Source: Lachnospiraceae bacterium NE2001
Lineage (GTDB): Bacteria; Bacillota; Clostridia; Lachnospirales; Lachnospiraceae
Direction of reading: 5' to 3'
DNA length: 64,000 nucleotides
Assembly (NCBI GenBank): GCA_900110635.1
Contig: FOEK01000010.1
Coordinates: 1 to 64,000, forward strand
The position numbers were made by a program, and so were the translations under genes. Shown piece by piece: positions 1 through 64,000 of the stretch; the first letter of the stretch is position 1; every line of letters starts with the position of its first letter. The notes under the pieces are model-generated. The model worked only from the letters and a program-made list of their open reading frames with translations, ran no database searches and was not told the origin of the DNA.

Positions 1-220
1 CCGGGATGGACGGACCGCTGGTGTACCAGTTGTATTACCAAGTGCATAGCTGGGTAGCCAAGTCTGGAAAGGATAAACGCTGAAGGCATCTAAGCGTGAA
101 GCCAACCTCAAGATGAGATATCTCTTAAGACCCCTCGAAGACTACGAGGTTGATAGGCTCTGGGTGTAAGCATGGCAACATGTTCAGCTGAGGAGTACTA
201 ATAGGTCGTGAGCTTTTCCT
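1..220 (+). rRNA. 23S ribosomal RNA, 3' end (partial)
   Basis: The first 220 bases match the conserved 3' end of bacterial 23S rRNA: the GGATAAACGCTGAAGGCATC segment near 72-91, the GAAGCC and CCTC segments after it, and the terminal GAGGAGTACTAATAGGTCG region near 190-208. The 5' part lies outside the window. The end is placed near 220 by comparison with the remembered E. coli 3' end, so it may be off by a few bases. No 5S rRNA follows; the next feature is an intrinsic terminator and then a tRNA. Confidence 0.95.
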
Positions 221-299
221 AGATTTTAGGGAAGATACGTATATCTTGAAAAAAGTATCGTCTGTATGAAGTTTTGAAAGTACAATAAAAGTATTAAAT

Positions 300-328
300 A
301 CTCGATCTGTTTATAGATCGAGTTTTTT
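300..328 (+). terminator. Intrinsic terminator after 23S rRNA
   Basis: A perfect 8-bp stem (CTCGATCT at 301-308 with AGATCGAG at 315-322), a 6-nt loop and a run of six T at 323-328. It would end the rRNA transcript before the tRNA. The 80 bases between the 23S end and this hairpin contain no 5S-like sequence. Confidence 0.85.
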
Positions 329-334
329 ATAAAT

Positions 335-405
335 AGGGGGTTGGTCTACCGGTATGATAGGGGTCTCCAAAACCTTTGGAAGGGGTTCGATTCCCTTACC
401 CCCTG
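335..405 (+). tRNA. tRNA-Trp (anticodon CCA)
   Basis: A cloverleaf can be drawn by hand. The acceptor stem AGGGGGT (335-341) pairs with ACCCCCT (398-404), with discriminator G405. The anticodon loop CUCCAAA contains CCA between two pairing arms, and the T-loop is TTCGATT closed by AGGGG and CCCTT. The 3' CCA is not encoded (GTTT follows). Anticodon CCA reads UGG, tryptophan. The gene sits between two intrinsic terminators, so it is either processed from rRNA read-through or has its own weak promoter. Confidence 0.93.
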
Positions 406-415
406 TTTAGTAAGA

Positions 416-452
416 AGATCTAGAGTGAATTTTTCATTCTAGATTTTTTTTT
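416..452 (+). terminator. Intrinsic terminator after tRNA-Trp
   Basis: A stem formed by ATCTAGAGTGAA (418-429) and its complement ending in TCTAGAT near 443, a short T-rich loop, then a run of eight or more T. Confidence 0.8.
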
Positions 453-484
453 GCGTTTGATTATGCTTAAGTTTCTAATTGCTT

Positions 485-513
485 TTGATTTATTGGTAAA
501 CTAAGTATATAAT
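485..513 (+). promoter_or_regulatory. Sigma-A type promoter of the diguanylate cyclase
   Basis: TTGATT (485-490), a 17-nt spacer and a perfect TATAAT (508-513). Transcription would start near 520, giving a leader of about 60 nt before the start codon at 581. Confidence 0.65.
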
Positions 514-580
514 ATGACTATATTTTAAATACATAGAGTCATTTTTTGGGGGATATAAGACTCTTGTGGAGAGAGCAATA

Positions 581-1957
581 ATGAACGCGCTAGATAAGCT
601 TAAAAAGAGGGGGATATCACTTAGAAATCTTAATATTGTTATGTTGGGCCTTGCTATTCTTATATCGGCCATTCTGATATGGGCTATGAATAGGACGGAT
701 TCGTTATATAGACGGACTCATGAATTTACTCAGAATCTTCTTCAATGGAGACAGGATTCATATGATCTGCAGGTAGGCTCAGACTATCTTACAGAACAAG
801 TCAGGTATTTTGCAGTTACTGGTGATAGAACATTTCTGGATAATTATTTTGAGGAAGCTTTGGTTACTCAGAGAAGAGAAAAGGCGCTTGATAAGTTAAA
901 GCAAAATCATGACAATTCTGAAGCTGTAGCTGAGCTTATTTCGGCTATGAATGAGTCGGTACAATTAATGAATCTTGAATATTATTCTATGGTTCTTACT
1001 ATAGAAGGATATGGCTATGATATAAATGAATTTCCGGAAGAACTTCAATCAGTTGAACTTACGGATAAAGATGAGGCGTTATCGGATCCTGAGAAGAAGA
1101 GTCTTGCTATAAAGTATCTCTTTAATGATGAATATCTTACGTTTAAGCGTCGAATATCTAATGATATGAACGATTGCCTTGATAGACTAGAAAATGAGGT
1201 TGCTGCCAGTCAGTCAATAGTTGCTGATCAGCTTAGTAAGCAGGTGGATTTAGAACATTTTTTGACATTTGTTCTTATCGGTATAATGCTTGGTATTGTT
1301 TTAGCAACGTCGGTACTTGTATTTAGACCGCTTCGAAACTGTGTGGATCTTATTCGTAAGGATTATGAGATTCCGCTTAAGGGAGCTTATGAGGTTAGGT
1401 TCCTTGCCAAGAATTATAACCTTATGTACTATACAACGAAGGAAAATGAGAACAAGCTTAACTTTGACGCAAATCATGATAAGATGACTGGTCTATATAA
1501 TAGAAGAGGTTATGATTTCTTCCTTCATAATGTTGATATGGAGACTTCAACACTTATGATCATTGATCTGGATAAGTTTAAAGAAGTTAATGATACATAT
1601 GGCCATGATGTGGGAGACAAGGTAATAACAAAAGCTGCTAAGATAATACAAAACAGTTTTCGTACCCAGGACTATGTATGTCGTATAGGTGGAGATGAAT
1701 TTGCAGTAATTATGATAAGATCTGATTCATCTATGAAGGATCTTATAACTCGTAAAGTTAATCTGATAAATGAGAAGATTGGTACTGCAGAGGAAGAAGA
1801 AGGCATTCCTTCGATATCCTGCAGCGTTGGCGTAGCATTTGGCAGCGTTGGACTAAGTGTAAGTGATCTCTTTAAACGAGCTGACAGTGCTTTATATAAT
1901 ACGAAAAAATCTGGTCGTAAGGGCGTATCATTTTACTCAAAGAAGAATGAAGCATAA
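581..1957 (+). CDS. Membrane diguanylate cyclase with two-TM sensor and GGDEF domain
   Basis: Predicted to make c-di-GMP from two GTP at the membrane. Length 458 aa. A short basic N-terminus precedes a hydrophobic segment (about residues 17-36), an extracytoplasmic helical region of roughly 190 residues, a second hydrophobic segment (about 230-250), a linker and a C-terminal GGDEF domain. The signature is intact (GGDEF near residue 370), and an RxxD inhibitory site (RTQD) lies five residues before it, so product inhibition is likely. A GTG at 566 is also in frame, but GGAGAG at 568-573 is well spaced for the ATG at 581, which I chose. The sensor half closely resembles that of the hybrid kinase at 54292 (shared SGSDYLTEQ-like and LDNYFEEA segments). 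The ligand is unknown. Confidence 0.88.
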   Translation: MNALDKLKKRGISLRNLNIVMLGLAILISAILIWAMNRTDSLYRRTHEFTQNLLQWRQDSYDLQVGSDYLTEQVRYFAVTGDRTFLDNYFEEALVTQRREKALDKLKQNHDNSEAVAELISAMNESVQLMNLEYYSMVLTIEGYGYDINEFPEELQSVELTDKDEALSDPEKKSLAIKYLFNDEYLTFKRRISNDMNDCLDRLENEVAASQSIVADQLSKQVDLEHFLTFVLIGIMLGIVLATSVLVFRPLRNCVDLIRKDYEIPLKGAYEVRFLAKNYNLMYYTTKENENKLNFDANHDKMTGLYNRRGYDFFLHNVDMETSTLMIIDLDKFKEVNDTYGHDVGDKVITKAAKIIQNSFRTQDYVCRIGGDEFAVIMIRSDSSMKDLITRKVNLINEKIGTAEEEEGIPSISCSVGVAFGSVGLSVSDLFKRADSALYNTKKSGRKGVSFYSKKNEA

Positions 1958-1995
1958 GTAGTTTAAGAATCATAAGTATGAAAATACTTCGATTG

Positions 1996-2020
1996 AAAGG
2001 GACGGGAAACCGTTCCTTTT
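1996..2020 (+). terminator. Hairpin terminator, degenerate dispersed-palindrome copy
   Basis: Ten-bp stem AAAGGGACGG / CCGTTCCTTT (one G-T pair) closed by a GAAA tetraloop and followed by T-rich sequence. It can terminate the cyclase transcript. Its core (GGGACGG...CCGTTCC) resembles the GACAG palindromes found at 11723, 45121, 49053 and 50400. Confidence 0.6.
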
Positions 2021-2030
2021 GCTTATTATG

Positions 2031-2093
2031 GCAACATTTGTAAAGAAAATCGCAAGATATGAAAAGTATTTGCAAAAGACTTTATGTTAATAT
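2031..2093 (+). promoter_or_regulatory. Pentose-regulon operator (21-bp direct repeat) and promoter of GH43 gene
   Basis: Half-site 1 GCAACATTTGTAAA (2031-2044) and half-site 2 GCAAGATATGAAAAG (2052-2066) are spaced exactly 21 bp. Half-site 2 runs into the -35 position, which reads AGTATT instead of TTGACA. A -10-like TAATAT is at 2088-2093. The same arrangement occurs at 3183, 15481 and 22462. The lack of a -35 hexamer suggests activation by an AraC-type protein. Confidence 0.75.
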
Positions 2094-2146
2094 GACTGTG
2101 TATAAGAATGTGAAGACGCCGTAGGCGTACTGGAAAGAGGGTTATT

Positions 2147-3130
2147 ATGAGGGAGAATGAAAGAAAGCCGCTTGTAACAAATATTTTTACAGCGGATCCA
2201 TCAGCACACGTATTTGATGGTAAGATTTACATCTATCCATCTCACGATATGGATATCGAGATGGAAGAGGATGATGACGGTGAGCAGTACAGAATGGAGG
2301 ATTACCATGTCCTTTCTATGGATTCGTTGGATAGTCCTTGCGTAGATAATGGACTTGCACTTCACGAAAAGGACGTGCCTTGGGTTTCACGTCAGATGTG
2401 GGCTCCAGATGCTGTTAAGGTAAATGGGAAATATTATCTTGTATTTCCAGCTAAGGATAAGGACGATATCTTTAGAATTGGTGTAGCTGTATCAGATTCA
2501 CCTGTTGGACCATTTGTTGCTCAGGAGAATTATATTCAGGGAAGCTATAGTATAGATCCAGCTGTATTTGCAGACGATGATGGACGTATTTACTGCTATA
2601 ATGGTGGACTTTGGGGTGGTCAGCTTGAAATGTGGCAGTCAGGAAGCTTCAATCCTGATGAACCTCGTCCAGAGGGCGACGCTAAGAGCCTTGGACCACT
2701 GTTTGCAGAGTTTACAGAGGATATGACAGCATTTAAAGAAGCGCCAAAGATGATTGAGATTCTTGATGAGGATGGAACTCCAATCAAGGCTGGTGATGAG
2801 GATAGAAGATACTTTGAGGGACCTTGGGTTCATAAGTTTAATGGAAAGTACTATCTGTCATACTCAACAGGTACAACACATTATCTTTGCTATGCTGAAG
2901 GTGATAGTCCTGCTGGACCATTTACATATAAGGGCAGACTAATGGAGCCAGTAATTGGCTGGACAACCCATCATTCTATTGTTGAGATCGAAGGTGAGTG
3001 GTATCTGTTCTATCATGATAGCGAGTTCTCAGAGGGTTGTTCACATAAGAGAACTGTTAAGTATACAAAGCTCAGTATTGCTGAGGATGGTACTATTGAG
3101 AAGATTATCCCTTATGATCATAAAAACTAG
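2147..3130 (+). CDS. Glycoside hydrolase family 43, beta-xylosidase/arabinofuranosidase type
   Basis: Predicted inverting glycosidase acting on short xylan or arabinan fragments in the cytoplasm: 327 aa, no signal peptide, so the substrate must be imported. The three GH43 acidic residues are visible: the base Asp17 in FTADPSAH, the Asp137 in SIDPAVFADDDG, and the acid Glu224 in YFEGPW. Blade motifs such as GKYYL recur. It is a single catalytic domain without a binding module. RBS AAGAGG precedes ATG 2147. The upstream operator matches those of the pentose operons, which links this gene to arabinose/xylose use. Specificity (xylosidase, arabinofuranosidase or both) cannot be read from sequence. 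Confidence 0.87.
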   Translation: MRENERKPLVTNIFTADPSAHVFDGKIYIYPSHDMDIEMEEDDDGEQYRMEDYHVLSMDSLDSPCVDNGLALHEKDVPWVSRQMWAPDAVKVNGKYYLVFPAKDKDDIFRIGVAVSDSPVGPFVAQENYIQGSYSIDPAVFADDDGRIYCYNGGLWGGQLEMWQSGSFNPDEPRPEGDAKSLGPLFAEFTEDMTAFKEAPKMIEILDEDGTPIKAGDEDRRYFEGPWVHKFNGKYYLSYSTGTTHYLCYAEGDSPAGPFTYKGRLMEPVIGWTTHHSIVEIEGEWYLFYHDSEFSEGCSHKRTVKYTKLSIAEDGTIEKIIPYDHKN

Positions 3131-3182
3131 GGCTAAAAAGACAGAAACTTTATATAATTGACATTATTGTCATTAAATGTGA

Positions 3183-3244
3183 GCAACTTTTGTAAACAAC
3201 ATGACAATATTTGAAAAGTTTTTCTGAAAAACCTGTGTTACTAT
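3183..3244 (+). promoter_or_regulatory. Pentose-regulon operator and promoter upstream of the kinase operon
   Basis: Half-site 1 GCAACTTTTGTAAA (3183-3196) and half-site 2 GACAATATTTGAAAAG (3203-3218) are offset by exactly 21 bp. The -35 position reads AAGTTT and the -10 is TACTAT (3239-3244). It is the best match to the copy at 15481. A transcript from here would start near 3251 and meets a strong terminator at 3376 before the kinase gene. Confidence 0.78.
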
Positions 3245-3250
3245 GGCATC

Positions 3251-3408
3251 AGTGAAGGAAATAAAATAGACATTTCAGTGAAGGTTAAAAGTATTTATAT
3301 GACAGGGGTGTTTTATATTTAAAAAGCTTTCGCTGGATATTTCCAAAACTGATTTTGATAAGTGTATAAAAGGGAAAACGAGGTTCTTTAGAACCTCGTT
3401 TTTCTTTG
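3251..3408 (+). ncRNA. Putative short regulated transcript or attenuated leader
   Basis: Between the operator promoter (start near 3251) and the terminator at 3376-3408 lies about 150 nt without a convincing gene. Possible tiny frames include GTG 3280, about 14 codons, without a clear ribosome site. Either this is a leader with transcription attenuation in front of the kinase operon, or it yields a free pentose-induced small RNA. I see no known riboswitch class. Confidence 0.4.
3376..3408 (+). terminator. Strong intrinsic terminator upstream of the kinase operon
   Basis: Perfect 11-bp stem AAACGAGGTTC (3376-3386) / GAACCTCGTTT (3391-3401), TTTA loop, then TTTCTTT. It lies between a pentose-type promoter and the first gene of the operon at 3600. 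Confidence 0.85.
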
Positions 3409-3599
3409 TATTAATGTACTTCCTAGTAGTTGTATTTAATAGTAAAAAAACACACTAAATAAAGAAAAATATTTATTTTCTTAGCATAAGACTGATGATA
3501 AAATACTGTATTAGTATTGATAATAATATGCCTTCCCCTTGAGTGGAAGGTACCCCGAAGGGGCGGATGAGGTGAAATAAAATCGGGAGGATTAGTGAA
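3409..3599 (+). other. AT-rich spacer before the kinase gene
   Basis: This stretch has no gene. It is very AT-rich, with several TATAAT-like sequences (TAAAAT near 3499-3504, GATAAT near 3519) but no good -35 partner. It holds the repeat at 3531-3574 and a good RBS (GGGAGG near 3585-3590) for the ATG at 3600. A second promoter for the operon may lie here. Confidence 0.4.
3531..3574 (+). repeat. Dispersed intergenic repeat, CCTTCC-hairpin family, copy 1
   Basis: Two small hairpins, CCTTCC...GGAAGG (3531-3550) and CCCC-GAA-GGGG (3553-3563), followed by GGATGAGGTG. Related copies are at 5204-5238 and 18115-18158, all just ahead of genes of the pentose locus. Confidence 0.7.
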
Positions 3600-5201
3600 A
3601 TGAGTGTTAAAGAGATTATTGAGTCAGGAAAAACTGCGATAGGTATAGAATTTGGTTCTACCAGAATTAAAGCTGTACTTGTTGATGAGAGCGGAAAGCC
3701 TCTTGCACAGGGCGGCCACGGCTGGGAGAATCAGTTTGAAAATGGCGTCTGGACCTACAGCCTTGATATGATCTGGGATGGTCTTCAGGATGCTTACGCA
3801 GATCTGCTTAAGAACGTTAAAGAGCAGTACGATGCAGTGATCAAGACAACTGGTGCTATTGGCTTCAGCGCTATGATGCACGGTTATATGGCATTTAATG
3901 AAGGCGGGGAGCTTCTTGTTCCTTTTAGAACCTGGAGAAATACCATCACTGAGCAGGCTGCAAAGGAACTGACTCAGGAGTTTGGTTTCAATATTCCTCA
4001 GAGATGGAGTATTGCTCATCTTCACCAGGCAATCCTTAATAAAGAAGAGCATATAAGTGACATTTCATTCTTTACCACATTAGCTGGTTATATTCATTGG
4101 CAGCTGTCTGGCGAGAAGGTGCTGGGAGTGGGCGACGCTTCTGGTATGTTCCCTATTGACAGCAAGACCAGAAACTACAATGAAGAATATCTTGATAAGT
4201 ATGATAAGATACTTATGTCGAAGGGTATTACCTGGAATATCAGAGGCATTCTCCCTAAGGTGAGACTTGCTGGTGAGTCTGCTGGAACTCTTACAGCTGA
4301 AGGTGCTGCAAAGCTTGATGTCAGTGGAAATCTTGAGGCAGGTATTCCTATGTGTCCTCCAGAGGGTGACGCTGGTACGGGAATGGTTGCAACAAATAGT
4401 GTTGCAGTTCGTACTGGAAATGTATCTGCTGGTACCTCTATCTTCGCAATGGTTGTTATGGAGCACGCGCTCAACTCGCTTCACGAGGAGATAGATGTTG
4501 TTACGACTCCTGTTGGTGATGATGTGGCTATGGTTCACTGCAACAACTGTACATCAGATATAAATGCGTGGGCAAATATATTTAAACAGTATAGCGAGGC
4601 TATTGGCGCTCCTGTTGATACGGATAAGCTATATACAACCTTATTTACTGCAGCACTGGATGGTGCTCCTGACTGTGGCGGCCTTATGGGCTTCAACTAT
4701 TTCTCGGGTGAGCCAGTTACAGGCTTTGACGAGGGTAGACCAGTATTTGCTCGTAAGGTAAATGCTGATTTCACATTTGCCAACTTTATGAGACTTCATC
4801 TTTATTCAGCAGTCAGCACACTTAAGGTTGGTCTGGATATTCTTCTTAGAGACGAAGGCGTAAAGGTTGATAAGCTCTTTGGACACGGCGGATTCTTTAA
4901 GACCAAGGAGGTTGGCCAGAGAATTATGTCTGCTGCAACTGGCGGTCCTATCACTGTTATGGAGACAGCTGGTGAGGGTGGTGCCTGGGGAATGGCAGTG
5001 CTTGCGCTCTATCTTATGAAGACAGGCGGAGATGTTCTTGGTTCAGAGTCACTGGCAGATTTCCTTAATGGAACAATCTTTGGTGGCGAAGAAGGAACAA
5101 CAATTACTGCAAGTGAAGAAGAGATAAAGGGCTTTGATGACTTTATGAAGACCTTCACCTCAGCTTACGCACTTGAGCAGTCTGCAATTAATACACTCTA
5201 A
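3600..5201 (+). CDS. araB: FGGY-family carbohydrate kinase, probable L-ribulokinase
   Basis: Predicted to phosphorylate a ketopentose with ATP. Length 533 aa, typical of the FGGY family. The N-terminal ATPase fold begins with GIEFGSTRIKAVLVD (phosphate-1 type loop), MMHGYMAF corresponds to the sugar-binding region, GDAGTGMVA is the catalytic Asp region, and GEGGAWGMA near the C-terminus is the adenosine motif. It is followed 66 bp later by AraD, so L-ribulose is the likely substrate (inference). A separate, clearer xylulokinase lies at 19782, which also argues that this one is not XylB. It differs enough from classical AraB that the symbol is tentative. RBS GGGAGG is 9-10 bases before ATG 3600. 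Confidence 0.78.
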   Translation: MSVKEIIESGKTAIGIEFGSTRIKAVLVDESGKPLAQGGHGWENQFENGVWTYSLDMIWDGLQDAYADLLKNVKEQYDAVIKTTGAIGFSAMMHGYMAFNEGGELLVPFRTWRNTITEQAAKELTQEFGFNIPQRWSIAHLHQAILNKEEHISDISFFTTLAGYIHWQLSGEKVLGVGDASGMFPIDSKTRNYNEEYLDKYDKILMSKGITWNIRGILPKVRLAGESAGTLTAEGAAKLDVSGNLEAGIPMCPPEGDAGTGMVATNSVAVRTGNVSAGTSIFAMVVMEHALNSLHEEIDVVTTPVGDDVAMVHCNNCTSDINAWANIFKQYSEAIGAPVDTDKLYTTLFTAALDGAPDCGGLMGFNYFSGEPVTGFDEGRPVFARKVNADFTFANFMRLHLYSAVSTLKVGLDILLRDEGVKVDKLFGHGGFFKTKEVGQRIMSAATGGPITVMETAGEGGAWGMAVLALYLMKTGGDVLGSESLADFLNGTIFGGEEGTTITASEEEIKGFDDFMKTFTSAYALEQSAINTL

Positions 5202-5203
5202 AA

Positions 5204-5238
5204 GGCTTCCCCTTGAGGGAAAGCTGGCTGATGAGGTG
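5204..5238 (+). repeat. Dispersed intergenic repeat, CCTTCC-hairpin family, copy 2
   Basis: A shorter copy: GGCTTCC...GGGAAAGCT hairpin followed by GGCTGATGAGGTG, lying between the kinase stop and the araD start. It lacks the second GGGG hairpin of copies 1 and 3. Confidence 0.65.
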
Positions 5239-5267
5239 TTATATAATATACATAATAGGAGAAAATC

Positions 5268-5963
5268 ATGTTAGAAGAATTAAAGCAGAAAGTATTTGAA
5301 GCAAATATGGAGCTCCCTAAGAGAGGGCTCGTTACATATACCTGGGGAAATGTCAGCGGCATCGACAGAGAGTCTGGACTTTTTGTTATCAAGCCAAGTG
5401 GCGTAGATTATGATATAATGACACCAGACGATATGGTTGTAATTGATCTGGAGGGTAACAAGGTAGAAGGTAAGTATAAGCCTTCATCAGATACACCTAC
5501 ACATCTCGAGCTCTACAAGAGATACGAGGAGATTGGTGGCGTGGTTCATACTCACAGCCCGGAGGCTACATCCTGGGCGCAGGCTGGAAGAAGTATTCCT
5601 CTGTATGGAACAACCCACGCTGATTATTTCTATGGTGAGATACCTTGTGCAAGAAGCCTTACACCAGAAGAAATAGACGAGGCTTATGAGAAGAATACAG
5701 GTCTTGTTATAATAGAGACATTTGACGAAAGAGGTCTGAATCCTATGTATACTCCAGGCGTGCTGTGTACAAATCACGGACCATTTACCTGGGGCAAGGA
5801 TGCTGCTGAAGCGGTGCACAATGCTGTTGTTCTCGAAGAGGTAGCAAAGATGGCTCTTAAGACAGAGCTTATCAACCCAAATGTTTCTACTGCGCCAGAT
5901 TGTATCAGAGACAAGCATTTCTTCCGTAAGCATGGTGCTAACGCCTACTACGGTCAGAATTAA
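5268..5963 (+). CDS. araD: L-ribulose-5-phosphate 4-epimerase
   Basis: Converts L-ribulose 5-phosphate to D-xylulose 5-phosphate, joining arabinose use to the pentose phosphate pathway. Length 231 aa, the usual AraD size (class II aldolase/epimerase fold). Visible family segments are TWGNVSG near residue 25, the phosphate-binding [11 protein letters not shown], and the metal ligands in [15 protein letters not shown] and the TTHADYF region. AATAGGAG precedes ATG 5268. It lies in the same operon as the kinase at 3600. An isomerase to supply L-ribulose is encoded at 18188. Confidence 0.93.
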
Positions 5964-5969
5964 AAAAGC

Positions 5970-5987
5970 TGTCACGTTTCTGTGACA
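5970..5987 (+). promoter_or_regulatory. Inverted repeat between araD and yesN
   Basis: TGTCAC (5970-5975) and GTGACA (5982-5987) with a 6-nt spacer, in the 39-bp gap. It has no T-run, so it is not a terminator. It could be an intercistronic stem-loop or an operator. A comparable TGTCA/TGACA palindrome is at 27345. Confidence 0.4.
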
Positions 5988-6002
5988 ACTTTGTGAGGTT
6001 AC

Positions 6003-7709
6003 ATGATTAAAGTTTTTTTAGTTGAAGATGAATATGCGATCCGCGAAGGAATTAAGAAATCCGTAAATTGGGAAGCCAACGGCTACTCACTTGTGGGTGA
6101 AGCGGGAGATGGTGAAATGGCATTTCCAAAGATCATCCGTGAGAAGCCGGACATCCTGATTACGGATATTCGTATGCCCTTTATGGATGGACTCGAGCTG
6201 TCACGTCTAGTGAAGAAGGAGATTCCAAATATCAAGATAGTTGTTTTAAGTGGTTATGATGATTTTAACTACGCGAAGCAGGCTATCTCTATTGGTGTGG
6301 AGGAATATATTCTGAAGCCAGTTTCTGGCGAGACTCTGCTTGCAGAGCTGGGCAAGATAGCCAGTGCCATAAATGCTGAGCGTCAGGACGAGCTGGCAAA
6401 GGAAAAGTATCTTCAGGATATGGAGGAGATAAGAACTCTGGCAAGACAGAAGTTTATCCACGACATGATAGACGGAAAGCTGTCTATGCAGGAGTCCCTT
6501 GAGCAGGGGCGTGATCTGGGTATAGATATTACGGCTGCCTGCTATTCCATAACGCTGTTTCAGACATTTCCCAAGAATCAAAATGATCATGATTCCACGG
6601 AGTATTCGGGTATAAATGAAGAGATATATAGCCGTATCAAGGAGATAGTTATTGATTCGGAGAGGGTATATATATATGAACAGGTTGGTGATGTAATCTG
6701 TTTTCTTCAGAAGGCTGATTCCTATGAGGAAATGGATGAGATAACCACACTATGTGTTGAGAGCATAGAGAAGATAATGTCTGAATATGCTGATTTTATA
6801 TATTTTATCTCTATTGGAAAACCAGTGGAACGGATCAGGGATGTAAATAATTCCTACCGAAATGCCAGTCGGCGATTTGCCGAAAGGTATATGCTGGATG
6901 AGAGCACTGTATTTTATAACAAGGATACAGAGCCGGAGCAGAAAAGAATCGAGAGGCTGCGCGAGACTATAGCAGCAGAAAAGAACAGCTCTGAGGATAT
7001 AGATATTGCAAGCCTTGATATCAATAAGCTGGATATCAGTGGCATAGATATAAAGATGGTTTCCCAGAAGACCATATTTCATTTTCTTAGAAATGGTACT
7101 CTGACTGAGGTTGACGATCTGGTGGATGAGTACTTTGCAAGTCTCGGTGAGGATGCGCTGAAGTCAATGATGCTCCGTCAGTATGTTCTGATGGAATCGC
7201 TCCTGAGTGCGCTGGCATTTTTAGATAGTCTGGGAGTGTCCAAAGATAAGGATTCTGAGATACTTGGAGAATTAAAAAATCCGGTGAGCTATGTTGATAC
7301 GGTAGAACAGGCCAGGGATTATATCTCTTCACTGCTAAGCAGAATGATCGAATATAGAAATCAGGTTTCTGATAAGAAGTATACGGAGATCATTGATAAG
7401 GCAAGGGATTTTATCCAGGAGAACTATCAGAACGAAGATATGTCGCTCCAGCTGGTTGCATCCTATGTAAATGTCAGTTCCAATCATTTCAGCGCCATAT
7501 TCAGAAAAGAGACTGGAGAGACATTTATAGATTATCTTACAAGAGTTCGTATGGATAATGCTATGGATCTGCTCACCTGTACCGCTATGAAGACATCGGA
7601 AATCGGTTTTGAGGTGGGCTACAAGGATCCTCATTATTTTAGTTATATTTTCAAGAAGACCATAGGTATGTCGCCGAAGGAATACCGTCGGATGAAGAAA
7701 GATTCGTAG
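6003..7709 (+). CDS. yesN: YesN-type response regulator with AraC DNA-binding domain
   Basis: A 568-aa cytoplasmic response regulator. Residues 1-120 form a receiver domain (acidic pair near 9-10, phospho-acceptor Asp55 in ILITDIRMP, Lys in YILKPV). A roughly 320-residue middle region follows, and two AraC-type helix-turn-helix motifs lie at about 465-565 (SLQLVASYVNVSSNHFS and TSEIGFEVGYKDPHYF). AraC dimers commonly bind direct repeats about 21 bp apart, exactly the element found upstream of four promoters here, so this protein is the prime candidate for controlling the pentose regulon (inference). It is encoded with its partner kinase and a sugar-binding lipoprotein. A weak GTGAGG serves as RBS. 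Confidence 0.92.
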   Translation: MIKVFLVEDEYAIREGIKKSVNWEANGYSLVGEAGDGEMAFPKIIREKPDILITDIRMPFMDGLELSRLVKKEIPNIKIVVLSGYDDFNYAKQAISIGVEEYILKPVSGETLLAELGKIASAINAERQDELAKEKYLQDMEEIRTLARQKFIHDMIDGKLSMQESLEQGRDLGIDITAACYSITLFQTFPKNQNDHDSTEYSGINEEIYSRIKEIVIDSERVYIYEQVGDVICFLQKADSYEEMDEITTLCVESIEKIMSEYADFIYFISIGKPVERIRDVNNSYRNASRRFAERYMLDESTVFYNKDTEPEQKRIERLRETIAAEKNSSEDIDIASLDINKLDISGIDIKMVSQKTIFHFLRNGTLTEVDDLVDEYFASLGEDALKSMMLRQYVLMESLLSALAFLDSLGVSKDKDSEILGELKNPVSYVDTVEQARDYISSLLSRMIEYRNQVSDKKYTEIIDKARDFIQENYQNEDMSLQLVASYVNVSSNHFSAIFRKETGETFIDYLTRVRMDNAMDLLTCTAMKTSEIGFEVGYKDPHYFSYIFKKTIGMSPKEYRRMKKDS

Positions 7710-7771
7710 TGTTTCTTTCGGACGAAAATGTATATCAGATCTATGATCCTATATATGAGGCAGAGTAAGTA

Positions 7772-9226
7772 TTGAGTCAGGAAAAGAAGAGAAGCAGCAA
7801 GATTCAGAACAAACTGATAAAGTATATCTGGATATGTGTCATACCTCTTATTGTCCTTTTCAGCATCGCTATCATAAGGCTGTATGGATTCTATCAGGAG
7901 TATGATCTGCTGGTTCGAAATATCACGAGTGCAAATGAATACAATATGAGCTTCCGCGAGTCCATGGATGAGATGATGTATCGGATCATTACCGGCTCTG
8001 CTAACTGGACTGATGCTGAGGAAAAGCTGGAGGGCGAGGATCCCAAGGCACTTATCAGTGATGCCACGAAGCATTTTGAGGAGCTTAGAGATAAGACCAC
8101 TGAGGAAAATGTCCGCAGTGATCTTGATGCGTTGATAAAGCTTCTGGGCATTTTGGACGAGCGAGTAGATGATATTCTGGAAAATGTTGAAGAGGGCGGT
8201 CACTACGACGAGAATATGGAAATGCTGGATATGAACATCCGTACTCTGACCTCGCTGATTCAGGAGGATATCCAGAAATATATCTATGATGAAGCTCACA
8301 ATATGGAGATGCTTCGTCGGCAGGTTGCAGCCAGCCTTCTTTCGGCTATAAGGATCATGGTGCTTGTTCTCATCGCCATTCTGGTTGCCATATATTTCCT
8401 ATCAAAGCGACTTTCCCAGAGAATAACTGAACCTATTACTGAACTGGTCGGCATGACCGAGAAGTTTGCAGGCGGTGATTTTACTGTTTCATATCATCCT
8501 GATAGAGATGATGAAATGCGTACTCTGGCAGAGAGCTTTAACAGCATGGTTAAAGAGATAGAAACTCTGGTGGAGGATATTCATCGTGAGCAGGAAAATG
8601 CAAAGGATGCCGAGCTTCGACTCCTGCAGGAACAGATCAATCCACATTTCCTATATAATACACTGGATGCTATTATCTGGATGACGGAGGCTGGAGAGAA
8701 CCAGAAGGCTATCCAGGTTATCCAGGAATTATCAAGCTTCTTCCGAATCTCCCTTAGTAAAGGTGAAAGTGAGATCACCATTAAGAACGAAAGGGAACAC
8801 GTAAAGAATTATCTCGAGATACAAAGGTATCGCTACCAGGATATTCTAGATTATGAGATTGATATCGACGAGGATATTCTCGATTATCATATCCAGAAAT
8901 TGACGTTACAGCCTATAGTGGAAAATGCCTTGTACCACGGTATCAAGAATAAGCGTGGTGGTGGTATGATCCGAGTTGAAGGCTGTCTCGATAATGATGA
9001 TATTATCTTCAGGATTAAGGATACCGGAATCGGTATGAACGAAGAAGAACTTGAGCGACTTCGTGGCCTTATCTCAGGTGATATAGTCCTGGATGAACAA
9101 AGGGGCTTTGGAATGGCCAACGTTCAAAAACGAATCGAAATGATGTACGGAGCGGGTTACGGCATTACAGTGGAAAGCACCTACAACGAAGGCACCACCG
9201 TCACTGTCCGCATCCCCCAGAAATAA
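7772..9226 (+). CDS. yesM: YesM-type sensor histidine kinase
   Basis: A 484-aa membrane kinase predicted to phosphorylate the YesN protein next to it. Hydrophobic segments lie at about residues 18-40 and 187-210, enclosing an extracytoplasmic domain of about 145 residues. A HAMP linker follows (EPITELVGMTEKFAGGDF), then the His_kinase motif QINPHFLYNTLDA with the phospho-His, and an HATPase domain (N-box VENALYHGIKNK, DTGIGM, GFGMANV). The start is TTG 7772; GAGG about 12 bases upstream is the only ribosome site seen, so the exact start is uncertain. No ligand-binding family is evident in the outer domain, so the neighbouring binding lipoprotein at 9307 may supply the sugar signal. Confidence 0.9.
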   Translation: MSQEKKRSSKIQNKLIKYIWICVIPLIVLFSIAIIRLYGFYQEYDLLVRNITSANEYNMSFRESMDEMMYRIITGSANWTDAEEKLEGEDPKALISDATKHFEELRDKTTEENVRSDLDALIKLLGILDERVDDILENVEEGGHYDENMEMLDMNIRTLTSLIQEDIQKYIYDEAHNMEMLRRQVAASLLSAIRIMVLVLIAILVAIYFLSKRLSQRITEPITELVGMTEKFAGGDFTVSYHPDRDDEMRTLAESFNSMVKEIETLVEDIHREQENAKDAELRLLQEQINPHFLYNTLDAIIWMTEAGENQKAIQVIQELSSFFRISLSKGESEITIKNEREHVKNYLEIQRYRYQDILDYEIDIDEDILDYHIQKLTLQPIVENALYHGIKNKRGGGMIRVEGCLDNDDIIFRIKDTGIGMNEEELERLRGLISGDIVLDEQRGFGMANVQKRIEMMYGAGYGITVESTYNEGTTVTVRIPQK

Positions 9227-9282
9227 TGTGTGAGTGGGGTCTGTCCCCATTGCACATAGGTCTGTCCCCAATTGCACATTTT
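9227..9282 (+). repeat. GTGCA/GGGGACAG dispersed repeat, copy 1
   Basis: A 56-bp intergenic element containing two GTCTGTCCCC units separated by TTGCACATAG and ending in TTGCACATTTT. Its reverse complement matches the element at 51193-51252. It opens an artificial reading-frame extension upstream of the lipoprotein gene at 9307. Confidence 0.8.
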
Positions 9283-9306
9283 GCATCAGATAATAAAGTA
9301 GAGTAT

Positions 9307-10395
9307 ATGAAGAAAATAAAAGTCTTGAAAAATAGAATAGTGGCTAGGGTTATTGCAACAGGAATACTAGTTGCTGGACTGGCTGGATTTTCTGGCTGTG
9401 GAGCGGTGGAAGAGGAAGAAGCCTCGACTCAGGAGCAGGCGAAGCTTATTACTGTGGGCTTTTCACAGCTTGGAGCGGAGTCTGACTGGCGTGTAGCAAA
9501 TACGGCATCAATACAGAACAGTCTGACGAGACAGAATGGTTTTGACCTGATGTTTGATGATGCGCAGCAGAAGCAGGATAAGCAGTTCCTTGCTATAAGA
9601 AACTTTACCCAGCAGGAGGTGGACTGTATCGTTCTTGCACCTGTTATGGAGACCGGCTGGGATACAGTGCTTCAGGAAGCTAAAGATGCTGGTATTCCGG
9701 TTGTGGTAGTTGACAGGCAGGTTAAGGTTACCGACACGGCGCTTGTTACGGCCTGGGTTGGATCTGATTTTACGAAGGAAGGCAAGATCGCCTGTGAATG
9801 GCTTAAGAGCTACACCGAGACAAAGGGGATTGAGCCTGGCGACTTAAATATAGTAGATATTCAGGGCACCCTTGGTGCCACGGCTCAGATTGGCCGCACT
9901 AACGGCATAGTTGAAGCAAGTGCAAAGTATGGCTGGAACCTGGTGGCTCAGGTGCCTGCAGATTATACGCAGGCAAAGGGCAAGGAGGTTATGGCCAATC
10001 TTCTGGCTGAACATCCTGATATAAATGTAGTGTATGCTGAAAATGATAACGAGGCCATTGGTGCCATCGAAGCAATAGAAGAGGCTGGCAAGAAGGCTGG
10101 AGCGGATATCTCTAAAGGCGAGATTCTGGTTATATCATTTGATGCTGCTCATTCTGGTCTCAGCCAGGTGCTGGAAGGAAAGATAGCTCTCGATGTTGAG
10201 TGTAATCCGCTTCAGGGCGAAGAGGTCGAAAAACTCATAAAAGCTGTAAAGAATGGAGAAGAGTACAACAAATATACCTACGTTAAAGAGAGTGCTTTCT
10301 CCTTCGATGATACAGTTAAAAGTGTCACTATAAACGATGAGTCTTATGATATAACGCCGCTCACCGAGAATATCCTTAACTCCCGCGAGTACTAA
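9307..10395 (+). CDS. YtfQ-like sugar-binding lipoprotein, probable accessory sensor of YesM/YesN
   Basis: A 362-aa type-I periplasmic-binding-protein fold (RbsB/YtfQ group), lipid-anchored: basic MKKIKVLKNR, a hydrophobic stretch, and lipobox GFSGC. The mature part follows E. coli YtfQ closely (remembered comparison): TVGFSQLGAESDW, LAPVMETGWD, DRQVKV, YAENDNEAIGAI. An upstream in-frame start at 9226 exists only because of the repeat at 9227-9282; the lipoprotein signal fixes the start at ATG 9307. It lies directly after yesM, while a second YtfQ-like protein (10623) heads the transporter genes. By analogy with XylFII-LytS/YesN of Clostridium beijerinckii, it may present sugar to the kinase rather than feed the transporter (inference). 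Confidence 0.83.
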   Translation: MKKIKVLKNRIVARVIATGILVAGLAGFSGCGAVEEEEASTQEQAKLITVGFSQLGAESDWRVANTASIQNSLTRQNGFDLMFDDAQQKQDKQFLAIRNFTQQEVDCIVLAPVMETGWDTVLQEAKDAGIPVVVVDRQVKVTDTALVTAWVGSDFTKEGKIACEWLKSYTETKGIEPGDLNIVDIQGTLGATAQIGRTNGIVEASAKYGWNLVAQVPADYTQAKGKEVMANLLAEHPDINVVYAENDNEAIGAIEAIEEAGKKAGADISKGEILVISFDAAHSGLSQVLEGKIALDVECNPLQGEEVEKLIKAVKNGEEYNKYTYVKESAFSFDDTVKSVTINDESYDITPLTENILNSREY

Positions 10396-10415
10396 TATGG
10401 GAAGGTGTGACAAAA

Positions 10416-10494
10416 TATGACATACGTCATAAAATATCTAACATAAAATAAAATATCGAAAAAAAATAAAATAAAGAATAAATATTTGAAAAAA
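10416..10494 (+). promoter_or_regulatory. Possible control region of the transporter operon
   Basis: The 227-bp gap before 10623 is extremely AT-rich. It holds a perfect palindrome TATGAC-ATAC-GTCATA (10416-10431) and one sequence like the pentose half-site, ATATTTGAAAAAAG (10482-10494). No second half-site lies 21 bp away. TATAAA occurs about 24 bp downstream of the half-site. A leader hairpin (CCTTAGGT with ACCTAGG near 10566-10588) precedes the RBS. The assignment is weak. Confidence 0.4.
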
Positions 10495-10622
10495 GTTAAG
10501 TGTTTATTCCGTATAAATACCCTCTACACTTTGGTATATTCGTATCATCAAGAAAACGAAAACATCCTTAGGTCTCAGGAAACCTAGGGAAGAGTAAACA
10601 AAGTGAAATGGAGGGTTTTTTC

Positions 10623-11657
10623 ATGAAGAAATTCGGAAAGAAAGTCTTAGCAACTGTTGTAGCTACAACTATGGCATTTGGCCTTGCAGCTTGTGGCGGA
10701 GCAAGTGGTGGATCTAGTGATTCAGGCTCAAGTAGTGGTGATACAGCTGCTACATCAGATTCAGGCTCAAGTAGTGGTGAGAAGATTAAGGTTGGTATTA
10801 TCAACAACGATCCAAATGAGTCTGGTTATCGTACAGCTAACGATAAGGATCTTAAGGCTATGTTCTGTGAAGCTAATGGTTATGACGCATCATTTGCTTA
10901 CAGCTTAAAGAATGATGAGCAGATTACAGCAGCTCAGAAGTTCATCCAGGATGGAGTTGATTACCTCCTCCTCTCTGCAGCTGATACATCAGGTTGGGAC
11001 AGCGTTCTCAAGGATGCTCAGGATGCAGGTATACAGGTAATCCTCTTCGATCGTACTATCGATGCAGATGCTAGTCTCTATGCAGCTTCTATCGTATCTG
11101 ATATGGATAAGGAAGGCGAGACAGCAGCTAACTGGTTAAAGGATCAGAACCTCGGCGAGTACAACATCATTCACCTTCAGGGTGTTATGGGTTCAGCAGC
11201 TCAGCAGGGTAGATCAGGCGCTCTTGATACTCTTGCAAAAGAGAATGGCTGGAAGATAGTTACACAGCAGACAGCAGAGTGGAACGCTGAGAAGGCTCAG
11301 CAGATCGTTCAGTCAGTTATTGACTCAGGCGAATCTTTCAACGTAATCTACGCTGAGAACGACGATATGGCTAAGGGTGCTGTAGAGGCACTTGACAAGG
11401 CTAACATCTCTCACGGTGTTGGTAAGGACGTAGTAGTTATGGGATTTGACTGCAACAAGTGGGCACTTGAAGAGCTCCTTAACAAGAACTGGAATTATGA
11501 TGGACAGTGTAATCCATTCCAGGCTAGCTACATTGACGATGTTATCAAGAAGCTTGAGAAGGGCGAGACACTTTCAGAGAAGACAATCATAATGGAAGAG
11601 AAGGGCTTCGATGCATCTACTATTACACAGGAAGATGTAGATAACTACGGTATCTAA
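10623..11657 (+). CDS. ytfQ: Sugar-binding lipoprotein of YtfQRT-YjfF-type ABC transporter
   Basis: A 344-aa lipid-anchored substrate-binding protein (signal MKKFGKKVLATVV, lipobox GLAAC at Cys about 23), then a Ser/Gly-rich linker containing a duplicated 23-bp segment (10719-10741 and 10758-10780), then the RbsB-type domain (VGIINNDPNESGYR, LLLSAADTSGWDSV, DRTIDAD, YAENDDMAKGAVEAL). The YtfQ group binds furanose sugars; arabinofuranose or galactofuranose is likely, and the arabinose genes around favour the former (inference). An ATG at 10608 is in frame, but GGAGGG at 10609-10614 is spaced for ATG 10623. It is followed by a hairpin and then the ATPase gene. Confidence 0.9.
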   Translation: MKKFGKKVLATVVATTMAFGLAACGGASGGSSDSGSSSGDTAATSDSGSSSGEKIKVGIINNDPNESGYRTANDKDLKAMFCEANGYDASFAYSLKNDEQITAAQKFIQDGVDYLLLSAADTSGWDSVLKDAQDAGIQVILFDRTIDADASLYAASIVSDMDKEGETAANWLKDQNLGEYNIIHLQGVMGSAAQQGRSGALDTLAKENGWKIVTQQTAEWNAEKAQQIVQSVIDSGESFNVIYAENDDMAKGAVEALDKANISHGVGKDVVVMGFDCNKWALEELLNKNWNYDGQCNPFQASYIDDVIKKLEKGETLSEKTIIMEEKGFDASTITQEDVDNYGI

Positions 11658-11675
11658 TCTTAGGAAACTTTGGGA

Positions 11676-11707
11676 GGGTGCAGCATTTCAGGATGTTGCA
11701 CCCTTTT
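11676..11707 (+). terminator. Intercistronic hairpin (partial terminator) after ytfQ
   Basis: GGGTGCAGCA (11676-11685) pairs with TGTTGCACCC (11694-11703) and is followed by TTTTATT. A leaky terminator here would give more binding protein than ATPase and permeases, a common arrangement. Confidence 0.7.
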
Positions 11708-11722
11708 ATTATGAACAAATAC

Positions 11723-11749
11723 AAGACAGAGAACCGTCCCCTGTCTTTT
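11723..11749 (+). repeat. GACAG palindrome repeat, between ytfQ and ytfR
   Basis: AAGACAGAGAACCG continuing to CCTGTCTTTTG, an imperfect palindrome of the same family as at 45121, 49053 and 50400-50456. Confidence 0.75.
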
Positions 11750-11769
11750 GTTAGAAATGAGGTGGAGTC

Positions 11770-13326
11770 GTGAAGGATAAAGCGGTTTTAGAACTACATA
11801 ATATACATAAGACCTTCCCTGGTGTAAGAGCTCTTCAGTCTGTAGACTTCACTCTGTGCGAGGGTGAGATCCACGCACTTATGGGTGAAAATGGTGCTGG
11901 TAAATCAACACTTATCAAGGTTATTACTGGTGTTTACGAGAAGGATGAAGGAGAGATCTTCCTTAAGGGAGTAGAAGGTGCGGCGCATATACATTCGCCA
12001 CAGGATGCACAGAATCTTGGAATCAGTACAGTGTATCAGGAAATTACTCTTTGTCCGAATCTGACAGTGGCAGAGAATATGTTCATTGGAAGAACTAAGG
12101 GTGCTATTACAAAATGGAAGGAAATGAATGAGGCGGCAGATAAGATACTGAAGTCTCTGGATATTCCAGCCAGAGCTACCCAGCAGCTTGCAACGTGTTC
12201 ACTGGCGGTTCAGCAGATGGTTGCTATAGCAAGAGCAGTGGATATGGAATGTAAGGTTTTGATTCTCGATGAGCCAACCTCATCTCTGGATGACAGTGAG
12301 GTTCAGAAGCTTTTTGGTCTTATGAGAGATCTTAAATCCAAGGGTGTAGGAATAATCTTTGTAACACATTTCCTGGATCAGGTATATGAGGTCTGTGATA
12401 AGATAACAGTTCTTCGAGATGGAAAGCTGGTTGGTGAATATGAGATTAGCGCTTTGCCACGAGTAGAGCTTGTATCAAAAATGCTTGGTAAAGAGCTGGA
12501 CGATCTGTCAGAGATTAAGGATGATTCCGTTACATACGAGGAGAAGTCAGGCGATACTCCAGTCTTTGAAGCTGAACAGCTTCAGAGTGATGCGGGCATC
12601 AAGCCATTTGACTTCTATATCAGGAAGGGTGAGGTAAATGGCTTCACAGGTCTTCTTGGTTCTGGACGAAGTGAGTGCGTTCGTGCAATCTTCGGTGCTG
12701 ATAGAGTTATAAATGGAAAGGTTAAGAAGAACGGTAAAGAGGTTAAGATTGCAAAGCCTCTTGATGCAATGAAGCAGGGTATCGCTTATCTTCCTGAAGA
12801 TAGAAAGGTGGACGGTATCGTAGGCGACCTGTCTGTAAGGGAAAATATTATCCTTGCGGCTCAGGTGCTGAGAGGCTTCTTTAAACCATTTTCCAAGGCT
12901 GAAACCTACAAGCTTGCTGATGAATATATAAAGCTTCTAGATATTAAGACTGCATCGGCAGATACACCGATCAAGTCTCTGTCCGGTGGTAATCAGCAGA
13001 AGGTTATCGTTGCCCGCTGGCTGCTTATGCATCCAGAATATCTGATATTGGATGAGCCAACACGTGGTATCGATGTAGGAACTAAGGTTGATATTCAGAA
13101 GCTGGTGCTTAAGCTGGCATCTGAAGGAATGAGTATAACATTTATATCATCAGAAACAGATGAAATGCTCCGTACCTGTTCAAGACTCGTTGTTATGCGA
13201 GACAGAAAGGTGGTAGGAGAGTTAACAGGCGATGAACTGACACAGAGCGGTATTATGAAGACTATCGCCGGAGGTCAGGATACAAATGCCAAAGAAAAGA
13301 CAGAAGGAGGTGAGAGCGTTGGCTAA
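11770..13326 (+). CDS. ytfR: Sugar ABC transporter ATPase, two nucleotide-binding domains
   Basis: A 518-aa cytoplasmic ATPase of the CUT2 class (MglA/RbsA/YtfR). Domain 1 has Walker A GENGAGKST near residue 40 and Walker B LILDEPTSSLDD. Domain 2 has a degenerate Walker A (GLLGSGRSE), signature LSGGNQQKV and Walker B LILDEPTRGIDVG; this asymmetry is normal for the family. It starts with GTG 11770 behind GAGGTGGAG and energises the two permeases that follow. Its last 8 nt overlap the TTG start of the first permease. Confidence 0.94.
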   Translation: MKDKAVLELHNIHKTFPGVRALQSVDFTLCEGEIHALMGENGAGKSTLIKVITGVYEKDEGEIFLKGVEGAAHIHSPQDAQNLGISTVYQEITLCPNLTVAENMFIGRTKGAITKWKEMNEAADKILKSLDIPARATQQLATCSLAVQQMVAIARAVDMECKVLILDEPTSSLDDSEVQKLFGLMRDLKSKGVGIIFVTHFLDQVYEVCDKITVLRDGKLVGEYEISALPRVELVSKMLGKELDDLSEIKDDSVTYEEKSGDTPVFEAEQLQSDAGIKPFDFYIRKGEVNGFTGLLGSGRSECVRAIFGADRVINGKVKKNGKEVKIAKPLDAMKQGIAYLPEDRKVDGIVGDLSVRENIILAAQVLRGFFKPFSKAETYKLADEYIKLLDIKTASADTPIKSLSGGNQQKVIVARWLLMHPEYLILDEPTRGIDVGTKVDIQKLVLKLASEGMSITFISSETDEMLRTCSRLVVMRDRKVVGELTGDELTQSGIMKTIAGGQDTNAKEKTEGGESVG

Positions 13327-14374
13327 GAAGTTTACATTTAATAAGCAGCTGCTTATACCAATTGCGGCAATACTTGCCCTTGCTCTATTCAACCTGATAG
13401 TTGATCCTTCCTTCTTTAAAGTAACACTGGGAACTAACAGTGCAGGTAATCCTGTACTTTCAGGTTATCTTGTAACTATTCTGGACTATGGTTCAGAGCT
13501 TGCAATCCTTGCGATAGGTATGACTCTGGTTACCGCTGCATCTGGTGGACAGGATATCTCCGTTGGAGCAACTATAGCAATCGCTGGTTCTGTAATACTT
13601 AGAGTTTTGTGCGGAACTAACTCAAGACCTGAGACGCTTCAGGCACCTATCATAGTTGCATTCTTAGTAGCCTGCGTAGTAGCAATGCTCTTTGGTGCAT
13701 TTAACGGAATTCTTGTTGCGTACTTTAAGATACAGCCTATGGTTGCGACACTGATCCTCTTTACAGCAGGACGTTCCATCGCAGCCTGGATCAATAACAA
13801 CGAGCTTCCAATTATAAGTGAGCCATCCTTTAGCTACTTTGGTGGTTACATTCCTGGCATCCCAATACCAACTCCATTTTTCATTGCAATGATCTGTGTT
13901 ATCGTGATCATGCTTGTACTGAAGTTTACAACACTTGGACTGTATACACAGTCAGTTGGTATCAATGGAAGTTCGTCAAGACTGAACGGTATCAATCCAC
14001 AGTTTATCAAGTTCCTTACATTTGTGATCCTTGGTCTCTGTGTAGCAGTGGCAGGACTTATCAAGGTAAGCCGCCTCTCAACAATTAACTATTCAGTTAT
14101 TGCAAAAGATATAGAAATGGATGCAATCCTTGCCGTAGCACTTGGTGGAAATGCACTTAGTGGTGGTAAGTTCAATATGACAGCGTCAATTCTCGGTGCA
14201 TACGTAATTCAGTTCCTTACAACAACACTGTACAAGATGAATGTTAACTCAGATGCCCTTTCAGCGTATAAAGCTGTTGTAGTTATCATTCTCGTAGTAC
14301 TTAGTACCCCTGTTGTAAGAAAGAAGCTTTCCCAGCTGTGGACAAAGCTTGCACCTAAGAAGGAGGTGGCTTAA
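13319..14374 (+). CDS. ytfT: Sugar ABC transporter permease, YtfT-like
   Basis: A 351-aa integral membrane protein with about eight to ten hydrophobic segments, BPD_transp_2 (RbsC/AraH) family. The conserved GMTLVTAASGGQDISVGA (about residues 60-80) and the cytoplasmic loop region ILAVALGGNALSGGKFN are visible. I place the start at TTG 13319, because AAGGAGG at 13304-13310 is ideally spaced for it; a longer frame from ATG 13286 lacks such a site. The gene overlaps the ATPase by 8 nt and is separated from the second permease by 2 nt, so the three are probably translationally coupled. Confidence 0.91.
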   Translation: MAKKFTFNKQLLIPIAAILALALFNLIVDPSFFKVTLGTNSAGNPVLSGYLVTILDYGSELAILAIGMTLVTAASGGQDISVGATIAIAGSVILRVLCGTNSRPETLQAPIIVAFLVACVVAMLFGAFNGILVAYFKIQPMVATLILFTAGRSIAAWINNNELPIISEPSFSYFGGYIPGIPIPTPFFIAMICVIVIMLVLKFTTLGLYTQSVGINGSSSRLNGINPQFIKFLTFVILGLCVAVAGLIKVSRLSTINYSVIAKDIEMDAILAVALGGNALSGGKFNMTASILGAYVIQFLTTTLYKMNVNSDALSAYKAVVVIILVVLSTPVVRKKLSQLWTKLAPKKEVA

Positions 14375-14376
14375 GA

Positions 14377-15438
14377 ATGGCAGAGAACAACAAAAAAGAT
14401 GGATTTGCTTCAAAATTTGCTAAATGGTTTGGAAGAACTAGTGATACGAACCTCCTCCTTACAATCACTATAGTCGTGTTCTTCCTGATGTATATTGGAG
14501 CTATCGTGTTCCAGGGACAAGGCTTTCTTAAGCCACAAACCTTCTTTAACATTTTAAATGCTAATGCAGCTCTTATCATCACATCAGTTGGCCTTAGTAT
14601 TGTAATGATCTGTGGCGGTATCGACATCTCTGTCGGCGGTGTGGTAGCTCTTGTAAGTATGAGCTGTGCAGTATATCTTGACTTCCACGGCGGAAGTATC
14701 ATTGGAGCAATTGGAATCGCTCTTGCAATTGGTATTGCCTTCGGTGTAGTTCAGGGATTCCTTGTAGCTTATCTGGACATCCAGCCATTTATCGTTACAC
14801 TTGCTGGTATGTTCTTTGCGAGAGGTATGACTACGATAGTTCATACAGCTCCTTTCAATGTAGAAAATGAGGCTTTTGTAAACCTTAAGGATACAAGAGT
14901 TATCGTTCCAGGTTTTGGTTCAGTTAACAAGCTTGGTAACTATGTAAATGCTTATGTTGAGATTGGTGTTATCGTAGCGATTATCGTGGTTATAACATTT
15001 TTCATAATCCTTAGATGGACAAAGCTTGGTAGAAGCTTTTATGCAGTAGGTGGAAATGCTCAGAGTGCACTGATGCTTGGTATCAATGTGAAGAGAACTC
15101 GTTTCCTGTCACACCTTATCTGCGGCCTCCTGGCTGGTATTGCTGGTTTTGTATATTTTATGCACGTTGGATCTGGTTCTGCTTCCCACGCAAGTGGTAT
15201 GGAAATGAATGCTATAGCATCATCTATCATCGGTGGAACTATGCTGACAGGCGGTGTTGGTAACATCATCGGTACATTCTTTGGTGTATTGTCACTTTCA
15301 ACAATTCAGAATATCGTATCATCAGCAGGTCTTGATCAGGCTTGGTGGACAGGTATCACAATAGCTGCAATGCTTTGTATCTTCCTGGTGATCCAGTCTG
15401 TAGTTATTGCGAATAAAAAGAAGCAGCTTACAAAGTAA
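14377..15438 (+). CDS. yjfF: Sugar ABC transporter permease, YjfF-like
   Basis: A 353-aa second, non-identical permease of the same family, with multiple hydrophobic helices, the motif MICGGIDISVGGVVAL (about residues 70-88), and IIGGTMLTGGVGNIIGT in the ATPase-contact loop. A pair of different permeases with one two-domain ATPase and a YtfQ-like binding protein is the pattern of the E. coli ytfQRT-yjfF furanose importer and of related arabinose importers. AGGAGG precedes ATG 14377 by about 11 bases. No terminator is visible after it; the next operator lies 42 bp downstream. Confidence 0.91.
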   Translation: MAENNKKDGFASKFAKWFGRTSDTNLLLTITIVVFFLMYIGAIVFQGQGFLKPQTFFNILNANAALIITSVGLSIVMICGGIDISVGGVVALVSMSCAVYLDFHGGSIIGAIGIALAIGIAFGVVQGFLVAYLDIQPFIVTLAGMFFARGMTTIVHTAPFNVENEAFVNLKDTRVIVPGFGSVNKLGNYVNAYVEIGVIVAIIVVITFFIILRWTKLGRSFYAVGGNAQSALMLGINVKRTRFLSHLICGLLAGIAGFVYFMHVGSGSASHASGMEMNAIASSIIGGTMLTGGVGNIIGTFFGVLSLSTIQNIVSSAGLDQAWWTGITIAAMLCIFLVIQSVVIANKKKQLTK

Positions 15439-15480
15439 AAAATACTTTTGCCAAAATATACAAAAGATTTTAGTTAAGTA

Positions 15481-15542
15481 GCAATATTTGTAAACATTTT
15501 GACAACATTTGAGAAGTTTAAGCAAGTCCCTTGTGTTATGAT
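15481..15542 (+). promoter_or_regulatory. Pentose-regulon operator and promoter of the transaldolase operon
   Basis: Half-site 1 GCAATATTTGTAAA (15481-15494) and half-site 2 GACAACATTTGAGAAG (15501-15516) are offset by exactly 21 bp. The -35 position reads AAGTTT and the -10 is TATGAT (15537-15542). The leader to ATG 15616 is about 65 nt. Confidence 0.8.
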
Positions 15543-15615
15543 GATACTGCATTAGTGAAGTTTTTATAGCAGTTATTAACACAAGGGACAAATATTTTAA
15601 GCGGAGGATAAGAAA

Positions 15616-16269
15616 ATGAAGTTTTTTATTGACACAGCAAATGTAGACGACATTAGAAAGGCTAATGACATGGGGGTTATTTGTGGTGTTACTACAAACC
15701 CATCACTCATTGCAAAGGAAGGCAGAGATTTTAACGAGGTTATCAAGGAGATCACATCTATCGTTGATGGACCAATCAGTGGCGAGGTTAAGGCTACTAC
15801 AGTAGATGCTGAAGGAATGATCAAGGAAGGCCGCGAGATCGCAGCTATTCATCCAAATATGATCGTTAAGATTCCTATGACAGTAGAAGGACTTAAGGCA
15901 GTTAAGGTTCTTGCTGCAGAGGGCATCAAGACAAATGTTACACTTATCTTTTCAGCTAATCAGGCACTTCTTGCTGCAAGAGCAGGTGCAACATATGTAT
16001 CACCATTCCTCGGAAGACTTGATGATATCAGTATGCCAGGTATCAACCTTATTGAGGACATCGTTCAGATCTTTGATAACTATGGTCTTGAGACAGAGAT
16101 CATCGCTGCATCTATCAGAAATACAGTACACGTAACAGAGTGTGCTCTTGCTGGTGCTGATATCGCTACAGTACCTTATGCTGTAATCGAGCAGATGACA
16201 AAGCATCCACTTACAGATCAGGGTATTGAGAAGTTCCAGGCAGACTACAAGAAGGTATTTGGCGAGTAA
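15616..16269 (+). CDS. tal: Transaldolase (TalC/MipB-type, short form)
   Basis: Transfers dihydroxyacetone units in the non-oxidative pentose phosphate pathway. Length 217 aa, the short subfamily that includes fructose-6-phosphate aldolases. [13 protein letters not shown] at the N-terminus, [13 protein letters not shown] near 24-36, and the Schiff-base lysine (about Lys85) in IVKIPMT are all present. GGAGG precedes ATG 15616. It is followed by both halves of transketolase, and its operator ties it to the pentose regulon, so transaldolase activity is more likely than aldolase activity. Confidence 0.93.
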
Positions 16270-16329
16270 ACATTGTTCTATTGTTAGTTTATTTCAAAAC
16301 AAATAAATCGATTAAAAAGGATAATAATA

Positions 16330-17157
16330 ATGAATCAGGAAAGAAAAGCAGAACTTAAGAAACAGGCAAATGAGGTTCGTAAGGGTATCGTTACAGCTGT
16401 TCATAGTGCAAAGTCTGGTCATCCAGGCGGATCACTTTCTGCAGCAGACATTCTTACTTACCTTTATTTTGAGGAGATGAATATTGATCCTCAGGATCCG
16501 AAGAAGGCTGACAGAGACAGACTTGTTCTGTCAAAGGGCCACATCGCTCCTGCGTTATATTCAGTACTTTCTCACAGAGGTTATTTTCCAACCTCTGATT
16601 TAACAACCCTCCGTCACACGGGTTCTTACCTGCAGGGGCATCCAGATATGAAGCATATCCCTGGCGTTGATATGTCATCTGGATCCCTGGGGCAAGGCCT
16701 ATCAGCTGCAGTAGGTATGGCTCTGAATGCCAAGCTTGATGGCTCTGATTACAGAGTATATGCAGTATGTGGTGATGGCGAGATTCAGGAAGGACAGATC
16801 TGGGAGGCATCTATGTTTGCAGCTTCCAGAAATCTTGATAACCTTACAGTAATCGTTGATAATAACAATCTTCAGATTGATGGATCTATTGATCAGGTAT
16901 GCTCACCTTATCCAATCGATGAGAAGTTTGCAGCATTTGGCTTCCATGTAATCAACATAGATGGTCACAACTTCGATGAGATCGAGGCTGCATTTAATGA
17001 GGCTAAGGCTACAAAGGGTCAGCCTACAGCAATCATTGCTAAGACTACAAAGGGCAAGGGTGTTTCATTTATGGAAAACCAGTGCGGATGGCATGGAAAG
17101 GCTCCAAATGATGAAGAGTTTGAGCAGGCATTAAAGGATTTGGAGGTGACTGAATAA
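16330..17157 (+). CDS. tktA: Transketolase, N-terminal subunit
   Basis: A 275-aa thiamine-diphosphate-binding half of a split transketolase. The ThDP motif GDGEIQEGQIWEA followed by the NNN region (DNNNLQIDG), together with SAKSGHPGGSLSAADI and SKGHIAPALYSVL, are visible. Its stop codon overlaps the ATG of the C-terminal subunit by one base (TAATG), which should give equal amounts of both. Split transketolases are common in clostridia and archaea. It moves two-carbon units between xylulose 5-phosphate and aldose phosphates. Confidence 0.94.
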   Translation: MNQERKAELKKQANEVRKGIVTAVHSAKSGHPGGSLSAADILTYLYFEEMNIDPQDPKKADRDRLVLSKGHIAPALYSVLSHRGYFPTSDLTTLRHTGSYLQGHPDMKHIPGVDMSSGSLGQGLSAAVGMALNAKLDGSDYRVYAVCGDGEIQEGQIWEASMFAASRNLDNLTVIVDNNNLQIDGSIDQVCSPYPIDEKFAAFGFHVINIDGHNFDEIEAAFNEAKATKGQPTAIIAKTTKGKGVSFMENQCGWHGKAPNDEEFEQALKDLEVTE

Positions 17158-18095
17158 TGGCAGACGTAGTAAAGATTGCAACTAGAGATAGTTATGGAAA
17201 TGCACTCGTAGAGCTTGGACAGGAGAAGGATAACGTAGTTGTTCTTGATGCTGACCTTGCAGCTGCTACAAAGACAGGTACATTTAAGAAGGCATTTCCT
17301 GAAAGACATATAGACTGCGGTATCGCAGAGGCAGATATGATGGGTATCGCTGCTGGTCTTGCTACTTGTGGCAAGGTTCCATTTGCAAGTACATTTGCAA
17401 TGTTTGCAGCAGGACGTGCTTTCGAGCAGGTTCGTAACTCAATCGGATATCCACATCTCAATGTAAAGATTGGTGCTACACACGCAGGTATCTCTGTAGG
17501 TGAGGACGGTGCTTCTCATCAGTGTAACGAGGATATAGCTCTTATGAGAACTATTCCTGGTATGACAATCATCAATCCTTCAGATGATGTTGAGGCTAAG
17601 GCTGCTGTTAAGGCTGCATACGAGATTGACGGTCCTGTATATATGAGATTTGGTCGTCTTGCAGTTCCTGTAATAAATGACAATGCTGATTACAAGTTCG
17701 AAGTTGGTAAGGGCGTTCTTCTTAAGGACGGTAGTGATATCACGATCATCGCAACAGGACTTGAGGTTGGTGAGTCACTTAAGGCTGCTGAGATGCTCGA
17801 GGCTGACGGAGTTAGCGTAAGAGTTATCAATATGCATACGATCAAGCCACTTGATAAGGATATTGTTGTTAAGGCTGCTCAGGAGACAAAGAAGATATTC
17901 ACAGCTGAGGAGCATTCAATAATCGGTGGTCTTGGAAGTGCAGTTGCTGAGGTTCTTGCAGAAGAGTGTCAGACACCTCTTTACAGAATTGGTGTTAGAG
18001 ATACATTTGGTGAGTCTGGTCCTGCAGTTGAGCTTCTTAAGAAGTATAAGCTTGATGCAGATGGCATCTATGAGCAGGTTAAGGCTAATCTTTAA
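17157..18095 (+). CDS. tktB: Transketolase, C-terminal subunit
   Basis: A 312-aa partner of the preceding gene, carrying the pyrimidine-binding domain (VVLDADLAAATKTG, the FPERHIDCGIAEADMMGIAAG segment with the conserved Glu) and the C-terminal transketolase domain (AEEHSIIGGLGSAVAEVL). Its ATG lies in the TAATG junction. It works as a heterodimer or heterotetramer with the N-terminal subunit. Confidence 0.94.
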   Translation: MADVVKIATRDSYGNALVELGQEKDNVVVLDADLAAATKTGTFKKAFPERHIDCGIAEADMMGIAAGLATCGKVPFASTFAMFAAGRAFEQVRNSIGYPHLNVKIGATHAGISVGEDGASHQCNEDIALMRTIPGMTIINPSDDVEAKAAVKAAYEIDGPVYMRFGRLAVPVINDNADYKFEVGKGVLLKDGSDITIIATGLEVGESLKAAEMLEADGVSVRVINMHTIKPLDKDIVVKAAQETKKIFTAEEHSIIGGLGSAVAEVLAEECQTPLYRIGVRDTFGESGPAVELLKKYKLDADGIYEQVKANL

Positions 18096-18114
18096 TATTT
18101 TAATAAAATATAAT

Positions 18115-18158
18115 CCTTCCCATTAATGGGAAGGTGCCCTGAAGGGGCTATGAGAGGT
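18115..18158 (+). repeat. Dispersed intergenic repeat, CCTTCC-hairpin family, copy 3
   Basis: CCTTCCCATT...GGGAAGG hairpin followed by a GCCCTGAAGGGGC hairpin and TATGAGAGGT. Same two-hairpin plan as 3531-3574. It lies between tktB and the isomerase gene. Confidence 0.68.
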
Positions 18159-18187
18159 ATATATAATATAAAGGAGGTTATTGTTTT

Positions 18188-19669
18188 ATGAATCATTTAC
18201 CAGAGGTTAAGATGGGAATTGTTGCAGTTAGCCGTGACTGTTTCCCAATGAGTCTTTCAGAGAGCAGAAGAAAGGCAGTTGTTGCTTCTTACAAGGAGAA
18301 GTATGGTGACATCTATGAGTGTCCAGTAACAGTTGAGAACGAGGTTGATATGAGAAAGGCTCTTGCTGATATTAATGCAGCAGGCGTTAATGCTCTTGTA
18401 GTATATCTTGGAAACTTCGGTCCAGAGTCAAGTGAGATCCTTCTTATTAAGGAGTTCCAGGGACCTGCAGCTGTTATTGCAGCAGCTGAGGAGTCAGGCG
18501 ACAGCCTTCTTGATGACAGAGGAGATGCTTACTGTGGTATGCTTAATGCAAGCTACAACCTGAAGCTTCGTAATCTTCGTGCATACATTCCTGAGGTACC
18601 AGTTGGTGACGCAGAAGAGTGTGCAGATATGATCAAAGAGTTCGTATCAATTGCAAGAGTTAGAATCGCACTTAGCGATCTTAAGATCATAAGCTTTGGT
18701 CCTCGTCCACAGGACTTCCTTGCATGTAACGCTCCTATCAAGCAGCTCTACAATCTCGGTGTTGAGATCGAAGAGAACTCAGAGCTTGACCTTTTCGAAG
18801 CATTTAACAAGCATGAGGGTGATGAGAGAATCCCTTCAGTTGTTGATGATATGGCAGCTGAGCTCGGTGCTGGTAACAAGAAGCCTGAGATCCTTTCAAG
18901 ACTTGCTCAGTATGAGCTTACACTTCGTGACTGGATCGATGCTCATAAGGGTAGCAGAAGCAATGTTATCATAGCTGGTAAGTGCTGGCCTGCATTCCAG
19001 ACACAGTTCAAGTGTGTACCTTGCTACGTAAACAGCCGTCTTGCTAAGGATGGTATTCCTGTATCTTGTGAGGTTGATATCTATGGAGCTCTTTCAGAGT
19101 ACATTGGTCAGCTTGTAAGTGAGGATACAGTTACACTTCTTGATATCAACAATACAGTTCCAAAGGATATGTACAATGATGAGATCAAGGGCAAGTTCGA
19201 TTATGACTATAAGCTTACAGATACATTTATGGGCTTCCACTGTGGAAATACAGCTACAGACAAGCTTGCATTCTGTGAGATGAGAAACCAGAAGATCATG
19301 GCTCGTTCACTTCCAGTTGAGGTTACAAACGGAACACTTGAGGGAGATCTTATCCCAGGTGAGGCTACAATCTTCAGACTTCAGAGTACATCAGACGGAA
19401 AGCTTCGTGCTTACGTTGCAGAAGGAGAGATCCTTCCAGTTGCTACAAGATCATTTGGTGCAATCGGTATCTTCGCTATTCCTGAGATGGGACGTTTCTA
19501 TCGTCACGTTCTTGTTCAGAAGAACTATCCACATCACGCAGCTATTACATTCCATCACAATGGAAAGGCTCTCTATGATGTATTTAAGTATCTTGGCGTA
19601 AGATTCGATGAGATTGATTACAATCATCCAGCTGGCGTAAGATATAAGTCAGAAAATCCATTCGCTTAA
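18188..19669 (+). CDS. L-fucose/L-arabinose isomerase family protein (probable pentose isomerase)
   Basis: A 493-aa cytoplasmic Mn-dependent aldose-ketose isomerase candidate, related to the fucose-isomerase-like group rather than classical AraA. Candidate metal and active-site segments are CEVDIYGALS (Glu), LLDINNT (Asp), GFHCGNTA (His) and TFHHNGKALYD (His). It resides with AraD, the ribulokinase-like kinase and xylulokinase, and the window has no other arabinose or xylose isomerase. I therefore infer that it makes L-ribulose from L-arabinose, possibly with activity on other sugars. AAGGAGG is 10 bases upstream of ATG 18188. Substrate is unproven. Confidence 0.72.
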   Translation: MNHLPEVKMGIVAVSRDCFPMSLSESRRKAVVASYKEKYGDIYECPVTVENEVDMRKALADINAAGVNALVVYLGNFGPESSEILLIKEFQGPAAVIAAAEESGDSLLDDRGDAYCGMLNASYNLKLRNLRAYIPEVPVGDAEECADMIKEFVSIARVRIALSDLKIISFGPRPQDFLACNAPIKQLYNLGVEIEENSELDLFEAFNKHEGDERIPSVVDDMAAELGAGNKKPEILSRLAQYELTLRDWIDAHKGSRSNVIIAGKCWPAFQTQFKCVPCYVNSRLAKDGIPVSCEVDIYGALSEYIGQLVSEDTVTLLDINNTVPKDMYNDEIKGKFDYDYKLTDTFMGFHCGNTATDKLAFCEMRNQKIMARSLPVEVTNGTLEGDLIPGEATIFRLQSTSDGKLRAYVAEGEILPVATRSFGAIGIFAIPEMGRFYRHVLVQKNYPHHAAITFHHNGKALYDVFKYLGVRFDEIDYNHPAGVRYKSENPFA

Positions 19670-19700
19670 GCGTTTAGTTAAAAAACATTTAACAGGGGCT

Positions 19701-19740
19701 GGGGTAGGTTTTGTCGCCTGACAGAGCCTACCCCTTTCTA
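19701..19740 (+). terminator. Long intercistronic hairpin before xylB
   Basis: A 15-bp stem (19701-19715 with 19720-19734, a few G-T pairs) with a GCCT loop, followed by TTTCT. The T-run is short, so it may attenuate rather than end transcription into xylB. Confidence 0.6.
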
Positions 19741-19781
19741 CATATAGGAAATATGTCAAAAGGTTTTTACGGAGGTTTAGT

Positions 19782-21239
19782 ATGTTTATTGGAGTAGATT
19801 TAGGTACATCGGCAGTTAAGCTGCTTGCTATGAGTAACGATGGTGAGATACTTAAGACTGTATCAGTTGAGTATCCTATCAGCTTCCCTAAGTCAGGCTG
19901 GTCAGAGCAGAATCCAGAGGACTGGTACAAGGGAACTATGGAAGGTATCGGAAAGCTTCTTGCTGATATGCCAGATAAGACAGTAGATGGTATCGGTATC
20001 GGCGGACAGATGCACGGCCTTGTTATATTAGATGAAAATGATGACGTTATCCGTCCAGCTATTCTTTGGAATGACGGACGTACAACAAAAGAGACAGATT
20101 ATCTCAATACAGTAATTGGTAAGGATAAGCTGTCCGAGTATACAGGAAATATTGCATTTGCAGGCTTCACAGCACCTAAGGTTCTGTGGGTTAAGGACAA
20201 TGAGCCAGATAACTTTGCAAAGATAAAGAAGCTTATGCTTCCTAAGGATTATATAGTATACAAGTTTACTGGATCATATGTATCAGATTATTCAGATGCT
20301 TCAGGTATGCTCCTGATGGATGTTAAGAATAAATGCTGGTCCAAGGAAATGCTTGAAATATGTGGAATCTCAGATGTTGAGATGCCAGAACTTCACGAGA
20401 GTTTTGATGTAGTTGGAGAGGTTAAACCAGAGATAGCTGCAGAGCTTGGTATTACAGGAACACTTAAGGTTGTTGCTGGTGCTGGAGATAATGCAGCAGC
20501 TGCTGTAGGTACAGGTACAGTTGGTGCAGGTGGATGTAACCTGTCACTTGGTACTTCCGGAACACTCTTTATTTCAAATGATAAGTTCTCTGTAGATGAC
20601 AAGAACTCACTTCATTCATTTGCTCACGCTGATGGTGGTTTCCATCTTATGGGATGTATGCTTTCAGCTGCTTCCTGCAATAAGTGGTGGATGGATGAGA
20701 TCCTTCGTGATACAGATTATGCTGCTAACCAGGCTGGAATCGAAAAGCTTGGCGAGAACAATGTATTCTTTATGCCATATCTTATGGGCGAGAGATCACC
20801 TCATAATAATCCGCTTGTAAGAGCTGGATTCCTTGGTATGAGTATGGATACAACAAGAGAGGATATGGTTCAGGCAGTTCTTGAGGGAGTTGCATTTGGA
20901 CTTAGAGATTCTATGGAAGTTGCCAGAAGCCTTGGTATCAAGATTGAAGTATCCAACATTTGCGGCGGTGGTGCTAAGAGCCCACTTTGGAGAAAGATCA
21001 TTGCAAATGTAATGAACGTAAGACTTGAGATTCAGAAGAATGATGAGGGACCTGCTCTTGGTGGAGCAATCCTTGCAGCAGTTGGCTGTGGCAGATATTC
21101 AGATGTTATAACAGCTGCTAAGAGTCTTGTGAATGTTGTTGAGACAGTTGAACCTGATGCTGAGCTGGTTGCAAAGTATGAAGAGAAATATCAGCAGTTT
21201 AAGAAACTATATCCTACGGTAAAGGGTCTGTATAGCTAA
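19782..21239 (+). CDS. xylB: Xylulokinase
   Basis: Phosphorylates D-xylulose to D-xylulose 5-phosphate. Length 485 aa, typical XylB. It has the FGGY N-terminal motif GVDLGTSAVKLL, the substrate loop GGQMHGLV and ILWNDGRTT, catalytic Asp in AGAGDNAAAAVGTG, and the C-terminal GGGAKSPLWRKI signature. RBS GGAGG lies eight bases before ATG 19782. The matching xylose isomerase was not found in the window, so it may be elsewhere, or the isomerase at 18188 may serve more than one pentose. Confidence 0.94.
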   Translation: MFIGVDLGTSAVKLLAMSNDGEILKTVSVEYPISFPKSGWSEQNPEDWYKGTMEGIGKLLADMPDKTVDGIGIGGQMHGLVILDENDDVIRPAILWNDGRTTKETDYLNTVIGKDKLSEYTGNIAFAGFTAPKVLWVKDNEPDNFAKIKKLMLPKDYIVYKFTGSYVSDYSDASGMLLMDVKNKCWSKEMLEICGISDVEMPELHESFDVVGEVKPEIAAELGITGTLKVVAGAGDNAAAAVGTGTVGAGGCNLSLGTSGTLFISNDKFSVDDKNSLHSFAHADGGFHLMGCMLSAASCNKWWMDEILRDTDYAANQAGIEKLGENNVFFMPYLMGERSPHNNPLVRAGFLGMSMDTTREDMVQAVLEGVAFGLRDSMEVARSLGIKIEVSNICGGGAKSPLWRKIIANVMNVRLEIQKNDEGPALGGAILAAVGCGRYSDVITAAKSLVNVVETVEPDAELVAKYEEKYQQFKKLYPTVKGLYS

Positions 21240-21267
21240 AAGTATAGTATGACGGAGGTGTAAGCTA

Positions 21268-22335
21268 GTGAAGAAAGAGGTATTTGGGGAGACCAAAACA
21301 GGAAGCACAGTTACTGCCTATACTCTTGAGAATAAGAACGGTATATCTGCAACAATCATCGATTTCGGTGCAACTGTTACAAAACTGCTTGTTCCAGATA
21401 AAACAGGAGTAGCAAGAGATATTCAGCTTGGTTACGACTCAGTTGCTGGCTATGAGGACGGAGAGTGCTTCTTCGGTGCAATAATAGGAAGAAATGCAAA
21501 CCGTATCAAGGATGGCCGCGTATCTATTGATAGAGTTGTATATCAGATGGAGCAAAATGATAATGAGAATAATCTTCACAGTGGGCCAAATGGTGTAGAT
21601 AAGAAGATGTGGACATATCTTCCAAACAGTGATACGGATGCTGACTCGGATTCAGTAACACTTATCTGCAAGTCAAATGATAAAGAACAGGGCCTTCCTG
21701 GAAATGTTACTATGACTGTTACTTTTTCATTGAATGATGATAATGAGTTTAAGATTACCTATGATGCGGTATCAGATATGAAGACGGTTATAAATATGAC
21801 AAGTCATATGTACTTCAATCTGAATGGCCATTATAAGGGAAATGTAGAAAATCATTTTGTTACATTAGATAGTGATTACTATAATCCGGTTATAGATTTC
21901 AAGGCTATTCCTACTGAGGAAAATGCTCCGGTAGCTGAAACGGTGTTCGACTTCAGAAATCCTAAGCAGATAGGAGATGAGGTAAACTCCAGCGAGCTTC
22001 AGCTTGAGTACGTTGGCGGTTATGATCATAACTTTATTATAAAGGGATCAACCGGAGAGGTTAGACATTTTGCTACTGTTTATGCAGAGGAAAGCGGAAT
22101 AGTTATGGATCTCTTCTCAGACCAGACAGGTACCCAGTTCTATTCAGGAAACTGCATAGGCGACCAGAAGGGTAAGGGCGGTTTCGATTATCACAATCGC
22201 TCGGGTTTATGTCTTGAACCACAGTATATACCAAACGCTATGAACTTTATTCCTGAAGACAGTGTGGATTCGCCAATCTTTGAGGCGGATCAGCACTATC
22301 ACACAGAGAGCATCTACAAGTTCTCAACCAAATAG
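21268..22335 (+). CDS. galM: Aldose 1-epimerase (mutarotase)
   Basis: Interconverts alpha and beta anomers of aldoses. Length 355 aa. Family motifs are visible: GATVTKLLVPD, GRNANRIKDGR, NLHSGPNGVDKKMW with the catalytic His region, TSHMYFNLNG, and YDHNFI; a late Glu lies in LCLEPQ. The start is GTG 21268 behind GGAGGTG. It is the last gene of the transaldolase operon, ahead of a strong terminator. In this setting it probably equilibrates arabinose or xylose anomers after import or hydrolysis. Confidence 0.93.
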   Translation: MKKEVFGETKTGSTVTAYTLENKNGISATIIDFGATVTKLLVPDKTGVARDIQLGYDSVAGYEDGECFFGAIIGRNANRIKDGRVSIDRVVYQMEQNDNENNLHSGPNGVDKKMWTYLPNSDTDADSDSVTLICKSNDKEQGLPGNVTMTVTFSLNDDNEFKITYDAVSDMKTVINMTSHMYFNLNGHYKGNVENHFVTLDSDYYNPVIDFKAIPTEENAPVAETVFDFRNPKQIGDEVNSSELQLEYVGGYDHNFIIKGSTGEVRHFATVYAEESGIVMDLFSDQTGTQFYSGNCIGDQKGKGGFDYHNRSGLCLEPQYIPNAMNFIPEDSVDSPIFEADQHYHTESIYKFSTK

Positions 22336-22337
22336 CA

Positions 22338-22380
22338 AAAATCACCAATCGGGGACGTTTCTCGATTGGTGATTTTTTTA
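22338..22380 (+). terminator. Terminator of the transaldolase-galM operon
   Basis: A 14-bp stem (AAAATCACCAATCG with CGATTGGTGATTTT) and a run of seven T. Confidence 0.92.
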
Positions 22381-22461
22381 ATATGTTACAAATATATTAC
22401 ACAATATGTACAATAGAAGGGGATAAAAAATGCTGTTTTTTTGGTAAATATATCAAAAAAA

Positions 22462-22523
22462 GCACATTTTGTTAAAAGTATGGCAATATTTGTTAAGTAT
22501 TTTTGTGCATTTTTTACTATAAT
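22462..22523 (+). promoter_or_regulatory. Pentose-regulon operator and promoter of the CUT1 importer
   Basis: Half-site 1 GCACATTTTGTTAAA (22462-22476) and half-site 2 GCAATATTTGTTAAG (22483-22497) are offset by exactly 21 bp. The -35 position reads AAGTAT and the -10 is a perfect TATAAT (22518-22523). This is the fourth member of the operator set. Confidence 0.75.
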
Positions 22524-22529
22524 AACACT

Positions 22530-22734
22530 AGTCAGCGACAGTATGATGTTTCTGAATAAGTAATTTCTACTAAAAGGTTTGAGTTTTGAACTTCTTTTTT
22601 ATAGCATTTGCTGTTAAATGGTAGCGAGAGATAAGAACATTTTACTAGTAAAGAGCTTATAAAAGTGACTGACTATTGTCGTGTGTGTGCACTCATGCAG
22701 ACGGTTTTTAAAGTATTAAGAGGAGGATTTAAAA
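22530..22734 (+). other. Long 5' leader of the CUT1 binding-protein gene
   Basis: About 205 nt lie between the predicted transcription start (near 22530) and ATG 22735. I see no gene and no recognised riboswitch. Short complementary segments exist (AGTCAG near 22532 with CTGACT near 22671; CGACAGTA with TATTGTCG), but they cannot all pair at once, so alternative folds are possible. RBS GAGGAGG is at 22721-22727. Confidence 0.4.
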
Positions 22735-24213
22735 ATGAGAAAAATGAGACGTGTTGCTGCTGTTGCTCTTAGTGCAGCTATGGTAGCATCAATGGTTACT
22801 GGATGCGGTGGCTCTGGTGACACAAGCACAGACACAAGTTCTGATGACACAGCTGCAACAGAGGCAGCTACAACTGCTGATGACAGTTCAGATGATACTG
22901 CAGCTGATGATACATCATCAGATGACAGCTCTTCTGAGTCAACAGGCGAAGGCGAGACAATTAACGTTTGGGCTTTCACAGATGAGGTTCCTAACATGAT
23001 CAAGAAGTTCAAGGAAACACATCCTGACTTCAAGTATGAGATCAAGGAAACAATCATTGCTACAACTGATGGTGCTTATCAGCCAGCTCTTGACCAGGCT
23101 CTTGCAGCAGGTGGCGAGGACGCTCCTGATATCTACGCAGCAGAGGCAGCATTCGTTCTGAAGTATACACAGGGCGATATGGCATCATACGCTTGTCCAT
23201 ATGATGACCTTGGTATCGATACACAGGCTGAGATCGATGAAGCTAAGATCGCTCAGTACACAGTTGATATCGGAACAAACCCTGATTCAGGTAAGGTTGT
23301 AGGTCTTGGTTACCAGGCAACAGGTGGTGCATTCATCTACAGACGTTCAATCGCTAAGGACGCTTTCGGTACAGATGATCCTGCAGAGATCGCTGACATC
23401 ATTGGTTCTGGTTCAGGTAACTGGGATAAGTTCTATGAGGCAGCTGAGACTCTTAAGGGTAAGGGTTATGGTATCGTTTCTGGTGATGGTGATATGTGGC
23501 ACGCTATTGAGAACAGCTCAGATACAGGTTGGGTTGTTGATGGCAAGCTTAACATCGATCCTAAGAGAGAAGCTTTCCTTGACGAGTCAAAGAAGCTGAA
23601 GGATAACGGATATCATAATGATACTCAGGACTGGTCAGATGCTTGGTTCGCTGATATGAAGGGCGAAGGCGAGAAGGAAATCTTCGGTTTCTTCGGACCA
23701 GCTTGGCTCATCAACTATACACTTGCTCCTAACTGTGGTGGCGAGGCTGTTGGTGAAGGTACATACGGTGACTGGGCAGTTTGTGCACCTCCTATCGGAT
23801 TCTTCTGGGGCGGTACATGGGTACTCGCTAACAAGGATTCTGAGAAGAAGGAAGCTGTTGGTCAGATTATCGATTGGATCACACTTAACTGTACAGAAGA
23901 TGGCCTTCAGTATATGTGGGCTAACGGTACATTCAACGGCGAAGGCGGTACAAAGGACTGCGTAGCTTCAGCTACAGTTATGGATATGTCCGATGGTACA
24001 CTTGACTTCCTTGGCGGCCAGAATATGTTCGACGTATTTGGTGAGGCTAACAGCTATGCAAATGGTAAGAACCTTACACAGTACGATGAGACAATCAACA
24101 GCTACTGGAGAGATCAGGTACGTCAGTACTCAGCAGGCGAGAAGGATAGAGATACAGCTATCGCTGACTTCAAGCAGCAGGTTGCTGATAACCTTGCAGT
24201 AACAGTTGAGTAA
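22735..24213 (+). CDS. CUT1 ABC transporter sugar/oligosaccharide-binding lipoprotein
   Basis: A 492-aa extracellular lipid-anchored solute-binding protein (family 1). It has signal MRKMRRVAAVALSAAM with lipobox SMVTGC (Cys24), an acidic Thr/Ser/Asp linker (about residues 28-72), then the binding domain from INVWAFTDEVPNMIKKF. Aromatic residues are numerous (WHAIEN, GPAWLINY, GFFWGGTWVL), as usual for oligosaccharide binders. Promoter architecture places it in the pentose regulon, so xylo- or arabino-oligosaccharides are likely ligands (inference). A stable hairpin follows the gene and two permeases come next. Confidence 0.9.
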   Translation: MRKMRRVAAVALSAAMVASMVTGCGGSGDTSTDTSSDDTAATEAATTADDSSDDTAADDTSSDDSSSESTGEGETINVWAFTDEVPNMIKKFKETHPDFKYEIKETIIATTDGAYQPALDQALAAGGEDAPDIYAAEAAFVLKYTQGDMASYACPYDDLGIDTQAEIDEAKIAQYTVDIGTNPDSGKVVGLGYQATGGAFIYRRSIAKDAFGTDDPAEIADIIGSGSGNWDKFYEAAETLKGKGYGIVSGDGDMWHAIENSSDTGWVVDGKLNIDPKREAFLDESKKLKDNGYHNDTQDWSDAWFADMKGEGEKEIFGFFGPAWLINYTLAPNCGGEAVGEGTYGDWAVCAPPIGFFWGGTWVLANKDSEKKEAVGQIIDWITLNCTEDGLQYMWANGTFNGEGGTKDCVASATVMDMSDGTLDFLGGQNMFDVFGEANSYANGKNLTQYDETINSYWRDQVRQYSAGEKDRDTAIADFKQQVADNLAVTVE

Positions 24214-24244
24214 TACGCTCAATAGTTTTAATACTTAATAAAAT

Positions 24245-24276
24245 ATGGGATGGTGGAGGTAACTCCATCATCCCAT
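24245..24276 (+). other. Stable intercistronic stem-loop with GTAA loop
   Basis: A 14-bp uninterrupted stem (24245-24258 with 24263-24276, one G-T pair) capped by GTAA, a GNRA-type tetraloop. There is no T-run, so it probably protects the upstream binding-protein mRNA from 3' decay rather than terminating. Confidence 0.8.
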
Positions 24277-24305
24277 AATAATACTAATAAGGTGTGGAGG
24301 TAGAG

Positions 24306-25277
24306 ATGAAAAAGAAAAAACATAGCGAGGTTAGATACTCGAAATATGGTTATATTTTCAGTATTCCTTTTGTCGTAGCCTACCTTATTTTCCAACTTTA
24401 TCCAATATTATATACCATTGTGATTGGATTCACTAATATGCAGGGTGTTATCACTCCTGAAGTGCACATTCTTGACAATCCTTTTGCTAATTTCCAGACT
24501 ATTCTAACAAGTCCGTCCTTTAGAAATGCTTTAGGTAATACTTTTAGAATCTGGATAGTAAACTTTGTTCCGCAGATTTTGTTAGCATTACTTCTCACAG
24601 CGTGGTTTACGGACAGAAGATGGAATATCAAAGGACAAGGCCTCTATAAAGTACTTATTTATATGCCTAACATTATTACAGCGGCTACAATAGCAATCCT
24701 ATTTAAGTCACTGTTTGATTATCCTACAAGTCCTGCTCAGGATATCCTGACAAGCCTTGGAATAATCGATAGCCCAATCAATTTCCCTATCAGCAAGTCA
24801 TTCTGTAGAGGAATTGTAGCATTTATCCAGTTTTGGATGTGGTATGGTTATACCATGCTTATACTTATTTCTGGTGTACTTGGTATTGATCCAGAGATCT
24901 TTGATGCAGCCGAAGTTGATGGTGCAAGCAAGACTCAGGTATTCTTCCAGGTAACACTTCCTAACATTAGAACAATTATGTTATTCACACTGGTTACCTC
25001 CCTTATCGGTGGTCTTAATATGTTCGATATACCAAAGCTCTTCATGCTTGGTGGTCCGGACAACGCAACAACAACAGCCAGTGTATTCATTTACAATCAG
25101 GCATTTAGTGGAAGCTATATGTACAACAGAGCGGCAGCTGCATCTATGATAATGTTCGTTATCATTATGATCCTCTCATCAATTCTCTTCTTTATGATGC
25201 GTGAAAGAGATGATGGATACGGAACAACATCCGGTAAGAAGAGAAAGAGCTACGCTAAGAAAGGAGGTGCTGCATAA
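24306..25277 (+). CDS. CUT1 ABC transporter permease (MalF/MsmF type)
   Basis: A 323-aa integral membrane permease with six or so hydrophobic segments and the EAA-type cytoplasmic loop (DAAEVDGASKTQVFFQVTLP). GGAGG at 24296-24300 is correctly spaced for ATG 24306; a GTG at 24294 in frame overlaps that site and is rejected. It works with the binding protein 22735 and permease 25277. No ATPase gene accompanies the set, so a shared MsmX/UgpC-type ATPase encoded elsewhere is expected. Confidence 0.91.
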   Translation: MKKKKHSEVRYSKYGYIFSIPFVVAYLIFQLYPILYTIVIGFTNMQGVITPEVHILDNPFANFQTILTSPSFRNALGNTFRIWIVNFVPQILLALLLTAWFTDRRWNIKGQGLYKVLIYMPNIITAATIAILFKSLFDYPTSPAQDILTSLGIIDSPINFPISKSFCRGIVAFIQFWMWYGYTMLILISGVLGIDPEIFDAAEVDGASKTQVFFQVTLPNIRTIMLFTLVTSLIGGLNMFDIPKLFMLGGPDNATTTASVFIYNQAFSGSYMYNRAAAASMIMFVIIMILSSILFFMMRERDDGYGTTSGKKRKSYAKKGGAA

Positions 25278-26167
25278 TGGCAACAGCAACACCTAAAACA
25301 CTTTCGTATGATAGTGTTCCAAAGCAGAACAGACCAAAATCATTTAGTGGAATGAAAACTGTAATTCATATAGTTTGTATATTCCTGAGTATACTTAGTG
25401 TTCTTCCTTTCTGGGTAATGATTGTAAACTCAACTAGGTCAACAACTCAGATTCAGCAACATGCGCTGTCTCTGATACCATCTTCCTACATGGTAAATAA
25501 CTTTAAGATACTGACAGGAAAGTCTTTCAATCCTCTTGTTGGACTGGGCAACTCACTCATTATATCGTGTGGTGCTACCCTCCTAACAGTATACTTCTCA
25601 TCATTAACCGCATATGCTATGGTTGCATATGACTGGAAGCTTAAGAAAGCATTCTTCAGCTTCATCGTCGGAGTTATGATGATACCTGCACAGGTAACAA
25701 CGATAGGTTTCTATCAGATGGTTTATAAGGTTGGTATGACAAACAAGTTATCAATGCTTATATTACCAGCTATCGCAGCTCCTTCGACTGTATTCTTTAT
25801 GAGACAGTATCTGTACCCAACGTTATCAATGGAGATTGTTCAGGCGGCAAGAATTGATGGTGCAGGCGAGTTCAGAATATTTAATCAGATAGTTCTCCCT
25901 ATCATGAAACCGGCAATTGCTACACAGGCTATTTTCTGCTTCGTTAGCAGCTGGAATAATCTGTTCATGCCACTGGTACTTCTTACAAATAAAGAGAAGT
26001 ACACAATGCCTATCATGGTTTCGCTTCTTCGAGGCGATATTTACAAGACCGAGTACGGTTCTGTATATATGGGACTTACCCTTACGGTTCTGCCACTTAT
26101 AATAATGTACCTTATACTTTCAAAGTACATCATTGCGGGCGTTGCCCTTGGTGGAGTTAAAGGTTAA
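25277..26167 (+). CDS. CUT1 ABC transporter permease (MalG/MsmG type)
   Basis: A 296-aa second permease, with several hydrophobic helices and the EAA-type loop (VQAARIDGAGEFRIFNQIVLPIMKP, written here as the stretch around residues 193-217). The start overlaps the previous stop by one base (TAATG). It ends in a strong terminator at 26195. Confidence 0.91.
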   Translation: MATATPKTLSYDSVPKQNRPKSFSGMKTVIHIVCIFLSILSVLPFWVMIVNSTRSTTQIQQHALSLIPSSYMVNNFKILTGKSFNPLVGLGNSLIISCGATLLTVYFSSLTAYAMVAYDWKLKKAFFSFIVGVMMIPAQVTTIGFYQMVYKVGMTNKLSMLILPAIAAPSTVFFMRQYLYPTLSMEIVQAARIDGAGEFRIFNQIVLPIMKPAIATQAIFCFVSSWNNLFMPLVLLTNKEKYTMPIMVSLLRGDIYKTEYGSVYMGLTLTVLPLIIMYLILSKYIIAGVALGGVKG

Positions 26168-26194
26168 TTATACATGTGGGGTTAAAAGTATTAG

Positions 26195-26228
26195 AATAGC
26201 CACGGCTTTGCCGTGGCTATTTTTTTTC
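26195..26228 (+). terminator. Terminator of the CUT1 importer operon
   Basis: AATAGCCACGGC-TTT-GCCGTGGCTATT (12-bp perfect stem) followed by TTTTTT. The AraC gene converges on it from the other side, but its own side has only a weak T-run. Confidence 0.93.
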
Positions 26229-26267
26229 TATGCGTTGCAAGCAATATACGATTATAAGAAAATGCTA

Positions 26268-27203
26268 TTATACGTTTGTATGATTTACGTCGTTAGAGTT
26301 GAGACGGAGCTTTTTATATTCGCTCGGAGAATAGTTGGTATATTTCTTAAAGGCCCTGCAGAAGGAGGGCAGTGTATTAAAGCCGGTCTGAAATGCTATC
26401 TCAGTTATAGGTTTTTCGGTTATTAAAAGCTCTTCAGCAATATGTATTCGTTTAAGAGTCAGATAATCGTGGAATGTATATCCAGTCTGAAGCTTAAAAA
26501 GTCGCATAAAGTGGAACTTTGAAAAACCTGTATATTCAGCAGCCTGCTCAGTAGATATCTCTTCTGAATAATTTATATCCACATAGCGTAGAAGTGCATT
26601 AATACGATTGATCGACTGGGAAGGACTGGTTATTTCGCTCTTTACCAGGTTTTCAGAGTGCTTCGCGATAGCAACGAATATCTGATACATTTTACTGTAA
26701 ACAGTTGTCTCCCAGAAGTTGGCATTCGTAAAATACACCGAGTTCATATCCATAAAGAGCTTGTATACCTCGGCGTAGATATCCGGACAGGTCTCTTCGT
26801 TGCATAGAAATGCATTAAAGAAGAGTGGCTCGATACTCTTATAATCCTGAGAGTTGAAGAACTGATTCATCTCAATCAGGTAAATAAAACGAACACCGAC
26901 CTTGTCGTTTATATATTCATGAAGCATATTTGGCGGGATAAACAGGATATCGCCTTCTTTTAGGTTGTATTCGTGGTTGTTGGCATGTATCTCATAATTG
27001 TTCTGGATGCATATAAAGGCTTCCATAGCATCGTGAGAATGCATCTCATAGCCTTCGGCCTGATTGTTGTACCAGATACGTATGTGAGAAGATGAGCTGT
27101 AGTTTACCAGCTCTTTTTTGTTATGAACCACACGACCATCGAACTCTTTGGATGGCTGTTTCCATTTGTCTGGAACCTGTTCCCAGGGTTTAAGTTCTGA
27201 CAT
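26268..27203 (-). CDS. AraC-family transcriptional regulator with cupin domain
   Basis: A 311-aa one-component regulator. The N-terminal cupin domain (about residues 25-110; HSHDAMEAFICIQNNYEI and LKEGDILFIPPNMLHEY) probably binds a sugar or related metabolite. Two helix-turn-helix motifs follow in the C-terminal 100 residues (STEQAAEYTGFSKFHFMRLF and ITEIAFQTGFNTLPSFCRAFK). AGAGG lies upstream of its ATG. It is divergent from the V-ATPase operon and convergent with the CUT1 importer, so it may control that importer or other sugar genes. It is a second candidate, after YesN, for the 21-bp-repeat operators. Confidence 0.9.
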   Translation of the reverse strand: MSELKPWEQVPDKWKQPSKEFDGRVVHNKKELVNYSSSSHIRIWYNNQAEGYEMHSHDAMEAFICIQNNYEIHANNHEYNLKEGDILFIPPNMLHEYINDKVGVRFIYLIEMNQFFNSQDYKSIEPLFFNAFLCNEETCPDIYAEVYKLFMDMNSVYFTNANFWETTVYSKMYQIFVAIAKHSENLVKSEITSPSQSINRINALLRYVDINYSEEISTEQAAEYTGFSKFHFMRLFKLQTGYTFHDYLTLKRIHIAEELLITEKPITEIAFQTGFNTLPSFCRAFKKYTNYSPSEYKKLRLNSNDVNHTNV

Positions 27204-27269
27204 AAATAACTAATACCTCTGTTAATAATTTATCGTGTTAAAGCAGTGATTTAATCATCAACCTAGTAT

Positions 27270-27298
27270 ATGATAACTTATTTTTTTTTATTTTTCAA
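27270..27298 (-). promoter_or_regulatory. Promoter of the AraC regulator
   Basis: Read on the minus strand: TTGAAA (27298-27293), 17-nt spacer, TATCAT (27275-27270). Confidence 0.6.
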
Positions 27299-27344
27299 AT
27301 GATTTGGTTTTATGCCCATTTATACGGTTTTACACTAGCATTAT

Positions 27345-27365
27345 TTTGTCATATTTTGTGACAAA
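27345..27365. promoter_or_regulatory. Inverted repeat in the divergent AraC/V-ATPase region
   Basis: TTTGTCA (27345-27351) and TGACAAA (27359-27365), a perfect 7-bp inverted repeat with 7-nt spacer, about 17 bp upstream of the V-ATPase -35 and about 46 bp upstream of the AraC gene -35. It is a likely operator, binding protein unknown. The 27204-27438 interval otherwise contains only the two promoters. Confidence 0.55.
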
Positions 27366-27382
27366 TTACTTGAAATGTCTTG

Positions 27383-27411
27383 TTGCTTTAAATCACTAAA
27401 ATTAGTATAAT
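27383..27411 (+). promoter_or_regulatory. Promoter of the V-type ATPase operon
   Basis: TTGCTT (27383-27388), 17-nt spacer, perfect TATAAT (27406-27411). Start of transcription near 27418. Confidence 0.72.
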
Positions 27412-27438
27412 AGATTTCGTTGGGTTTTCGGGAGGATT

Positions 27439-27495
27439 ATGCGATTTTATCCCCTTTTCGAGAGGCCTGACGAAGAACCTGAAAAGGAGAAATAG
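27439..27495 (+). CDS. Possible 18-residue leader peptide of the V-ATPase operon
   Basis: ATG at 27439, 18 codons, TAG at 27493-27495, product MRFYPLFERPDEEPEKEK. GGGAGG lies directly upstream (spacing only 3-4 nt, shorter than ideal). The frame ends across the ribosome site of the next gene (AAAGGAGAAA), so translation of the two could be coupled. The peptide is half charged and not hydrophobic. It could be a chance frame. Confidence 0.35.
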   Translation: MRFYPLFERPDEEPEKEK

Positions 27496-27498
27496 GCC

Positions 27499-27807
27499 GT
27501 GATAAGTGAGGCTATGAAAGCAGTTGAAATAGCTGAGAAGGATGCTGCTGCAAAGATTCAGTCAGCAAGAGATGAGGCAGAGAAAATCCGCAAGTCTTCT
27601 CTTGAAGAAGCTGAGGATATGAAGCGTCAGGCTGAGGAGCAGGCAAAGGCTTTAAATCTTGAGAAAATGAGCAAGATGGAGTCGGATAGAGAAGCAGCTA
27701 TCCAGCAGGCAAAGGCTGATGCCGAGAAAAAGGCTCAGACAATGAAAGAGAGTCTTGAGGCTAAGGAATCAGAGGCTATAGAAGCTGTAATAAGTAAGAT
27801 AATATAG
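27499..27807 (+). CDS. V-type ATPase peripheral-stalk subunit (H/G type)
   Basis: A 102-aa, almost entirely alpha-helical, highly charged coiled-coil protein (long Ala/Glu/Lys heptads such as AEEQAKALNLEKMSK), the usual size for the H (G-like) stalk subunit that pairs with subunit E. It starts with GTG 27499 behind AAAGGAGAAA. First structural gene of the operon, 16 bp before ntpI. Confidence 0.82.
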   Translation: MISEAMKAVEIAEKDAAAKIQSARDEAEKIRKSSLEEAEDMKRQAEEQAKALNLEKMSKMESDREAAIQQAKADAEKKAQTMKESLEAKESEAIEAVISKII

Positions 27808-27823
27808 AAAGGCGGATGTAACT

Positions 27824-30323
<2,500 letters not shown>

Positions 30324-30590
30324 ATTTGGGAAGCACAGACTGCGTACAAGCTTGCTTGTTAAGCAGGCTGAGGTTATCCAAATCAAAACAGTATGAGCGC
30401 GTAGCAGTTTTGCAATAGCAAAACTTGCGGAGTGCGAATACTGTTTGAAATTGCGAGGACAGTCCTCGATTATGAAATAATCGAGGATCCGAAGGATGCA
30501 TTCTGCGAAAGCAGAATCAAGATTTGCAGAGCAAATCTTGCATATCTTCGAAGAAGATATGGCACAGCGAAGCGCAGCAATTTCGTATTT
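30324..30590 (+). other. Multi-hairpin structured element inside the V-ATPase operon
   Basis: About 265 bp between ntpK and ntpE fold almost completely. Arm 1: 30324-30383 (ATTTGG/CCAAAT outer pair, inner CTGC/GCAG and ACAAG/CTTGT). Arm 2: 30386-30446 (9-bp AAACAGTAT/ATACTGTTT, tandem G-A mismatches, GCGC/GTGC, GTTTTGC-AATA-GCAAAAC). Multibranch unit: closing stem GAAATTGC 30447-30454 with GCAATTTC 30577-30584. Inside it are perfect hairpins 30463-30487 (11 bp, GAA loop), 30487-30497 (ATCC-GAA-GGAT, sharing one base), 30500-30517 (7 bp, GAAA), 30518-30540 (10 bp, AGA) and 30541-30561 (9 bp, GAA). No terminator T-run follows. Reading frames here lack ribosome sites and are by-products of the symmetry. 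It could be a structured RNA or an inserted repeat. Confidence 0.85.
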
Positions 30591-30624
30591 CAATATAATA
30601 TAGTGATGAGGAAAGGAGTTTAGT

Positions 30625-31218
30625 ATGGCTGGTATTGAAAGCATTACTAAAGAAATAAACCTTGAAGCAGAAAAGGAAGCTGCCTCCATCATTTCAGCTG
30701 CAGAAGAAGCTGCAAATACCCTTAAGGCAAAGACTGAGGAGGAGTGTTCTGTTATCAGATCAGAAGCTGAAGAGAAGATTGCGAGGAAACTTGCAGCAGA
30801 GGATAAGAAAACTCAGTCTCAGTGTGAGCAGGCTGAGAAGCTTATTATGCTTCACGCTAAGCAGGAGATAATAGAAGAAGTTCTTGCGAAAGCAAAGAAT
30901 AAGCTTCTTCTTCTGGATACTAAGGATTATTTTGATACATTGTTAAAGCTATTAGATAAGCAGTCTCAGGCAGATAAGGGTGTTCTTCTTTTAAATGAGA
31001 AGGATCTTTCCAGAATGCCTGCGGATTTTGAAAAGTCAGCACAGGCTGTTGCTACCAAGAATGGCGGTATGCTGGATGTTTCAACGGATACTGTAAATAT
31101 CGATGGTGGATTTATTCTTAAGTATGGAAATATAGAAATCAATTCTTCATTTGATGCTCTCTTTGAGGAAAATGAAGAGGAACTAGTTGATATAGTAAAT
31201 AAAATGCTTTGGGCATGA
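30625..31218 (+). CDS. ntpE: V-type ATPase peripheral-stalk subunit E
   Basis: A 197-aa subunit with a long N-terminal helix (Ala/Glu/Lys-rich, residues 1-95) and a C-terminal globular part (KGVLLLNEKDLSRMP, GGFILKYGNIEINSSFDALFEE) that contacts the catalytic head. AAAGGAG precedes ATG 30625 by 8-9 bases. It is separated from ntpK by the 265-bp hairpin element, a much larger gap than anywhere else in the operon. Confidence 0.92.
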   Translation: MAGIESITKEINLEAEKEAASIISAAEEAANTLKAKTEEECSVIRSEAEEKIARKLAAEDKKTQSQCEQAEKLIMLHAKQEIIEEVLAKAKNKLLLLDTKDYFDTLLKLLDKQSQADKGVLLLNEKDLSRMPADFEKSAQAVATKNGGMLDVSTDTVNIDGGFILKYGNIEINSSFDALFEENEEELVDIVNKMLWA

Positions 31219-31239
31219 TATTAAATAGGAGACGAAGAT

Positions 31240-32211
31240 ATGAGAGATGCGGATTACATTTACGCAGTAGCCTGTATCCGTGCAAAAGAGAAAACACTTC
31301 TAAATGATGCCGATGTCCAGACCATGATTGGAATGAAAAGTGAGAAAGAGGTTTTATCCTTCCTTACAGAAAAGGGCTGGGGAGATGGATCTGTTGATGC
31401 AGATATGGAAAAGGTCCTTTCTGAAGAAGAGGATAAGCAGATGAAGCTCCTTAAAACCCTTGGAGTTGAAGAGAAAATCATTGATACACTATTCATTCAG
31501 GAGCTTTATCATAATCTTAAGGCTGCGATAAAAGAAGTTTGTACAGGCCTCGATGACACTCAGGCTTTCTATGATCATGAAAAGTATGGAAAGAGAGAGC
31601 TGATGCAGATAATCAGGGAGAAGGATTTTGACAAGCTTCCACCTGATATGGCAGAGGTGGCCGATAAGGCTTTAGATCTTATGTTAACCACAAGAGATGG
31701 ACAGCGTCTTGATGTAATGATAGACAGAGCCTGTCTTGATGCGATAGAGAAGGAAGCTGCCACAACAAAGGATAAGTTCCTTGCTGATTACGCTGAGACA
31801 AAGGTTGTCATTTCAGATATAAAGATTGCAGTGAGAGCGGCAGATACAAAGAGACCGCTCAAGATGATAGAAGATGCGCTGGCACCAAACAGAAGGTTTG
31901 ATGTGAAGTCGCTTGCAGTCGCTGCTGCAACAGATCGTGAAGCTGTTTACGAGTTTCTGAATAAGGCTGGGTTTAACCAGGCAGTTGAAGCTTTAAAAGA
32001 TTCATTTTCAGCATTTGAAAAATGGTGCGATGATCACGTGATGAGCACCCTTATGAATCAGAAGACCAATATTCAGTCCAGTGGACCGATTGTTGCTTTT
32101 TTCCTGGCTAAGCAGAATGAGATAAAAACAGCTAGAATCATTATGACCGCCAAGGCAAATGGTTTCAGTAATGAGATTATCTCGGAAAGGGTAAGGAAGA
32201 TGTATGGATGA
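31240..32211 (+). CDS. ntpC: V-type ATPase subunit C (central rotor cap)
   Basis: A 323-aa, mainly helical, soluble subunit linking the central shaft to the K ring. It starts MRDADYIYAVACIRAKE, typical of the vATP-synt_AC39 family, and ends with the conserved ERVRKMYG segment. Its 3' end overlaps the next gene by 8 nt. Confidence 0.92.
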   Translation: MRDADYIYAVACIRAKEKTLLNDADVQTMIGMKSEKEVLSFLTEKGWGDGSVDADMEKVLSEEEDKQMKLLKTLGVEEKIIDTLFIQELYHNLKAAIKEVCTGLDDTQAFYDHEKYGKRELMQIIREKDFDKLPPDMAEVADKALDLMLTTRDGQRLDVMIDRACLDAIEKEAATTKDKFLADYAETKVVISDIKIAVRAADTKRPLKMIEDALAPNRRFDVKSLAVAAATDREAVYEFLNKAGFNQAVEALKDSFSAFEKWCDDHVMSTLMNQKTNIQSSGPIVAFFLAKQNEIKTARIIMTAKANGFSNEIISERVRKMYG

Positions 32212-32530
32212 TGAGAACAAGATCGCGGTAATGGGCGATTATGACAGTATCTATGGCTTTGCTTCCCTTGGACTTAGTACATTTCCTGTTGAAGGACAGG
32301 AAGATGCAGTTAGAACTCTGAAGAATCTGGCAAATAGTGGATATGGAATCATATACATCACAGAAGAACTGGCTGCACTTACAGAGAAGCAGATAGAAAA
32401 ATATAGAGAGAAAATGACACCTGCAATCATTCAGATACCAGGTGTAAAGGGTAATACTGGAGACGGAATCAGAGCTGTACGCCGTTCAGTTGAGCAGGCA
32501 GTCGGCTCAGACATCCTATTCGGAGATTAG
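32204..32530 (+). CDS. ntpG: V-type ATPase subunit F (NtpG-type shaft subunit)
   Basis: A 108-aa small alpha/beta subunit of the central stalk. IAVMGDYDSIYGFASLGL at the N-terminus and YGIIYITEELAAL in the middle are family hallmarks; the C-terminal helix includes RRSVEQAVG. It overlaps ntpC by 8 nt and precedes ntpA by 12 nt. Confidence 0.92.
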   Translation: MDDENKIAVMGDYDSIYGFASLGLSTFPVEGQEDAVRTLKNLANSGYGIIYITEELAALTEKQIEKYREKMTPAIIQIPGVKGNTGDGIRAVRRSVEQAVGSDILFGD

Positions 32531-32542
32531 AAAGGAGACTAC

Positions 32543-34315
32543 ATGGGAGTAGTTGGTAAGATTAAGAAGGTTGCCGGACCTCTTGTTATAGCTACGGGCA
32601 TGCGTGATGCTGATATGTTCGACGTTGTTCGTGTTAGTAATGAGAGACTTATCGGTGAGATTATAGAGATGCACGGTGATGAGGCATCAATCCAGGTTTA
32701 TGAGGAGACTGCCGGACTTGGTCCTGGTGAACCAGTTGAGTCAACAGGGGTTCCTCTATCAGTAGAACTTGGACCAGGTCTTATGGGTTCCATTTACGAT
32801 GGTATACAGAGACCTCTGACAAAGATTATGGAAGTAACTGGCGGAAATCTGCTGGAGCGAGGCGTTGAGGTTCCATCACTTGATAGAGAGAAGAAATGGG
32901 ATTTTGTAGCCACAGCTAAGGTTGGAGATAAGGTAGTTGCTGGTGATATCATAGGTACAGTTCAGGAAACTGAAGTTGTAACACAGCGTATCATGGTTCC
33001 TTATGGAATCGAGGGCACTATCAAGTCCATCAAGAGTGGTTCCTTCACAGTAACTGATACTGTTGCTGTAGTTGAAACTGCAGATGGCGATAAGGATCTG
33101 ATGATGATGCAGAAGTGGCCAGTACGTAAGGGGCGTCCTTATGCTAAGAAGCTCCCACCTCGTCAGCCACTTATTACAGGACAGAGAGTAGTAGATACAT
33201 TTTTCCCTATAGCTAAGGGTGGTGTAGCTGCAGTTCCTGGTCCTTTCGGTTCTGGTAAGACAGTTATCCAGCATCAGCTTGCTAAGTGGGCAGATGCTGA
33301 AATCGTAGTATATATTGGATGTGGAGAGCGTGGAAATGAGATGACCGACGTTCTGAACGAGTTCCCTGAACTTAAGGATCCTCGTACAGGCGAGTCACTT
33401 ATGAAGAGAACTATCCTTATAGCTAACACATCAGATATGCCTGTTGCTGCCCGTGAGGCATCTATCTATACAGGTATCACTCTTGCTGAATACTTCCGTG
33501 ATATGGGTTACTCAGTAGCGCTTATGGCAGACTCAACATCCCGTTGGGCAGAGGCACTTCGTGAGATGTCAGGTCGTCTTGAAGAGATGCCTGGTGAGGA
33601 AGGTTATCCTGCTTATCTTGCTTCTCGTCTTGCACAGTTCTATGAGAGAGCTGGTCACGTAGTATGTCTTGGTAGCGATGAGAGAGAGGGTGCTCTTTCA
33701 GCTATCGGAGCAGTATCACCTCCAGGTGGTGATATATCTGAGCCAGTATCACAGGCAACACTTCGTATCGTAAAGGTGTTCTGGTCACTGGATGCACAAC
33801 TTGCTTATCAGAGACATTTCCCAGCTATTAACTGGTTGAATAGTTACAGTCTTTATCTCGATGAGATAAAGGGCTGGTTTGATGAAAATGTAAATGAAGA
33901 ATGGATGCAGTTGAGACAGGAGCTTATGAGCCTGCTTCAGGAAGAAGCTTCACTTAACGAGATTGTTAAGATGGTAGGTATGGATGCTCTTTCACCTCAG
34001 GATAGACTTAAGATGGAAGCAGCACGTTCTATTCGTGAGGACTTCCTGCATCAGAATTCATTTGACGAGATAGATACTTATACATCTATGCAGAAGCAGT
34101 TCTATATGCAGAAACTGGTATGGGCATTCTATGATGAGGGTGTTAAGGCTCTTAAGGAAGGTGCAAATATAAATGATATATGTGATCTGGCTGTAAGAGA
34201 GGCAATAGGCCGTTACAAGTATACACCAGAGGATAAGATAGAAGAGAAATACAATCAGGTTCACGATTTTCTTATTCGTGAAATGTCAGGACTGATCGGA
34301 AAGGAGGAAGACTAA
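32543..34315 (+). CDS. ntpA: V-type ATPase catalytic subunit A
   Basis: A 590-aa ATP-hydrolysing (or -forming) subunit. Walker A GPFGSGKT near residue 233, the catalytic Glu region GCGERGNEM, Walker [18 protein letters not shown], and the extra non-homologous insertion typical of V-type A subunits (about residues 115-185) are present. Start ATG 32543 after AAAGGAG. Its last base overlaps the ATG of ntpB (TAATG). Confidence 0.96.
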
Positions 34316-35691
34316 TGCCTAAAGAGTATCGTACTATACAGGAAGTTGCCGGCCCACTTATGCTGGTAAAGGATGTTGAAAATGTAAAGTATGACGAGCT
34401 GGGTGAGATCGAGCTTGCAAATGGCGAGAAGCGTCGTTGTAAGGTTCTCGAGATAGATGGCAGCAATGCATTAGTTCAGCTTTTCGATTCAGCTACAGGT
34501 ATCAACCTTGAGAGTAGTAAGGTAAAGTTCCTTGGCCGTTCACTTGAGCTTGGTGTATCAGGAGATATGCTTGGCCGTGTTTTCGACGGACTTGGACGTA
34601 CTATAGATGGTGGTCCAGAGATCCTTCCGGACGCTCGTATGGATATCAATGGACTTCCTATGAATCCAGCTGCAAGAGCATATCCATCAGAGTTCATTGA
34701 GACAGGTGTATCTGCTATCGATGGACTTAATACACTGGTTAGAGGACAGAAGCTTCCTATATTCTCTGCTTCAGGTCTTCCGCACGCACAGCTTGCTGCA
34801 CAGATTGCCCGTCAGGCAAAGGTTAAGGGTAAGGATGAAGATTTCGCCGTTGTATTTGCCGCTATGGGTATTACATTCGAAGAGGCACATTTCTTCGAGG
34901 AGTCATTCCGTGAGAGTGGAGCTATCGATAGAACAGTCCTCTTTATAAATCTTGCAAATGACCCTGCTGTTGAGCGTATATCAACACCTCGTATGGCCCT
35001 CACAGCTGCTGAGTATCTTGCCTTCGAAAAGGGTATGCATGTACTTGTTATCATGACAGATATTACTAACTACGCAGATGCACTTCGTGAGATATCTGCT
35101 GCACGTAAGGAAGTTCCTGGACGTCGTGGATATCCTGGTTACATGTACACTGACCTTGCTACAATGTATGAAAGAGCAGGACGTCAGCGTGGTAAGAACG
35201 GATCCATCACTATGATCCCAATCCTTACTATGCCAGAGGATGATAAGACACATCCTATCCCTGACCTTACAGGATATATCACAGAGGGACAGATTATTCT
35301 TTCTCGTGAACTTTATCGTAAAGGTATTACACCACCTATCGATGTTCTCCCTTCACTGTCGCGTCTTAAGGATAAGGGTATCGGTGAAGGAAAGACTAGA
35401 GCAGATCATGCTGCTACCATGAACCAGCTGTTCTCAGCTTATGCTCGTGGTAAAGAGGCAAAGGAACTTATGGTAATCCTCGGTGAGGCAGCCCTTACAG
35501 ATATCGATCTTCTCTATGCTAAGTTTGCAGAAGAGTTTGAGAAGAAGTATGTATCTCAGGGCTATCAGGCAGATCGTGATATTCAGGAAACCCTCGATAT
35601 CGGTTGGGAGCTCCTGCACATTCTGCCACGTTCCGAGCTGAAGCGTATCCCAGACAAGTTCCTGGATGTCTACTACCCAAAGAAAAACTAA
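34315..35691 (+). CDS. ntpB: V-type ATPase regulatory subunit B
   Basis: A 458-aa non-catalytic nucleotide-binding subunit alternating with A in the head. It lacks a P-loop, as expected for the family; in its place is [18 protein letters not shown]. Other landmarks are [25 protein letters not shown] (about 125-149), [27 protein letters not shown] (about 242-268) and [15 protein letters not shown]. It lies directly after ntpA and 21 bp before ntpD. Confidence 0.96.
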
Positions 35692-35712
35692 CTAATTTAT
35701 AGGTATAAATAT

Positions 35713-36372
35713 ATGGCAACACAAACAGTCATTCCTACAAGAATGGAATTAACCCGTTTAAAGAAGAAACTGAATACCGCCGTAAAAGGCCATCGCCTTC
35801 TGAAGGACAAGAGAGACGAGCTGATGCGCGAGTTCCTTGAACTGGTAAAGGTAAATATGGAGCTTCGCGAGAAGGTGGAAAAGGGCATAGACGCTGCCAA
35901 CAAGAACTTCGTTCTTGCCAAAGCTGGAATGTCCGAGCAGACTCTTCGTACAGCTCTGATGGCACCTAAGCAGGAGGTATCTCTTGTTAAGGATAAAAAG
36001 AATGTAATGAGTGTTGATATTCCAGTGTTCGACTTTAAGACTCGTACACCTGATGAGAATGACATATATTCCTATGGCTTTGCATTTACCTCAGGAGACC
36101 TGGATTCAGCTGTAGATTCTCTGGCAGCAGTATTCCCTGATATGCTTAAGCTTGCGGAGGTAGAAAAATCATGTCAGCTGATGGCAGCAGAGATAGAGAA
36201 GACCAGACGTCGTGTAAACGCGCTGGAACACGTTATAATCCCTGAAACCCAGGAGAGCATCAAGTATATCACTATGAAGCTTGATGAGAACGAACGAAGT
36301 ACTCAGGTGCGACTGATGAAGGTTAAGTCCATGATGCTTGAACAGGCACATCATTACTCAGAGAAAAATTAG
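35713..36372 (+). CDS. ntpD: V-type ATPase subunit D (central shaft)
   Basis: A 219-aa coiled-coil shaft protein: the N-terminal helix begins with PTRMELTRLKKKLNTAVKG (family hallmark), and the C-terminal helix includes RRRVNALEHVIIPETQ. It is the last gene before the operon terminator. No separate NtpH/NtpJ genes follow. Confidence 0.94.
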   Translation: MATQTVIPTRMELTRLKKKLNTAVKGHRLLKDKRDELMREFLELVKVNMELREKVEKGIDAANKNFVLAKAGMSEQTLRTALMAPKQEVSLVKDKKNVMSVDIPVFDFKTRTPDENDIYSYGFAFTSGDLDSAVDSLAAVFPDMLKLAEVEKSCQLMAAEIEKTRRRVNALEHVIIPETQESIKYITMKLDENERSTQVRLMKVKSMMLEQAHHYSEKN

Positions 36373-36377
36373 TGACT

Positions 36378-36424
36378 AAAGTGGCAATTATTCTGTGACT
36401 TGCAGATAATTGCCACTTTTTTTA
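36378..36424 (+). terminator. Terminator of the V-ATPase operon
   Basis: AAAGTGGCAATTAT (36378-36391) pairs perfectly with ATAATTGCCACTTT (36406-36419), followed by a T-run. Confidence 0.93.
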
Positions 36425-36504
36425 ATGGTATTATGTATTGATATGGGCTATAATATAATTGACTAGATATTGGTTGTTATATCTTAATTTATGGGGTGAT
36501 ATAT

Positions 36505-39500
36505 ATGACAGGTTATGATACCACTAATATAACCAATACTTCTTTTTCTGAACTGGCTCTTGCTCTTGCAAATGATTATGATTCCATTTATGTCATTGAT
36601 TCAAAGGATGACAGCTATGTGGAATATACTGCTGAGGGTGGCGATAAGAAGCTTGTTGTCAGGTCCAGAGGAGATAATTTCTTTGAGGATCTTAAGGCAC
36701 AGTGCCGTGCTTTTGTATGGCCTGCTGATCAGGGGTATTTTCTTAGAGAGTTCCAGAAGGATAGATTTATAAAGAATCTTGAAAAGGGGAAGTCTTTTTC
36801 TCTTAGATATAGATTATCTATAGATAATAAACCGGTTTATTATCTTCTTAAATCCATCAGGGAGAATGGCCAGAATATAATAATTGGTGTTCAAAATATT
36901 GATGAACAAATGCAGCAAGAGCTTAAGGAGAAAGAAAAGAGCAGAACTTATTCTGAGATAGCCAAGTCTCTTGCCGGAATGTATGAGGCTATATATTACA
37001 TAGACACAAATACTGGATTTTATACAGAGTATTATTCAAGCCAGAGCTATTCTGAGCTTGGAATAGATACCGGTGGCGAAAATTTCTTTGAGAAGGTAAA
37101 AAATGACATTCAGGTGCATATCTTTGAGGAAGACAGGGATATGCTGGTTCAGAGGCTTGACAGAGATTTTCTGCTGTCTAGGCTTAAGGAGGACAATACC
37201 TATTCCATCGTTTACAGGCAGATGATCGATGGAGAGATTCAGTATTTAAATCTTTTAGTTTTCAGGCAGGAAAATGATGAGGAACATATAGTTATAGGTA
37301 TTCAGAATATCAACGAGCAGAGGAAACAGGAGGAGGATTCTCTTGTTTATGGTCACATCGCAGGCTCCCTTGCCAGCAGATATGAGGTTATATATTACAT
37401 AGATATATTTTCAAATGAATATACCCAGTATAGCGCCAGTGAGGAGTATGCAAAGCTGGGTACCACAAAGAAGGGTGAGGATTTCTTTAAGGATGCCAGC
37501 GAGGATATAAAGAAGTTTATCCATGAGGATGATAGGGAGAGAGTTCTTACTGTTATGAACAAAGAACATCTCCTCGGTATCATTTCAAAGGAAGGCTCCA
37601 TGACTCTAACATATCGTCAGCTTCTGGGAGGTGAGTCTCAGTATGTAACTATGACGGCTGTAAGACCTAAGAATGATGAGAAGCATCTTGTGATAGGTGT
37701 TACCAATATAGATGCTCAGATAAAGCGTGAGGAGTCTATTAAGGACGAGAGTCAGACTTTTAGAGAGATCGCTATGGCTATGGCCGAGCAGTACGAGGTT
37801 ATATATCAGGTAAATATAAAGACTGATGAATATATGGAGTACAGCTCCAGTGACAGGTATTCCAGACTTAAGATTGACGCAAAGGGAACAAACTTCTTTG
37901 AAAAAACTCAGGAAAATATGAAGACTGATATATTCGCTGAGGATTATCCTATGATGGCAGTGGCCATGAAGAAGGAATTCCTTCTCGAAACCTTGGAGCA
38001 GACTGGTAAGTTTGTCATTAATTACAGGCTGATCCTTGATGGTCGTCCACAGTATGTTACTCTCTTTGCCCTTAGACCCAAGCTGGATAGTGATCATATC
38101 ATTATGGCTGTTACAAATATCGATGCCACAAGAAGAAGAGAGCTTCTTTTTGAGGATGCTTTGGACAGCGCTATGGATATGGCCAATCATGATCCTCTTA
38201 CAGGTCTTAAGAATAAGCGTGCTTACGCTCAGGCTGAAATGATCCTTGATGAGGAGATATCGAAGAATAAGGGACGTAATTTCGCTATATTTGTGGCTGA
38301 TATTAATGGTCTGAAGAAGATAAATGACACTGAAGGCTCAAAATCTGGCGATTCCATAATTCAGAATGTCAGCAGGATGGTGTCTGAGGTATTCCTGAAC
38401 TCGCAGATATTTAGAGTTGGTGGCGATGAGTTTGTAGTAATCTTTGAAGAGGAAAACTATAAGAACAGAAAGCTGCTTATTGATTGCTTTGATAGTGTTC
38501 AGGCTCAGAATCGTGATAAGGGTGAAGTTACAGTAGCCTATGGTATTACTGACTTTAATCCTGTATTAGATAAAAGGGTACAGGATGTTTACGATAAGGC
38601 TCATAAGAAGATGCTCGTAAATAAGAAGCTGTACCAGGAGATTGAAGAAAAGGAAACTCTCCTTAGGCTCAGGGAATATGAGCAGGATGAGATGTTCTAT
38701 AATCTGTTTGTCCAGCTTGTTGCTGAGATGACAAATATTGAGAATCAGGATAAACGCAGGGTTGTAGATATAATAAATAAAATATCAGCTATGTTCCGTC
38801 TGTCTAAGACTGTTACCAGAATCTACCATTCGCCTATGGAAGAAAAGATGGGTAAGGGGGAGATTATCAGCAGCTATGATACTGGCATCGAAGGAGAAGA
38901 AATCATGTCCTTCAGAGTGGAATCCAAGGTTGGTATCATTACTGCAAATTCGGCATATATGTCTAAGGATGAGATACCGCTCAGCGATAAAGAGAATGAA
39001 CAGCTAAGACTAGTTATGAAGACCGTCCTTAGCTATATAAACAGAAACCGTATCAGAGATATGGTTGAAGAGCTTACCTACTATGATGCTGATGGATTTA
39101 AGAATCTGAGATCAATGCAGCGATATATCGCAAACAACCTTAAGTCTATGAATGACAGGGCGGCATTTAGATATAATCTTAAACATTTCACTCTTGTTAA
39201 TAATCAGGTGGGCAAGGAAACAGGTGACGTTGTTATGAAACGTCATTTTGAACAGCTTGAGTCTATAATAGGAGAAAGAGGAACTCTTTGTAGACTTGGC
39301 GGTGATAACTTTGCAGGAGTATGCGGTAAGGAGCAGCTAGGACAGGTGCTTACTTATCTATCTGAGGCTCCAGTTGTATATGACTCTGTAGAAGGTAAGA
39401 GTCTGAATATATCTACTAGTGTAGGAGTATTTCGAATTCCTGATGATGCGTTGATCAGACATGCGGGCGACATTATGGAGAAGATTATTATAGCCTTTCA

Positions 39501-40350
39501 CGCTGCACAGAATGGTGGTAAGGATAGCATAGTATTCTTTAATGGTGATCTGATCAAGAATAGAGAGAGCTCTATGAGGGTTCAGCTGCTGTTTCCTGAC
39601 GCTCTGCGTAATGAAGAGTTCAGTGTTTACTATCAGCCGAAGGTTGATATCAGAACAGGAGAGATCATAGGAGCAGAGGCTCTCTGTCGATGGTTTCACG
39701 AAGGAGAGATGATCAGTCCGGCGGCTTTCATTCCTATGCTTGAGGAGACCAATGATATCTGCAAGCTGGATTTCTATATGCTGGAGCATGTATGCAGAGA
39801 TATCAGACGCTGGATGGATGAGGGACGTAAGGTTGTACGTATATCTGTAAATCTATCACGTAAGCATATGATAAATGTTAATCTTCTGGATAATCTCCTG
39901 AAGATTATAGATAGACACAATGTGCCTCACAGCTGTATAGAGATAGAACTGACGGAGACAACGACAGATGTCGGATTCAGCGACCTGAAGAGAGTAGTTA
40001 CAGGTCTTCAGAGTGTCGGAATCTTTACTTCAGTAGATGATTTCGGAGTTGGATATTCATCTCTGAATCTTATCAGAGAGCTCCCTTGGAATGTTATCAA
40101 GGTTGATAAGAGCTTCCTTCCTCAGGGAGATAATGAGATGGATGATGTGAGCAAGATTATGTTTAAGCACGTTATCCAGATGACAACTGAGATGGGTATT
40201 GAGTGTATAGTAGAGGGCGTTGAAACAGTGAAACAGCGTGCTATTCTTGAAGAGAATAATTGCTGCTATGCCCAGGGCTTTCTGTATGATAGACCACTTC
40301 CAAAAAATGAATTCGAGGAAAGACTGATTCAGGGACCATATTCAGTTTGA
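36505..40350 (+). CDS. Four-PAS GGDEF / degenerate GGDEF / EAL protein
   Basis: A 1281-aa cytoplasmic c-di-GMP protein with no hydrophobic helix. Residues 10-545 hold four tandem PAS-like repeats of about 130 aa, each opening with AxxLAxxYExIYYID and closing with IVIGVTNID-like segments. GGDEF 1 (about 560-710) has an intact GGDEF near 639 but no RxxD site. A linker of about 150 aa follows, then a degenerate GGDEF (GGDNF). The C-terminal EAL domain is intact: EAL at 1058, NLSRKHM, ELTETTTD, DDFGVGYSSL, IKVDKSF, VEGVET. It should therefore degrade c-di-GMP and perhaps also make it. A GTG at 36496 is in frame; GGGGTG at 36493-36498 suits ATG 36505. No partner gene is obvious. Confidence 0.9.
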   Translation: MTGYDTTNITNTSFSELALALANDYDSIYVIDSKDDSYVEYTAEGGDKKLVVRSRGDNFFEDLKAQCRAFVWPADQGYFLREFQKDRFIKNLEKGKSFSLRYRLSIDNKPVYYLLKSIRENGQNIIIGVQNIDEQMQQELKEKEKSRTYSEIAKSLAGMYEAIYYIDTNTGFYTEYYSSQSYSELGIDTGGENFFEKVKNDIQVHIFEEDRDMLVQRLDRDFLLSRLKEDNTYSIVYRQMIDGEIQYLNLLVFRQENDEEHIVIGIQNINEQRKQEEDSLVYGHIAGSLASRYEVIYYIDIFSNEYTQYSASEEYAKLGTTKKGEDFFKDASEDIKKFIHEDDRERVLTVMNKEHLLGIISKEGSMTLTYRQLLGGESQYVTMTAVRPKNDEKHLVIGVTNIDAQIKREESIKDESQTFREIAMAMAEQYEVIYQVNIKTDEYMEYSSSDRYSRLKIDAKGTNFFEKTQENMKTDIFAEDYPMMAVAMKKEFLLETLEQTGKFVINYRLILDGRPQYVTLFALRPKLDSDHIIMAVTNIDATRRRELLFEDALDSAMDMANHDPLTGLKNKRAYAQAEMILDEEISKNKGRNFAIFVADINGLKKINDTEGSKSGDSIIQNVSRMVSEVFLNSQIFRVGGDEFVVIFEEENYKNRKLLIDCFDSVQAQNRDKGEVTVAYGITDFNPVLDKRVQDVYDKAHKKMLVNKKLYQEIEEKETLLRLREYEQDEMFYNLFVQLVAEMTNIENQDKRRVVDIINKISAMFRLSKTVTRIYHSPMEEKMGKGEIISSYDTGIEGEEIMSFRVESKVGIITANSAYMSKDEIPLSDKENEQLRLVMKTVLSYINRNRIRDMVEELTYYDADGFKNLRSMQRYIANNLKSMNDRAAFRYNLKHFTLVNNQVGKETGDVVMKRHFEQLESIIGERGTLCRLGGDNFAGVCGKEQLGQVLTYLSEAPVVYDSVEGKSLNISTSVGVFRIPDDALIRHAGDIMEKIIIAFHAAQNGGKDSIVFFNGDLIKNRESSMRVQLLFPDALRNEEFSVYYQPKVDIRTGEIIGAEALCRWFHEGEMISPAAFIPMLEETNDICKLDFYMLEHVCRDIRRWMDEGRKVVRISVNLSRKHMINVNLLDNLLKIIDRHNVPHSCIEIELTETTTDVGFSDLKRVVTGLQSVGIFTSVDDFGVGYSSLNLIRELPWNVIKVDKSFLPQGDNEMDDVSKIMFKHVIQMTTEMGIECIVEGVETVKQRAILEENNCCYAQGFLYDRPLPKNEFEERLIQGPYSV

Positions 40351-40462
40351 TGTCATTCGCAATAATCTTAAGTATAATTTACTGGTTTTATTGAACTTTA
40401 TCTGTTATATTATTGTTAGAACCAAGTGACTAAAGGTATTTATAACTAAAAAGGAGGGTTTT

Positions 40463-40609
40463 ATGGCTACATTGATAAAATGCCCCAAGTGTGGATCTAA
40501 TAGACTGGAGCCTGTGAAGCAGGCTGATGGACTTGCTGGAAAGATGGGAATGGTGGTTTACCTCTGTCTCAACTGCGGCAAGGAGTCAAAAATCAAAGAT
40601 AAGAAATAA
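40463..40609 (+). CDS. Small zinc-ribbon protein
   Basis: A 48-aa protein with two CxxC knuckles (CPKCG near residues 7-11 and CLNCG near 35-39), a four-cysteine zinc site. RBS AAGGAGGG is ideally spaced for ATG 40463. It is followed at once by a bidirectional terminator. No function can be assigned; such peptides are often nucleic-acid- or protein-binding. Confidence 0.8.
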   Translation: MATLIKCPKCGSNRLEPVKQADGLAGKMGMVVYLCLNCGKESKIKDKK

Positions 40610-40610
40610 A

Positions 40611-40650
40611 AATGTGACAGTTGAACCAAGTTCAACTGTCACATTTTTTC
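40611..40650. terminator. Bidirectional terminator between convergent genes
   Basis: A 16-bp perfect stem (40611-40626 with 40630-40645) and CAA loop, with T-runs on both strands. The stop codon of the minus-strand gene (40639-40641) lies inside the stem. Confidence 0.92.
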
Positions 40651-42495
40651 ATGATGCAGTTTTTTCTCACGGTACATATCTTTGTCGGCTTCTTTCATTC
40701 CTTCAAGGATATGACGGTAGGAGGATATTTCTGCCAGACCAACGCTGATACCAAAGGAGTATTTGGTAAAACGGGCAGAGGTCTTTTTTACTTCTGCATA
40801 TAGTTTGTCACGGAAGATATTTATATCTTCGTCTTCATCGCTTAGGAGAAAAGTGGCACAGAACTCATCTCCACCAATTCGGGCTGCAAACTCATTTTCC
40901 TGAAGTACCTCCCGGATACAGTTTGCTACAGCCTTGATGGCTCGGTCTCCTTCATAATGTCCAAAATTATCATTGATGGTTTTGAGACCATCTACATCTA
41001 TGCTTGAGATAACTACACGGAAGTTCTCAGGTAATGTACTCTCATCGCCGTGCTCATTCTCGTATAGTGCACGAATTCTATTTTCAAAGCCTCGTCTGTT
41101 ATACAGTCCAGTTAGCGGATCCTGCTGATACAATACCTTAATATCCTCAAGCTCACCCTGAAGTGAGAGCAGTTCCAGCTTCTTCAGGGTGTTGCCAACC
41201 ATAATAAGAAGCTGAGAGGTTACCACATCGAAAAATTGTGGTATATCATCTTTTATTTGTATAACAAAGTAACCATATAGCTCGTCCTGACAGTTTATTG
41301 GGAAGAATACATTGGTATTTCCCTCCAGCTCCTTATCACGGGATTTGGAGATAGGATAATCGATGGATACCTCCAGGTTATTTGATGGAGTGTCGTGAAG
41401 AACCACCTTCTTATATTCTTCAGCTTCTGCATAGAGCTGGTTTTTTAATATGGCATAGACGTGTGAGTAACGATTGGTATTTCTAAAAAGCTTCATCGCA
41501 CGTCTGATACATTCATTGGTATCCAGTACACTTCCAAACTGCATATTCATATGCACACATTGAACAGCGTTGTTGTGCTTTTCTGTGATGATGTCACGCA
41601 TCATTTCATAGTTCTGGATCAGCACTTCATTCAGGTTCATACAGCCACAGCTGGAGCGGTAGATGCATTTGCCACGGATGTGCTTCTTTCTTTTTAGACG
41701 TGTCAGATTAACGTGGTATTGTTCAACTATATCGACAGCTGCAGCGCACATATCATTCACATCAAAATCGATGGTTGTGAGCATAGGGATGTTTTCATTT
41801 CCCTCTGGTACATTATCAAGACCAGTTATTATAACGTCTTCGGGACACATGAATCCGCGTTTCTTTAAGGAATCTATAAGGGCAATAGCCATATAATCAT
41901 TGGAACAGATTATTGCTTCAGGAAGTCCTTTCTCTCTGGATATAAAGAACTCAGCAGTTTCGTCTCCCTGATTGATCCAGTAGTTACCGTGGAAGATATC
42001 CTTTTCCTCGTCTATGATAAGGCCAGCCTCAAGCATAGCATCCATAAATCCAGAAAGGCGGTTGGTAGTATCGTCCAGGTCAAATGATCCTGTAACAAAT
42101 CCTATGTCCTTAGCACCGTGATCGTTGATTATGTGCTTCGTCATGTTGTACATTTCCTGACGATCATCGAAGACCACGTTGTAGCAGCCTTCAACAGAGT
42201 TTCTAAGACATACGACAGGGCAGCTGGCTCCTCCAAGATGCTTTCTCAGGTCCAGGTTCATTTCATAGTTATGAAGAGTATCATCACAGGATATGATGCC
42301 GTCATAGTTTCTAAGATTTGACAGGGTGAATACCTTCTTAAGACCTTCTATATGTAAGTAGTCTCCGTCAGGTACAACACAGTTTGCAAACACATCAAGA
42401 GTATATCCGCGAGCACGCGATATGCGGTGCATAGCTGATATAACTTCGTTCTCATAGGACTGTATGCAGTTTCCAATAAATAGTGCTAGTCTCAT
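40639..42495 (-). CDS. Diguanylate cyclase with LacI/PBP-like sensor domain
   Basis: About 618 aa. Residues 1-290 form a periplasmic-binding-protein/LacI-type sensor fold (MRLALFIGNCIQSYENEV, GFVTGSFDLDDTTNRLSGF, AIICSNDYMAIALIDSLKKRG, VIITGLDNVPEG) without an N-terminal helix-turn-helix and without a signal peptide, so it is cytoplasmic. A helical and possibly GAF-like middle region follows (about 300-440), then a C-terminal GGDEF domain (RIGGDEF near 550, no RxxD site). It would couple an intracellular ligand, perhaps a sugar, to c-di-GMP synthesis. It is divergent from the galactoside genes at 42658. The start is uncertain: ATG 42495 matches the fold, but a TTG at 42525 and an ATG at 42504 are also in frame and none has a good ribosome site. 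Confidence 0.85.
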   Translation of the reverse strand: MRLALFIGNCIQSYENEVISAMHRISRARGYTLDVFANCVVPDGDYLHIEGLKKVFTLSNLRNYDGIISCDDTLHNYEMNLDLRKHLGGASCPVVCLRNSVEGCYNVVFDDRQEMYNMTKHIINDHGAKDIGFVTGSFDLDDTTNRLSGFMDAMLEAGLIIDEEKDIFHGNYWINQGDETAEFFISREKGLPEAIICSNDYMAIALIDSLKKRGFMCPEDVIITGLDNVPEGNENIPMLTTIDFDVNDMCAAAVDIVEQYHVNLTRLKRKKHIRGKCIYRSSCGCMNLNEVLIQNYEMMRDIITEKHNNAVQCVHMNMQFGSVLDTNECIRRAMKLFRNTNRYSHVYAILKNQLYAEAEEYKKVVLHDTPSNNLEVSIDYPISKSRDKELEGNTNVFFPINCQDELYGYFVIQIKDDIPQFFDVVTSQLLIMVGNTLKKLELLSLQGELEDIKVLYQQDPLTGLYNRRGFENRIRALYENEHGDESTLPENFRVVISSIDVDGLKTINDNFGHYEGDRAIKAVANCIREVLQENEFAARIGGDEFCATFLLSDEDEDINIFRDKLYAEVKKTSARFTKYSFGISVGLAEISSYRHILEGMKEADKDMYREKKLHHEKM

Positions 42496-42575
42496 AGAGA
42501 ACATAATAACATGGGAGGACTTCAAAATCCATAGTATTTATGCGAGAATTTTAATATATTGTGCCGTATGTTGTG

Positions 42576-42605
42576 ATGACAAGAAGCATTAAAATATGGT
42601 ATATT
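42576..42605 (+). promoter_or_regulatory. Possible promoter of the galactoside gene set
   Basis: ATGACA (42576-42581) or TGACAA one base later, spacer 17-18 nt, TATATT (42600-42605). It lies in the divergent region between the sensor-cyclase and the GH2 gene. Confidence 0.5.
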
Positions 42606-42657
42606 TATGAAGGGGGAATAATAAAAAAAATAAGTCGAGGAGGTACTTGATATTCTT

Positions 42658-45120
42658 ATGGGAGATAGACTTTATATCAATGATAACTGGAAGTTTTCCC
42701 CAGATTTTTCTGAGGAAATGCTTAAGGCGGATTTTTATGATAATGATATGGCTTTAGTTCGTTTGCCACACACGGTGAAGGAACTGCCATATCATTATTT
42801 TGATGAGAAGGATTATCAGATGGTGAGCGGTTATAGGCGTATCCTGGATGCTCCGAAGGAGTGGGAGGGCAAGTCTGTCATTCTTACCTTTGAGGGCGTG
42901 GCTCACGACGCAGCTGTATATGTGAATGGAGTTCAGGTTGCTGAGCATCACAGCGGATATACAGCATTTTCAGCTGACATAGCCCCGAACCTTAAGATAG
43001 GTGAGGAAAATGTCATAACTGTTCGATGCGATTCGAGAGAGTCTCTCAATGTTCCACCATTTGGCTTTGTTATTGACTATATGACATATGGAGGAATCTA
43101 TCGTGATGTCTATATCGATGTGAAGGAGAAGCAGTATATCGAGGATGTATTCATCACTACGAAGCTTGCTGAAAAATATGAGGAGGACGGAGTTCAGAGA
43201 GTAAGGTCTTCTCAGATTACCTCACAGATAAAGATCAAGGGGCCATCGGCTGGTCTGGCTATCAGACAGTTTATTCGCAAGGTGGGAGAGACTGAGTATA
43301 AAGAACTTGTTATGCAGGAGCTGGGAAATGATGAATCAGTTATCTATGATCTGCCTGCCAGAACAGGTGATGTGGCTCTCTGGGATATAGATAATCCTGT
43401 AAGATATGAAGTAAAGACTGAGCTGCTTAAACTCCCTGACAGCGCTAATAAGGCTGAGAAGGATGCCTTTACTGTACTTGATGAGTTCACTGTAAAGATT
43501 GGTTTCCGCAGGGCACAGTTCAAGGTGAGTGGTTTCTTCCTGAATGGACGCAAGGTTAAGATCAGAGGTCTCAATCGTCATCAGAGCTATCCTTATGTTG
43601 GATATGCTATGCCTCGTTCTATGCAGGAGAATGATGCGAATATCCTGAAATATGAGCTCGGTCTCAATGCCGTTCGTACCTCTCATTATCCGCAGAGTCA
43701 GTATTTTATAGATAAATGCGATGAGCTGGGACTGTTGGTGTTTACAGAGTTCCCAGGCTGGCAGCATATAGGCGATGCAGCCTGGAAGGATCAGGCTGTA
43801 ATTAATCTTCGTGAGATGGTAACTCAGTACAGAAACCATCCTTCCATCGTTCTCTGGGGAGTTCGCATAAATGAGTCTGTTGATGATGATGAGTTCTATA
43901 CAAGAACCAACGAGCTTTGTCGTGAGCTGGATCCAAGTCGTCAGACTGGTGGCGTTCGCTGCTATAAGAAGGGCAGCATGCTGGAGGATGTTTACACATA
44001 TAATGATTTCTCCCACACTGGAGATAATAAGGGTGTAGAGAAGAAGTCTGATATCACTCCTAACATAGATAAGCCTTATCTTGTCAGCGAATATAATGGC
44101 CATATGTATCCTACAAAGTCTTTCGACTGGGAAGAACATCGTATGGAACATATGCTGCGTCATGCAAATGTTATAGATGAGGTTTCAAATCAGTCAGACA
44201 TAGCAGGTTCATTTGGCTGGTGTATGTTTGATTATAATACACATAAGGACTTTGGAAGCGGTGACAGAATCTGCTACCACGGTGTGATGGATATGTTCCG
44301 AAATCCAAAGCTTGCGTCCTATGTATACAGCATTCAGCAGGAGAAGACGCCAATCCTCGAGGTCAGCTCCACCATGGATATAGGTGAACATCCAGGCAGT
44401 AACCGCGGAGAGGTATACATACTCACAAATGCTGACAGCGTTAAAATGTATAAGAATGATCGCTTTATCAAGGAATACACCCAGGCGGATTCGGCTTATA
44501 AGAACCTGCTTCACGGTCCTATCAAGATTGATGATTATATCGGAGACGCTATAGCAGAGGGCGAGCCAGATATGTCAGCAAAACAGGCTGAGGATTTAAA
44601 GTCACTGCTTAATGAAGTGGCTCGTGTAGGTCTTTATGGTATGTCCAAGAAGATGATGGCGAAGGCGGGCTATGTAAGTGTGAAATACCGTATGTCCCTC
44701 ACCGATGCTGTGGCATATTTCAATAAATACGTGGGCGACTGGGGAAGTGAGTCCACAATATATAAGTTTGAAGCATATAAAGACGGCGAGATAGTGAAGG
44801 AGCTTACCATAGCACCTATGACAAAACGCAAGCTGTCTGTTACAGTTGATCACAGGAATCTTCATGAAGATAACTCCTACGATGTTGCTGCTGTACGGAT
44901 TATGGATAAAGATGAAAATGGAATTGTTCTTCCATTTGCCAATGATCCGATCTGTCTGTCAACAATTGGACCGATAGAGATAATCGGACCAAGCATTTTG
45001 TCGCTTCAGGGCGGTATGGGCGGAACCTATGTAAAGACCACCGGAAAGACTGGCGAGGCGAAGCTCATCATAACACCACAGTACGGCGACTCAACCACCA
45101 TCAACTTTACAATCAACTAA
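42658..45120 (+). CDS. Glycoside hydrolase family 2 (beta-galactosidase-like)
   Basis: An 820-aa cytoplasmic retaining glycosidase: N-terminal jelly-roll (about 1-165; GVAHDAAVYVNGVQVAEHHSG), immunoglobulin-like domain, TIM barrel (VRTSHYPQSQYFIDKCDELGLLVF around residues 340-363), then C-terminal beta domains. The general acid is Glu406 in RINES and the nucleophile Glu478 in LVSEYNG. No signal peptide. RBS AGGAGG is 14 bases from ATG 42658, an unusually long gap. It is followed by a GPH symporter and GH36 alpha-galactosidase, so a beta-galactoside is the likely substrate, but beta-glucuronides or other sugars cannot be excluded. Confidence 0.88.
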   Translation: MGDRLYINDNWKFSPDFSEEMLKADFYDNDMALVRLPHTVKELPYHYFDEKDYQMVSGYRRILDAPKEWEGKSVILTFEGVAHDAAVYVNGVQVAEHHSGYTAFSADIAPNLKIGEENVITVRCDSRESLNVPPFGFVIDYMTYGGIYRDVYIDVKEKQYIEDVFITTKLAEKYEEDGVQRVRSSQITSQIKIKGPSAGLAIRQFIRKVGETEYKELVMQELGNDESVIYDLPARTGDVALWDIDNPVRYEVKTELLKLPDSANKAEKDAFTVLDEFTVKIGFRRAQFKVSGFFLNGRKVKIRGLNRHQSYPYVGYAMPRSMQENDANILKYELGLNAVRTSHYPQSQYFIDKCDELGLLVFTEFPGWQHIGDAAWKDQAVINLREMVTQYRNHPSIVLWGVRINESVDDDEFYTRTNELCRELDPSRQTGGVRCYKKGSMLEDVYTYNDFSHTGDNKGVEKKSDITPNIDKPYLVSEYNGHMYPTKSFDWEEHRMEHMLRHANVIDEVSNQSDIAGSFGWCMFDYNTHKDFGSGDRICYHGVMDMFRNPKLASYVYSIQQEKTPILEVSSTMDIGEHPGSNRGEVYILTNADSVKMYKNDRFIKEYTQADSAYKNLLHGPIKIDDYIGDAIAEGEPDMSAKQAEDLKSLLNEVARVGLYGMSKKMMAKAGYVSVKYRMSLTDAVAYFNKYVGDWGSESTIYKFEAYKDGEIVKELTIAPMTKRKLSVTVDHRNLHEDNSYDVAAVRIMDKDENGIVLPFANDPICLSTIGPIEIIGPSILSLQGGMGGTYVKTTGKTGEAKLIITPQYGDSTTINFTIN

Positions 45121-45146
45121 AAGACAGGGAACGGTTCTCTGTCTTT
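45121..45146 (+). repeat. GACAG palindrome repeat between GH2 and symporter genes
   Basis: AAGACAGGGAACGG continuing to CTCTGTCTTT, an imperfect 23-bp palindrome directly after the GH2 stop codon. It may also serve as a weak terminator. Confidence 0.75.
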
Positions 45147-45161
45147 GGCAAGGAGAAAAAT

Positions 45162-46580
45162 ATGGAGCTACGTTTAAAAGAGAAGATTTCTTATGGCCTT
45201 GGTGCTGTAGGAAAAGACATGGTTTACATGCTCTCAGCTAGTTATGTGCTATATTATTTCCAGGATGTTTTAGGAGTAAATGCCATAGCTATGGGTATCA
45301 TACTTATGGCAGCGAGAGTATTTGATGCATTTAATGATCCTATTATGGGTATTATAGTTGCAAAGACTAAGACCAAGTGGGGCAAGTTCCGTCCATGGCT
45401 GATGATTGGAACACTGACAAATGCGGTCATCCTCTTCTTGATGTTTGCCTGCCCACCAAGCCTTGATCCTAAAGGTCTAGTTGCTTATGCGGCAGTGACT
45501 TACATCCTCTGGGGTGTGACCTACACAATGATGGATATTCCGTACTGGTCAATGATTCCGGCATTTACCAAGTCGGGAAAAGAGCGTGAGGGTCTCACAA
45601 CTCTGGCTCGTTCCTGTGCGGGTGTTGGTTCAGCTCTTGTAACTATCTTTACTGTTATGATAGTAAATGCTATCGGCAAGACCATAGCTGGTGCGGATGC
45701 AACTGCAAAGCAGGTGGAGATAGCAGGTTTTAAGTGGTTTGCACTTCTTGTAGCAGCGCTGTTTATTATATTTATCATAATTACTTGTGTTAACATCAAG
45801 GAGCAGGCTACAGTGGATATGGAGTCTCCATCCGTTGGCCAGATGTTCAAAGCTCTTATAACTAACGATCAGGCTATGACTATTGTTATTGCCATAGTAC
45901 TTATCAATACATCGATTTATATCACATCGAATCTTGTAATCTATTTCTTCAAATACGATTTTGGCGGTGAGGGCTGGAAGGGCAGCTATACGTTCTTCAA
46001 TATGTTTGGAGGCGCTATCCAGATCCTTTCTATGATGATTTTCTATCCGCTGCTCCGTAAGTTTGCCAGCAATGTGAAGATATTCTATATCTGTCTTGCA
46101 AGTGCGATCATCGGTTATGGAGTACTGTTCGCTATAGCATTTATAAATATGTCAAATGTTTTTATCCTGTTTATTCCAGGCTTCTTTATCTTTGCAGCAA
46201 ACGGTGTTCTTCAGGTACTTACAACAGTATTCCTGGCAAACACAGTTGACTACGGTGACCTGAAGAACCATAGACGTGATGAGTCGGTTATCTTCTCTAT
46301 GCAGACCTTCGTTGTAAAGCTTGCATCGGGTGTGGCAGCGCTTATTGCATCTATCTGTCTTTCACTTAATAACCTTAAGGCTGAGTCCAGTGACGAGGTA
46401 GAGCAGGCCTATGACTTCGCAAAGGATGTTGCTGCAAGCTCTAAGCTTGGACTACGTATGACTATGACAATTGTTCCAATCATCGGTCTGTTCATAGCCA
46501 TCGTAGTATTCCGCAAGAAGTTCATTCTTACTGAAGAGAAGATGAATGAGATCACAGAAGAACTTAAATCACGTAAATAA
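45162..46580 (+). CDS. GPH-family sugar:cation symporter
   Basis: A 472-aa membrane transporter with about twelve hydrophobic helices, MelB/GPH family (MFS fold). Signatures are KISYGLGAVGKDMVYM at the N-terminus, DAFNDPIMG (cation-site Asp residues near 55-59) and KTKWGKFRPWLM. It probably brings in the galactoside hydrolysed by the flanking GH2 and GH36 enzymes with Na+ or H+. AAGGAG precedes ATG 45162. Confidence 0.92.
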   Translation: MELRLKEKISYGLGAVGKDMVYMLSASYVLYYFQDVLGVNAIAMGIILMAARVFDAFNDPIMGIIVAKTKTKWGKFRPWLMIGTLTNAVILFLMFACPPSLDPKGLVAYAAVTYILWGVTYTMMDIPYWSMIPAFTKSGKEREGLTTLARSCAGVGSALVTIFTVMIVNAIGKTIAGADATAKQVEIAGFKWFALLVAALFIIFIIITCVNIKEQATVDMESPSVGQMFKALITNDQAMTIVIAIVLINTSIYITSNLVIYFFKYDFGGEGWKGSYTFFNMFGGAIQILSMMIFYPLLRKFASNVKIFYICLASAIIGYGVLFAIAFINMSNVFILFIPGFFIFAANGVLQVLTTVFLANTVDYGDLKNHRRDESVIFSMQTFVVKLASGVAALIASICLSLNNLKAESSDEVEQAYDFAKDVAASSKLGLRMTMTIVPIIGLFIAIVVFRKKFILTEEKMNEITEELKSRK

Positions 46581-46625
46581 CCATTTGAGAATCGTCCCCA
46601 TTTGGTGGTTTTGGATGAGGTATAT

Positions 46626-49043
46626 ATGATAATTGATGGTAATAAATATTTTATACTTAATACGAAGAGTACAACATACGCTTTCAGGGTAATGGAGTCA
46701 GGACATCTGGAGCATCTTTATTACGGGAAGAGGATTCGCGTTACAGATAATCTGGATGGATTGATCGAACGTCAGGAGTTTATGATGGGCAACAACAACG
46801 CTTATAGTCCTGATTTTCCATCACTCACTTTGAATAACGTATGTCTGGAGGCATCCTTTGAAGGAAAGGGCGACAACCGCGAGGCCTTTGCTGTTATTGA
46901 GAATTCAGATGGCAGCAGAACCTCTGACTTTGTATTTGAGTCGGCAGAGATTGACAACGAAAAGAAAGATCTTAAAACTATGCCGTCAGCGTATGATCTG
47001 GAGGGCGCCAGTCTGGGGGATAAGGATTCCGTATCAAAGGGCAACCATCTACACGTTGTGCTTTTCGATAAATATAATGAGCTGAGACTTCACCTTGATT
47101 ATTATGTATTTGAGAATACAGATGTTATCACCAGAACATCACGTCTTGAAAACTGCGGTAAGGCCTCTGTAACAATAGATCAGATAATGTCAGCACAGAT
47201 TGATTTCCATGATAGCAATTATGTTATGTCAACCTTTAATGGCGCGTGGGCTCGTGAAATGTCACGCAAAGATATACCGTTAAGAGCGGGAAAGCATATC
47301 AACTCCAGCTACACAGGTACCAGTTCAAGCAATGCCAATCCGTTCTTTATGCTGTCGTCACCTAAAACAACAGAGAATACTGGTATTGTATATGGGTTTA
47401 ATCTGATATATAGCGGAAATCACACAGAGATAGCAGAGGTAAATGAGTTTGATAAGACTCGTGTTCTGTGGGGAATAAATCCCCGTGGTTTCAGCTGGGA
47501 GCTGGATGCAGGAGAGAGCTTCGAAGCACCAGAGGCAGTTATGACATTTTCTAACGCAGGCTTTAATGGAATGAGCGTTAGTTTACATAACTTTGTTCGC
47601 AACCACATCACAAGAGGGGAATGGGCAAAGAAAGAGAGACCAGTTCTTCTAAACAGCTGGGAGGCTGCGTATTTTGATATAAATGAATTCAGACTGCTGA
47701 AGCTGGCCAGAGCTGGCCGTGATGTTGGCGTGGAGCTATTTGTTATGGATGATGGCTGGTTCGGTGAGAGAAATGACGACCGACATTCTCTTGGAGACTG
47801 GAAGCCTAACCTTAAAAAGCTTCCCAACGGTCTGAAGGGGTTATGTGATAAGATAAATGAATTAGGGCTGTCATTTGGCATCTGGGTTGAGCCTGAGATG
47901 GTAAATGTTGACTCCAATCTATACAGAAAGCATCCTGACTGGGCTATTCAGATACCCGACAGGCCTCACTCCGAAGGTCGTAATCAGAGAATGTTGGATC
48001 TCTCGAGACCTGACGTACAGCAGTATATTATTAAAGCTATGTCGAAGCTTTTTAGTTCTGTCAATATAGAGTATGTAAAGTGGGATATGAACCGAACTCT
48101 CACTGATGTATACTCAGAATATATTCGTGATAATTTAGTTAGTAGCGATTCAGTATTATCTAAGAACAGACAGGGAGAGCTGAGTCATAGATATGTATTG
48201 GGTCTTTATCGTTGTATAAAAACTCTGACAGAGAGATTCCCTCATATACTCTTCGAGGGATGTGCTGCTGGAGGCAACAGATTTGATCTGGGAATACTCA
48301 GTTACTTTCCTCAGATATGGGCAAGTGACGATACGGACGCTATAATGCGCGCCCAGATTCAAACGGGCTACAGCTATGGTTATCCTCAGAGCTGCTGGGG
48401 AGCACATGTGTCTGGAGGGACTAATCACCAGACCCTTCGTGTGACTCCTCTCGAAACAAGATTCGCAGTTGCTTCATTTGGCAGTCTTGGTTACGAATGT
48501 AATCTCATAGATATGAGCAGAGACGAATTAAATAACATAAAGGATCAGATAGCAAAATACAAGAGCTTTAGAGGTGTCTTTCAGTTCGGTCAGCTGTACC
48601 GTGGAAGGACCTTTACAGATGATAAAAATGTTACAGAGTGGACTGTGGTTTCACCTGACAAGAAGAAGGCAGTTGGTATGCTTCTGCAGAGGCAGGCGGT
48701 TCCCAATATGCCATATCAGTATTATAAGGCCGTTGGGCTGGATGAGGACCTGTATTATCATTTCTACAACAGGGAGATAAAGGTCAGCATCAAGGAGTTT
48801 GGTGATCTGGTAAATGTAGTGTCACCAATTCATATCAGACCGAACTCCCACGTTCAGAACATAGTGGATAAGTTTTACAAGCTGGAAGGCGATTCTGATG
48901 CACTGAAGATGTTCGGCAGTGCCATAATGAACGCAGGCGTTAAGCTGCTACCTGCATATAGCGGCACCGGCTTCAATGAGAAGACCAGGGTATTCTCTGA
49001 TTTCAGCGCCAGACTCTATTTTATGGAAGCAGAAAAACTATAA
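46626..49043 (+). CDS. Alpha-galactosidase, glycoside hydrolase family 36
   Basis: An 805-aa cytoplasmic retaining alpha-galactosidase. The N-terminal beta-supersandwich (about 1-320) precedes the TIM barrel: FVMDDGWFG, GIWVEPEMVN, nucleophile Asp487 in YVKWDMNR, CAAGGNRFDLGIL, and acid/base Asp568 in WASDDTD. The size suits the tetrameric AgaB/RafA class. GATGAGG at 46614-46620 fits ATG 46626; an earlier in-frame TTG at 46602 is less likely. With GH2 and the symporter it suggests use of raffinose-type or galactomannan-derived sugars. Confidence 0.94.
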   Translation: MIIDGNKYFILNTKSTTYAFRVMESGHLEHLYYGKRIRVTDNLDGLIERQEFMMGNNNAYSPDFPSLTLNNVCLEASFEGKGDNREAFAVIENSDGSRTSDFVFESAEIDNEKKDLKTMPSAYDLEGASLGDKDSVSKGNHLHVVLFDKYNELRLHLDYYVFENTDVITRTSRLENCGKASVTIDQIMSAQIDFHDSNYVMSTFNGAWAREMSRKDIPLRAGKHINSSYTGTSSSNANPFFMLSSPKTTENTGIVYGFNLIYSGNHTEIAEVNEFDKTRVLWGINPRGFSWELDAGESFEAPEAVMTFSNAGFNGMSVSLHNFVRNHITRGEWAKKERPVLLNSWEAAYFDINEFRLLKLARAGRDVGVELFVMDDGWFGERNDDRHSLGDWKPNLKKLPNGLKGLCDKINELGLSFGIWVEPEMVNVDSNLYRKHPDWAIQIPDRPHSEGRNQRMLDLSRPDVQQYIIKAMSKLFSSVNIEYVKWDMNRTLTDVYSEYIRDNLVSSDSVLSKNRQGELSHRYVLGLYRCIKTLTERFPHILFEGCAAGGNRFDLGILSYFPQIWASDDTDAIMRAQIQTGYSYGYPQSCWGAHVSGGTNHQTLRVTPLETRFAVASFGSLGYECNLIDMSRDELNNIKDQIAKYKSFRGVFQFGQLYRGRTFTDDKNVTEWTVVSPDKKKAVGMLLQRQAVPNMPYQYYKAVGLDEDLYYHFYNREIKVSIKEFGDLVNVVSPIHIRPNSHVQNIVDKFYKLEGDSDALKMFGSAIMNAGVKLLPAYSGTGFNEKTRVFSDFSARLYFMEAEKL

Positions 49044-49079
49044 AGACAGGGTAAAGACAGGGGACGGTTCTCTGTCCTA
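49043..49079 (+). repeat. GACAG palindrome repeat with a partial second copy
   Basis: A partial unit (AAAGACAGGGT, 49043-49053) is followed by a full unit (AAGACAGGGGACGG...CTCTGTCC, 49053-49079), as if one copy had been partly duplicated. Confidence 0.7.
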
Positions 49080-49099
49080 AAAATAAGGAGGTAAGAAGG

Positions 49100-49684
49100 A
49101 TGAAGGTTAATTTTGAAAGTAAGGTTCCATATTATGATGTGGATTATCTGCAAGTTTATGTGATTGTAAAGGGGGAGGCTGATCTTACAGCGTCATTCTT
49201 CACTGGGGATGAGAAATCAGTTAAGATGGCAAGTGATGTTGTTAAAACCAGTCTTTCAATACCGCTTTCAAAGATATCAGGCGAGAGGGTTTCTGTTAAG
49301 AATCTTGAGCCTGAGATTCCAAGGATTATAGAAGGAGCGAAGGAGGCTATTGAGAAAAATATCGTAACTGTTGAATCCCTTACGATAGAATCAATCAAGA
49401 TAGCACCAGAGTCTGAACAACACATTCAGATGGTAGATAGGAGTAAACAGGTTCAGACTATGAGTCCTGAAGAAATCAATGCTTTAAGTCAAAAGGCTAT
49501 GCAGGAGGCTATGGCTCAGGCAGCAGCCCAGAGTCCGGCAGCTGGTCAGATTCCAACAGCAACCCAGAGTCCGATATCAGGTCAGATTCCAACAGCAATG
49601 CCATATCCGAAGTTCTGCCCGAATTGTGGCACACCTACAACAGGTGGCAATTTCTGTGGCGAGTGCGGTAATAAACTTAAATAG
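49100..49684 (+). CDS. Uncharacterised protein with C-terminal zinc ribbon
   Basis: A 194-aa protein, no signal peptide or membrane segment. Residues 1-125 are an alpha/beta domain (VYVIVKGEADLTASFF, IPRIIEGAKEAIEKNIVTVESL) that faintly recalls the end of an SPFH/band-7 domain. A Gln/Ala/Pro linker with a duplicated QSP..GQIPTA unit follows (about 145-172). The C-terminus is a CxxC-CxxC zinc ribbon (CPNCGTP, CGECG). RBS AAGGAGG. I do not recognise a family with certainty. Confidence 0.75.
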   Translation: MKVNFESKVPYYDVDYLQVYVIVKGEADLTASFFTGDEKSVKMASDVVKTSLSIPLSKISGERVSVKNLEPEIPRIIEGAKEAIEKNIVTVESLTIESIKIAPESEQHIQMVDRSKQVQTMSPEEINALSQKAMQEAMAQAAAQSPAAGQIPTATQSPISGQIPTAMPYPKFCPNCGTPTTGGNFCGECGNKLK

Positions 49685-49760
49685 ATACAAAATAAAATAG
49701 TTACAAGATTAAATGAGTGCGAGCTAGGATTTGTGACATTTTAGCAGGAGGTTGTAAAGT

Positions 49761-50399
49761 ATGGATGTTTCATTTATTACTGTAAATGCACAGAACAGTG
49801 TAAGGATTGATGCCGGAGAAAAGATAATCTACGTTGATCCATTTCAAATAGAGAAGAAGACGTCAGACGCTGACTATATCTTTATAACACACGATCATTA
49901 TGATCATTTTTCTATAGATGATATATTTAAAATCGTGAAGGCGGATACTATATTTGTAGTACCTCAATCAATGGAAAAAAAGGTTGGAAAGAAACTTTCT
50001 ACGGATAAGGTATATCCGGTTGAACCTGGTAAAACATACGAGGTGGAGGGCATAGCCTTTGAGACTGTCGCTATGTATAACAAGCTGAAGCCATTTCATT
50101 TAAAGAACGCTGGCTGGTGTGGATATATATTAGATATAGCCGGTAAGCGTGTATATATTGCAGGAGATATAGATGAAATCGACGAAGCAAAGAACGCAAA
50201 ATGTGATGTGGCTATGATTCCTATTGGTGGATTCTACACAATGGATTATAAGGATGCCGCACAGTTAATTAATGCAATGAAGCCAGAGGTCGCAATTCCG
50301 ACTCACTACGGTACTGCAGTGGGTAAGCCAAGTGATGGTGAGGATTTCGCAGAGCTTGTGGATGACAGTATCCAGGTGGAACTAAAACTAACATTTTAA
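49761..50399 (+). CDS. Metallo-beta-lactamase-fold hydrolase, UPF0173-like
   Basis: A 212-aa cytoplasmic protein with the metal-binding THDHYDHFS motif near residues 45-53, the Asp ligand in VYIAGDIDEID, and a last His in AIPTHYGTAVG. This is the compact UlaG/UPF0173-like group, whose natural substrates are mostly unknown (phosphodiester, lactone or ester hydrolysis). AGCAGGAGG precedes ATG 49761. It is monocistronic or loosely linked to the cyclase-family gene downstream. Confidence 0.85.
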   Translation: MDVSFITVNAQNSVRIDAGEKIIYVDPFQIEKKTSDADYIFITHDHYDHFSIDDIFKIVKADTIFVVPQSMEKKVGKKLSTDKVYPVEPGKTYEVEGIAFETVAMYNKLKPFHLKNAGWCGYILDIAGKRVYIAGDIDEIDEAKNAKCDVAMIPIGGFYTMDYKDAAQLINAMKPEVAIPTHYGTAVGKPSDGEDFAELVDDSIQVELKLTF

Positions 50400-50456
50400 A
50401 AGACAGGGGACGGTTCTCTGTCTTAAAAACAAGACAGAGAACCGTTCCCTGTCTTT
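50399..50456. repeat. Two GACAG palindromes in head-to-head array
   Basis: Unit 1 (50401-50424, AGACAGGGGACGG...CTGTCTT) and unit 2 (50431-50456, AAGACAGAGAACCG...CTGTCTTTG) are inverted copies separated by 6 nt, a BIME-like pair. The two units can also pair with each other to form a long hairpin with a T-rich tail that would terminate transcription. Confidence 0.82.
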
Positions 50457-50484
50457 GTTTTTCATGAGAAGGAAGTGAAGTGGT

Positions 50485-51099
50485 ATGAAGATTTATGATA
50501 TATCCCAGGAGGTATTTGGATGTAATGTTTTTCCTGGGGATCCACAGCCAGAAAGAATAGTGCAGATGAAAATCTCGGATGGTGAGATATGTAATCTGAC
50601 AGCACTGAAGATGTGTGCTCATAATGGAACTCACGTTGATGCGCCTTTCCATTTTATTGATGGTGGTAAGACCATAGATGAGGTTGATATGCACCGTTTT
50701 GTGGGCTACGCTTATGTTGCATCTCATGATGGTGATATAACAGCTGAGGATGCGAGACAGATTATACAAAAAGCGAAGAGTGCAGAAGAATTAGTTGATA
50801 CAGGGGATGATAAGGCTTCGAACAGAATACTTGTAAAGGGAAAGGCCGTTATGACTGAAGAGGCAGCCAGGGTTTTTGCTGAAGCAGGAATACTCCTTTT
50901 TGGAAATGAATCTCAGACTGTTGGTCCTGAAGATGCTCCTATGGCTGTCCATCTTATTATGCTGGGAGCGGAGATAGTCCTGCTAGAAGGTATAAGACTT
51001 TCAGAAGTAGAGGATGGTGTGTATTTGCTTAATGCTGCGCCAATCAATCTAGGTGGGGCAGATGGCGCACCGTGCAGGGCATTGCTTATGTCATTATAG
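50485..51099 (+). CDS. Cyclase-family protein (kynurenine formamidase-like hydrolase)
   Basis: A 204-aa metal-dependent hydrolase of the cyclase family (KynB-like): IYDISQEVFGCNVFPGDPQP at the start, and the metal motif HNGTHVDAPFHF (HxGTHxDxPxHF) near residues 48-59. The late segment ALLMSL closes the fold. GAGAAGGAAG precedes ATG 50485. No tryptophan-degradation genes are nearby, so the substrate is open. Confidence 0.87.
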   Translation: MKIYDISQEVFGCNVFPGDPQPERIVQMKISDGEICNLTALKMCAHNGTHVDAPFHFIDGGKTIDEVDMHRFVGYAYVASHDGDITAEDARQIIQKAKSAEELVDTGDDKASNRILVKGKAVMTEEAARVFAEAGILLFGNESQTVGPEDAPMAVHLIMLGAEIVLLEGIRLSEVEDGVYLLNAAPINLGGADGAPCRALLMSL

Positions 51100-51125
51100 G
51101 AAGTTAAAAGGAGGGGTTATGAGGA

Positions 51126-51191
51126 GTGTTATTGGTTGTTAGCCGATATATAGACGGTTACTGGATTGGCGCAGATGGAGTGTGCCAGTAG
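51126..51191 (+). pseudogene. Remnant of a cell-wall-binding repeat C-terminus
   Basis: The frame from 51126 encodes YIDGYWIGADGVCQ and then stops. This ending resembles the last repeat of choline/glucan-type cell-wall-binding proteins (GYWI-ADG). There is no upstream gene body; the cyclase-family gene ends 27 bp before. I read it as a leftover 3' end after deletion. Homology is short and uncertain. Confidence 0.35.
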
Positions 51192-51192
51192 T

Positions 51193-51252
51193 AAAATGTG
51201 CAAGTGGGGACAGACCTATGTGCAGTAGGGACTGTCCCTACTGCACATTTTA
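51193..51252 (-). repeat. GTGCA/GGGGACAG dispersed repeat, copy 2 (inverted)
   Basis: AAAATGTGCAAGTGGGGACAG...CTGCACATTTT (written in part). The reverse complement of the element at 9227-9282 aligns over its whole length with a handful of changes. Confidence 0.8.
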
Positions 51253-51344
51253 TCAATACTGTAATCATATTATTAATTTTTTGTCTCATATCTTTTGTAT
51301 CCTGCGGCACTCCTTCGAATGTGAAACAGGAGGCTCAGGATAGA
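51253..51344 (+). pseudogene. Lipoprotein gene fragment
   Basis: One frame reads VIILLIFCLISFVSCGTPSN followed by VKQEAQDRLE, a clear hydrophobic signal with lipobox FVSC. The basic N-terminus and start are missing, replaced by the repeat 51193-51252, and the frame runs into the end of the convergent gene at 51345. It looks like a decayed or truncated lipoprotein gene. Confidence 0.5.
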
Positions 51345-53015
51345 TTAGAAGTCGTTGTAGTCTCGATAATCGATGTCTACGATTGAACCGTCCATCGCGT
51401 TGATCGTTACTACGGCAACCCGATTTGTTTCGGTTGTATTTTCCAAGGTGAAACTCCAGGCAGGATAATATGTATAAGATCCTGAATCATCATCTGGAAA
51501 ATATGCAGCATAGTGAAGTCTTATACCACTCAGTTTTATATTGGTAGGGTAGTTGAGCTGGCTTAGATCCAGCATCTCTGTTATCTCTGAATTAAATGAT
51601 TTTTTTATGTGTTCAAAATCCTGCAGCTTAACATTTTCTATTACATCAGTGACATTTTGGGATATTGCTATATCTATGCTATAAAGTCCCAAACTGGTGT
51701 ACTTAATGATTCCTCCGTTCAAGTCGTACATAGTTATTGCATTTGGATCTTCCTCGTAGTCATTGTAGCTATCAATATAGAAGGCGTAACCATCAGTAAC
51801 ATATTTAGTCTCATCTATCATTTCTTTTGCCGCGTCGGTATATATGAAATTTGTGAAGTCTTTTTCAGTCTCTTGCGTAAGATTGTATTCTGCTAAAAGA
51901 TCCCTTTGTTCAGCTATATTAAAATAATTGATTGGGAGTCCCGGTACTCCAGCTTTTATTGAACTTATATAATCTGTATTAGAAAACATCAAAATAGAAG
52001 AGGTGTTATCACACTCTGAAGGGGTTTCAGCATACATTTCAGTATTTGCCATCCATATATAGTAATTAGCGTTGTTCATTTTGTATGAAAAGGCGTTTTC
52101 CGTAACAGTAAACTGGCCGTCAAACATTAATGTATGATCAAGTAAGCTTTGTGCATCTGATTTGAGTATTTCAATATCATCAGTGCAATTATTTGCTATA
52201 TCTAGCTGTTCTCCAGCCTGATCTTTATTTCCTGACACCATGAGGGTTTTAAAATCATAATCTGGAAAGTATTCTTTTATACTCTTTGGTTCAAAAAAGA
52301 TGTATCTGGTATCTAATAGACTGTCATATGCTAAAAGAAGAACAAAACGACAGTTGTTATAGTCGCCTTCATACATGTGAATATAATATGTCTCTTCATC
52401 ATCATCAACATTCTTATCAATCCATTTGTATTCATCAGGAAATGATGAGTTGATTACGATTGAGTCATTTTCAAGTGTGAAATATTGCTTTTGGTTAGTG
52501 ATCATATCTTCTATGGATTTATGCTTGTTATGGATAAAATGATATTTATAGAGCAGAGTGATGTAATCATACTCGTTGGTGTATGATATAGATTCTATCT
52601 TTTCTGCTGTATCGCCAAAGAGAGCTTTAACGATAGATTCCTCATTGCTCTCATTATCATAATACATATCTATATTATAGATATTAAGGCCATCCTGGTT
52701 AGGTATTTCATATTGAAGACTTCCACTAAAATTTGCATCACCGATTTTGAAATCATCTTTATATGCGACACTATTTCCCAAAACCTCCTGAAGCGTACCT
52801 GTAGCACCAGTTGAGATGTATAGAGCGTCAGAGACGGTCGAGGTTGGAGATGCTGCATCGGATATATCATTTGTATCGTCTTCATTGGAGGCTATGCTGG
52901 TTGATCCTTCATCCGTTCCGTAGTCATCAACTACGGTTGTATTGTTGCCACAGGCTGCCAAGGAAAGGCAGAGAGAAGTGGCAAGTGTTATTGTTAGTAT
53001 TTTCTTTAATTTCAT
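51345..53015 (-). CDS. Uncharacterised lipoprotein
   Basis: A 556-aa extracellular lipid-anchored protein: signal MKLKKILTITLATSL, lipobox LAAC (Cys22), an acidic Ser/Thr linker to about residue 65, then a large beta-rich region rich in Tyr and Asp. The C-terminus (VAVVTINAMDGSIVDIDYRD) resembles a PepSY-like end strand. No catalytic motif is visible. It is single, flanked by remnants and repeats. I do not recognise its family. Confidence 0.8.
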   Translation of the reverse strand: MKLKKILTITLATSLCLSLAACGNNTTVVDDYGTDEGSTSIASNEDDTNDISDAASPTSTVSDALYISTGATGTLQEVLGNSVAYKDDFKIGDANFSGSLQYEIPNQDGLNIYNIDMYYDNESNEESIVKALFGDTAEKIESISYTNEYDYITLLYKYHFIHNKHKSIEDMITNQKQYFTLENDSIVINSSFPDEYKWIDKNVDDDEETYYIHMYEGDYNNCRFVLLLAYDSLLDTRYIFFEPKSIKEYFPDYDFKTLMVSGNKDQAGEQLDIANNCTDDIEILKSDAQSLLDHTLMFDGQFTVTENAFSYKMNNANYYIWMANTEMYAETPSECDNTSSILMFSNTDYISSIKAGVPGLPINYFNIAEQRDLLAEYNLTQETEKDFTNFIYTDAAKEMIDETKYVTDGYAFYIDSYNDYEEDPNAITMYDLNGGIIKYTSLGLYSIDIAISQNVTDVIENVKLQDFEHIKKSFNSEITEMLDLSQLNYPTNIKLSGIRLHYAAYFPDDDSGSYTYYPAWSFTLENTTETNRVAVVTINAMDGSIVDIDYRDYNDF

Positions 53016-53229
53016 ATGAAAAACCCCTGTTTTTGAGTGGTGAGCCCTTCACCATTGGCAAGTTTTAACTTAGTTTAAATCATATATGTTTCAAACTTGC
53101 ATCAAGTGGATCAACTAAAAAACTGTTTTTTCAACCGCTGGTTGTTTGTTTTAGTTATTATTCGATGTTAATATAAAAATAAAGGATTAGCGATGTTTTT
53201 ATATCCAGGGAAAGGGAGGTATGAGAGAT

Positions 53230-53694
53230 ATGAGTATTGAGGATATGAGCAGATATGAGGGAATAGAGGGAAAAGAGTTTCTAATGCAATACTTTAAAGA
53301 TCACGGTATCACGGACGAAGAGATAATGCTATATAAATCCTGGGGTGGTTTTGATGAACTTGGAAGAGGAATAAAAGGTGATGATTATGGTTTGAGTTAT
53401 GCAGCGAGTCGAGTGGAAAAGATAATTGCGTATCGTGACGTTACTTTGGAAGATCTAAGAAAAGACATTTCCGTTGCTCCGTGGTTGTGGCCAACGACTA
53501 TGAGTTTTTGTAAAATATATGGTAATGCGCCTGATGTTATAAGTGATAACATAAAGAATCACTGCGGCATATACCTCTGTATTTATCATAACGAGAGTTA
53601 TTTTTTCAATGTTGGAAAAGAAGAGCCGACAGGGCCGGAGTTAGAGGAGATGCTGCTAGCAGGACATTGGCTGGTATATACCTACTCCGATTAA
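53230..53694 (+). CDS. Hypothetical protein
   Basis: About 154 aa, soluble, acidic, no signal peptide. Features: SIEDMSRYEGIEGKEFLMQYF at the start, a WPTTMSFCKIYG segment in the middle, and an HCGIYLCIYHNES strand. No family recognised. An ATG at 53221 is in frame, but it touches the GGGAGG; the ATG at 53230 is properly spaced and preferred. Confidence 0.6.
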   Translation: MSIEDMSRYEGIEGKEFLMQYFKDHGITDEEIMLYKSWGGFDELGRGIKGDDYGLSYAASRVEKIIAYRDVTLEDLRKDISVAPWLWPTTMSFCKIYGNAPDVISDNIKNHCGIYLCIYHNESYFFNVGKEEPTGPELEEMLLAGHWLVYTYSD

Positions 53695-53726
53695 GGGGCG
53701 TGCCGTGGTTTTGTGCAGGGGATGAG

Positions 53727-53753
53727 AGGGCTGTGTTTTCGCAGCCCTTTTTG
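53727..53753 (+). terminator. Terminator after 53230 gene
   Basis: AGGGCTG (53727-53733), 8-nt loop, CAGCCCT (53742-53748), then TTTTG. Its 3' half is duplicated directly behind. Confidence 0.8.
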
Positions 53754-53786
53754 TTTTATGTGTTTTCGCAGCCCTTTTTGTTTTAT
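53733..53786 (+). repeat. Perfect 27-bp tandem duplication of a terminator arm
   Basis: The unit beginning GTGTTTTCGCAGCCC and ending TTGTTTTAT occurs twice in tandem without change (53733-53759 and 53760-53786). Both copies of CAGCCCT can pair with the single AGGGCTG upstream. Confidence 0.9.
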
Positions 53787-53813
53787 TGATTTCATTAAAA
53801 ATTATGTTAGAAT
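53786..53813 (+). promoter_or_regulatory. Possible promoter of the cupin gene
   Basis: TTGATT (53786-53791), 16-nt spacer, TAGAAT (53808-53813); transcription would start near 53820. Confidence 0.45.
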
Positions 53814-53855
53814 AAGCGTATGTTATTTCAGTTTTACAAAACAAGGGGGTGTCAA

Positions 53856-54206
53856 ATGAATTTTCCAGATTTTATGATTAATGAGAAGAATAGGATTCCT
53901 GTTTCTCAGCAAAATACTCCTGATATTGAGGGCTATTACTATACTTCTAATGATGGAGGTCAAATGGCTTTTTGGATATACAAGGCAGACAGGGTTTCAA
54001 AAGAACACACTCATGATTATGATGAATGGATGCTTTGTGTTGAAGGTGAATATATAGTAACGGTAGATGGGATTGAGCATATATTACGTGCAGGCGATGA
54101 ATTGTTCATTCCAAAGGGTAGTGTGCAGGGCGGAAGAGTAAAAGCTGGAACTCGCTCCGTTCATGCTTTTGGTGGTCAGAGAATAAAAGGGGATTTTTCA
54201 AGATGA
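53856..54206 (+). CDS. Small cupin-domain protein
   Basis: A 116-aa single-domain cupin. Metal-site motif 1 is HTHDYDEWMLCVEGE (about residues 50-64) and motif 2 LRAGDELFIPKGSVQ. AAGGGGG at 53843-53849 sets ATG 53856. Such proteins bind or isomerise small metabolites, or sense them. A C-terminal remnant of a near-identical gene lies at 58830-58892, so the gene was duplicated. Confidence 0.85.
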   Translation: MNFPDFMINEKNRIPVSQQNTPDIEGYYYTSNDGGQMAFWIYKADRVSKEHTHDYDEWMLCVEGEYIVTVDGIEHILRAGDELFIPKGSVQGGRVKAGTRSVHAFGGQRIKGDFSR

Positions 54207-54291
54207 TTTACTACAACAAACGAACTTTTTTAATTTGTGAAGGGAAAAGCTAATAAAGAATACCGATAAATATTGAGAGGGACGGAATAAT

Positions 54292-57200
54292 ATGAGACAG
54301 AACAGAAAAGGAATTTCAATAAAGAATACGAACTTTATTATGACGGTTATTGCTCTGATTATTTCTATTTTGCTTATTTTTGCTAGTTACGTCGCCAATA
54401 CGCGATATTCAGAATTAAGCAATACAACCGATCATTATATTCAGTGGCAGAAAGATGCTTCAGAGATGCAGTCAGGTTCTGATTATCTCACCGAGCAGGC
54501 CCGATGCTTTGCGGAGACGGGGGATCGAGTCTATCTGGATAATTATTTTGAAGAGGCAGAGGTAAAGAAACGAAGAGAAAACGCTCTTTCACGGATTCAT
54601 GAATATGTTGGCGATGTTCCGGCATATAAAGCTTTAGTAGAAGCAATGAATGAATCTATGGAACTTATGAATCGTGAATATTATTCCATGCGCTTGAAAA
54701 TCGAGGCCTGTGGATATGACATCGAGGATTTTCCTGAGGCAATTCGGAATGTTCCGCTATCAGAGGAGGAGAATAATCTTTCTGCGGAGGAAAAAGATGC
54801 ATTGGCAAGGGCAATGGTATTTGATCAGGAATATCGTAATCGGAAAAATACTATCTCTGATGATGTACAGGAATGCCTTTCATCTTTGGAGGATGAGTTT
54901 AAAGGGGAAAGAAGGCAGGCGGCAAATCAGCTGGAAAGGCTTTTATTAGTCCAGAGAATCTTGATTATTATTTCTGTTGCCATCACAATCTTGACACTTG
55001 CTCTTATCCTTTTGTTAATTGTCAGGCCTCTTTATCGTTCTGTTCATTCGATTCGGGAGGACAAGCTTTTCCCGGTTGAAGGAGCCAGAGAACTTATTTT
55101 TGTTGCGGAAACCTACAACAGGATGTATGTGTCCAACCAGGAACAGATGCAGTCGGTTAATGCAATGTTGAATAACATGCCCGCCATGAGTTTCTCCAAA
55201 GATGCGAAAACTGGTGTTTATCTGGCATGTAATCAGGCATTTGCGGATTATGCGCACCTGAAAAGTCCGGAAGATGCCATTGGGTTGACTGATGCGCAGA
55301 TTTTTACTCCGGAAACGGCGGCGAATTTTGTGGAGTATGACCGCAAGACTCTTTCCATGGATGAACCATTTGTTTATTCGGAAGATGCAACGGATGCCGA
55401 TGGAACCATGCGTCATCTTCAGACAACGAAGCTTAAGTTTGTTGATCAGGCGGGGCGGCTCTGCCTTCTGGGCATATGCATGGATGTGACGGATACCCAG
55501 GCCAGGATTCAGGCAAACAGTATGATTACAGCCATGGCGGCAGACTACCGTGCCGTCTATTATGTCAATCTTGATGAAAATGATGGCGTCTGCCATCGTG
55601 GCGATCTGGATGATCCGGATCAAATATCGGTTGGCGTTCATTTTCCTTATTTGGAACGATTTACGTACTATGCCGAGAAATATGTCACTGATTTATACCG
55701 CGAGGATTTCATAGCCTTCATCAATCCCAACAATATCCGAAAACGTCTGGCAACGGAACCCATCATAGCTTATCGATATCTGGTGAAGAAAGGTGATGAC
55801 GAATACTACGAGATGATTCGCGCAGCTGGCGTACGCCGTGCTGAAGAACGAGATGACCATATAGTCCACGCAATCGGTCTGGGACTTACGAAGATCGATA
55901 CGGAAATGCGTGAGTCCATGGCGAAAAATGAAGCTCTGGCGGAGGCCTTAAATATGGCAGAGGAGGCCAACAAGGCAAAGACTGCATTTCTCTCTAACAT
56001 GAGTCATGAGATTCGTACGCCTATGAACGCCATCCTTGGCCTTAATAATCTCGCCCTTCATGATGAAACACTTTCATCCCAGACGCGTGAGTATCTGTTA
56101 AAGACTGGCGACAGCGCACGTCATCTGCTTGCACTGATCAATGACATTCTGGATATGAGCCGTATTGAATCCGGGTATATAGTACTTCGTCGGGAGGTTT
56201 TCTCCTTCTCATACATGCTGGAGCAAATTAATACGATGGTTATGAGTCAGTGCGAGGATAAAGGACTTCAATATGAGTGCAACATCCTGAGTCCCGTAGA
56301 TGATTACTACATTGGTGACGACATGAAGATCAAGGAGATCCTCATCAACATCCTGAGTAATGCGGTCAAGTTTACGAATCCTGGTGGCAGCGTTAGACTG
56401 AGTGTGGAGCGCACTGCTGAGTATGAGGACCAGTCCACCCTTTGTTTCCGTATCAGGGATACAGGAATAGGCATGGACAAAGACTATATTTCCAGAATAT
56501 TTGATGCTTTTTCTCAGGAGGACAGCACCCGTAAAACCAAGTACGGCAGCACAGGGCTCGGCATGGCAATAACGAAAAGCATTGTGGAGATGATGAACGG
56601 TACGATCAGCGTAGAGTCCACGAAAGGGGTGGGGACGGAATTCACCATTGTTCTTCCCCTGCGCAAGAGTCTGCATATTGGAACAGCGTCGTGGGATGAA
56701 ATCGATCCCGGAGCTATGCGTGTCCTGATTGTAGACGATGAGGAGATCGTCGCAGAGCATGGACGTTTGGTGCTGGACGAGGCGGGAATTCGGGCAGATG
56801 TCTGTCACAGCGGCATGGAAGCACTGAACATGTTAGAAGTACAGAATCTCAAACAGGAGCCTTACAGCTTGGTACTGATGGACTGGCGTATGCCGGAGAT
56901 GGACGGCGTGGAAACGGCACGTCAGATTCGGAAACGCTACAGTGGCGAGAAGCTTGTCATTATAATGACGGCGTATACATGGGATACAATAAGGGAAGAG
57001 GCGCTGGCCGCCGGCATCGATGGCTTTCTTTCAAAACCGATCTTCGCTACCAATGTGATGGACGAGTTCAAGCATATTATCCACCGAAACCAGATTGACA
57101 TGTTTATGGAAAAGCAACGGGCACCTCTGGAAGGAAGACATATACTGGTGGCCGAGGATATTGAAATGAATGCCGAAATCCTGATAGATATCCTTGAAAT

Positions 57201-57522
57201 GGAAGATATGACCGCAGATCATGCAGAAAACGGTAAAATCGCACTTGAAATGTTCAGGAAGAGCGCCGCTGGAACTTACGATGCAATCCTGATGGATATC
57301 CGGATGCCGGAGATGGATGGTCTGGAAGCTGCGGCAGCAATTCGTGCGCTGGACAGACCGGATGTTAAGAAAATCCCAATTATTGCCCTGACAGCAAATG
57401 CTTTTGATGAAGATGTACAAAGATCTTTACAGGCGGGAATGAATGCGCATTTGTCCAAACCAGTCGAGCCGGATCATCTGTATCAGACTCTTGGCGAATT
57501 GATTTATGAGGCAGAGGAATAA
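54292..57522 (+). CDS. Membrane hybrid histidine kinase with two receiver domains
   Basis: 1076 aa. Hydrophobic segments at about 15-37 and 220-245 enclose a helical sensor domain clearly related to that of the cyclase at 581. Then come a PAS region (about 285-405), a second PAS-like unit (about 408-540) resembling the repeats of the 36505 protein, a HisKA domain with phospho-His572 (NMSHEIRTP), HATPase ([15 protein letters not shown]), receiver 1 with Asp864 ([12 protein letters not shown]) and receiver 2 with Asp1002 ([12 protein letters not shown]). There is no output domain, and no HPt or response-regulator gene lies beside it, so it must signal to a distant partner. The distal part is visibly more GC-rich than its 5' end. 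Confidence 0.92.
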
Positions 57523-57631
57523 CAAAAAATGAACTTAAATAAGCTTGGGGAGCTTAAGAGCAGGTACGTGACGGAGACGGAAATAGAGAGGTACGAGACG
57601 GGGGAGTAGAGCATCATAAAGGATTACAACT

Positions 57632-57745
57632 ATGAAGATAGCGGCGTATCAGTTTAAGATTCCTATAACTAATAACATATTAAGACAAATATCTGCAGTC
57701 CTTCCCACCGGAGGGACTTTTTCTTTACGATTATTCAGGATATAG
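57632..57745 (+). pseudogene. Possible 5' fragment of a carbon-nitrogen hydrolase gene
   Basis: The first codons read MKIAAYQF, the usual opening of nitrilase-family hydrolases, but similarity stops after about ten codons, a terminator lies inside the frame, and it stops at 57743. AAAGG precedes it. Probably a truncated gene start; the match is short. Confidence 0.3.
57697..57725 (+). terminator. Intrinsic terminator downstream of the hybrid kinase
   Basis: AGTCCTTCC (57697-57705), CACC loop, GGAGGGACT (57710-57718), then TTTTTCTTT. Confidence 0.8.
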
Positions 57746-57885
57746 TGCTATGATTGATTAAGGTAATCTTAAGGTTAAAATATGTTCCGGTTAATTGTGG
57801 TTTTGAGAGGAATATAATATTATACATAATATAATATTAATCCCGCGGAAATATTAAATAATATCACAAAAGAAGGAATTGAAAA

Positions 57886-58701
57886 ATGGAACATAACAAA
57901 AAGAAACTATTTCAGTGTTTAGGATTATCTTTACTGGTGGTGTTTATAGGTCTTGCGTCAGGAATAATTCTTAGTGCGACTCCATTAGGTAATACTTTAA
58001 ATAATTCTGATATTGCGGCTCAGACTGTAAATACCCTATCCAGAGTATTAATGTCTGTATTTCTTATTTTTATTGTTAAGAAGCTTTATGGCTTAAAAAT
58101 TGGGTTTCAAAAAGAAAATCTTGGAAAAGGTATATTCATTTATGGTATTCTAATTGTATTTGTTACAGTGTTTCAGGTGGTCTCAAATTATCAAACTCCG
58201 GATTTGACTCTAGGAAAGGCCATGCCGATAATACTTCTATATTTACTGTTTAATCTGGCTATAGGCCTTTTTGAAGAGGTGCTTTGTCGCGGCGTATTAT
58301 TTAATGCTTTTCGGAAGTATTATGGTGAAAGCAGGAAAGGAATCTATCTTGCAACATTTATATCATCTTTTGTTTTTGGCTCTCTGCATCTAATCAATCT
58401 TATAGGTAATTCAGGAATTATAGTAGCAACAATTGCTCAGGTTATATATGCAACGCTGTTTGGTGTGTTATTCTGTGTCATATATTACCGTTCAGGCAAT
58501 CTGCTTTCTTGTATAATTCTTCATGGAGTATTTGATCTGACAGATGTATTCTGGAAATGCTTCAGTAATAATAGGATGCAACTAATTGAGATTTCTAATT
58601 CAACAGATTTATCTTTTGTTGAAGCGGGAATTATAATTCTTATATGCTCATCATTTCTTATATCTGCATTGGTTCAGCTTAGGAAAGAGTTTGATTCATA
58701 A
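57886..58701 (+). CDS. CPBP-family intramembrane metalloprotease
   Basis: A 271-aa membrane protein with about eight hydrophobic helices and the CAAX-protease/bacteriocin-processing motifs: FEEVLCRGVLFNAF (EExxxR), FGSLHLIN (FxxxH) and LHGVFDLTD (HxxxD). The zinc/glutamate site lies within the membrane. Family members process peptides or confer bacteriocin self-immunity; no bacteriocin gene is visible here. AAGAAGGAATTG precedes ATG 57886. Confidence 0.9.
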   Translation: MEHNKKKLFQCLGLSLLVVFIGLASGIILSATPLGNTLNNSDIAAQTVNTLSRVLMSVFLIFIVKKLYGLKIGFQKENLGKGIFIYGILIVFVTVFQVVSNYQTPDLTLGKAMPIILLYLLFNLAIGLFEEVLCRGVLFNAFRKYYGESRKGIYLATFISSFVFGSLHLINLIGNSGIIVATIAQVIYATLFGVLFCVIYYRSGNLLSCIILHGVFDLTDVFWKCFSNNRMQLIEISNSTDLSFVEAGIIILICSSFLISALVQLRKEFDS

Positions 58702-58752
58702 AATTGGAATAGAACTAATAAAATGATGTGAGTTTTCAAGGAAGGTTAACTA

Positions 58753-58833
58753 GTGAATAAGTCAGTTCTAAAGAGACGTATAAATGATGAATATGGAGTT
58801 GATCCACTTAATCTATGTGACAAAGAAGAGTAA
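58753..58833 (+). other. Short unassigned reading frame
   Basis: GTG 58753, 26 codons, ending with DPLNLCDKEE and TAA. AAGGAAGG lies about 12 bases upstream. It runs into the cupin remnant in another frame. Probably debris of a larger gene. Confidence 0.25.
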
Positions 58834-58892
58834 AGGCTGGCACGCGTTCGATTCATGCATTTGGCGGCCAGAGAGTGAATTGGAGTTTATAA
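58830..58892 (+). pseudogene. C-terminal remnant of a cupin gene
   Basis: Encodes VKAGTRSIHAFGGQRVNWSL and a stop. The cupin at 53856 ends with VKAGTRSVHAFGGQRIKGDF, so this is the tail of a paralogue whose body has been lost. Confidence 0.75.
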
Positions 58893-58914
58893 AGCGTAGG
58901 AAAGGGGTGGAAGT

Positions 58915-61578
58915 ATGTTTAAAATTGAAACTTTAAGAGCAGAAGAAGAGGCAAAAACACTTAACCTGTCGGAAAATCTGTTTCATGTGGCACTTGAATA
59001 TAAGCCGGAAAGTAAAAACCGTTTTCATGTAAAAAATGACAAGGGCGAGGATTTTGATATTGTTTATTGGGATAATGACGAGGATATTGAACCTCGAGAT
59101 ACGTATCCTGCATACGTCAAGGGTCCCTTTATGGCAAAATATTATTTCTATGATGAAAATGATAAGACCACCCTTTATCTTGACTATTTTAAAGGGTTAA
59201 AAACTATGGTGTTCGAGGAACTGAACGAATATACGATAGCTATAAGCAAGGTGATACTTCAGTTTACGGATATGGAAATATGGTGCGCGGATGAGAGAAT
59301 TCGATGGTTCATTGACGAGAATCCGAGACTCCATATCGTGGAAGAACTTCCCGATGATATATATGGGGACGACTGTTTCTATATACAGGAGCAGTTCAGA
59401 CTGGGCCTGGAGGATAATAACTTCAATAGACTTTGCAGTACCTATGCCTTCCATAATATTTTCTTCCTGCAATGGATACTGAACGGGAAGGCTTTTTCTC
59501 AATATAAATATATGACTCTTCCAATAGATGCTACCGGTGGAATTGGAGCGATTCTTTCAGGTTACAAGCGCTTTGAATTGGCGTTTGGGCATTTCGGACT
59601 TAAATTTGTAGCTCCGGATAAGGATTATTTCGGCAAATATCCGAGGGAACTGATGGAACGCTATTTTGCTGCGGATCTGTGGATCGAGGATGCCAATGAG
59701 GATAATACGCTTTGGGTGCCGAGTTTATTGATACTTGTTAAGACTGCATTTTACCAAAGGATGCCTGGCCTGATGGACAGGTCTATCATTGCTCCTTCTT
59801 TCCTTGCTGAAATGGATGAATACTTTGATGCGTTATTCGGCGGCAGAAAAACGCTTGGTGTACTGATCCGCGGCAGCGACTATATTGCAACAGGTCTTTC
59901 CGGTTCCAGAAAAATGGCAAGCGTTGAACAGATGGTGCCGCTCATCCGCAAATGGATGAAGGATTATGGATATGAGAAGATATTTCTCGCAACGGAAGAT
60001 TCAGATATCCTGGCACAGATGAGAAAAGAATTCGGAAAATCGATAGCTGCGTTGTCCCAACATAGGATATCAGTCAGTGACTTAAAAGAAGGACAGATTA
60101 TAGCTGATTACGAGAAGGAGAATGCAAACGACGATTATGCGGAGAAACTGGAAGATACCACGGTTAATTATTTTTATGCCTTGTATCTTCTGTCCAGATG
60201 CGATGCTTTTATGTGCTCAGGGCAGTGTAATGGCTGGGATACGGTAATATCCTTAAATGAAGACAGATTTGAGAGAAGTTATAAGTTTGCAGTCGGTATA
60301 AATGGTGATCCAAGGACAGAAGACTGGAAGGAAGTACGCGCTGTTACGGCAGGTATGTTTGCAAGAGGAGCATATCCGACAGATAAGGCGTTCTTTATGA
60401 CTTATCGGTTCGACTTAAAAGAAAAAATCGATCTATCGGCACTTCAAAAAGCATGGGAGAAGACGACAGAGGTCTACCCTTACGTCACTTACGCGACTGT
60501 AATCCGAAGAAGCCAGCTGGTGCTTTCGGAGAATCCGCTGCCGTTTGTAATAAAGGAAACGGGTGAGGTAATCGAACCTTCGACTCCAGCCGCTAATTTC
60601 CATACCGTGACGATGTGTTATCTTGGTAATGTTCTGTGGGTTTACGCAGATCATGTGCCTTATGACGGCACAGGGTTTATGTATGTGCTTGAGACATTTT
60701 TCTATCATTATTACTGTATTACGGATGCGTTCGATTATGCTATTCCAGACGGAGTTCATACGGAAAAGGACGGCCCTGTTTCAGGACAGGATACGGATGC
60801 GTATCTTCAGGTTGAACCTCAGAATCCGAAAGCAGCTATGGGTGCATTATTGGGAAAAGAGGCTTTTGAAATACAGGAAAGCCGTAATGACTGTATCTTT
60901 GTTCCAAAAGCAGACTGCAGGGGATTTTGTATCAGCGTTCCTTCTGCTGAGTTCATGAAATATGCCAAATCGGTTAATGGTTCTCCACTGTCTGTTATGT
61001 ATGTTTGCTTTGCCAAGGCACTGCAGAGGACACATCCTGAAAATACGCTTCCCGTTAGTTTTATGGTACCTGTAAGTATCCGTAAGGTCATGGGAAATAA
61101 TAATTCACTTTTGCATCAGCTTGTACATTTTAATTACAGCTTTGAAGTTGAAGAATTGTCAGATAAAACGGATGAGGAACTGAGTAAACAGTTCCGTGCC
61201 GCACTTTCTGAGTTTACCGCGGAAGATACGATTAAGAAGACGGCAGGCATATATCGTGCAATATGTGAGGGTTATTCGAAGGCTTTTGTTTATGGCGCGC
61301 TCAATAAGCTTGTTATGGATCAGCGCAAAAATCTGAAAGCCGGAGCGGAGGTCAGTTATCTTGGGACGCTGCGCACGGCAGAGTACGGAAAACGTATCCG
61401 AATGACCGCTTTCCATGCAATGCAGGAGAGAGGCATTATGCTTCAGGTTACTGAAGTTGGTGAGTACTTCTACATTGACTGGTATCAGGGCTTCCATGGC
61501 GAAGAATATGTTCTGGCAATGCGCGATGTCCTTGCAGAGAAGGGAATAAACGGGATAAAAATTGAAAGAACAGAATAA
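58915..61578 (+). CDS. Fusion of fucosyltransferase-like domain and condensation/acyltransferase-like domain
   Basis: An 887-aa soluble protein. Residues 1-480 look like a glycosyltransferase: LGVLIRGSDYIATG (about 314-327), YEKIFLATEDSDILAQM (about 353-369) and a late NYFYALYLLSRCDAFMCSGQCNGWD segment (about 418-442) recall the NodZ/O-fucosyltransferase fold (HxRxxD-like loop, LAT-D motif). From about 487 a second domain starts (FFMTYRFDLKEKIDLSALQKAW) with HVPYDGTG at 580-587, the HxxxDG motif of CoA-dependent acyltransferases and condensation domains, and ends near 885. It would glycosylate and acylate one product, perhaps a surface glycolipid or polysaccharide (inference). No carrier protein or membrane helix is present. 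RBS AGGAAAGGGG. Neighbours give no pathway. Confidence 0.72.
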   Translation: MFKIETLRAEEEAKTLNLSENLFHVALEYKPESKNRFHVKNDKGEDFDIVYWDNDEDIEPRDTYPAYVKGPFMAKYYFYDENDKTTLYLDYFKGLKTMVFEELNEYTIAISKVILQFTDMEIWCADERIRWFIDENPRLHIVEELPDDIYGDDCFYIQEQFRLGLEDNNFNRLCSTYAFHNIFFLQWILNGKAFSQYKYMTLPIDATGGIGAILSGYKRFELAFGHFGLKFVAPDKDYFGKYPRELMERYFAADLWIEDANEDNTLWVPSLLILVKTAFYQRMPGLMDRSIIAPSFLAEMDEYFDALFGGRKTLGVLIRGSDYIATGLSGSRKMASVEQMVPLIRKWMKDYGYEKIFLATEDSDILAQMRKEFGKSIAALSQHRISVSDLKEGQIIADYEKENANDDYAEKLEDTTVNYFYALYLLSRCDAFMCSGQCNGWDTVISLNEDRFERSYKFAVGINGDPRTEDWKEVRAVTAGMFARGAYPTDKAFFMTYRFDLKEKIDLSALQKAWEKTTEVYPYVTYATVIRRSQLVLSENPLPFVIKETGEVIEPSTPAANFHTVTMCYLGNVLWVYADHVPYDGTGFMYVLETFFYHYYCITDAFDYAIPDGVHTEKDGPVSGQDTDAYLQVEPQNPKAAMGALLGKEAFEIQESRNDCIFVPKADCRGFCISVPSAEFMKYAKSVNGSPLSVMYVCFAKALQRTHPENTLPVSFMVPVSIRKVMGNNNSLLHQLVHFNYSFEVEELSDKTDEELSKQFRAALSEFTAEDTIKKTAGIYRAICEGYSKAFVYGALNKLVMDQRKNLKAGAEVSYLGTLRTAEYGKRIRMTAFHAMQERGIMLQVTEVGEYFYIDWYQGFHGEEYVLAMRDVLAEKGINGIKIERTE

Positions 61579-61781
61579 TGTTTTAGGTATTTCTCAGCTA
61601 TAGGCGTAAAGGCCTGGTATTTGTTCCAGATAAGATACAGCTTTGTTTCCTGCTTTGGAGACAGCGGTTTGAATACTAGGTCACTTTCTTCGGAGCAGTT
61701 GATGAGATGTTCGAAAGTAAGGAGTATGCCGAGACCTTCTCTTGCAACTGCAAGAAAGTAGCGAAGGTTCTTTATTTCCAT
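61485..61781 (-). pseudogene. LysR-family regulator with large internal deletion
   Basis: Read on the minus strand from ATG 61781 (AGAGG upstream): MEIKNLRYFLAVAREG, the start of a LysR helix-turn-helix domain, passes directly into LGILLTFEHLI and EESDLVFKPLSPKQETKLYLIW, the end of a LysR effector domain. About 200 residues are missing between, with the frame intact. The last part of the frame (below about 61565) is antisense to the 58915 gene and not LysR. Such a product could not bind DNA normally. Confidence 0.75.
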
Positions 61782-61916
61782 ATTAAGTAGATCCTCTCTG
61801 TGATATGCCATTGTGGAATATCACGATATTCATTTTATTCATTAGCGAAGATCATGTCAATGCATTATTCTTAAATCAGAAAGACAAAAGAATTGTTTTA
61901 CAAGGAAAATGAACTT

Positions 61917-62144
61917 ATGGAAATGGAACTGAAGGCAATGCTTGATAATCTGGCGGATGCAGGATGCACAAAACATGATGCTGAGATTGCAGGAGAACTG
62001 TACAAAAAAGGACAGACAGATGAGTTGATCCGATTACTCAAGAAATGCAGATGCAGCCTTATGGATGAGATGCATGAAAGCCAGAGAAAAGTAGATCGTA
62101 TGGATTTCCTGATCCGGCGGGTGGAGAGGAAAGCGGCAAAGTAA
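61917..62144 (+). CDS. Small conserved-looking helical protein
   Basis: A 75-aa, charged, helical protein (MEMELKAMLDNLADAGCTKHDAE, later LLKKCRCSLMDEMHESQRKVDRMDFLI). No known motif except two Cys in KCRC. The start is chosen at ATG 61917 with AAGGAAAA upstream; the frame is also open from 61893. It lies next to a LysR remnant and 21 bp before the hydrolase gene, and probably belongs to that operon. Confidence 0.65.
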   Translation: MEMELKAMLDNLADAGCTKHDAEIAGELYKKGQTDELIRLLKKCRCSLMDEMHESQRKVDRMDFLIRRVERKAAK

Positions 62145-62165
62145 AAAATTATGGAGGACAATGCA

Positions 62166-63164
62166 ATGATCAAAGAAGAACTGAAACTGGTACAGGAATG
62201 GGACAAGACTTTCGAAAAAAGTGATAAGGTAGATCACAGTAAGGTGACATTTGTAAACAGATATGGAATCACCCTTGCAGCTGATATGTATGTGCCGAAG
62301 AATGCGGAAGGAAAGCTTCCGGCTATCGCAGTAAGTGGACCATTTGGAGCTGTGAAAGAACAGTGCAGCGGATTATATGCGCAGACTATGGCGGAGAGGG
62401 GATTTCTGACAATCGCATTTGATCCTTCGTTCACAGGCGAGAGTGGAGGAAATGTCAGATATATGGCATCCCCTGATATCAATACAGAAGATTTTATGGC
62501 GGCGGTGGATTTTCTTTCTCTGAATGAAAAGGTAGATCCTGAACGAATCGGAATCCTTGGCATTTGCGGATGGGGCGGCATGGCAATCAATGCAGCTGCA
62601 CTTGATACCAGGGTAAAAGCAACGGTGGCTTCCACCATGTACGATATGACAAGGGTGAATGCAAACGGATATTTTGACTCTGCGGATTCTGAGGAAGCTC
62701 GTTATGAGGCGAAGAAGGCACAGTGTGCACAGCGCTTGGAAGACCTTAAGAATGGCGAGTACAAGCTTGGCGGTGGTGTGGTTGATCCGCTTCCGGAGGA
62801 TGCTCCATTCTTCGTGGTGGATTATTATGATTATTACAAGACAGAGCGTGGATATCACGCAAGATCACTTAATTCCAATGGTGGTTGGAATGTGATTGGA
62901 TGCGAATCGTTTGTTAATCAGCCAATCCTGAAGTATAGCAATGAGATCAGAAGCGCAGTTCTCCTTATTCATGGAGAAAAAGCACATTCCTGTTATTTCT
63001 CAAAGGACGCTTATACTGCGATGATAAAGGACAGCAAGTATACGGATAATAAGGAGCTGCTGATCATTCCTGATGCAGTGCATACCGATCTGTATGACGG
63101 AGGTGGAAAGGATGCAATCCCGTTTGATAAACTGACTGAGTTTTACACGGAGTATTTGAAATGA
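62166..63164 (+). CDS. Alpha/beta-fold hydrolase with cysteine nucleophile motif
   Basis: A 332-aa cytoplasmic hydrolase. Strand/oxyanion segment SGPFGAVKEQCSGLYAQTM, AFDPSFTGESGG, nucleophile elbow GICGWGG (a Cys in the place of the usual Ser, as in dienelactone hydrolases), and the late His in IPDAVHTDLYDGG. It resembles YcjY-type/DltD-unrelated esterases. GGAGG at 62153-62157 is spaced for ATG 62166; an ATG at 62151 overlaps that site. Its stop overlaps the start of the next gene (ATGA). Confidence 0.85.
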   Translation: MIKEELKLVQEWDKTFEKSDKVDHSKVTFVNRYGITLAADMYVPKNAEGKLPAIAVSGPFGAVKEQCSGLYAQTMAERGFLTIAFDPSFTGESGGNVRYMASPDINTEDFMAAVDFLSLNEKVDPERIGILGICGWGGMAINAAALDTRVKATVASTMYDMTRVNANGYFDSADSEEARYEAKKAQCAQRLEDLKNGEYKLGGGVVDPLPEDAPFFVVDYYDYYKTERGYHARSLNSNGGWNVIGCESFVNQPILKYSNEIRSAVLLIHGEKAHSCYFSKDAYTAMIKDSKYTDNKELLIIPDAVHTDLYDGGGKDAIPFDKLTEFYTEYLK

Positions 63165-63724
63165 AAAGAACGATTTCTTTGATAATCTTAGTATTACTGT
63201 CTTGCACAGTACTATCAGGCTGTGGAAAGACCGTAAAGGAAGTGGAACAGGCAAACCCTGTGAACACAGTTGATGCAGATGCAAAAGATACATCTGAGGA
63301 AAGGACTATTAATCAGAAGGCAGAGAAGCTGGAAACAATTACAAATTATGAAAACGTCACAGAGCAGGAGGATGAGATTATCATGGTTATGACGATCAAT
63401 GATACGAAAGTGGATGTTACATGGGAAAATAATGCCTCTGTGGCTGAACTGAAGGAGCTTGCAGAAGATGGGCTTACGATATCAATGACTATGTACGGAG
63501 GATTTGAACAGGTAGGATCTATCGGAAAGAGTATCACACGAGATGATAAACAGACGACCACGTCGGCAGGCGATATTGTCCTTTATTCGGGAAATCAGCT
63601 TGTAGTATTTTATGGATCTAATTCATGGGCATATACGAGACTAGGGAAAATAAAACTGACTGAGAAAGAACTAACGAATCTTCTTAGTAATGGTGATGTT
63701 ACTATCACATTAAGTATGGAATAA
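63161..63724 (+). CDS. Lipoprotein with cyclophilin-like domain
   Basis: A 187-aa protein: signal MKRTISLIILVLLS, lipobox LSGC (Cys21), linker to about 70, then a compact beta domain (MVMTINDTKVDVTWENNAS, MYGGFEQVGSIGKSI, GDIVLYSGNQLVVFYGSNSW) typical of the cyclophilin-like fold found beside hydrolase and flavodoxin genes in Firmicutes. It overlaps the hydrolase gene by 4 nt and lies 9 bp before the oxidoreductase, so the three form an operon. The function of this fold here is unknown. Confidence 0.85.
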   Translation: MKRTISLIILVLLSCTVLSGCGKTVKEVEQANPVNTVDADAKDTSEERTINQKAEKLETITNYENVTEQEDEIIMVMTINDTKVDVTWENNASVAELKELAEDGLTISMTMYGGFEQVGSIGKSITRDDKQTTTSAGDIVLYSGNQLVVFYGSNSWAYTRLGKIKLTEKELTNLLSNGDVTITLSME

Positions 63725-63733
63725 GGAGGATAC

Positions 63734-64000
63734 ATGGCGAAGAAGATACTCATAATTGAAACAAGTTTAAGAGCAAAGAGTAATTCTGACAGGCTTGCCG
63801 AAAGCTTTGCAGAAGGCGCAAAAGCAGCAGGAAATGATGTTGAGATTATTTCCTTGAAAGGAAAGAATATCGGCTTCTGCACAGGTTGTTTCGGATGCCA
63901 GAAGTTGGGGCATTGTGTGTTTAAGGATGATGCAAATGAAATCACGGAAAAGATTCTTGAAGCAGAGGTGGTCGTTTGGTCCACTCCGATCTATTACTAC
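63734..64000 (+). CDS. Flavodoxin-family NAD(P)H-dependent oxidoreductase (partial)
   Basis: Starts at ATG 63734 behind AAGGAGG and runs off the window after 89 codons. The beginning KKILIIETSLRAKSNSDRLAESF is the FMN-phosphate loop of NADPH-dependent FMN reductase/flavodoxin-like proteins, and GFCTGCFGCQ (about residues 49-58) is the CxxCxxC signature of the iron-sulfur-type or Cys-rich flavoprotein subgroup. EVVVWSTPIYYY is the second FMN contact. Confidence 0.85.
   Translation, partial: MAKKILIIETSLRAKSNSDRLAESFAEGAKAAGNDVEIISLKGKNIGFCTGCFGCQKLGHCVFKDDANEITEKILEAEVVVWSTPIYYY

Follow-up and report, generated by a model that had tools for sequence, protein, structure and literature searches.

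A predicted AraC-type direct-repeat sugar regulon and its complementarity to a genus-specific small-RNA-like gene in Lachnospiraceae bacterium NE2001

Introduction

The half-sites araI1 and araI2 of Escherichia coli are spaced 21 bp apart and overlap the -35 region. In PMC4760080, AraC is described as a cupin sensor joined to an AraC helix-turn-helix (HTH) pair, which occupies these two adjacent half-sites at araBAD and recruits the polymerase in response to the sugar. Direct repeats with a mean of 21 bp have also been predicted for hybrid two-component regulators of the AraC type in Bacteroides and were interpreted as the binding of two monomers to the same DNA face (PMC3878776). The present study deals with a stretch of 64,000 nucleotides from Lachnospiraceae bacterium NE2001 (contig FOEK01000010.1, positions 1 to 64,000), termed the window, which features both an AraC-type and a three-component regulatory system. 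Three-component sugar systems include AraPST and XylFII-LytS-YesN. Another one, CuaDSR, comprises a response regulator, a kinase and a binding-protein sensor near a transporter (PMC10384115). Finally, RosA of Bacillus subtilis is a sponge RNA which pairs with small RNAs and is itself controlled by a carbon-source regulator (PMC8216469).

The regulators encoded in the window are the following:

26268..27203, - strand: AraC-family regulator (cupin sensor and two HTH), proposed reader of operators S1-S4 on the basis of Pfam AraC_binding and HTH_18, co-occurrence, distant homologues and a structure model
6003..10395, + strand: three-component set of YesN response regulator, histidine kinase and periplasmic-binding-protein sensor; S1-S4 are probably not read by it

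Like E. coli AraC, the protein at 26268 combines a cupin sensor with an AraC HTH pair and is predicted to use two adjacent half-sites. It differs in the half-site, in its glycosidase and CUT1 targets and in falling short of the E. coli-type AraC equivalog (NCBIfam NF007860, 63.6 bits against a cut-off of 208). Unlike the Bacteroides regulators, which are sensor-kinase fusions of another phylum, it has different motifs. The genes at 6003-10395 share the make-up of CuaDSR and its vicinity to a transporter; unlike three-component sugar systems, however, it does not seem to be the system to which the four operators belong. The RNA downstream of S2 and RosA are different RNAs, with activation being proposed here and repression by CcpA there, and the pairing sites described below, unlike those of RosA, also occur in mRNA leaders and 3' ends. 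Neither the regulon nor the small RNA is described in the titles and abstract openings of the open-licence literature searched.

Results

Four direct-repeat operators

A preliminary description of this DNA reported four promoters sharing an AraC-type direct repeat that overlaps the -35 region, with half-sites exactly 21 bp apart and -10 hexamers 26-27 bp further downstream. Positions, spacing, hexamers (assigned by eye) and operator type were all reproduced: same-direction half-sites about 21 bp apart, -35 overlap and a fixed distance to the -10 element were found throughout. The wording of the half-site consensus was too strict, since one of the two halves reads GCAAGATATG at site 1 and GCACATTTTG at site 4.

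2031..2069, + strand: operator S1 (direct repeat, 21 bp), -10 TAATAT at 2088-2093, upstream of the GH43 gene
2147..3130, + strand: GH43 glycosidase
3183..3221, + strand: operator S2, -10 TACTAT at 3239-3244, upstream of a leader that meets the hairpin at 3375-3402
15481..15519, + strand: operator S3, -10 TATGAT at 15537-15542, upstream of transaldolase (operon presumably to 22335)
15616..22335, + strand: transaldolase, split transketolase, FucI_C-type isomerase (18188-19669), XylB, aldose epimerase
22462..22500, + strand: operator S4, -10 TATAAT at 22518-22523, upstream of the CUT1 importer (22735-26167)

The search pattern CAAYATTTGTWAAN7RCAAYATTTGNNAAG, with at most three mismatches allowed, matched the window at S1-S4 only, with no match in 100 dinucleotide shuffles, and gave five matches in the source genome of 3.7 Mb, four of them being S1-S4 (reversed control: 0). 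When the half-sites were set 22 bp apart, one unrelated match and none of S1-S4 was recovered. The scan of the genome and its relatives with a site matrix, which had been suggested as a check, was performed with 34 training sites from other genomes under exclusion of the source genome and its two closest relatives; S1-S4 ranked first with scores of 43.3, 38.1, 35.3 and 31.5. The best non-overlapping place reached 0.1, an overlapping one 3.3 and the peak in 4 Mb of random sequence 5.0. Moreover, bases outside the search pattern were conserved as well, namely the G before the first CAA (42/44) and the -10 bases (38-41/44).

Beyond S1-S4, the pattern matched the genome at a single place, the intergenic C38:3709. 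This place, which was excluded from matrix training, may be a fifth site because of its score of 27.2, its intergenic position and the presence of TGATAGACT at the same distance, i.e., 26 bp further on. Downstream of it lie a lipoprotein-like gene without Pfam match and a gene with a VWA domain.

The reading as a sugar regulon was likewise borne out. Its arabinose emphasis is weakened, since the first target in relatives is in many cases a gene for a GH3 glycosidase, and the regulon looks xyloside-centred.

The probable regulator of S1-S4

The protein at 26268 is assigned to the AraC/XylS family by its C-terminal two-HTH DNA-binding domain (PF12833, 76.6 bits; cut-off 33.6) and carries a cupin sensor (PF02311, 35.3 bits; cut-off 21.1). 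Its structure model (pLDDT 85) matches the sensor domains of AraC, RhaR and BgaR with TM scores (target) of 0.51-0.68, the top-ranked matches being full-length ToxT, Rns and CsvR at about 0.4.

YesN had originally been preferred as the regulator, with the protein at 26268 as an alternative only. This preference is unsupported, as the motif tracks the AraC/cupin gene instead: in the 61 genomes of the genus, which are related so that the counts are not independent, it occurred in 25 of 26 genomes with AraC vs. 5 of 35 without, and at a completeness of at least 90% in 15/15 vs. 1/18. The sole AraC-bearing genome missed by the pattern, G040, seems to be identical to L138, which features a matrix site of 28.4 upstream of GH3. 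Among genomes with YesN and without AraC, the motif was present in 5 of 12; four of these five have a completeness of only 58-80%, and the contig of the fifth (G057, 91%) terminates within the CUT1 operon. G014 possesses AraC and the motif, with the YesN match being absent. Regarding the 63 sites, AraC alone was encoded within 30 kb of 22, both regulators near 10, neither near 31 and YesN alone near none. None of the 18 YesN loci lying apart from the merged form had a pattern match at up to four mismatches, and their best matrix score was 10.0; the top scores of 18 AraC-type loci were 32.6-53.2, mostly from the training sites themselves. Conservation of the operators with the YesN operon across the genus was not found.

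Outside the genus, the motif or a half-site adjoins the genes of AraC homologues with 31-35% identity in five of seven loci, the matrix scores being 34.6 (G136), 28.3 (G075), 10.3 (G115), 13.5 (L148) and 5.1 (L146). The last value is no higher than the random peak and counts against the AraC reading, and the matrix never exceeded 5 at the homologue loci L147 and L149 (31-34% identity) and L132 (42%). Further points against this reading are the 31 sites near neither regulator gene, the correlation of YesN with the motif (29/37 vs. 1/24 genomes) and a weak matrix site (10.0) upstream of an araB-like gene in the YesN locus L078. Upstream of araC itself no operator was found (best matrix score -13.8).

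Possible roles of YesN and the araB-like gene

Three elements bear on what YesN might control:

3375..3402, + strand: terminator-like hairpin with T-rich tail, kept in two relatives (the scan tool gave the - strand only)
3430..3510, + strand: stretch upstream of the araB-like gene, candidate separate promoter, putative -10 TAAAAT at 3499-3504
10490..10545, + strand: different conserved promoter-like element upstream of the CUT2 importer, candidate YesN target, TTTATTCCGTATAA from 10503

That YesN reads S1-S4 and thereby autoregulates its own operon is very improbable. It was dropped as the reader owing to the combined evidence from its own loci, co-occurrence, matrix scores and distant homologues, to which the different element at the CUT2 promoter adds. 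The autoregulation, proposed earlier because the gene lies in a target operon, is doubtful in itself, since the hairpin lies between site 2 and the AraB-like gene (3600) and the stretch upstream of the latter is partly shared with relatives lacking the motif there. The reader of S1-S4 is most likely the AraC-type protein at 26268, whose binding is predicted from co-occurrence and gene neighbourhood. A division of labor, in which AraC serves S1-S4 and YesN the promoters of CUT2 and of the araB-like gene, with S2 feeding only a short RNA, is rather probable. It gains from the hairpin, from the distinct element conserved in 18 sequences at the CUT2 promoter, the likely target of YesN, and from the araB-like upstream stretch common in part to eight sequences; against it, that alignment averages only 44% column identity, and the match between the CUT2 and araB-like elements was drawn by eye. 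This two-regulator picture is compatible with the overall explanation given below and corresponds to our own view of the locus.

A small-RNA-like gene of the genus

About 4145-4262 of contig C20 in genome G000: small-RNA-like gene, predicted transcript

This gene was present in 54 of 61 genus genomes, i.e., in all 26 with AraC and in 28 of 35 without. Its fold, derived from 17 sequences, comprises 27 pairs, five of them with changes on both sides; some pairs are disrupted in a single sequence, in most cases L153. A stand-alone conserved fold with a terminator-like 3' hairpin is consistent with a small RNA, the transcription of which is predicted. Searching three loci up to E 1 yielded no Rfam family and one unrelated weak match. 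Matrix scores did not exceed 20 at the small-RNA loci covered (up to L177), so that no operator was found at the gene.

Complementarity of predicted regulon RNAs to the putative small RNA

3277..3308, + strand: small-RNA-complementary site in the S2 leader, 26 nt (3277-3302) plus CAGGGG (3303-3308), facing both sides of small-RNA hairpin 1
26176..26230, + strand: 3' end of the CUT1 operon, weak partial small-RNA match GGTTAAAAGTATT, then a terminator-like hairpin

In the S2 leader, 32 nt are complementary to both sides of the small-RNA hairpin and are followed by the terminator-like hairpin. Since duplexfold energies failed to separate the target from shuffles (-54.0 vs. -57.5 for the best shuffle), the cofold gain was used; it surpassed every one of 100 shuffles in the S2 RNA of three genomes as well as in the GH3 leader of G012. 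Of the 19 extended matches found genus-wide beyond the small-RNA gene itself, 15 fell into the AraC regulon (reversed control: 0). The same site, sometimes in tandem, is also carried by some relatives, both in their GH3 leader and at the CUT1 3' end; 12 of 18 GH3 leaders lack a site at up to one mismatch. The CUT1 3' end site was found in sense orientation in 11 of 26 genomes with AraC and in antisense orientation in none; the 15 without it include the source genome, where the match at 26176-26230 is weak (3 of 100 shuffles pair equally; no 11-nt core at up to two mismatches). The leaders of S1, S3 and S4 showed no significant pairing. The S2 form is known from three genomes only. The hairpin of the S2 RNA itself is strong here (z -4.0 without the terminator; -2.1 in G033) but not in G005 (0.03). 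With regard to a peptide encoded in the S2 RNA, frames of 7-8 codons exist in the three genomes; inspection by eye revealed no ribosome site at the usual distance. As for riboswitches in the leaders, only rRNA and tRNA reached the Rfam gathering score in positions 1-30000 of the window.

The potential of the S2 leader to pair with the small RNA is well supported by sequence, and a sugar-induced S2 transcript would perhaps titrate the small RNA. It is unlikely that the match is instead a leftover repeat copy without pairing function. Such an origin would fit the tandem repetition of the element in some leaders, which resembles slipped or mobile DNA, but the match leaves out precisely the small RNA's 25-nt hairpin before it resumes with CAGGGG, which DNA copying would not produce; a GGGG is independently present shortly past the site in several other leaders (by eye), and the sense-only occurrence at the CUT1 3' end argues against it as well. 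A more serious alternative, to which we give somewhat less than even chances, is that the paired site is a control point at which the small RNA represses or exposes downstream translation without being titrated. In L087 and L175, the last site indeed lies shortly upstream of the GH3 start, yet no gene of ordinary size separates the S2 site from the terminator-like hairpin behind it, and the CUT1 3' end site is located downstream of the last gene. Comparably tentative is the idea of titration in its extended form, namely that S2 might be a former GH3 promoter whose leader outlasted the gene and now serves as a free-standing sugar-induced sponge RNA, pairing with both sides of the small-RNA hairpin, and that with further, sometimes tandem, copies in the GH3 leaders and CUT1 3' ends of relatives the small RNA's target set would be rewired on pentose.

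Discussion

Taken as a whole, action of the AraC protein at S1-S4 combined with small-RNA pairing by regulon transcripts is, in our judgment, quite likely the best explanation. The motif, the link to AraC, the complementarity and the terminator-like hairpin can be read from the DNA; the transcripts, the ligand, the activation and the direction of RNA control are inferred. A dimer of the protein at 26268 would bind two same-direction half-sites (GCAAYATTTG..AA) that are spaced by two helical turns and thus exposed on the same DNA face. With its second half-site replacing the -35 box, the protein would recruit RNA polymerase once the cupin domain holds a pentose or xyloside. Under its putative control are GH43, or GH3 in relatives, the CUT1 importer, and transaldolase along with the genes that follow it, namely transketolase, an isomerase and XylB. 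The S2 transcript would start near 3250 and stop at the hairpin near 3402, after about 150 nt, pairing via its 32 nt with both sides of the first hairpin of the genus-specific small RNA. Because complementary sites occur in regulon leaders and 3' ends, it is proposed that sugar-induced transcripts pair with this small RNA, which would most likely either be titrated (S2, CUT1 3' end) or control the GH3 leader.

According to these findings, a sugar regulon is reassigned to a named and testable regulator, and its site matrix is specific enough for the prediction of targets in related, mostly uncultured Lachnospiraceae. Moreover, a transcription-factor regulon is tied to a small RNA without Rfam match, with the involvement of both hairpin sides as the pairing rule. 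If the sponge reading of S2 is true, pentose induction would rewire the whole target set of this small RNA.

Operators and Their Proposed Regulator

The features of the window needed here are as follows.

2031, 3183, 15481 and 22462 (+): direct-repeat operators S1, S2, S3 and S4
2147-3130: GH43 gene
3243-3412: S2 leader, with a terminator-like hairpin at 3375-3402
from 3600: araB-like gene
6003 to 10395: response regulator YesN with kinase and binding-protein sensor
10490-10545: CUT2 promoter element
16330-18095: transketolase, as two split genes
18188-19669: FucI_C-type isomerase gene within the regulon
22735-26167: CUT1 importer
26268-27203 (-): AraC/cupin regulator gene (AraC)
27824-36372: V-type ATPase genes, adjoining the AraC gene

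All four direct repeats of the preliminary description were seen at their places. The operator pattern matches the window exactly at S1-S4 and nowhere in 100 shuffles, and the genome-wide scan returned five matches in 3,721,622 bases, four of them being S1-S4. A matrix trained on 34 sites, all from other genomes, ranks S1-S4 at the top of the window (scores 31.5-43.3), with the next non-overlapping place at 0.1. Among 44 distinct sites the repeat period is 21; GCAA and a G six bases further hardly vary. A -10 box, which was absent from the search pattern, stands at a fixed distance (T55 41/44, A56 39/44, A59 38/44, T60 40/44). The operator joins the AraC direct-repeat kind as a new member, with precedents in PMC4760080 and PMC3878776. 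A possible fifth operator (score 27.2) lies at L104:3709-3743 on another contig of the genome (G000:C38), upstream of a lipoprotein-like and a VWA-domain gene. In the relative G007, an intact operator (L077:3477) is directed into the AraC 3' end with no CUT1 genes between, as though a deletion had left it.

YesN had been proposed earlier as the reader of these sites. In a comparison of the genus (own genome and 60 relatives), motif presence tracks AraC more closely, with 25 of 26 AraC-positive vs 5 of 35 AraC-negative genomes carrying it (15/15 vs 1/18 at >=90% completeness). For YesN, the figures are 29/37 vs 1/24 and, at the same completeness, 16/21 vs 0/12. Genomes with YesN and without AraC lack the motif in seven cases and carry it in five; four of these five are 58-80% complete, and the contig of the fifth stops within the CUT1 operon. 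The 63 sites divide into 22 with AraC alone nearby, 10 with both regulators, 31 with neither and none with YesN alone. YesN is not supported as the reader, and AraC is the likelier one. Both loci were read in 14 relatives and are separate in 12, where one contig holds a YesN-kinase-sensor-CUT2 operon without the motif and another the motif together with genes drawn from GH3, transaldolase, transketolase, isomerase, XylB, CUT1 and AraC; the merged form of the window occurs in the other two, G005 and G033.

Eight homologue loci were read outside the genus. Matrix scores adjoining the AraC homologue are 34.6 (G136), 28.3 (G075), 13.5 (L148), 10.3 (G115) and 5.1 (L146), with none above 5 at L132, L147 and L149; GH3 adjoins the homologue in G115, L147, L148 and L149. 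GFSK..F.R.F, invariant in 18 aligned proteins, lies in what is taken for the first recognition helix, and the AraC model (pLDDT 85) combines a two-HTH domain with a cupin sensor that matches domains of AraC, RhaR and BgaR.

A different element, TAnTC(C/T)GTAT followed downstream by TnTGnTATA (10503 in the window), precedes the CUT2 binding-protein gene in 18 sequences, with columns mostly at >=90% or >=70% and CCGTTT in one sequence; the CAAYATTTG repeat was not found there in any of the 18. For a three-component sugar system such as that of YesN, this is the promoter to be expected, AraPST being one analogue. Another is CuaDSR, as described in PMC10384115. Eight genomes, some lacking the AraC motif there, have part of the sequence preceding the araB-like gene in common, and S2 is therefore probably not the principal promoter of the araB-like operon. 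A weak operator-like site (L078:13004, score 10.0) precedes the araB-like gene in the YesN locus of G055.

Predicted Targets and Signal

Downstream of 55 matrix sites with readable sequence, some of which overlap or come from one genome read twice, lie SBP_CUT1 (19), GH3 (18), transaldolase (4), GH43 (4), the araB-like gene (3), GalM (2), XylB (1) or none of these (4). The target gene of roughly 700 aa encodes GH3 with an Fn3-like domain (8/8 tested), a usual beta-xylosidase shape, and xylosides are accordingly the likelier predicted signal than arabinose alone. Neither AraA (PF02610) nor XylA (TIGR02630) has a match in the genome, so the FucI_C-type isomerase, with no sequence relative in PDB at E 0.001, may be the pentose isomerase. 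The FGGY kinase at 3600-5201, next to AraD, scores far under the ribulokinase and xylulokinase cut-offs and is possibly a non-standard ribulokinase.

The S2 Leader and a Predicted Small RNA

At its end, the S2 leader (fold z -6.8) has a hairpin followed by a T-rich stretch. This hairpin and most of the leader are kept in two close relatives; the inner fold is not maintained in G005. Of 61 genomes searched, 37 of them genus members, 25 gave leader matches. Twenty-one of these 25 belong to the genus, and each of the 21 has a 26-33 nt block that matches elsewhere. On the strand opposite to that match lies a compact unit resembling a small-RNA gene. Its parts are the conserved GCCCCCUG, a hairpin of 12 pairs, a linker without variation and a terminator-like hairpin; RNAalifold gives 27 pairs for it, five changed on both sides and a few broken in single sequences. 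The predicted gene occurs in 54 of the 61 genus genomes (26/26 AraC-positive, 28/35 AraC-negative), the best match outside the genus being 1.6e-4; an Rfam search of three loci up to E 1 gave no match at the small RNA. Since AraC-negative genomes mostly keep it, the small RNA should have further partners. A small AraC-type gene, which may control it, is divergent from it in 40 of 41 loci (several genomes read twice), the remaining locus being cut by a contig end; in the own genome this HTH gene is L160:3311-4051 (G000:C20).

Complementarity of the S2 leader extends over the small-RNA linker (26 nt), leaves out exactly the 25-nt hairpin and continues over CCCCUG (6 nt). Cofold gains of S2 RNA with the small RNA are -24.5 in the own genome (z -3.9), -27.6 in G005 (z -6.6) and -25.0 in G033 (z -4.7), and that of the GH3 leader of G012 is -41.2 (z -6.9); in none of these four cases did any of 100 shuffles reach the same gain. 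For the other leaders, 8 (S1), 31 (S3), 62 (S4) and 58 (CUT2) of 100 shuffles were at least as good, and for the CUT1 3' end 3 of 100. A genus-wide scan with a 23-nt pattern (<=3 mismatches, 61 genomes) gave 61 rows, of which we count 42 as small-RNA genes and 19 as other places; the reversed control gave none. Fifteen of the 19 fall in the AraC regulon (near motif, AraC or GH3 start); the other four have three mismatches each. Tandem copies at steps of 20-25 nt precede GH3 in some genomes (five in L175, three in L087), and 12 of 18 GH3 leaders have no copy at <=1 mismatch. At the CUT1 3' end, a sense copy is present in 11 of 26 genomes and an antisense copy in none, four stretches being shortened by contig ends; no copy was found there in the own genome, G005 and G033.

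Proposed Mechanism

Reading of S1-S4 by AraC combined with small-RNA pairing is the best overall explanation and a probable one, slightly weakened by the L146 half-site, which is no stronger than the random peak. It starts from the observed operators, AraC link, complementarity and terminator-like hairpin. From these we infer that AraC, bound to its sugar ligand, would most likely activate transcription at S1-S4; S2 transcripts, in relatives joined by the CUT1 3' end, would pair with the small RNA, and the level of free small RNA would presumably fall. In some relatives, the GH3 leader would be a direct target of the small RNA. The nearest precedent known to us for such coupling is RosA (PMC8216469). 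No earlier description of an AraC regulon coupled to such a small RNA was found in the open-licence library searched, and within this literature the coupling appears to be new.
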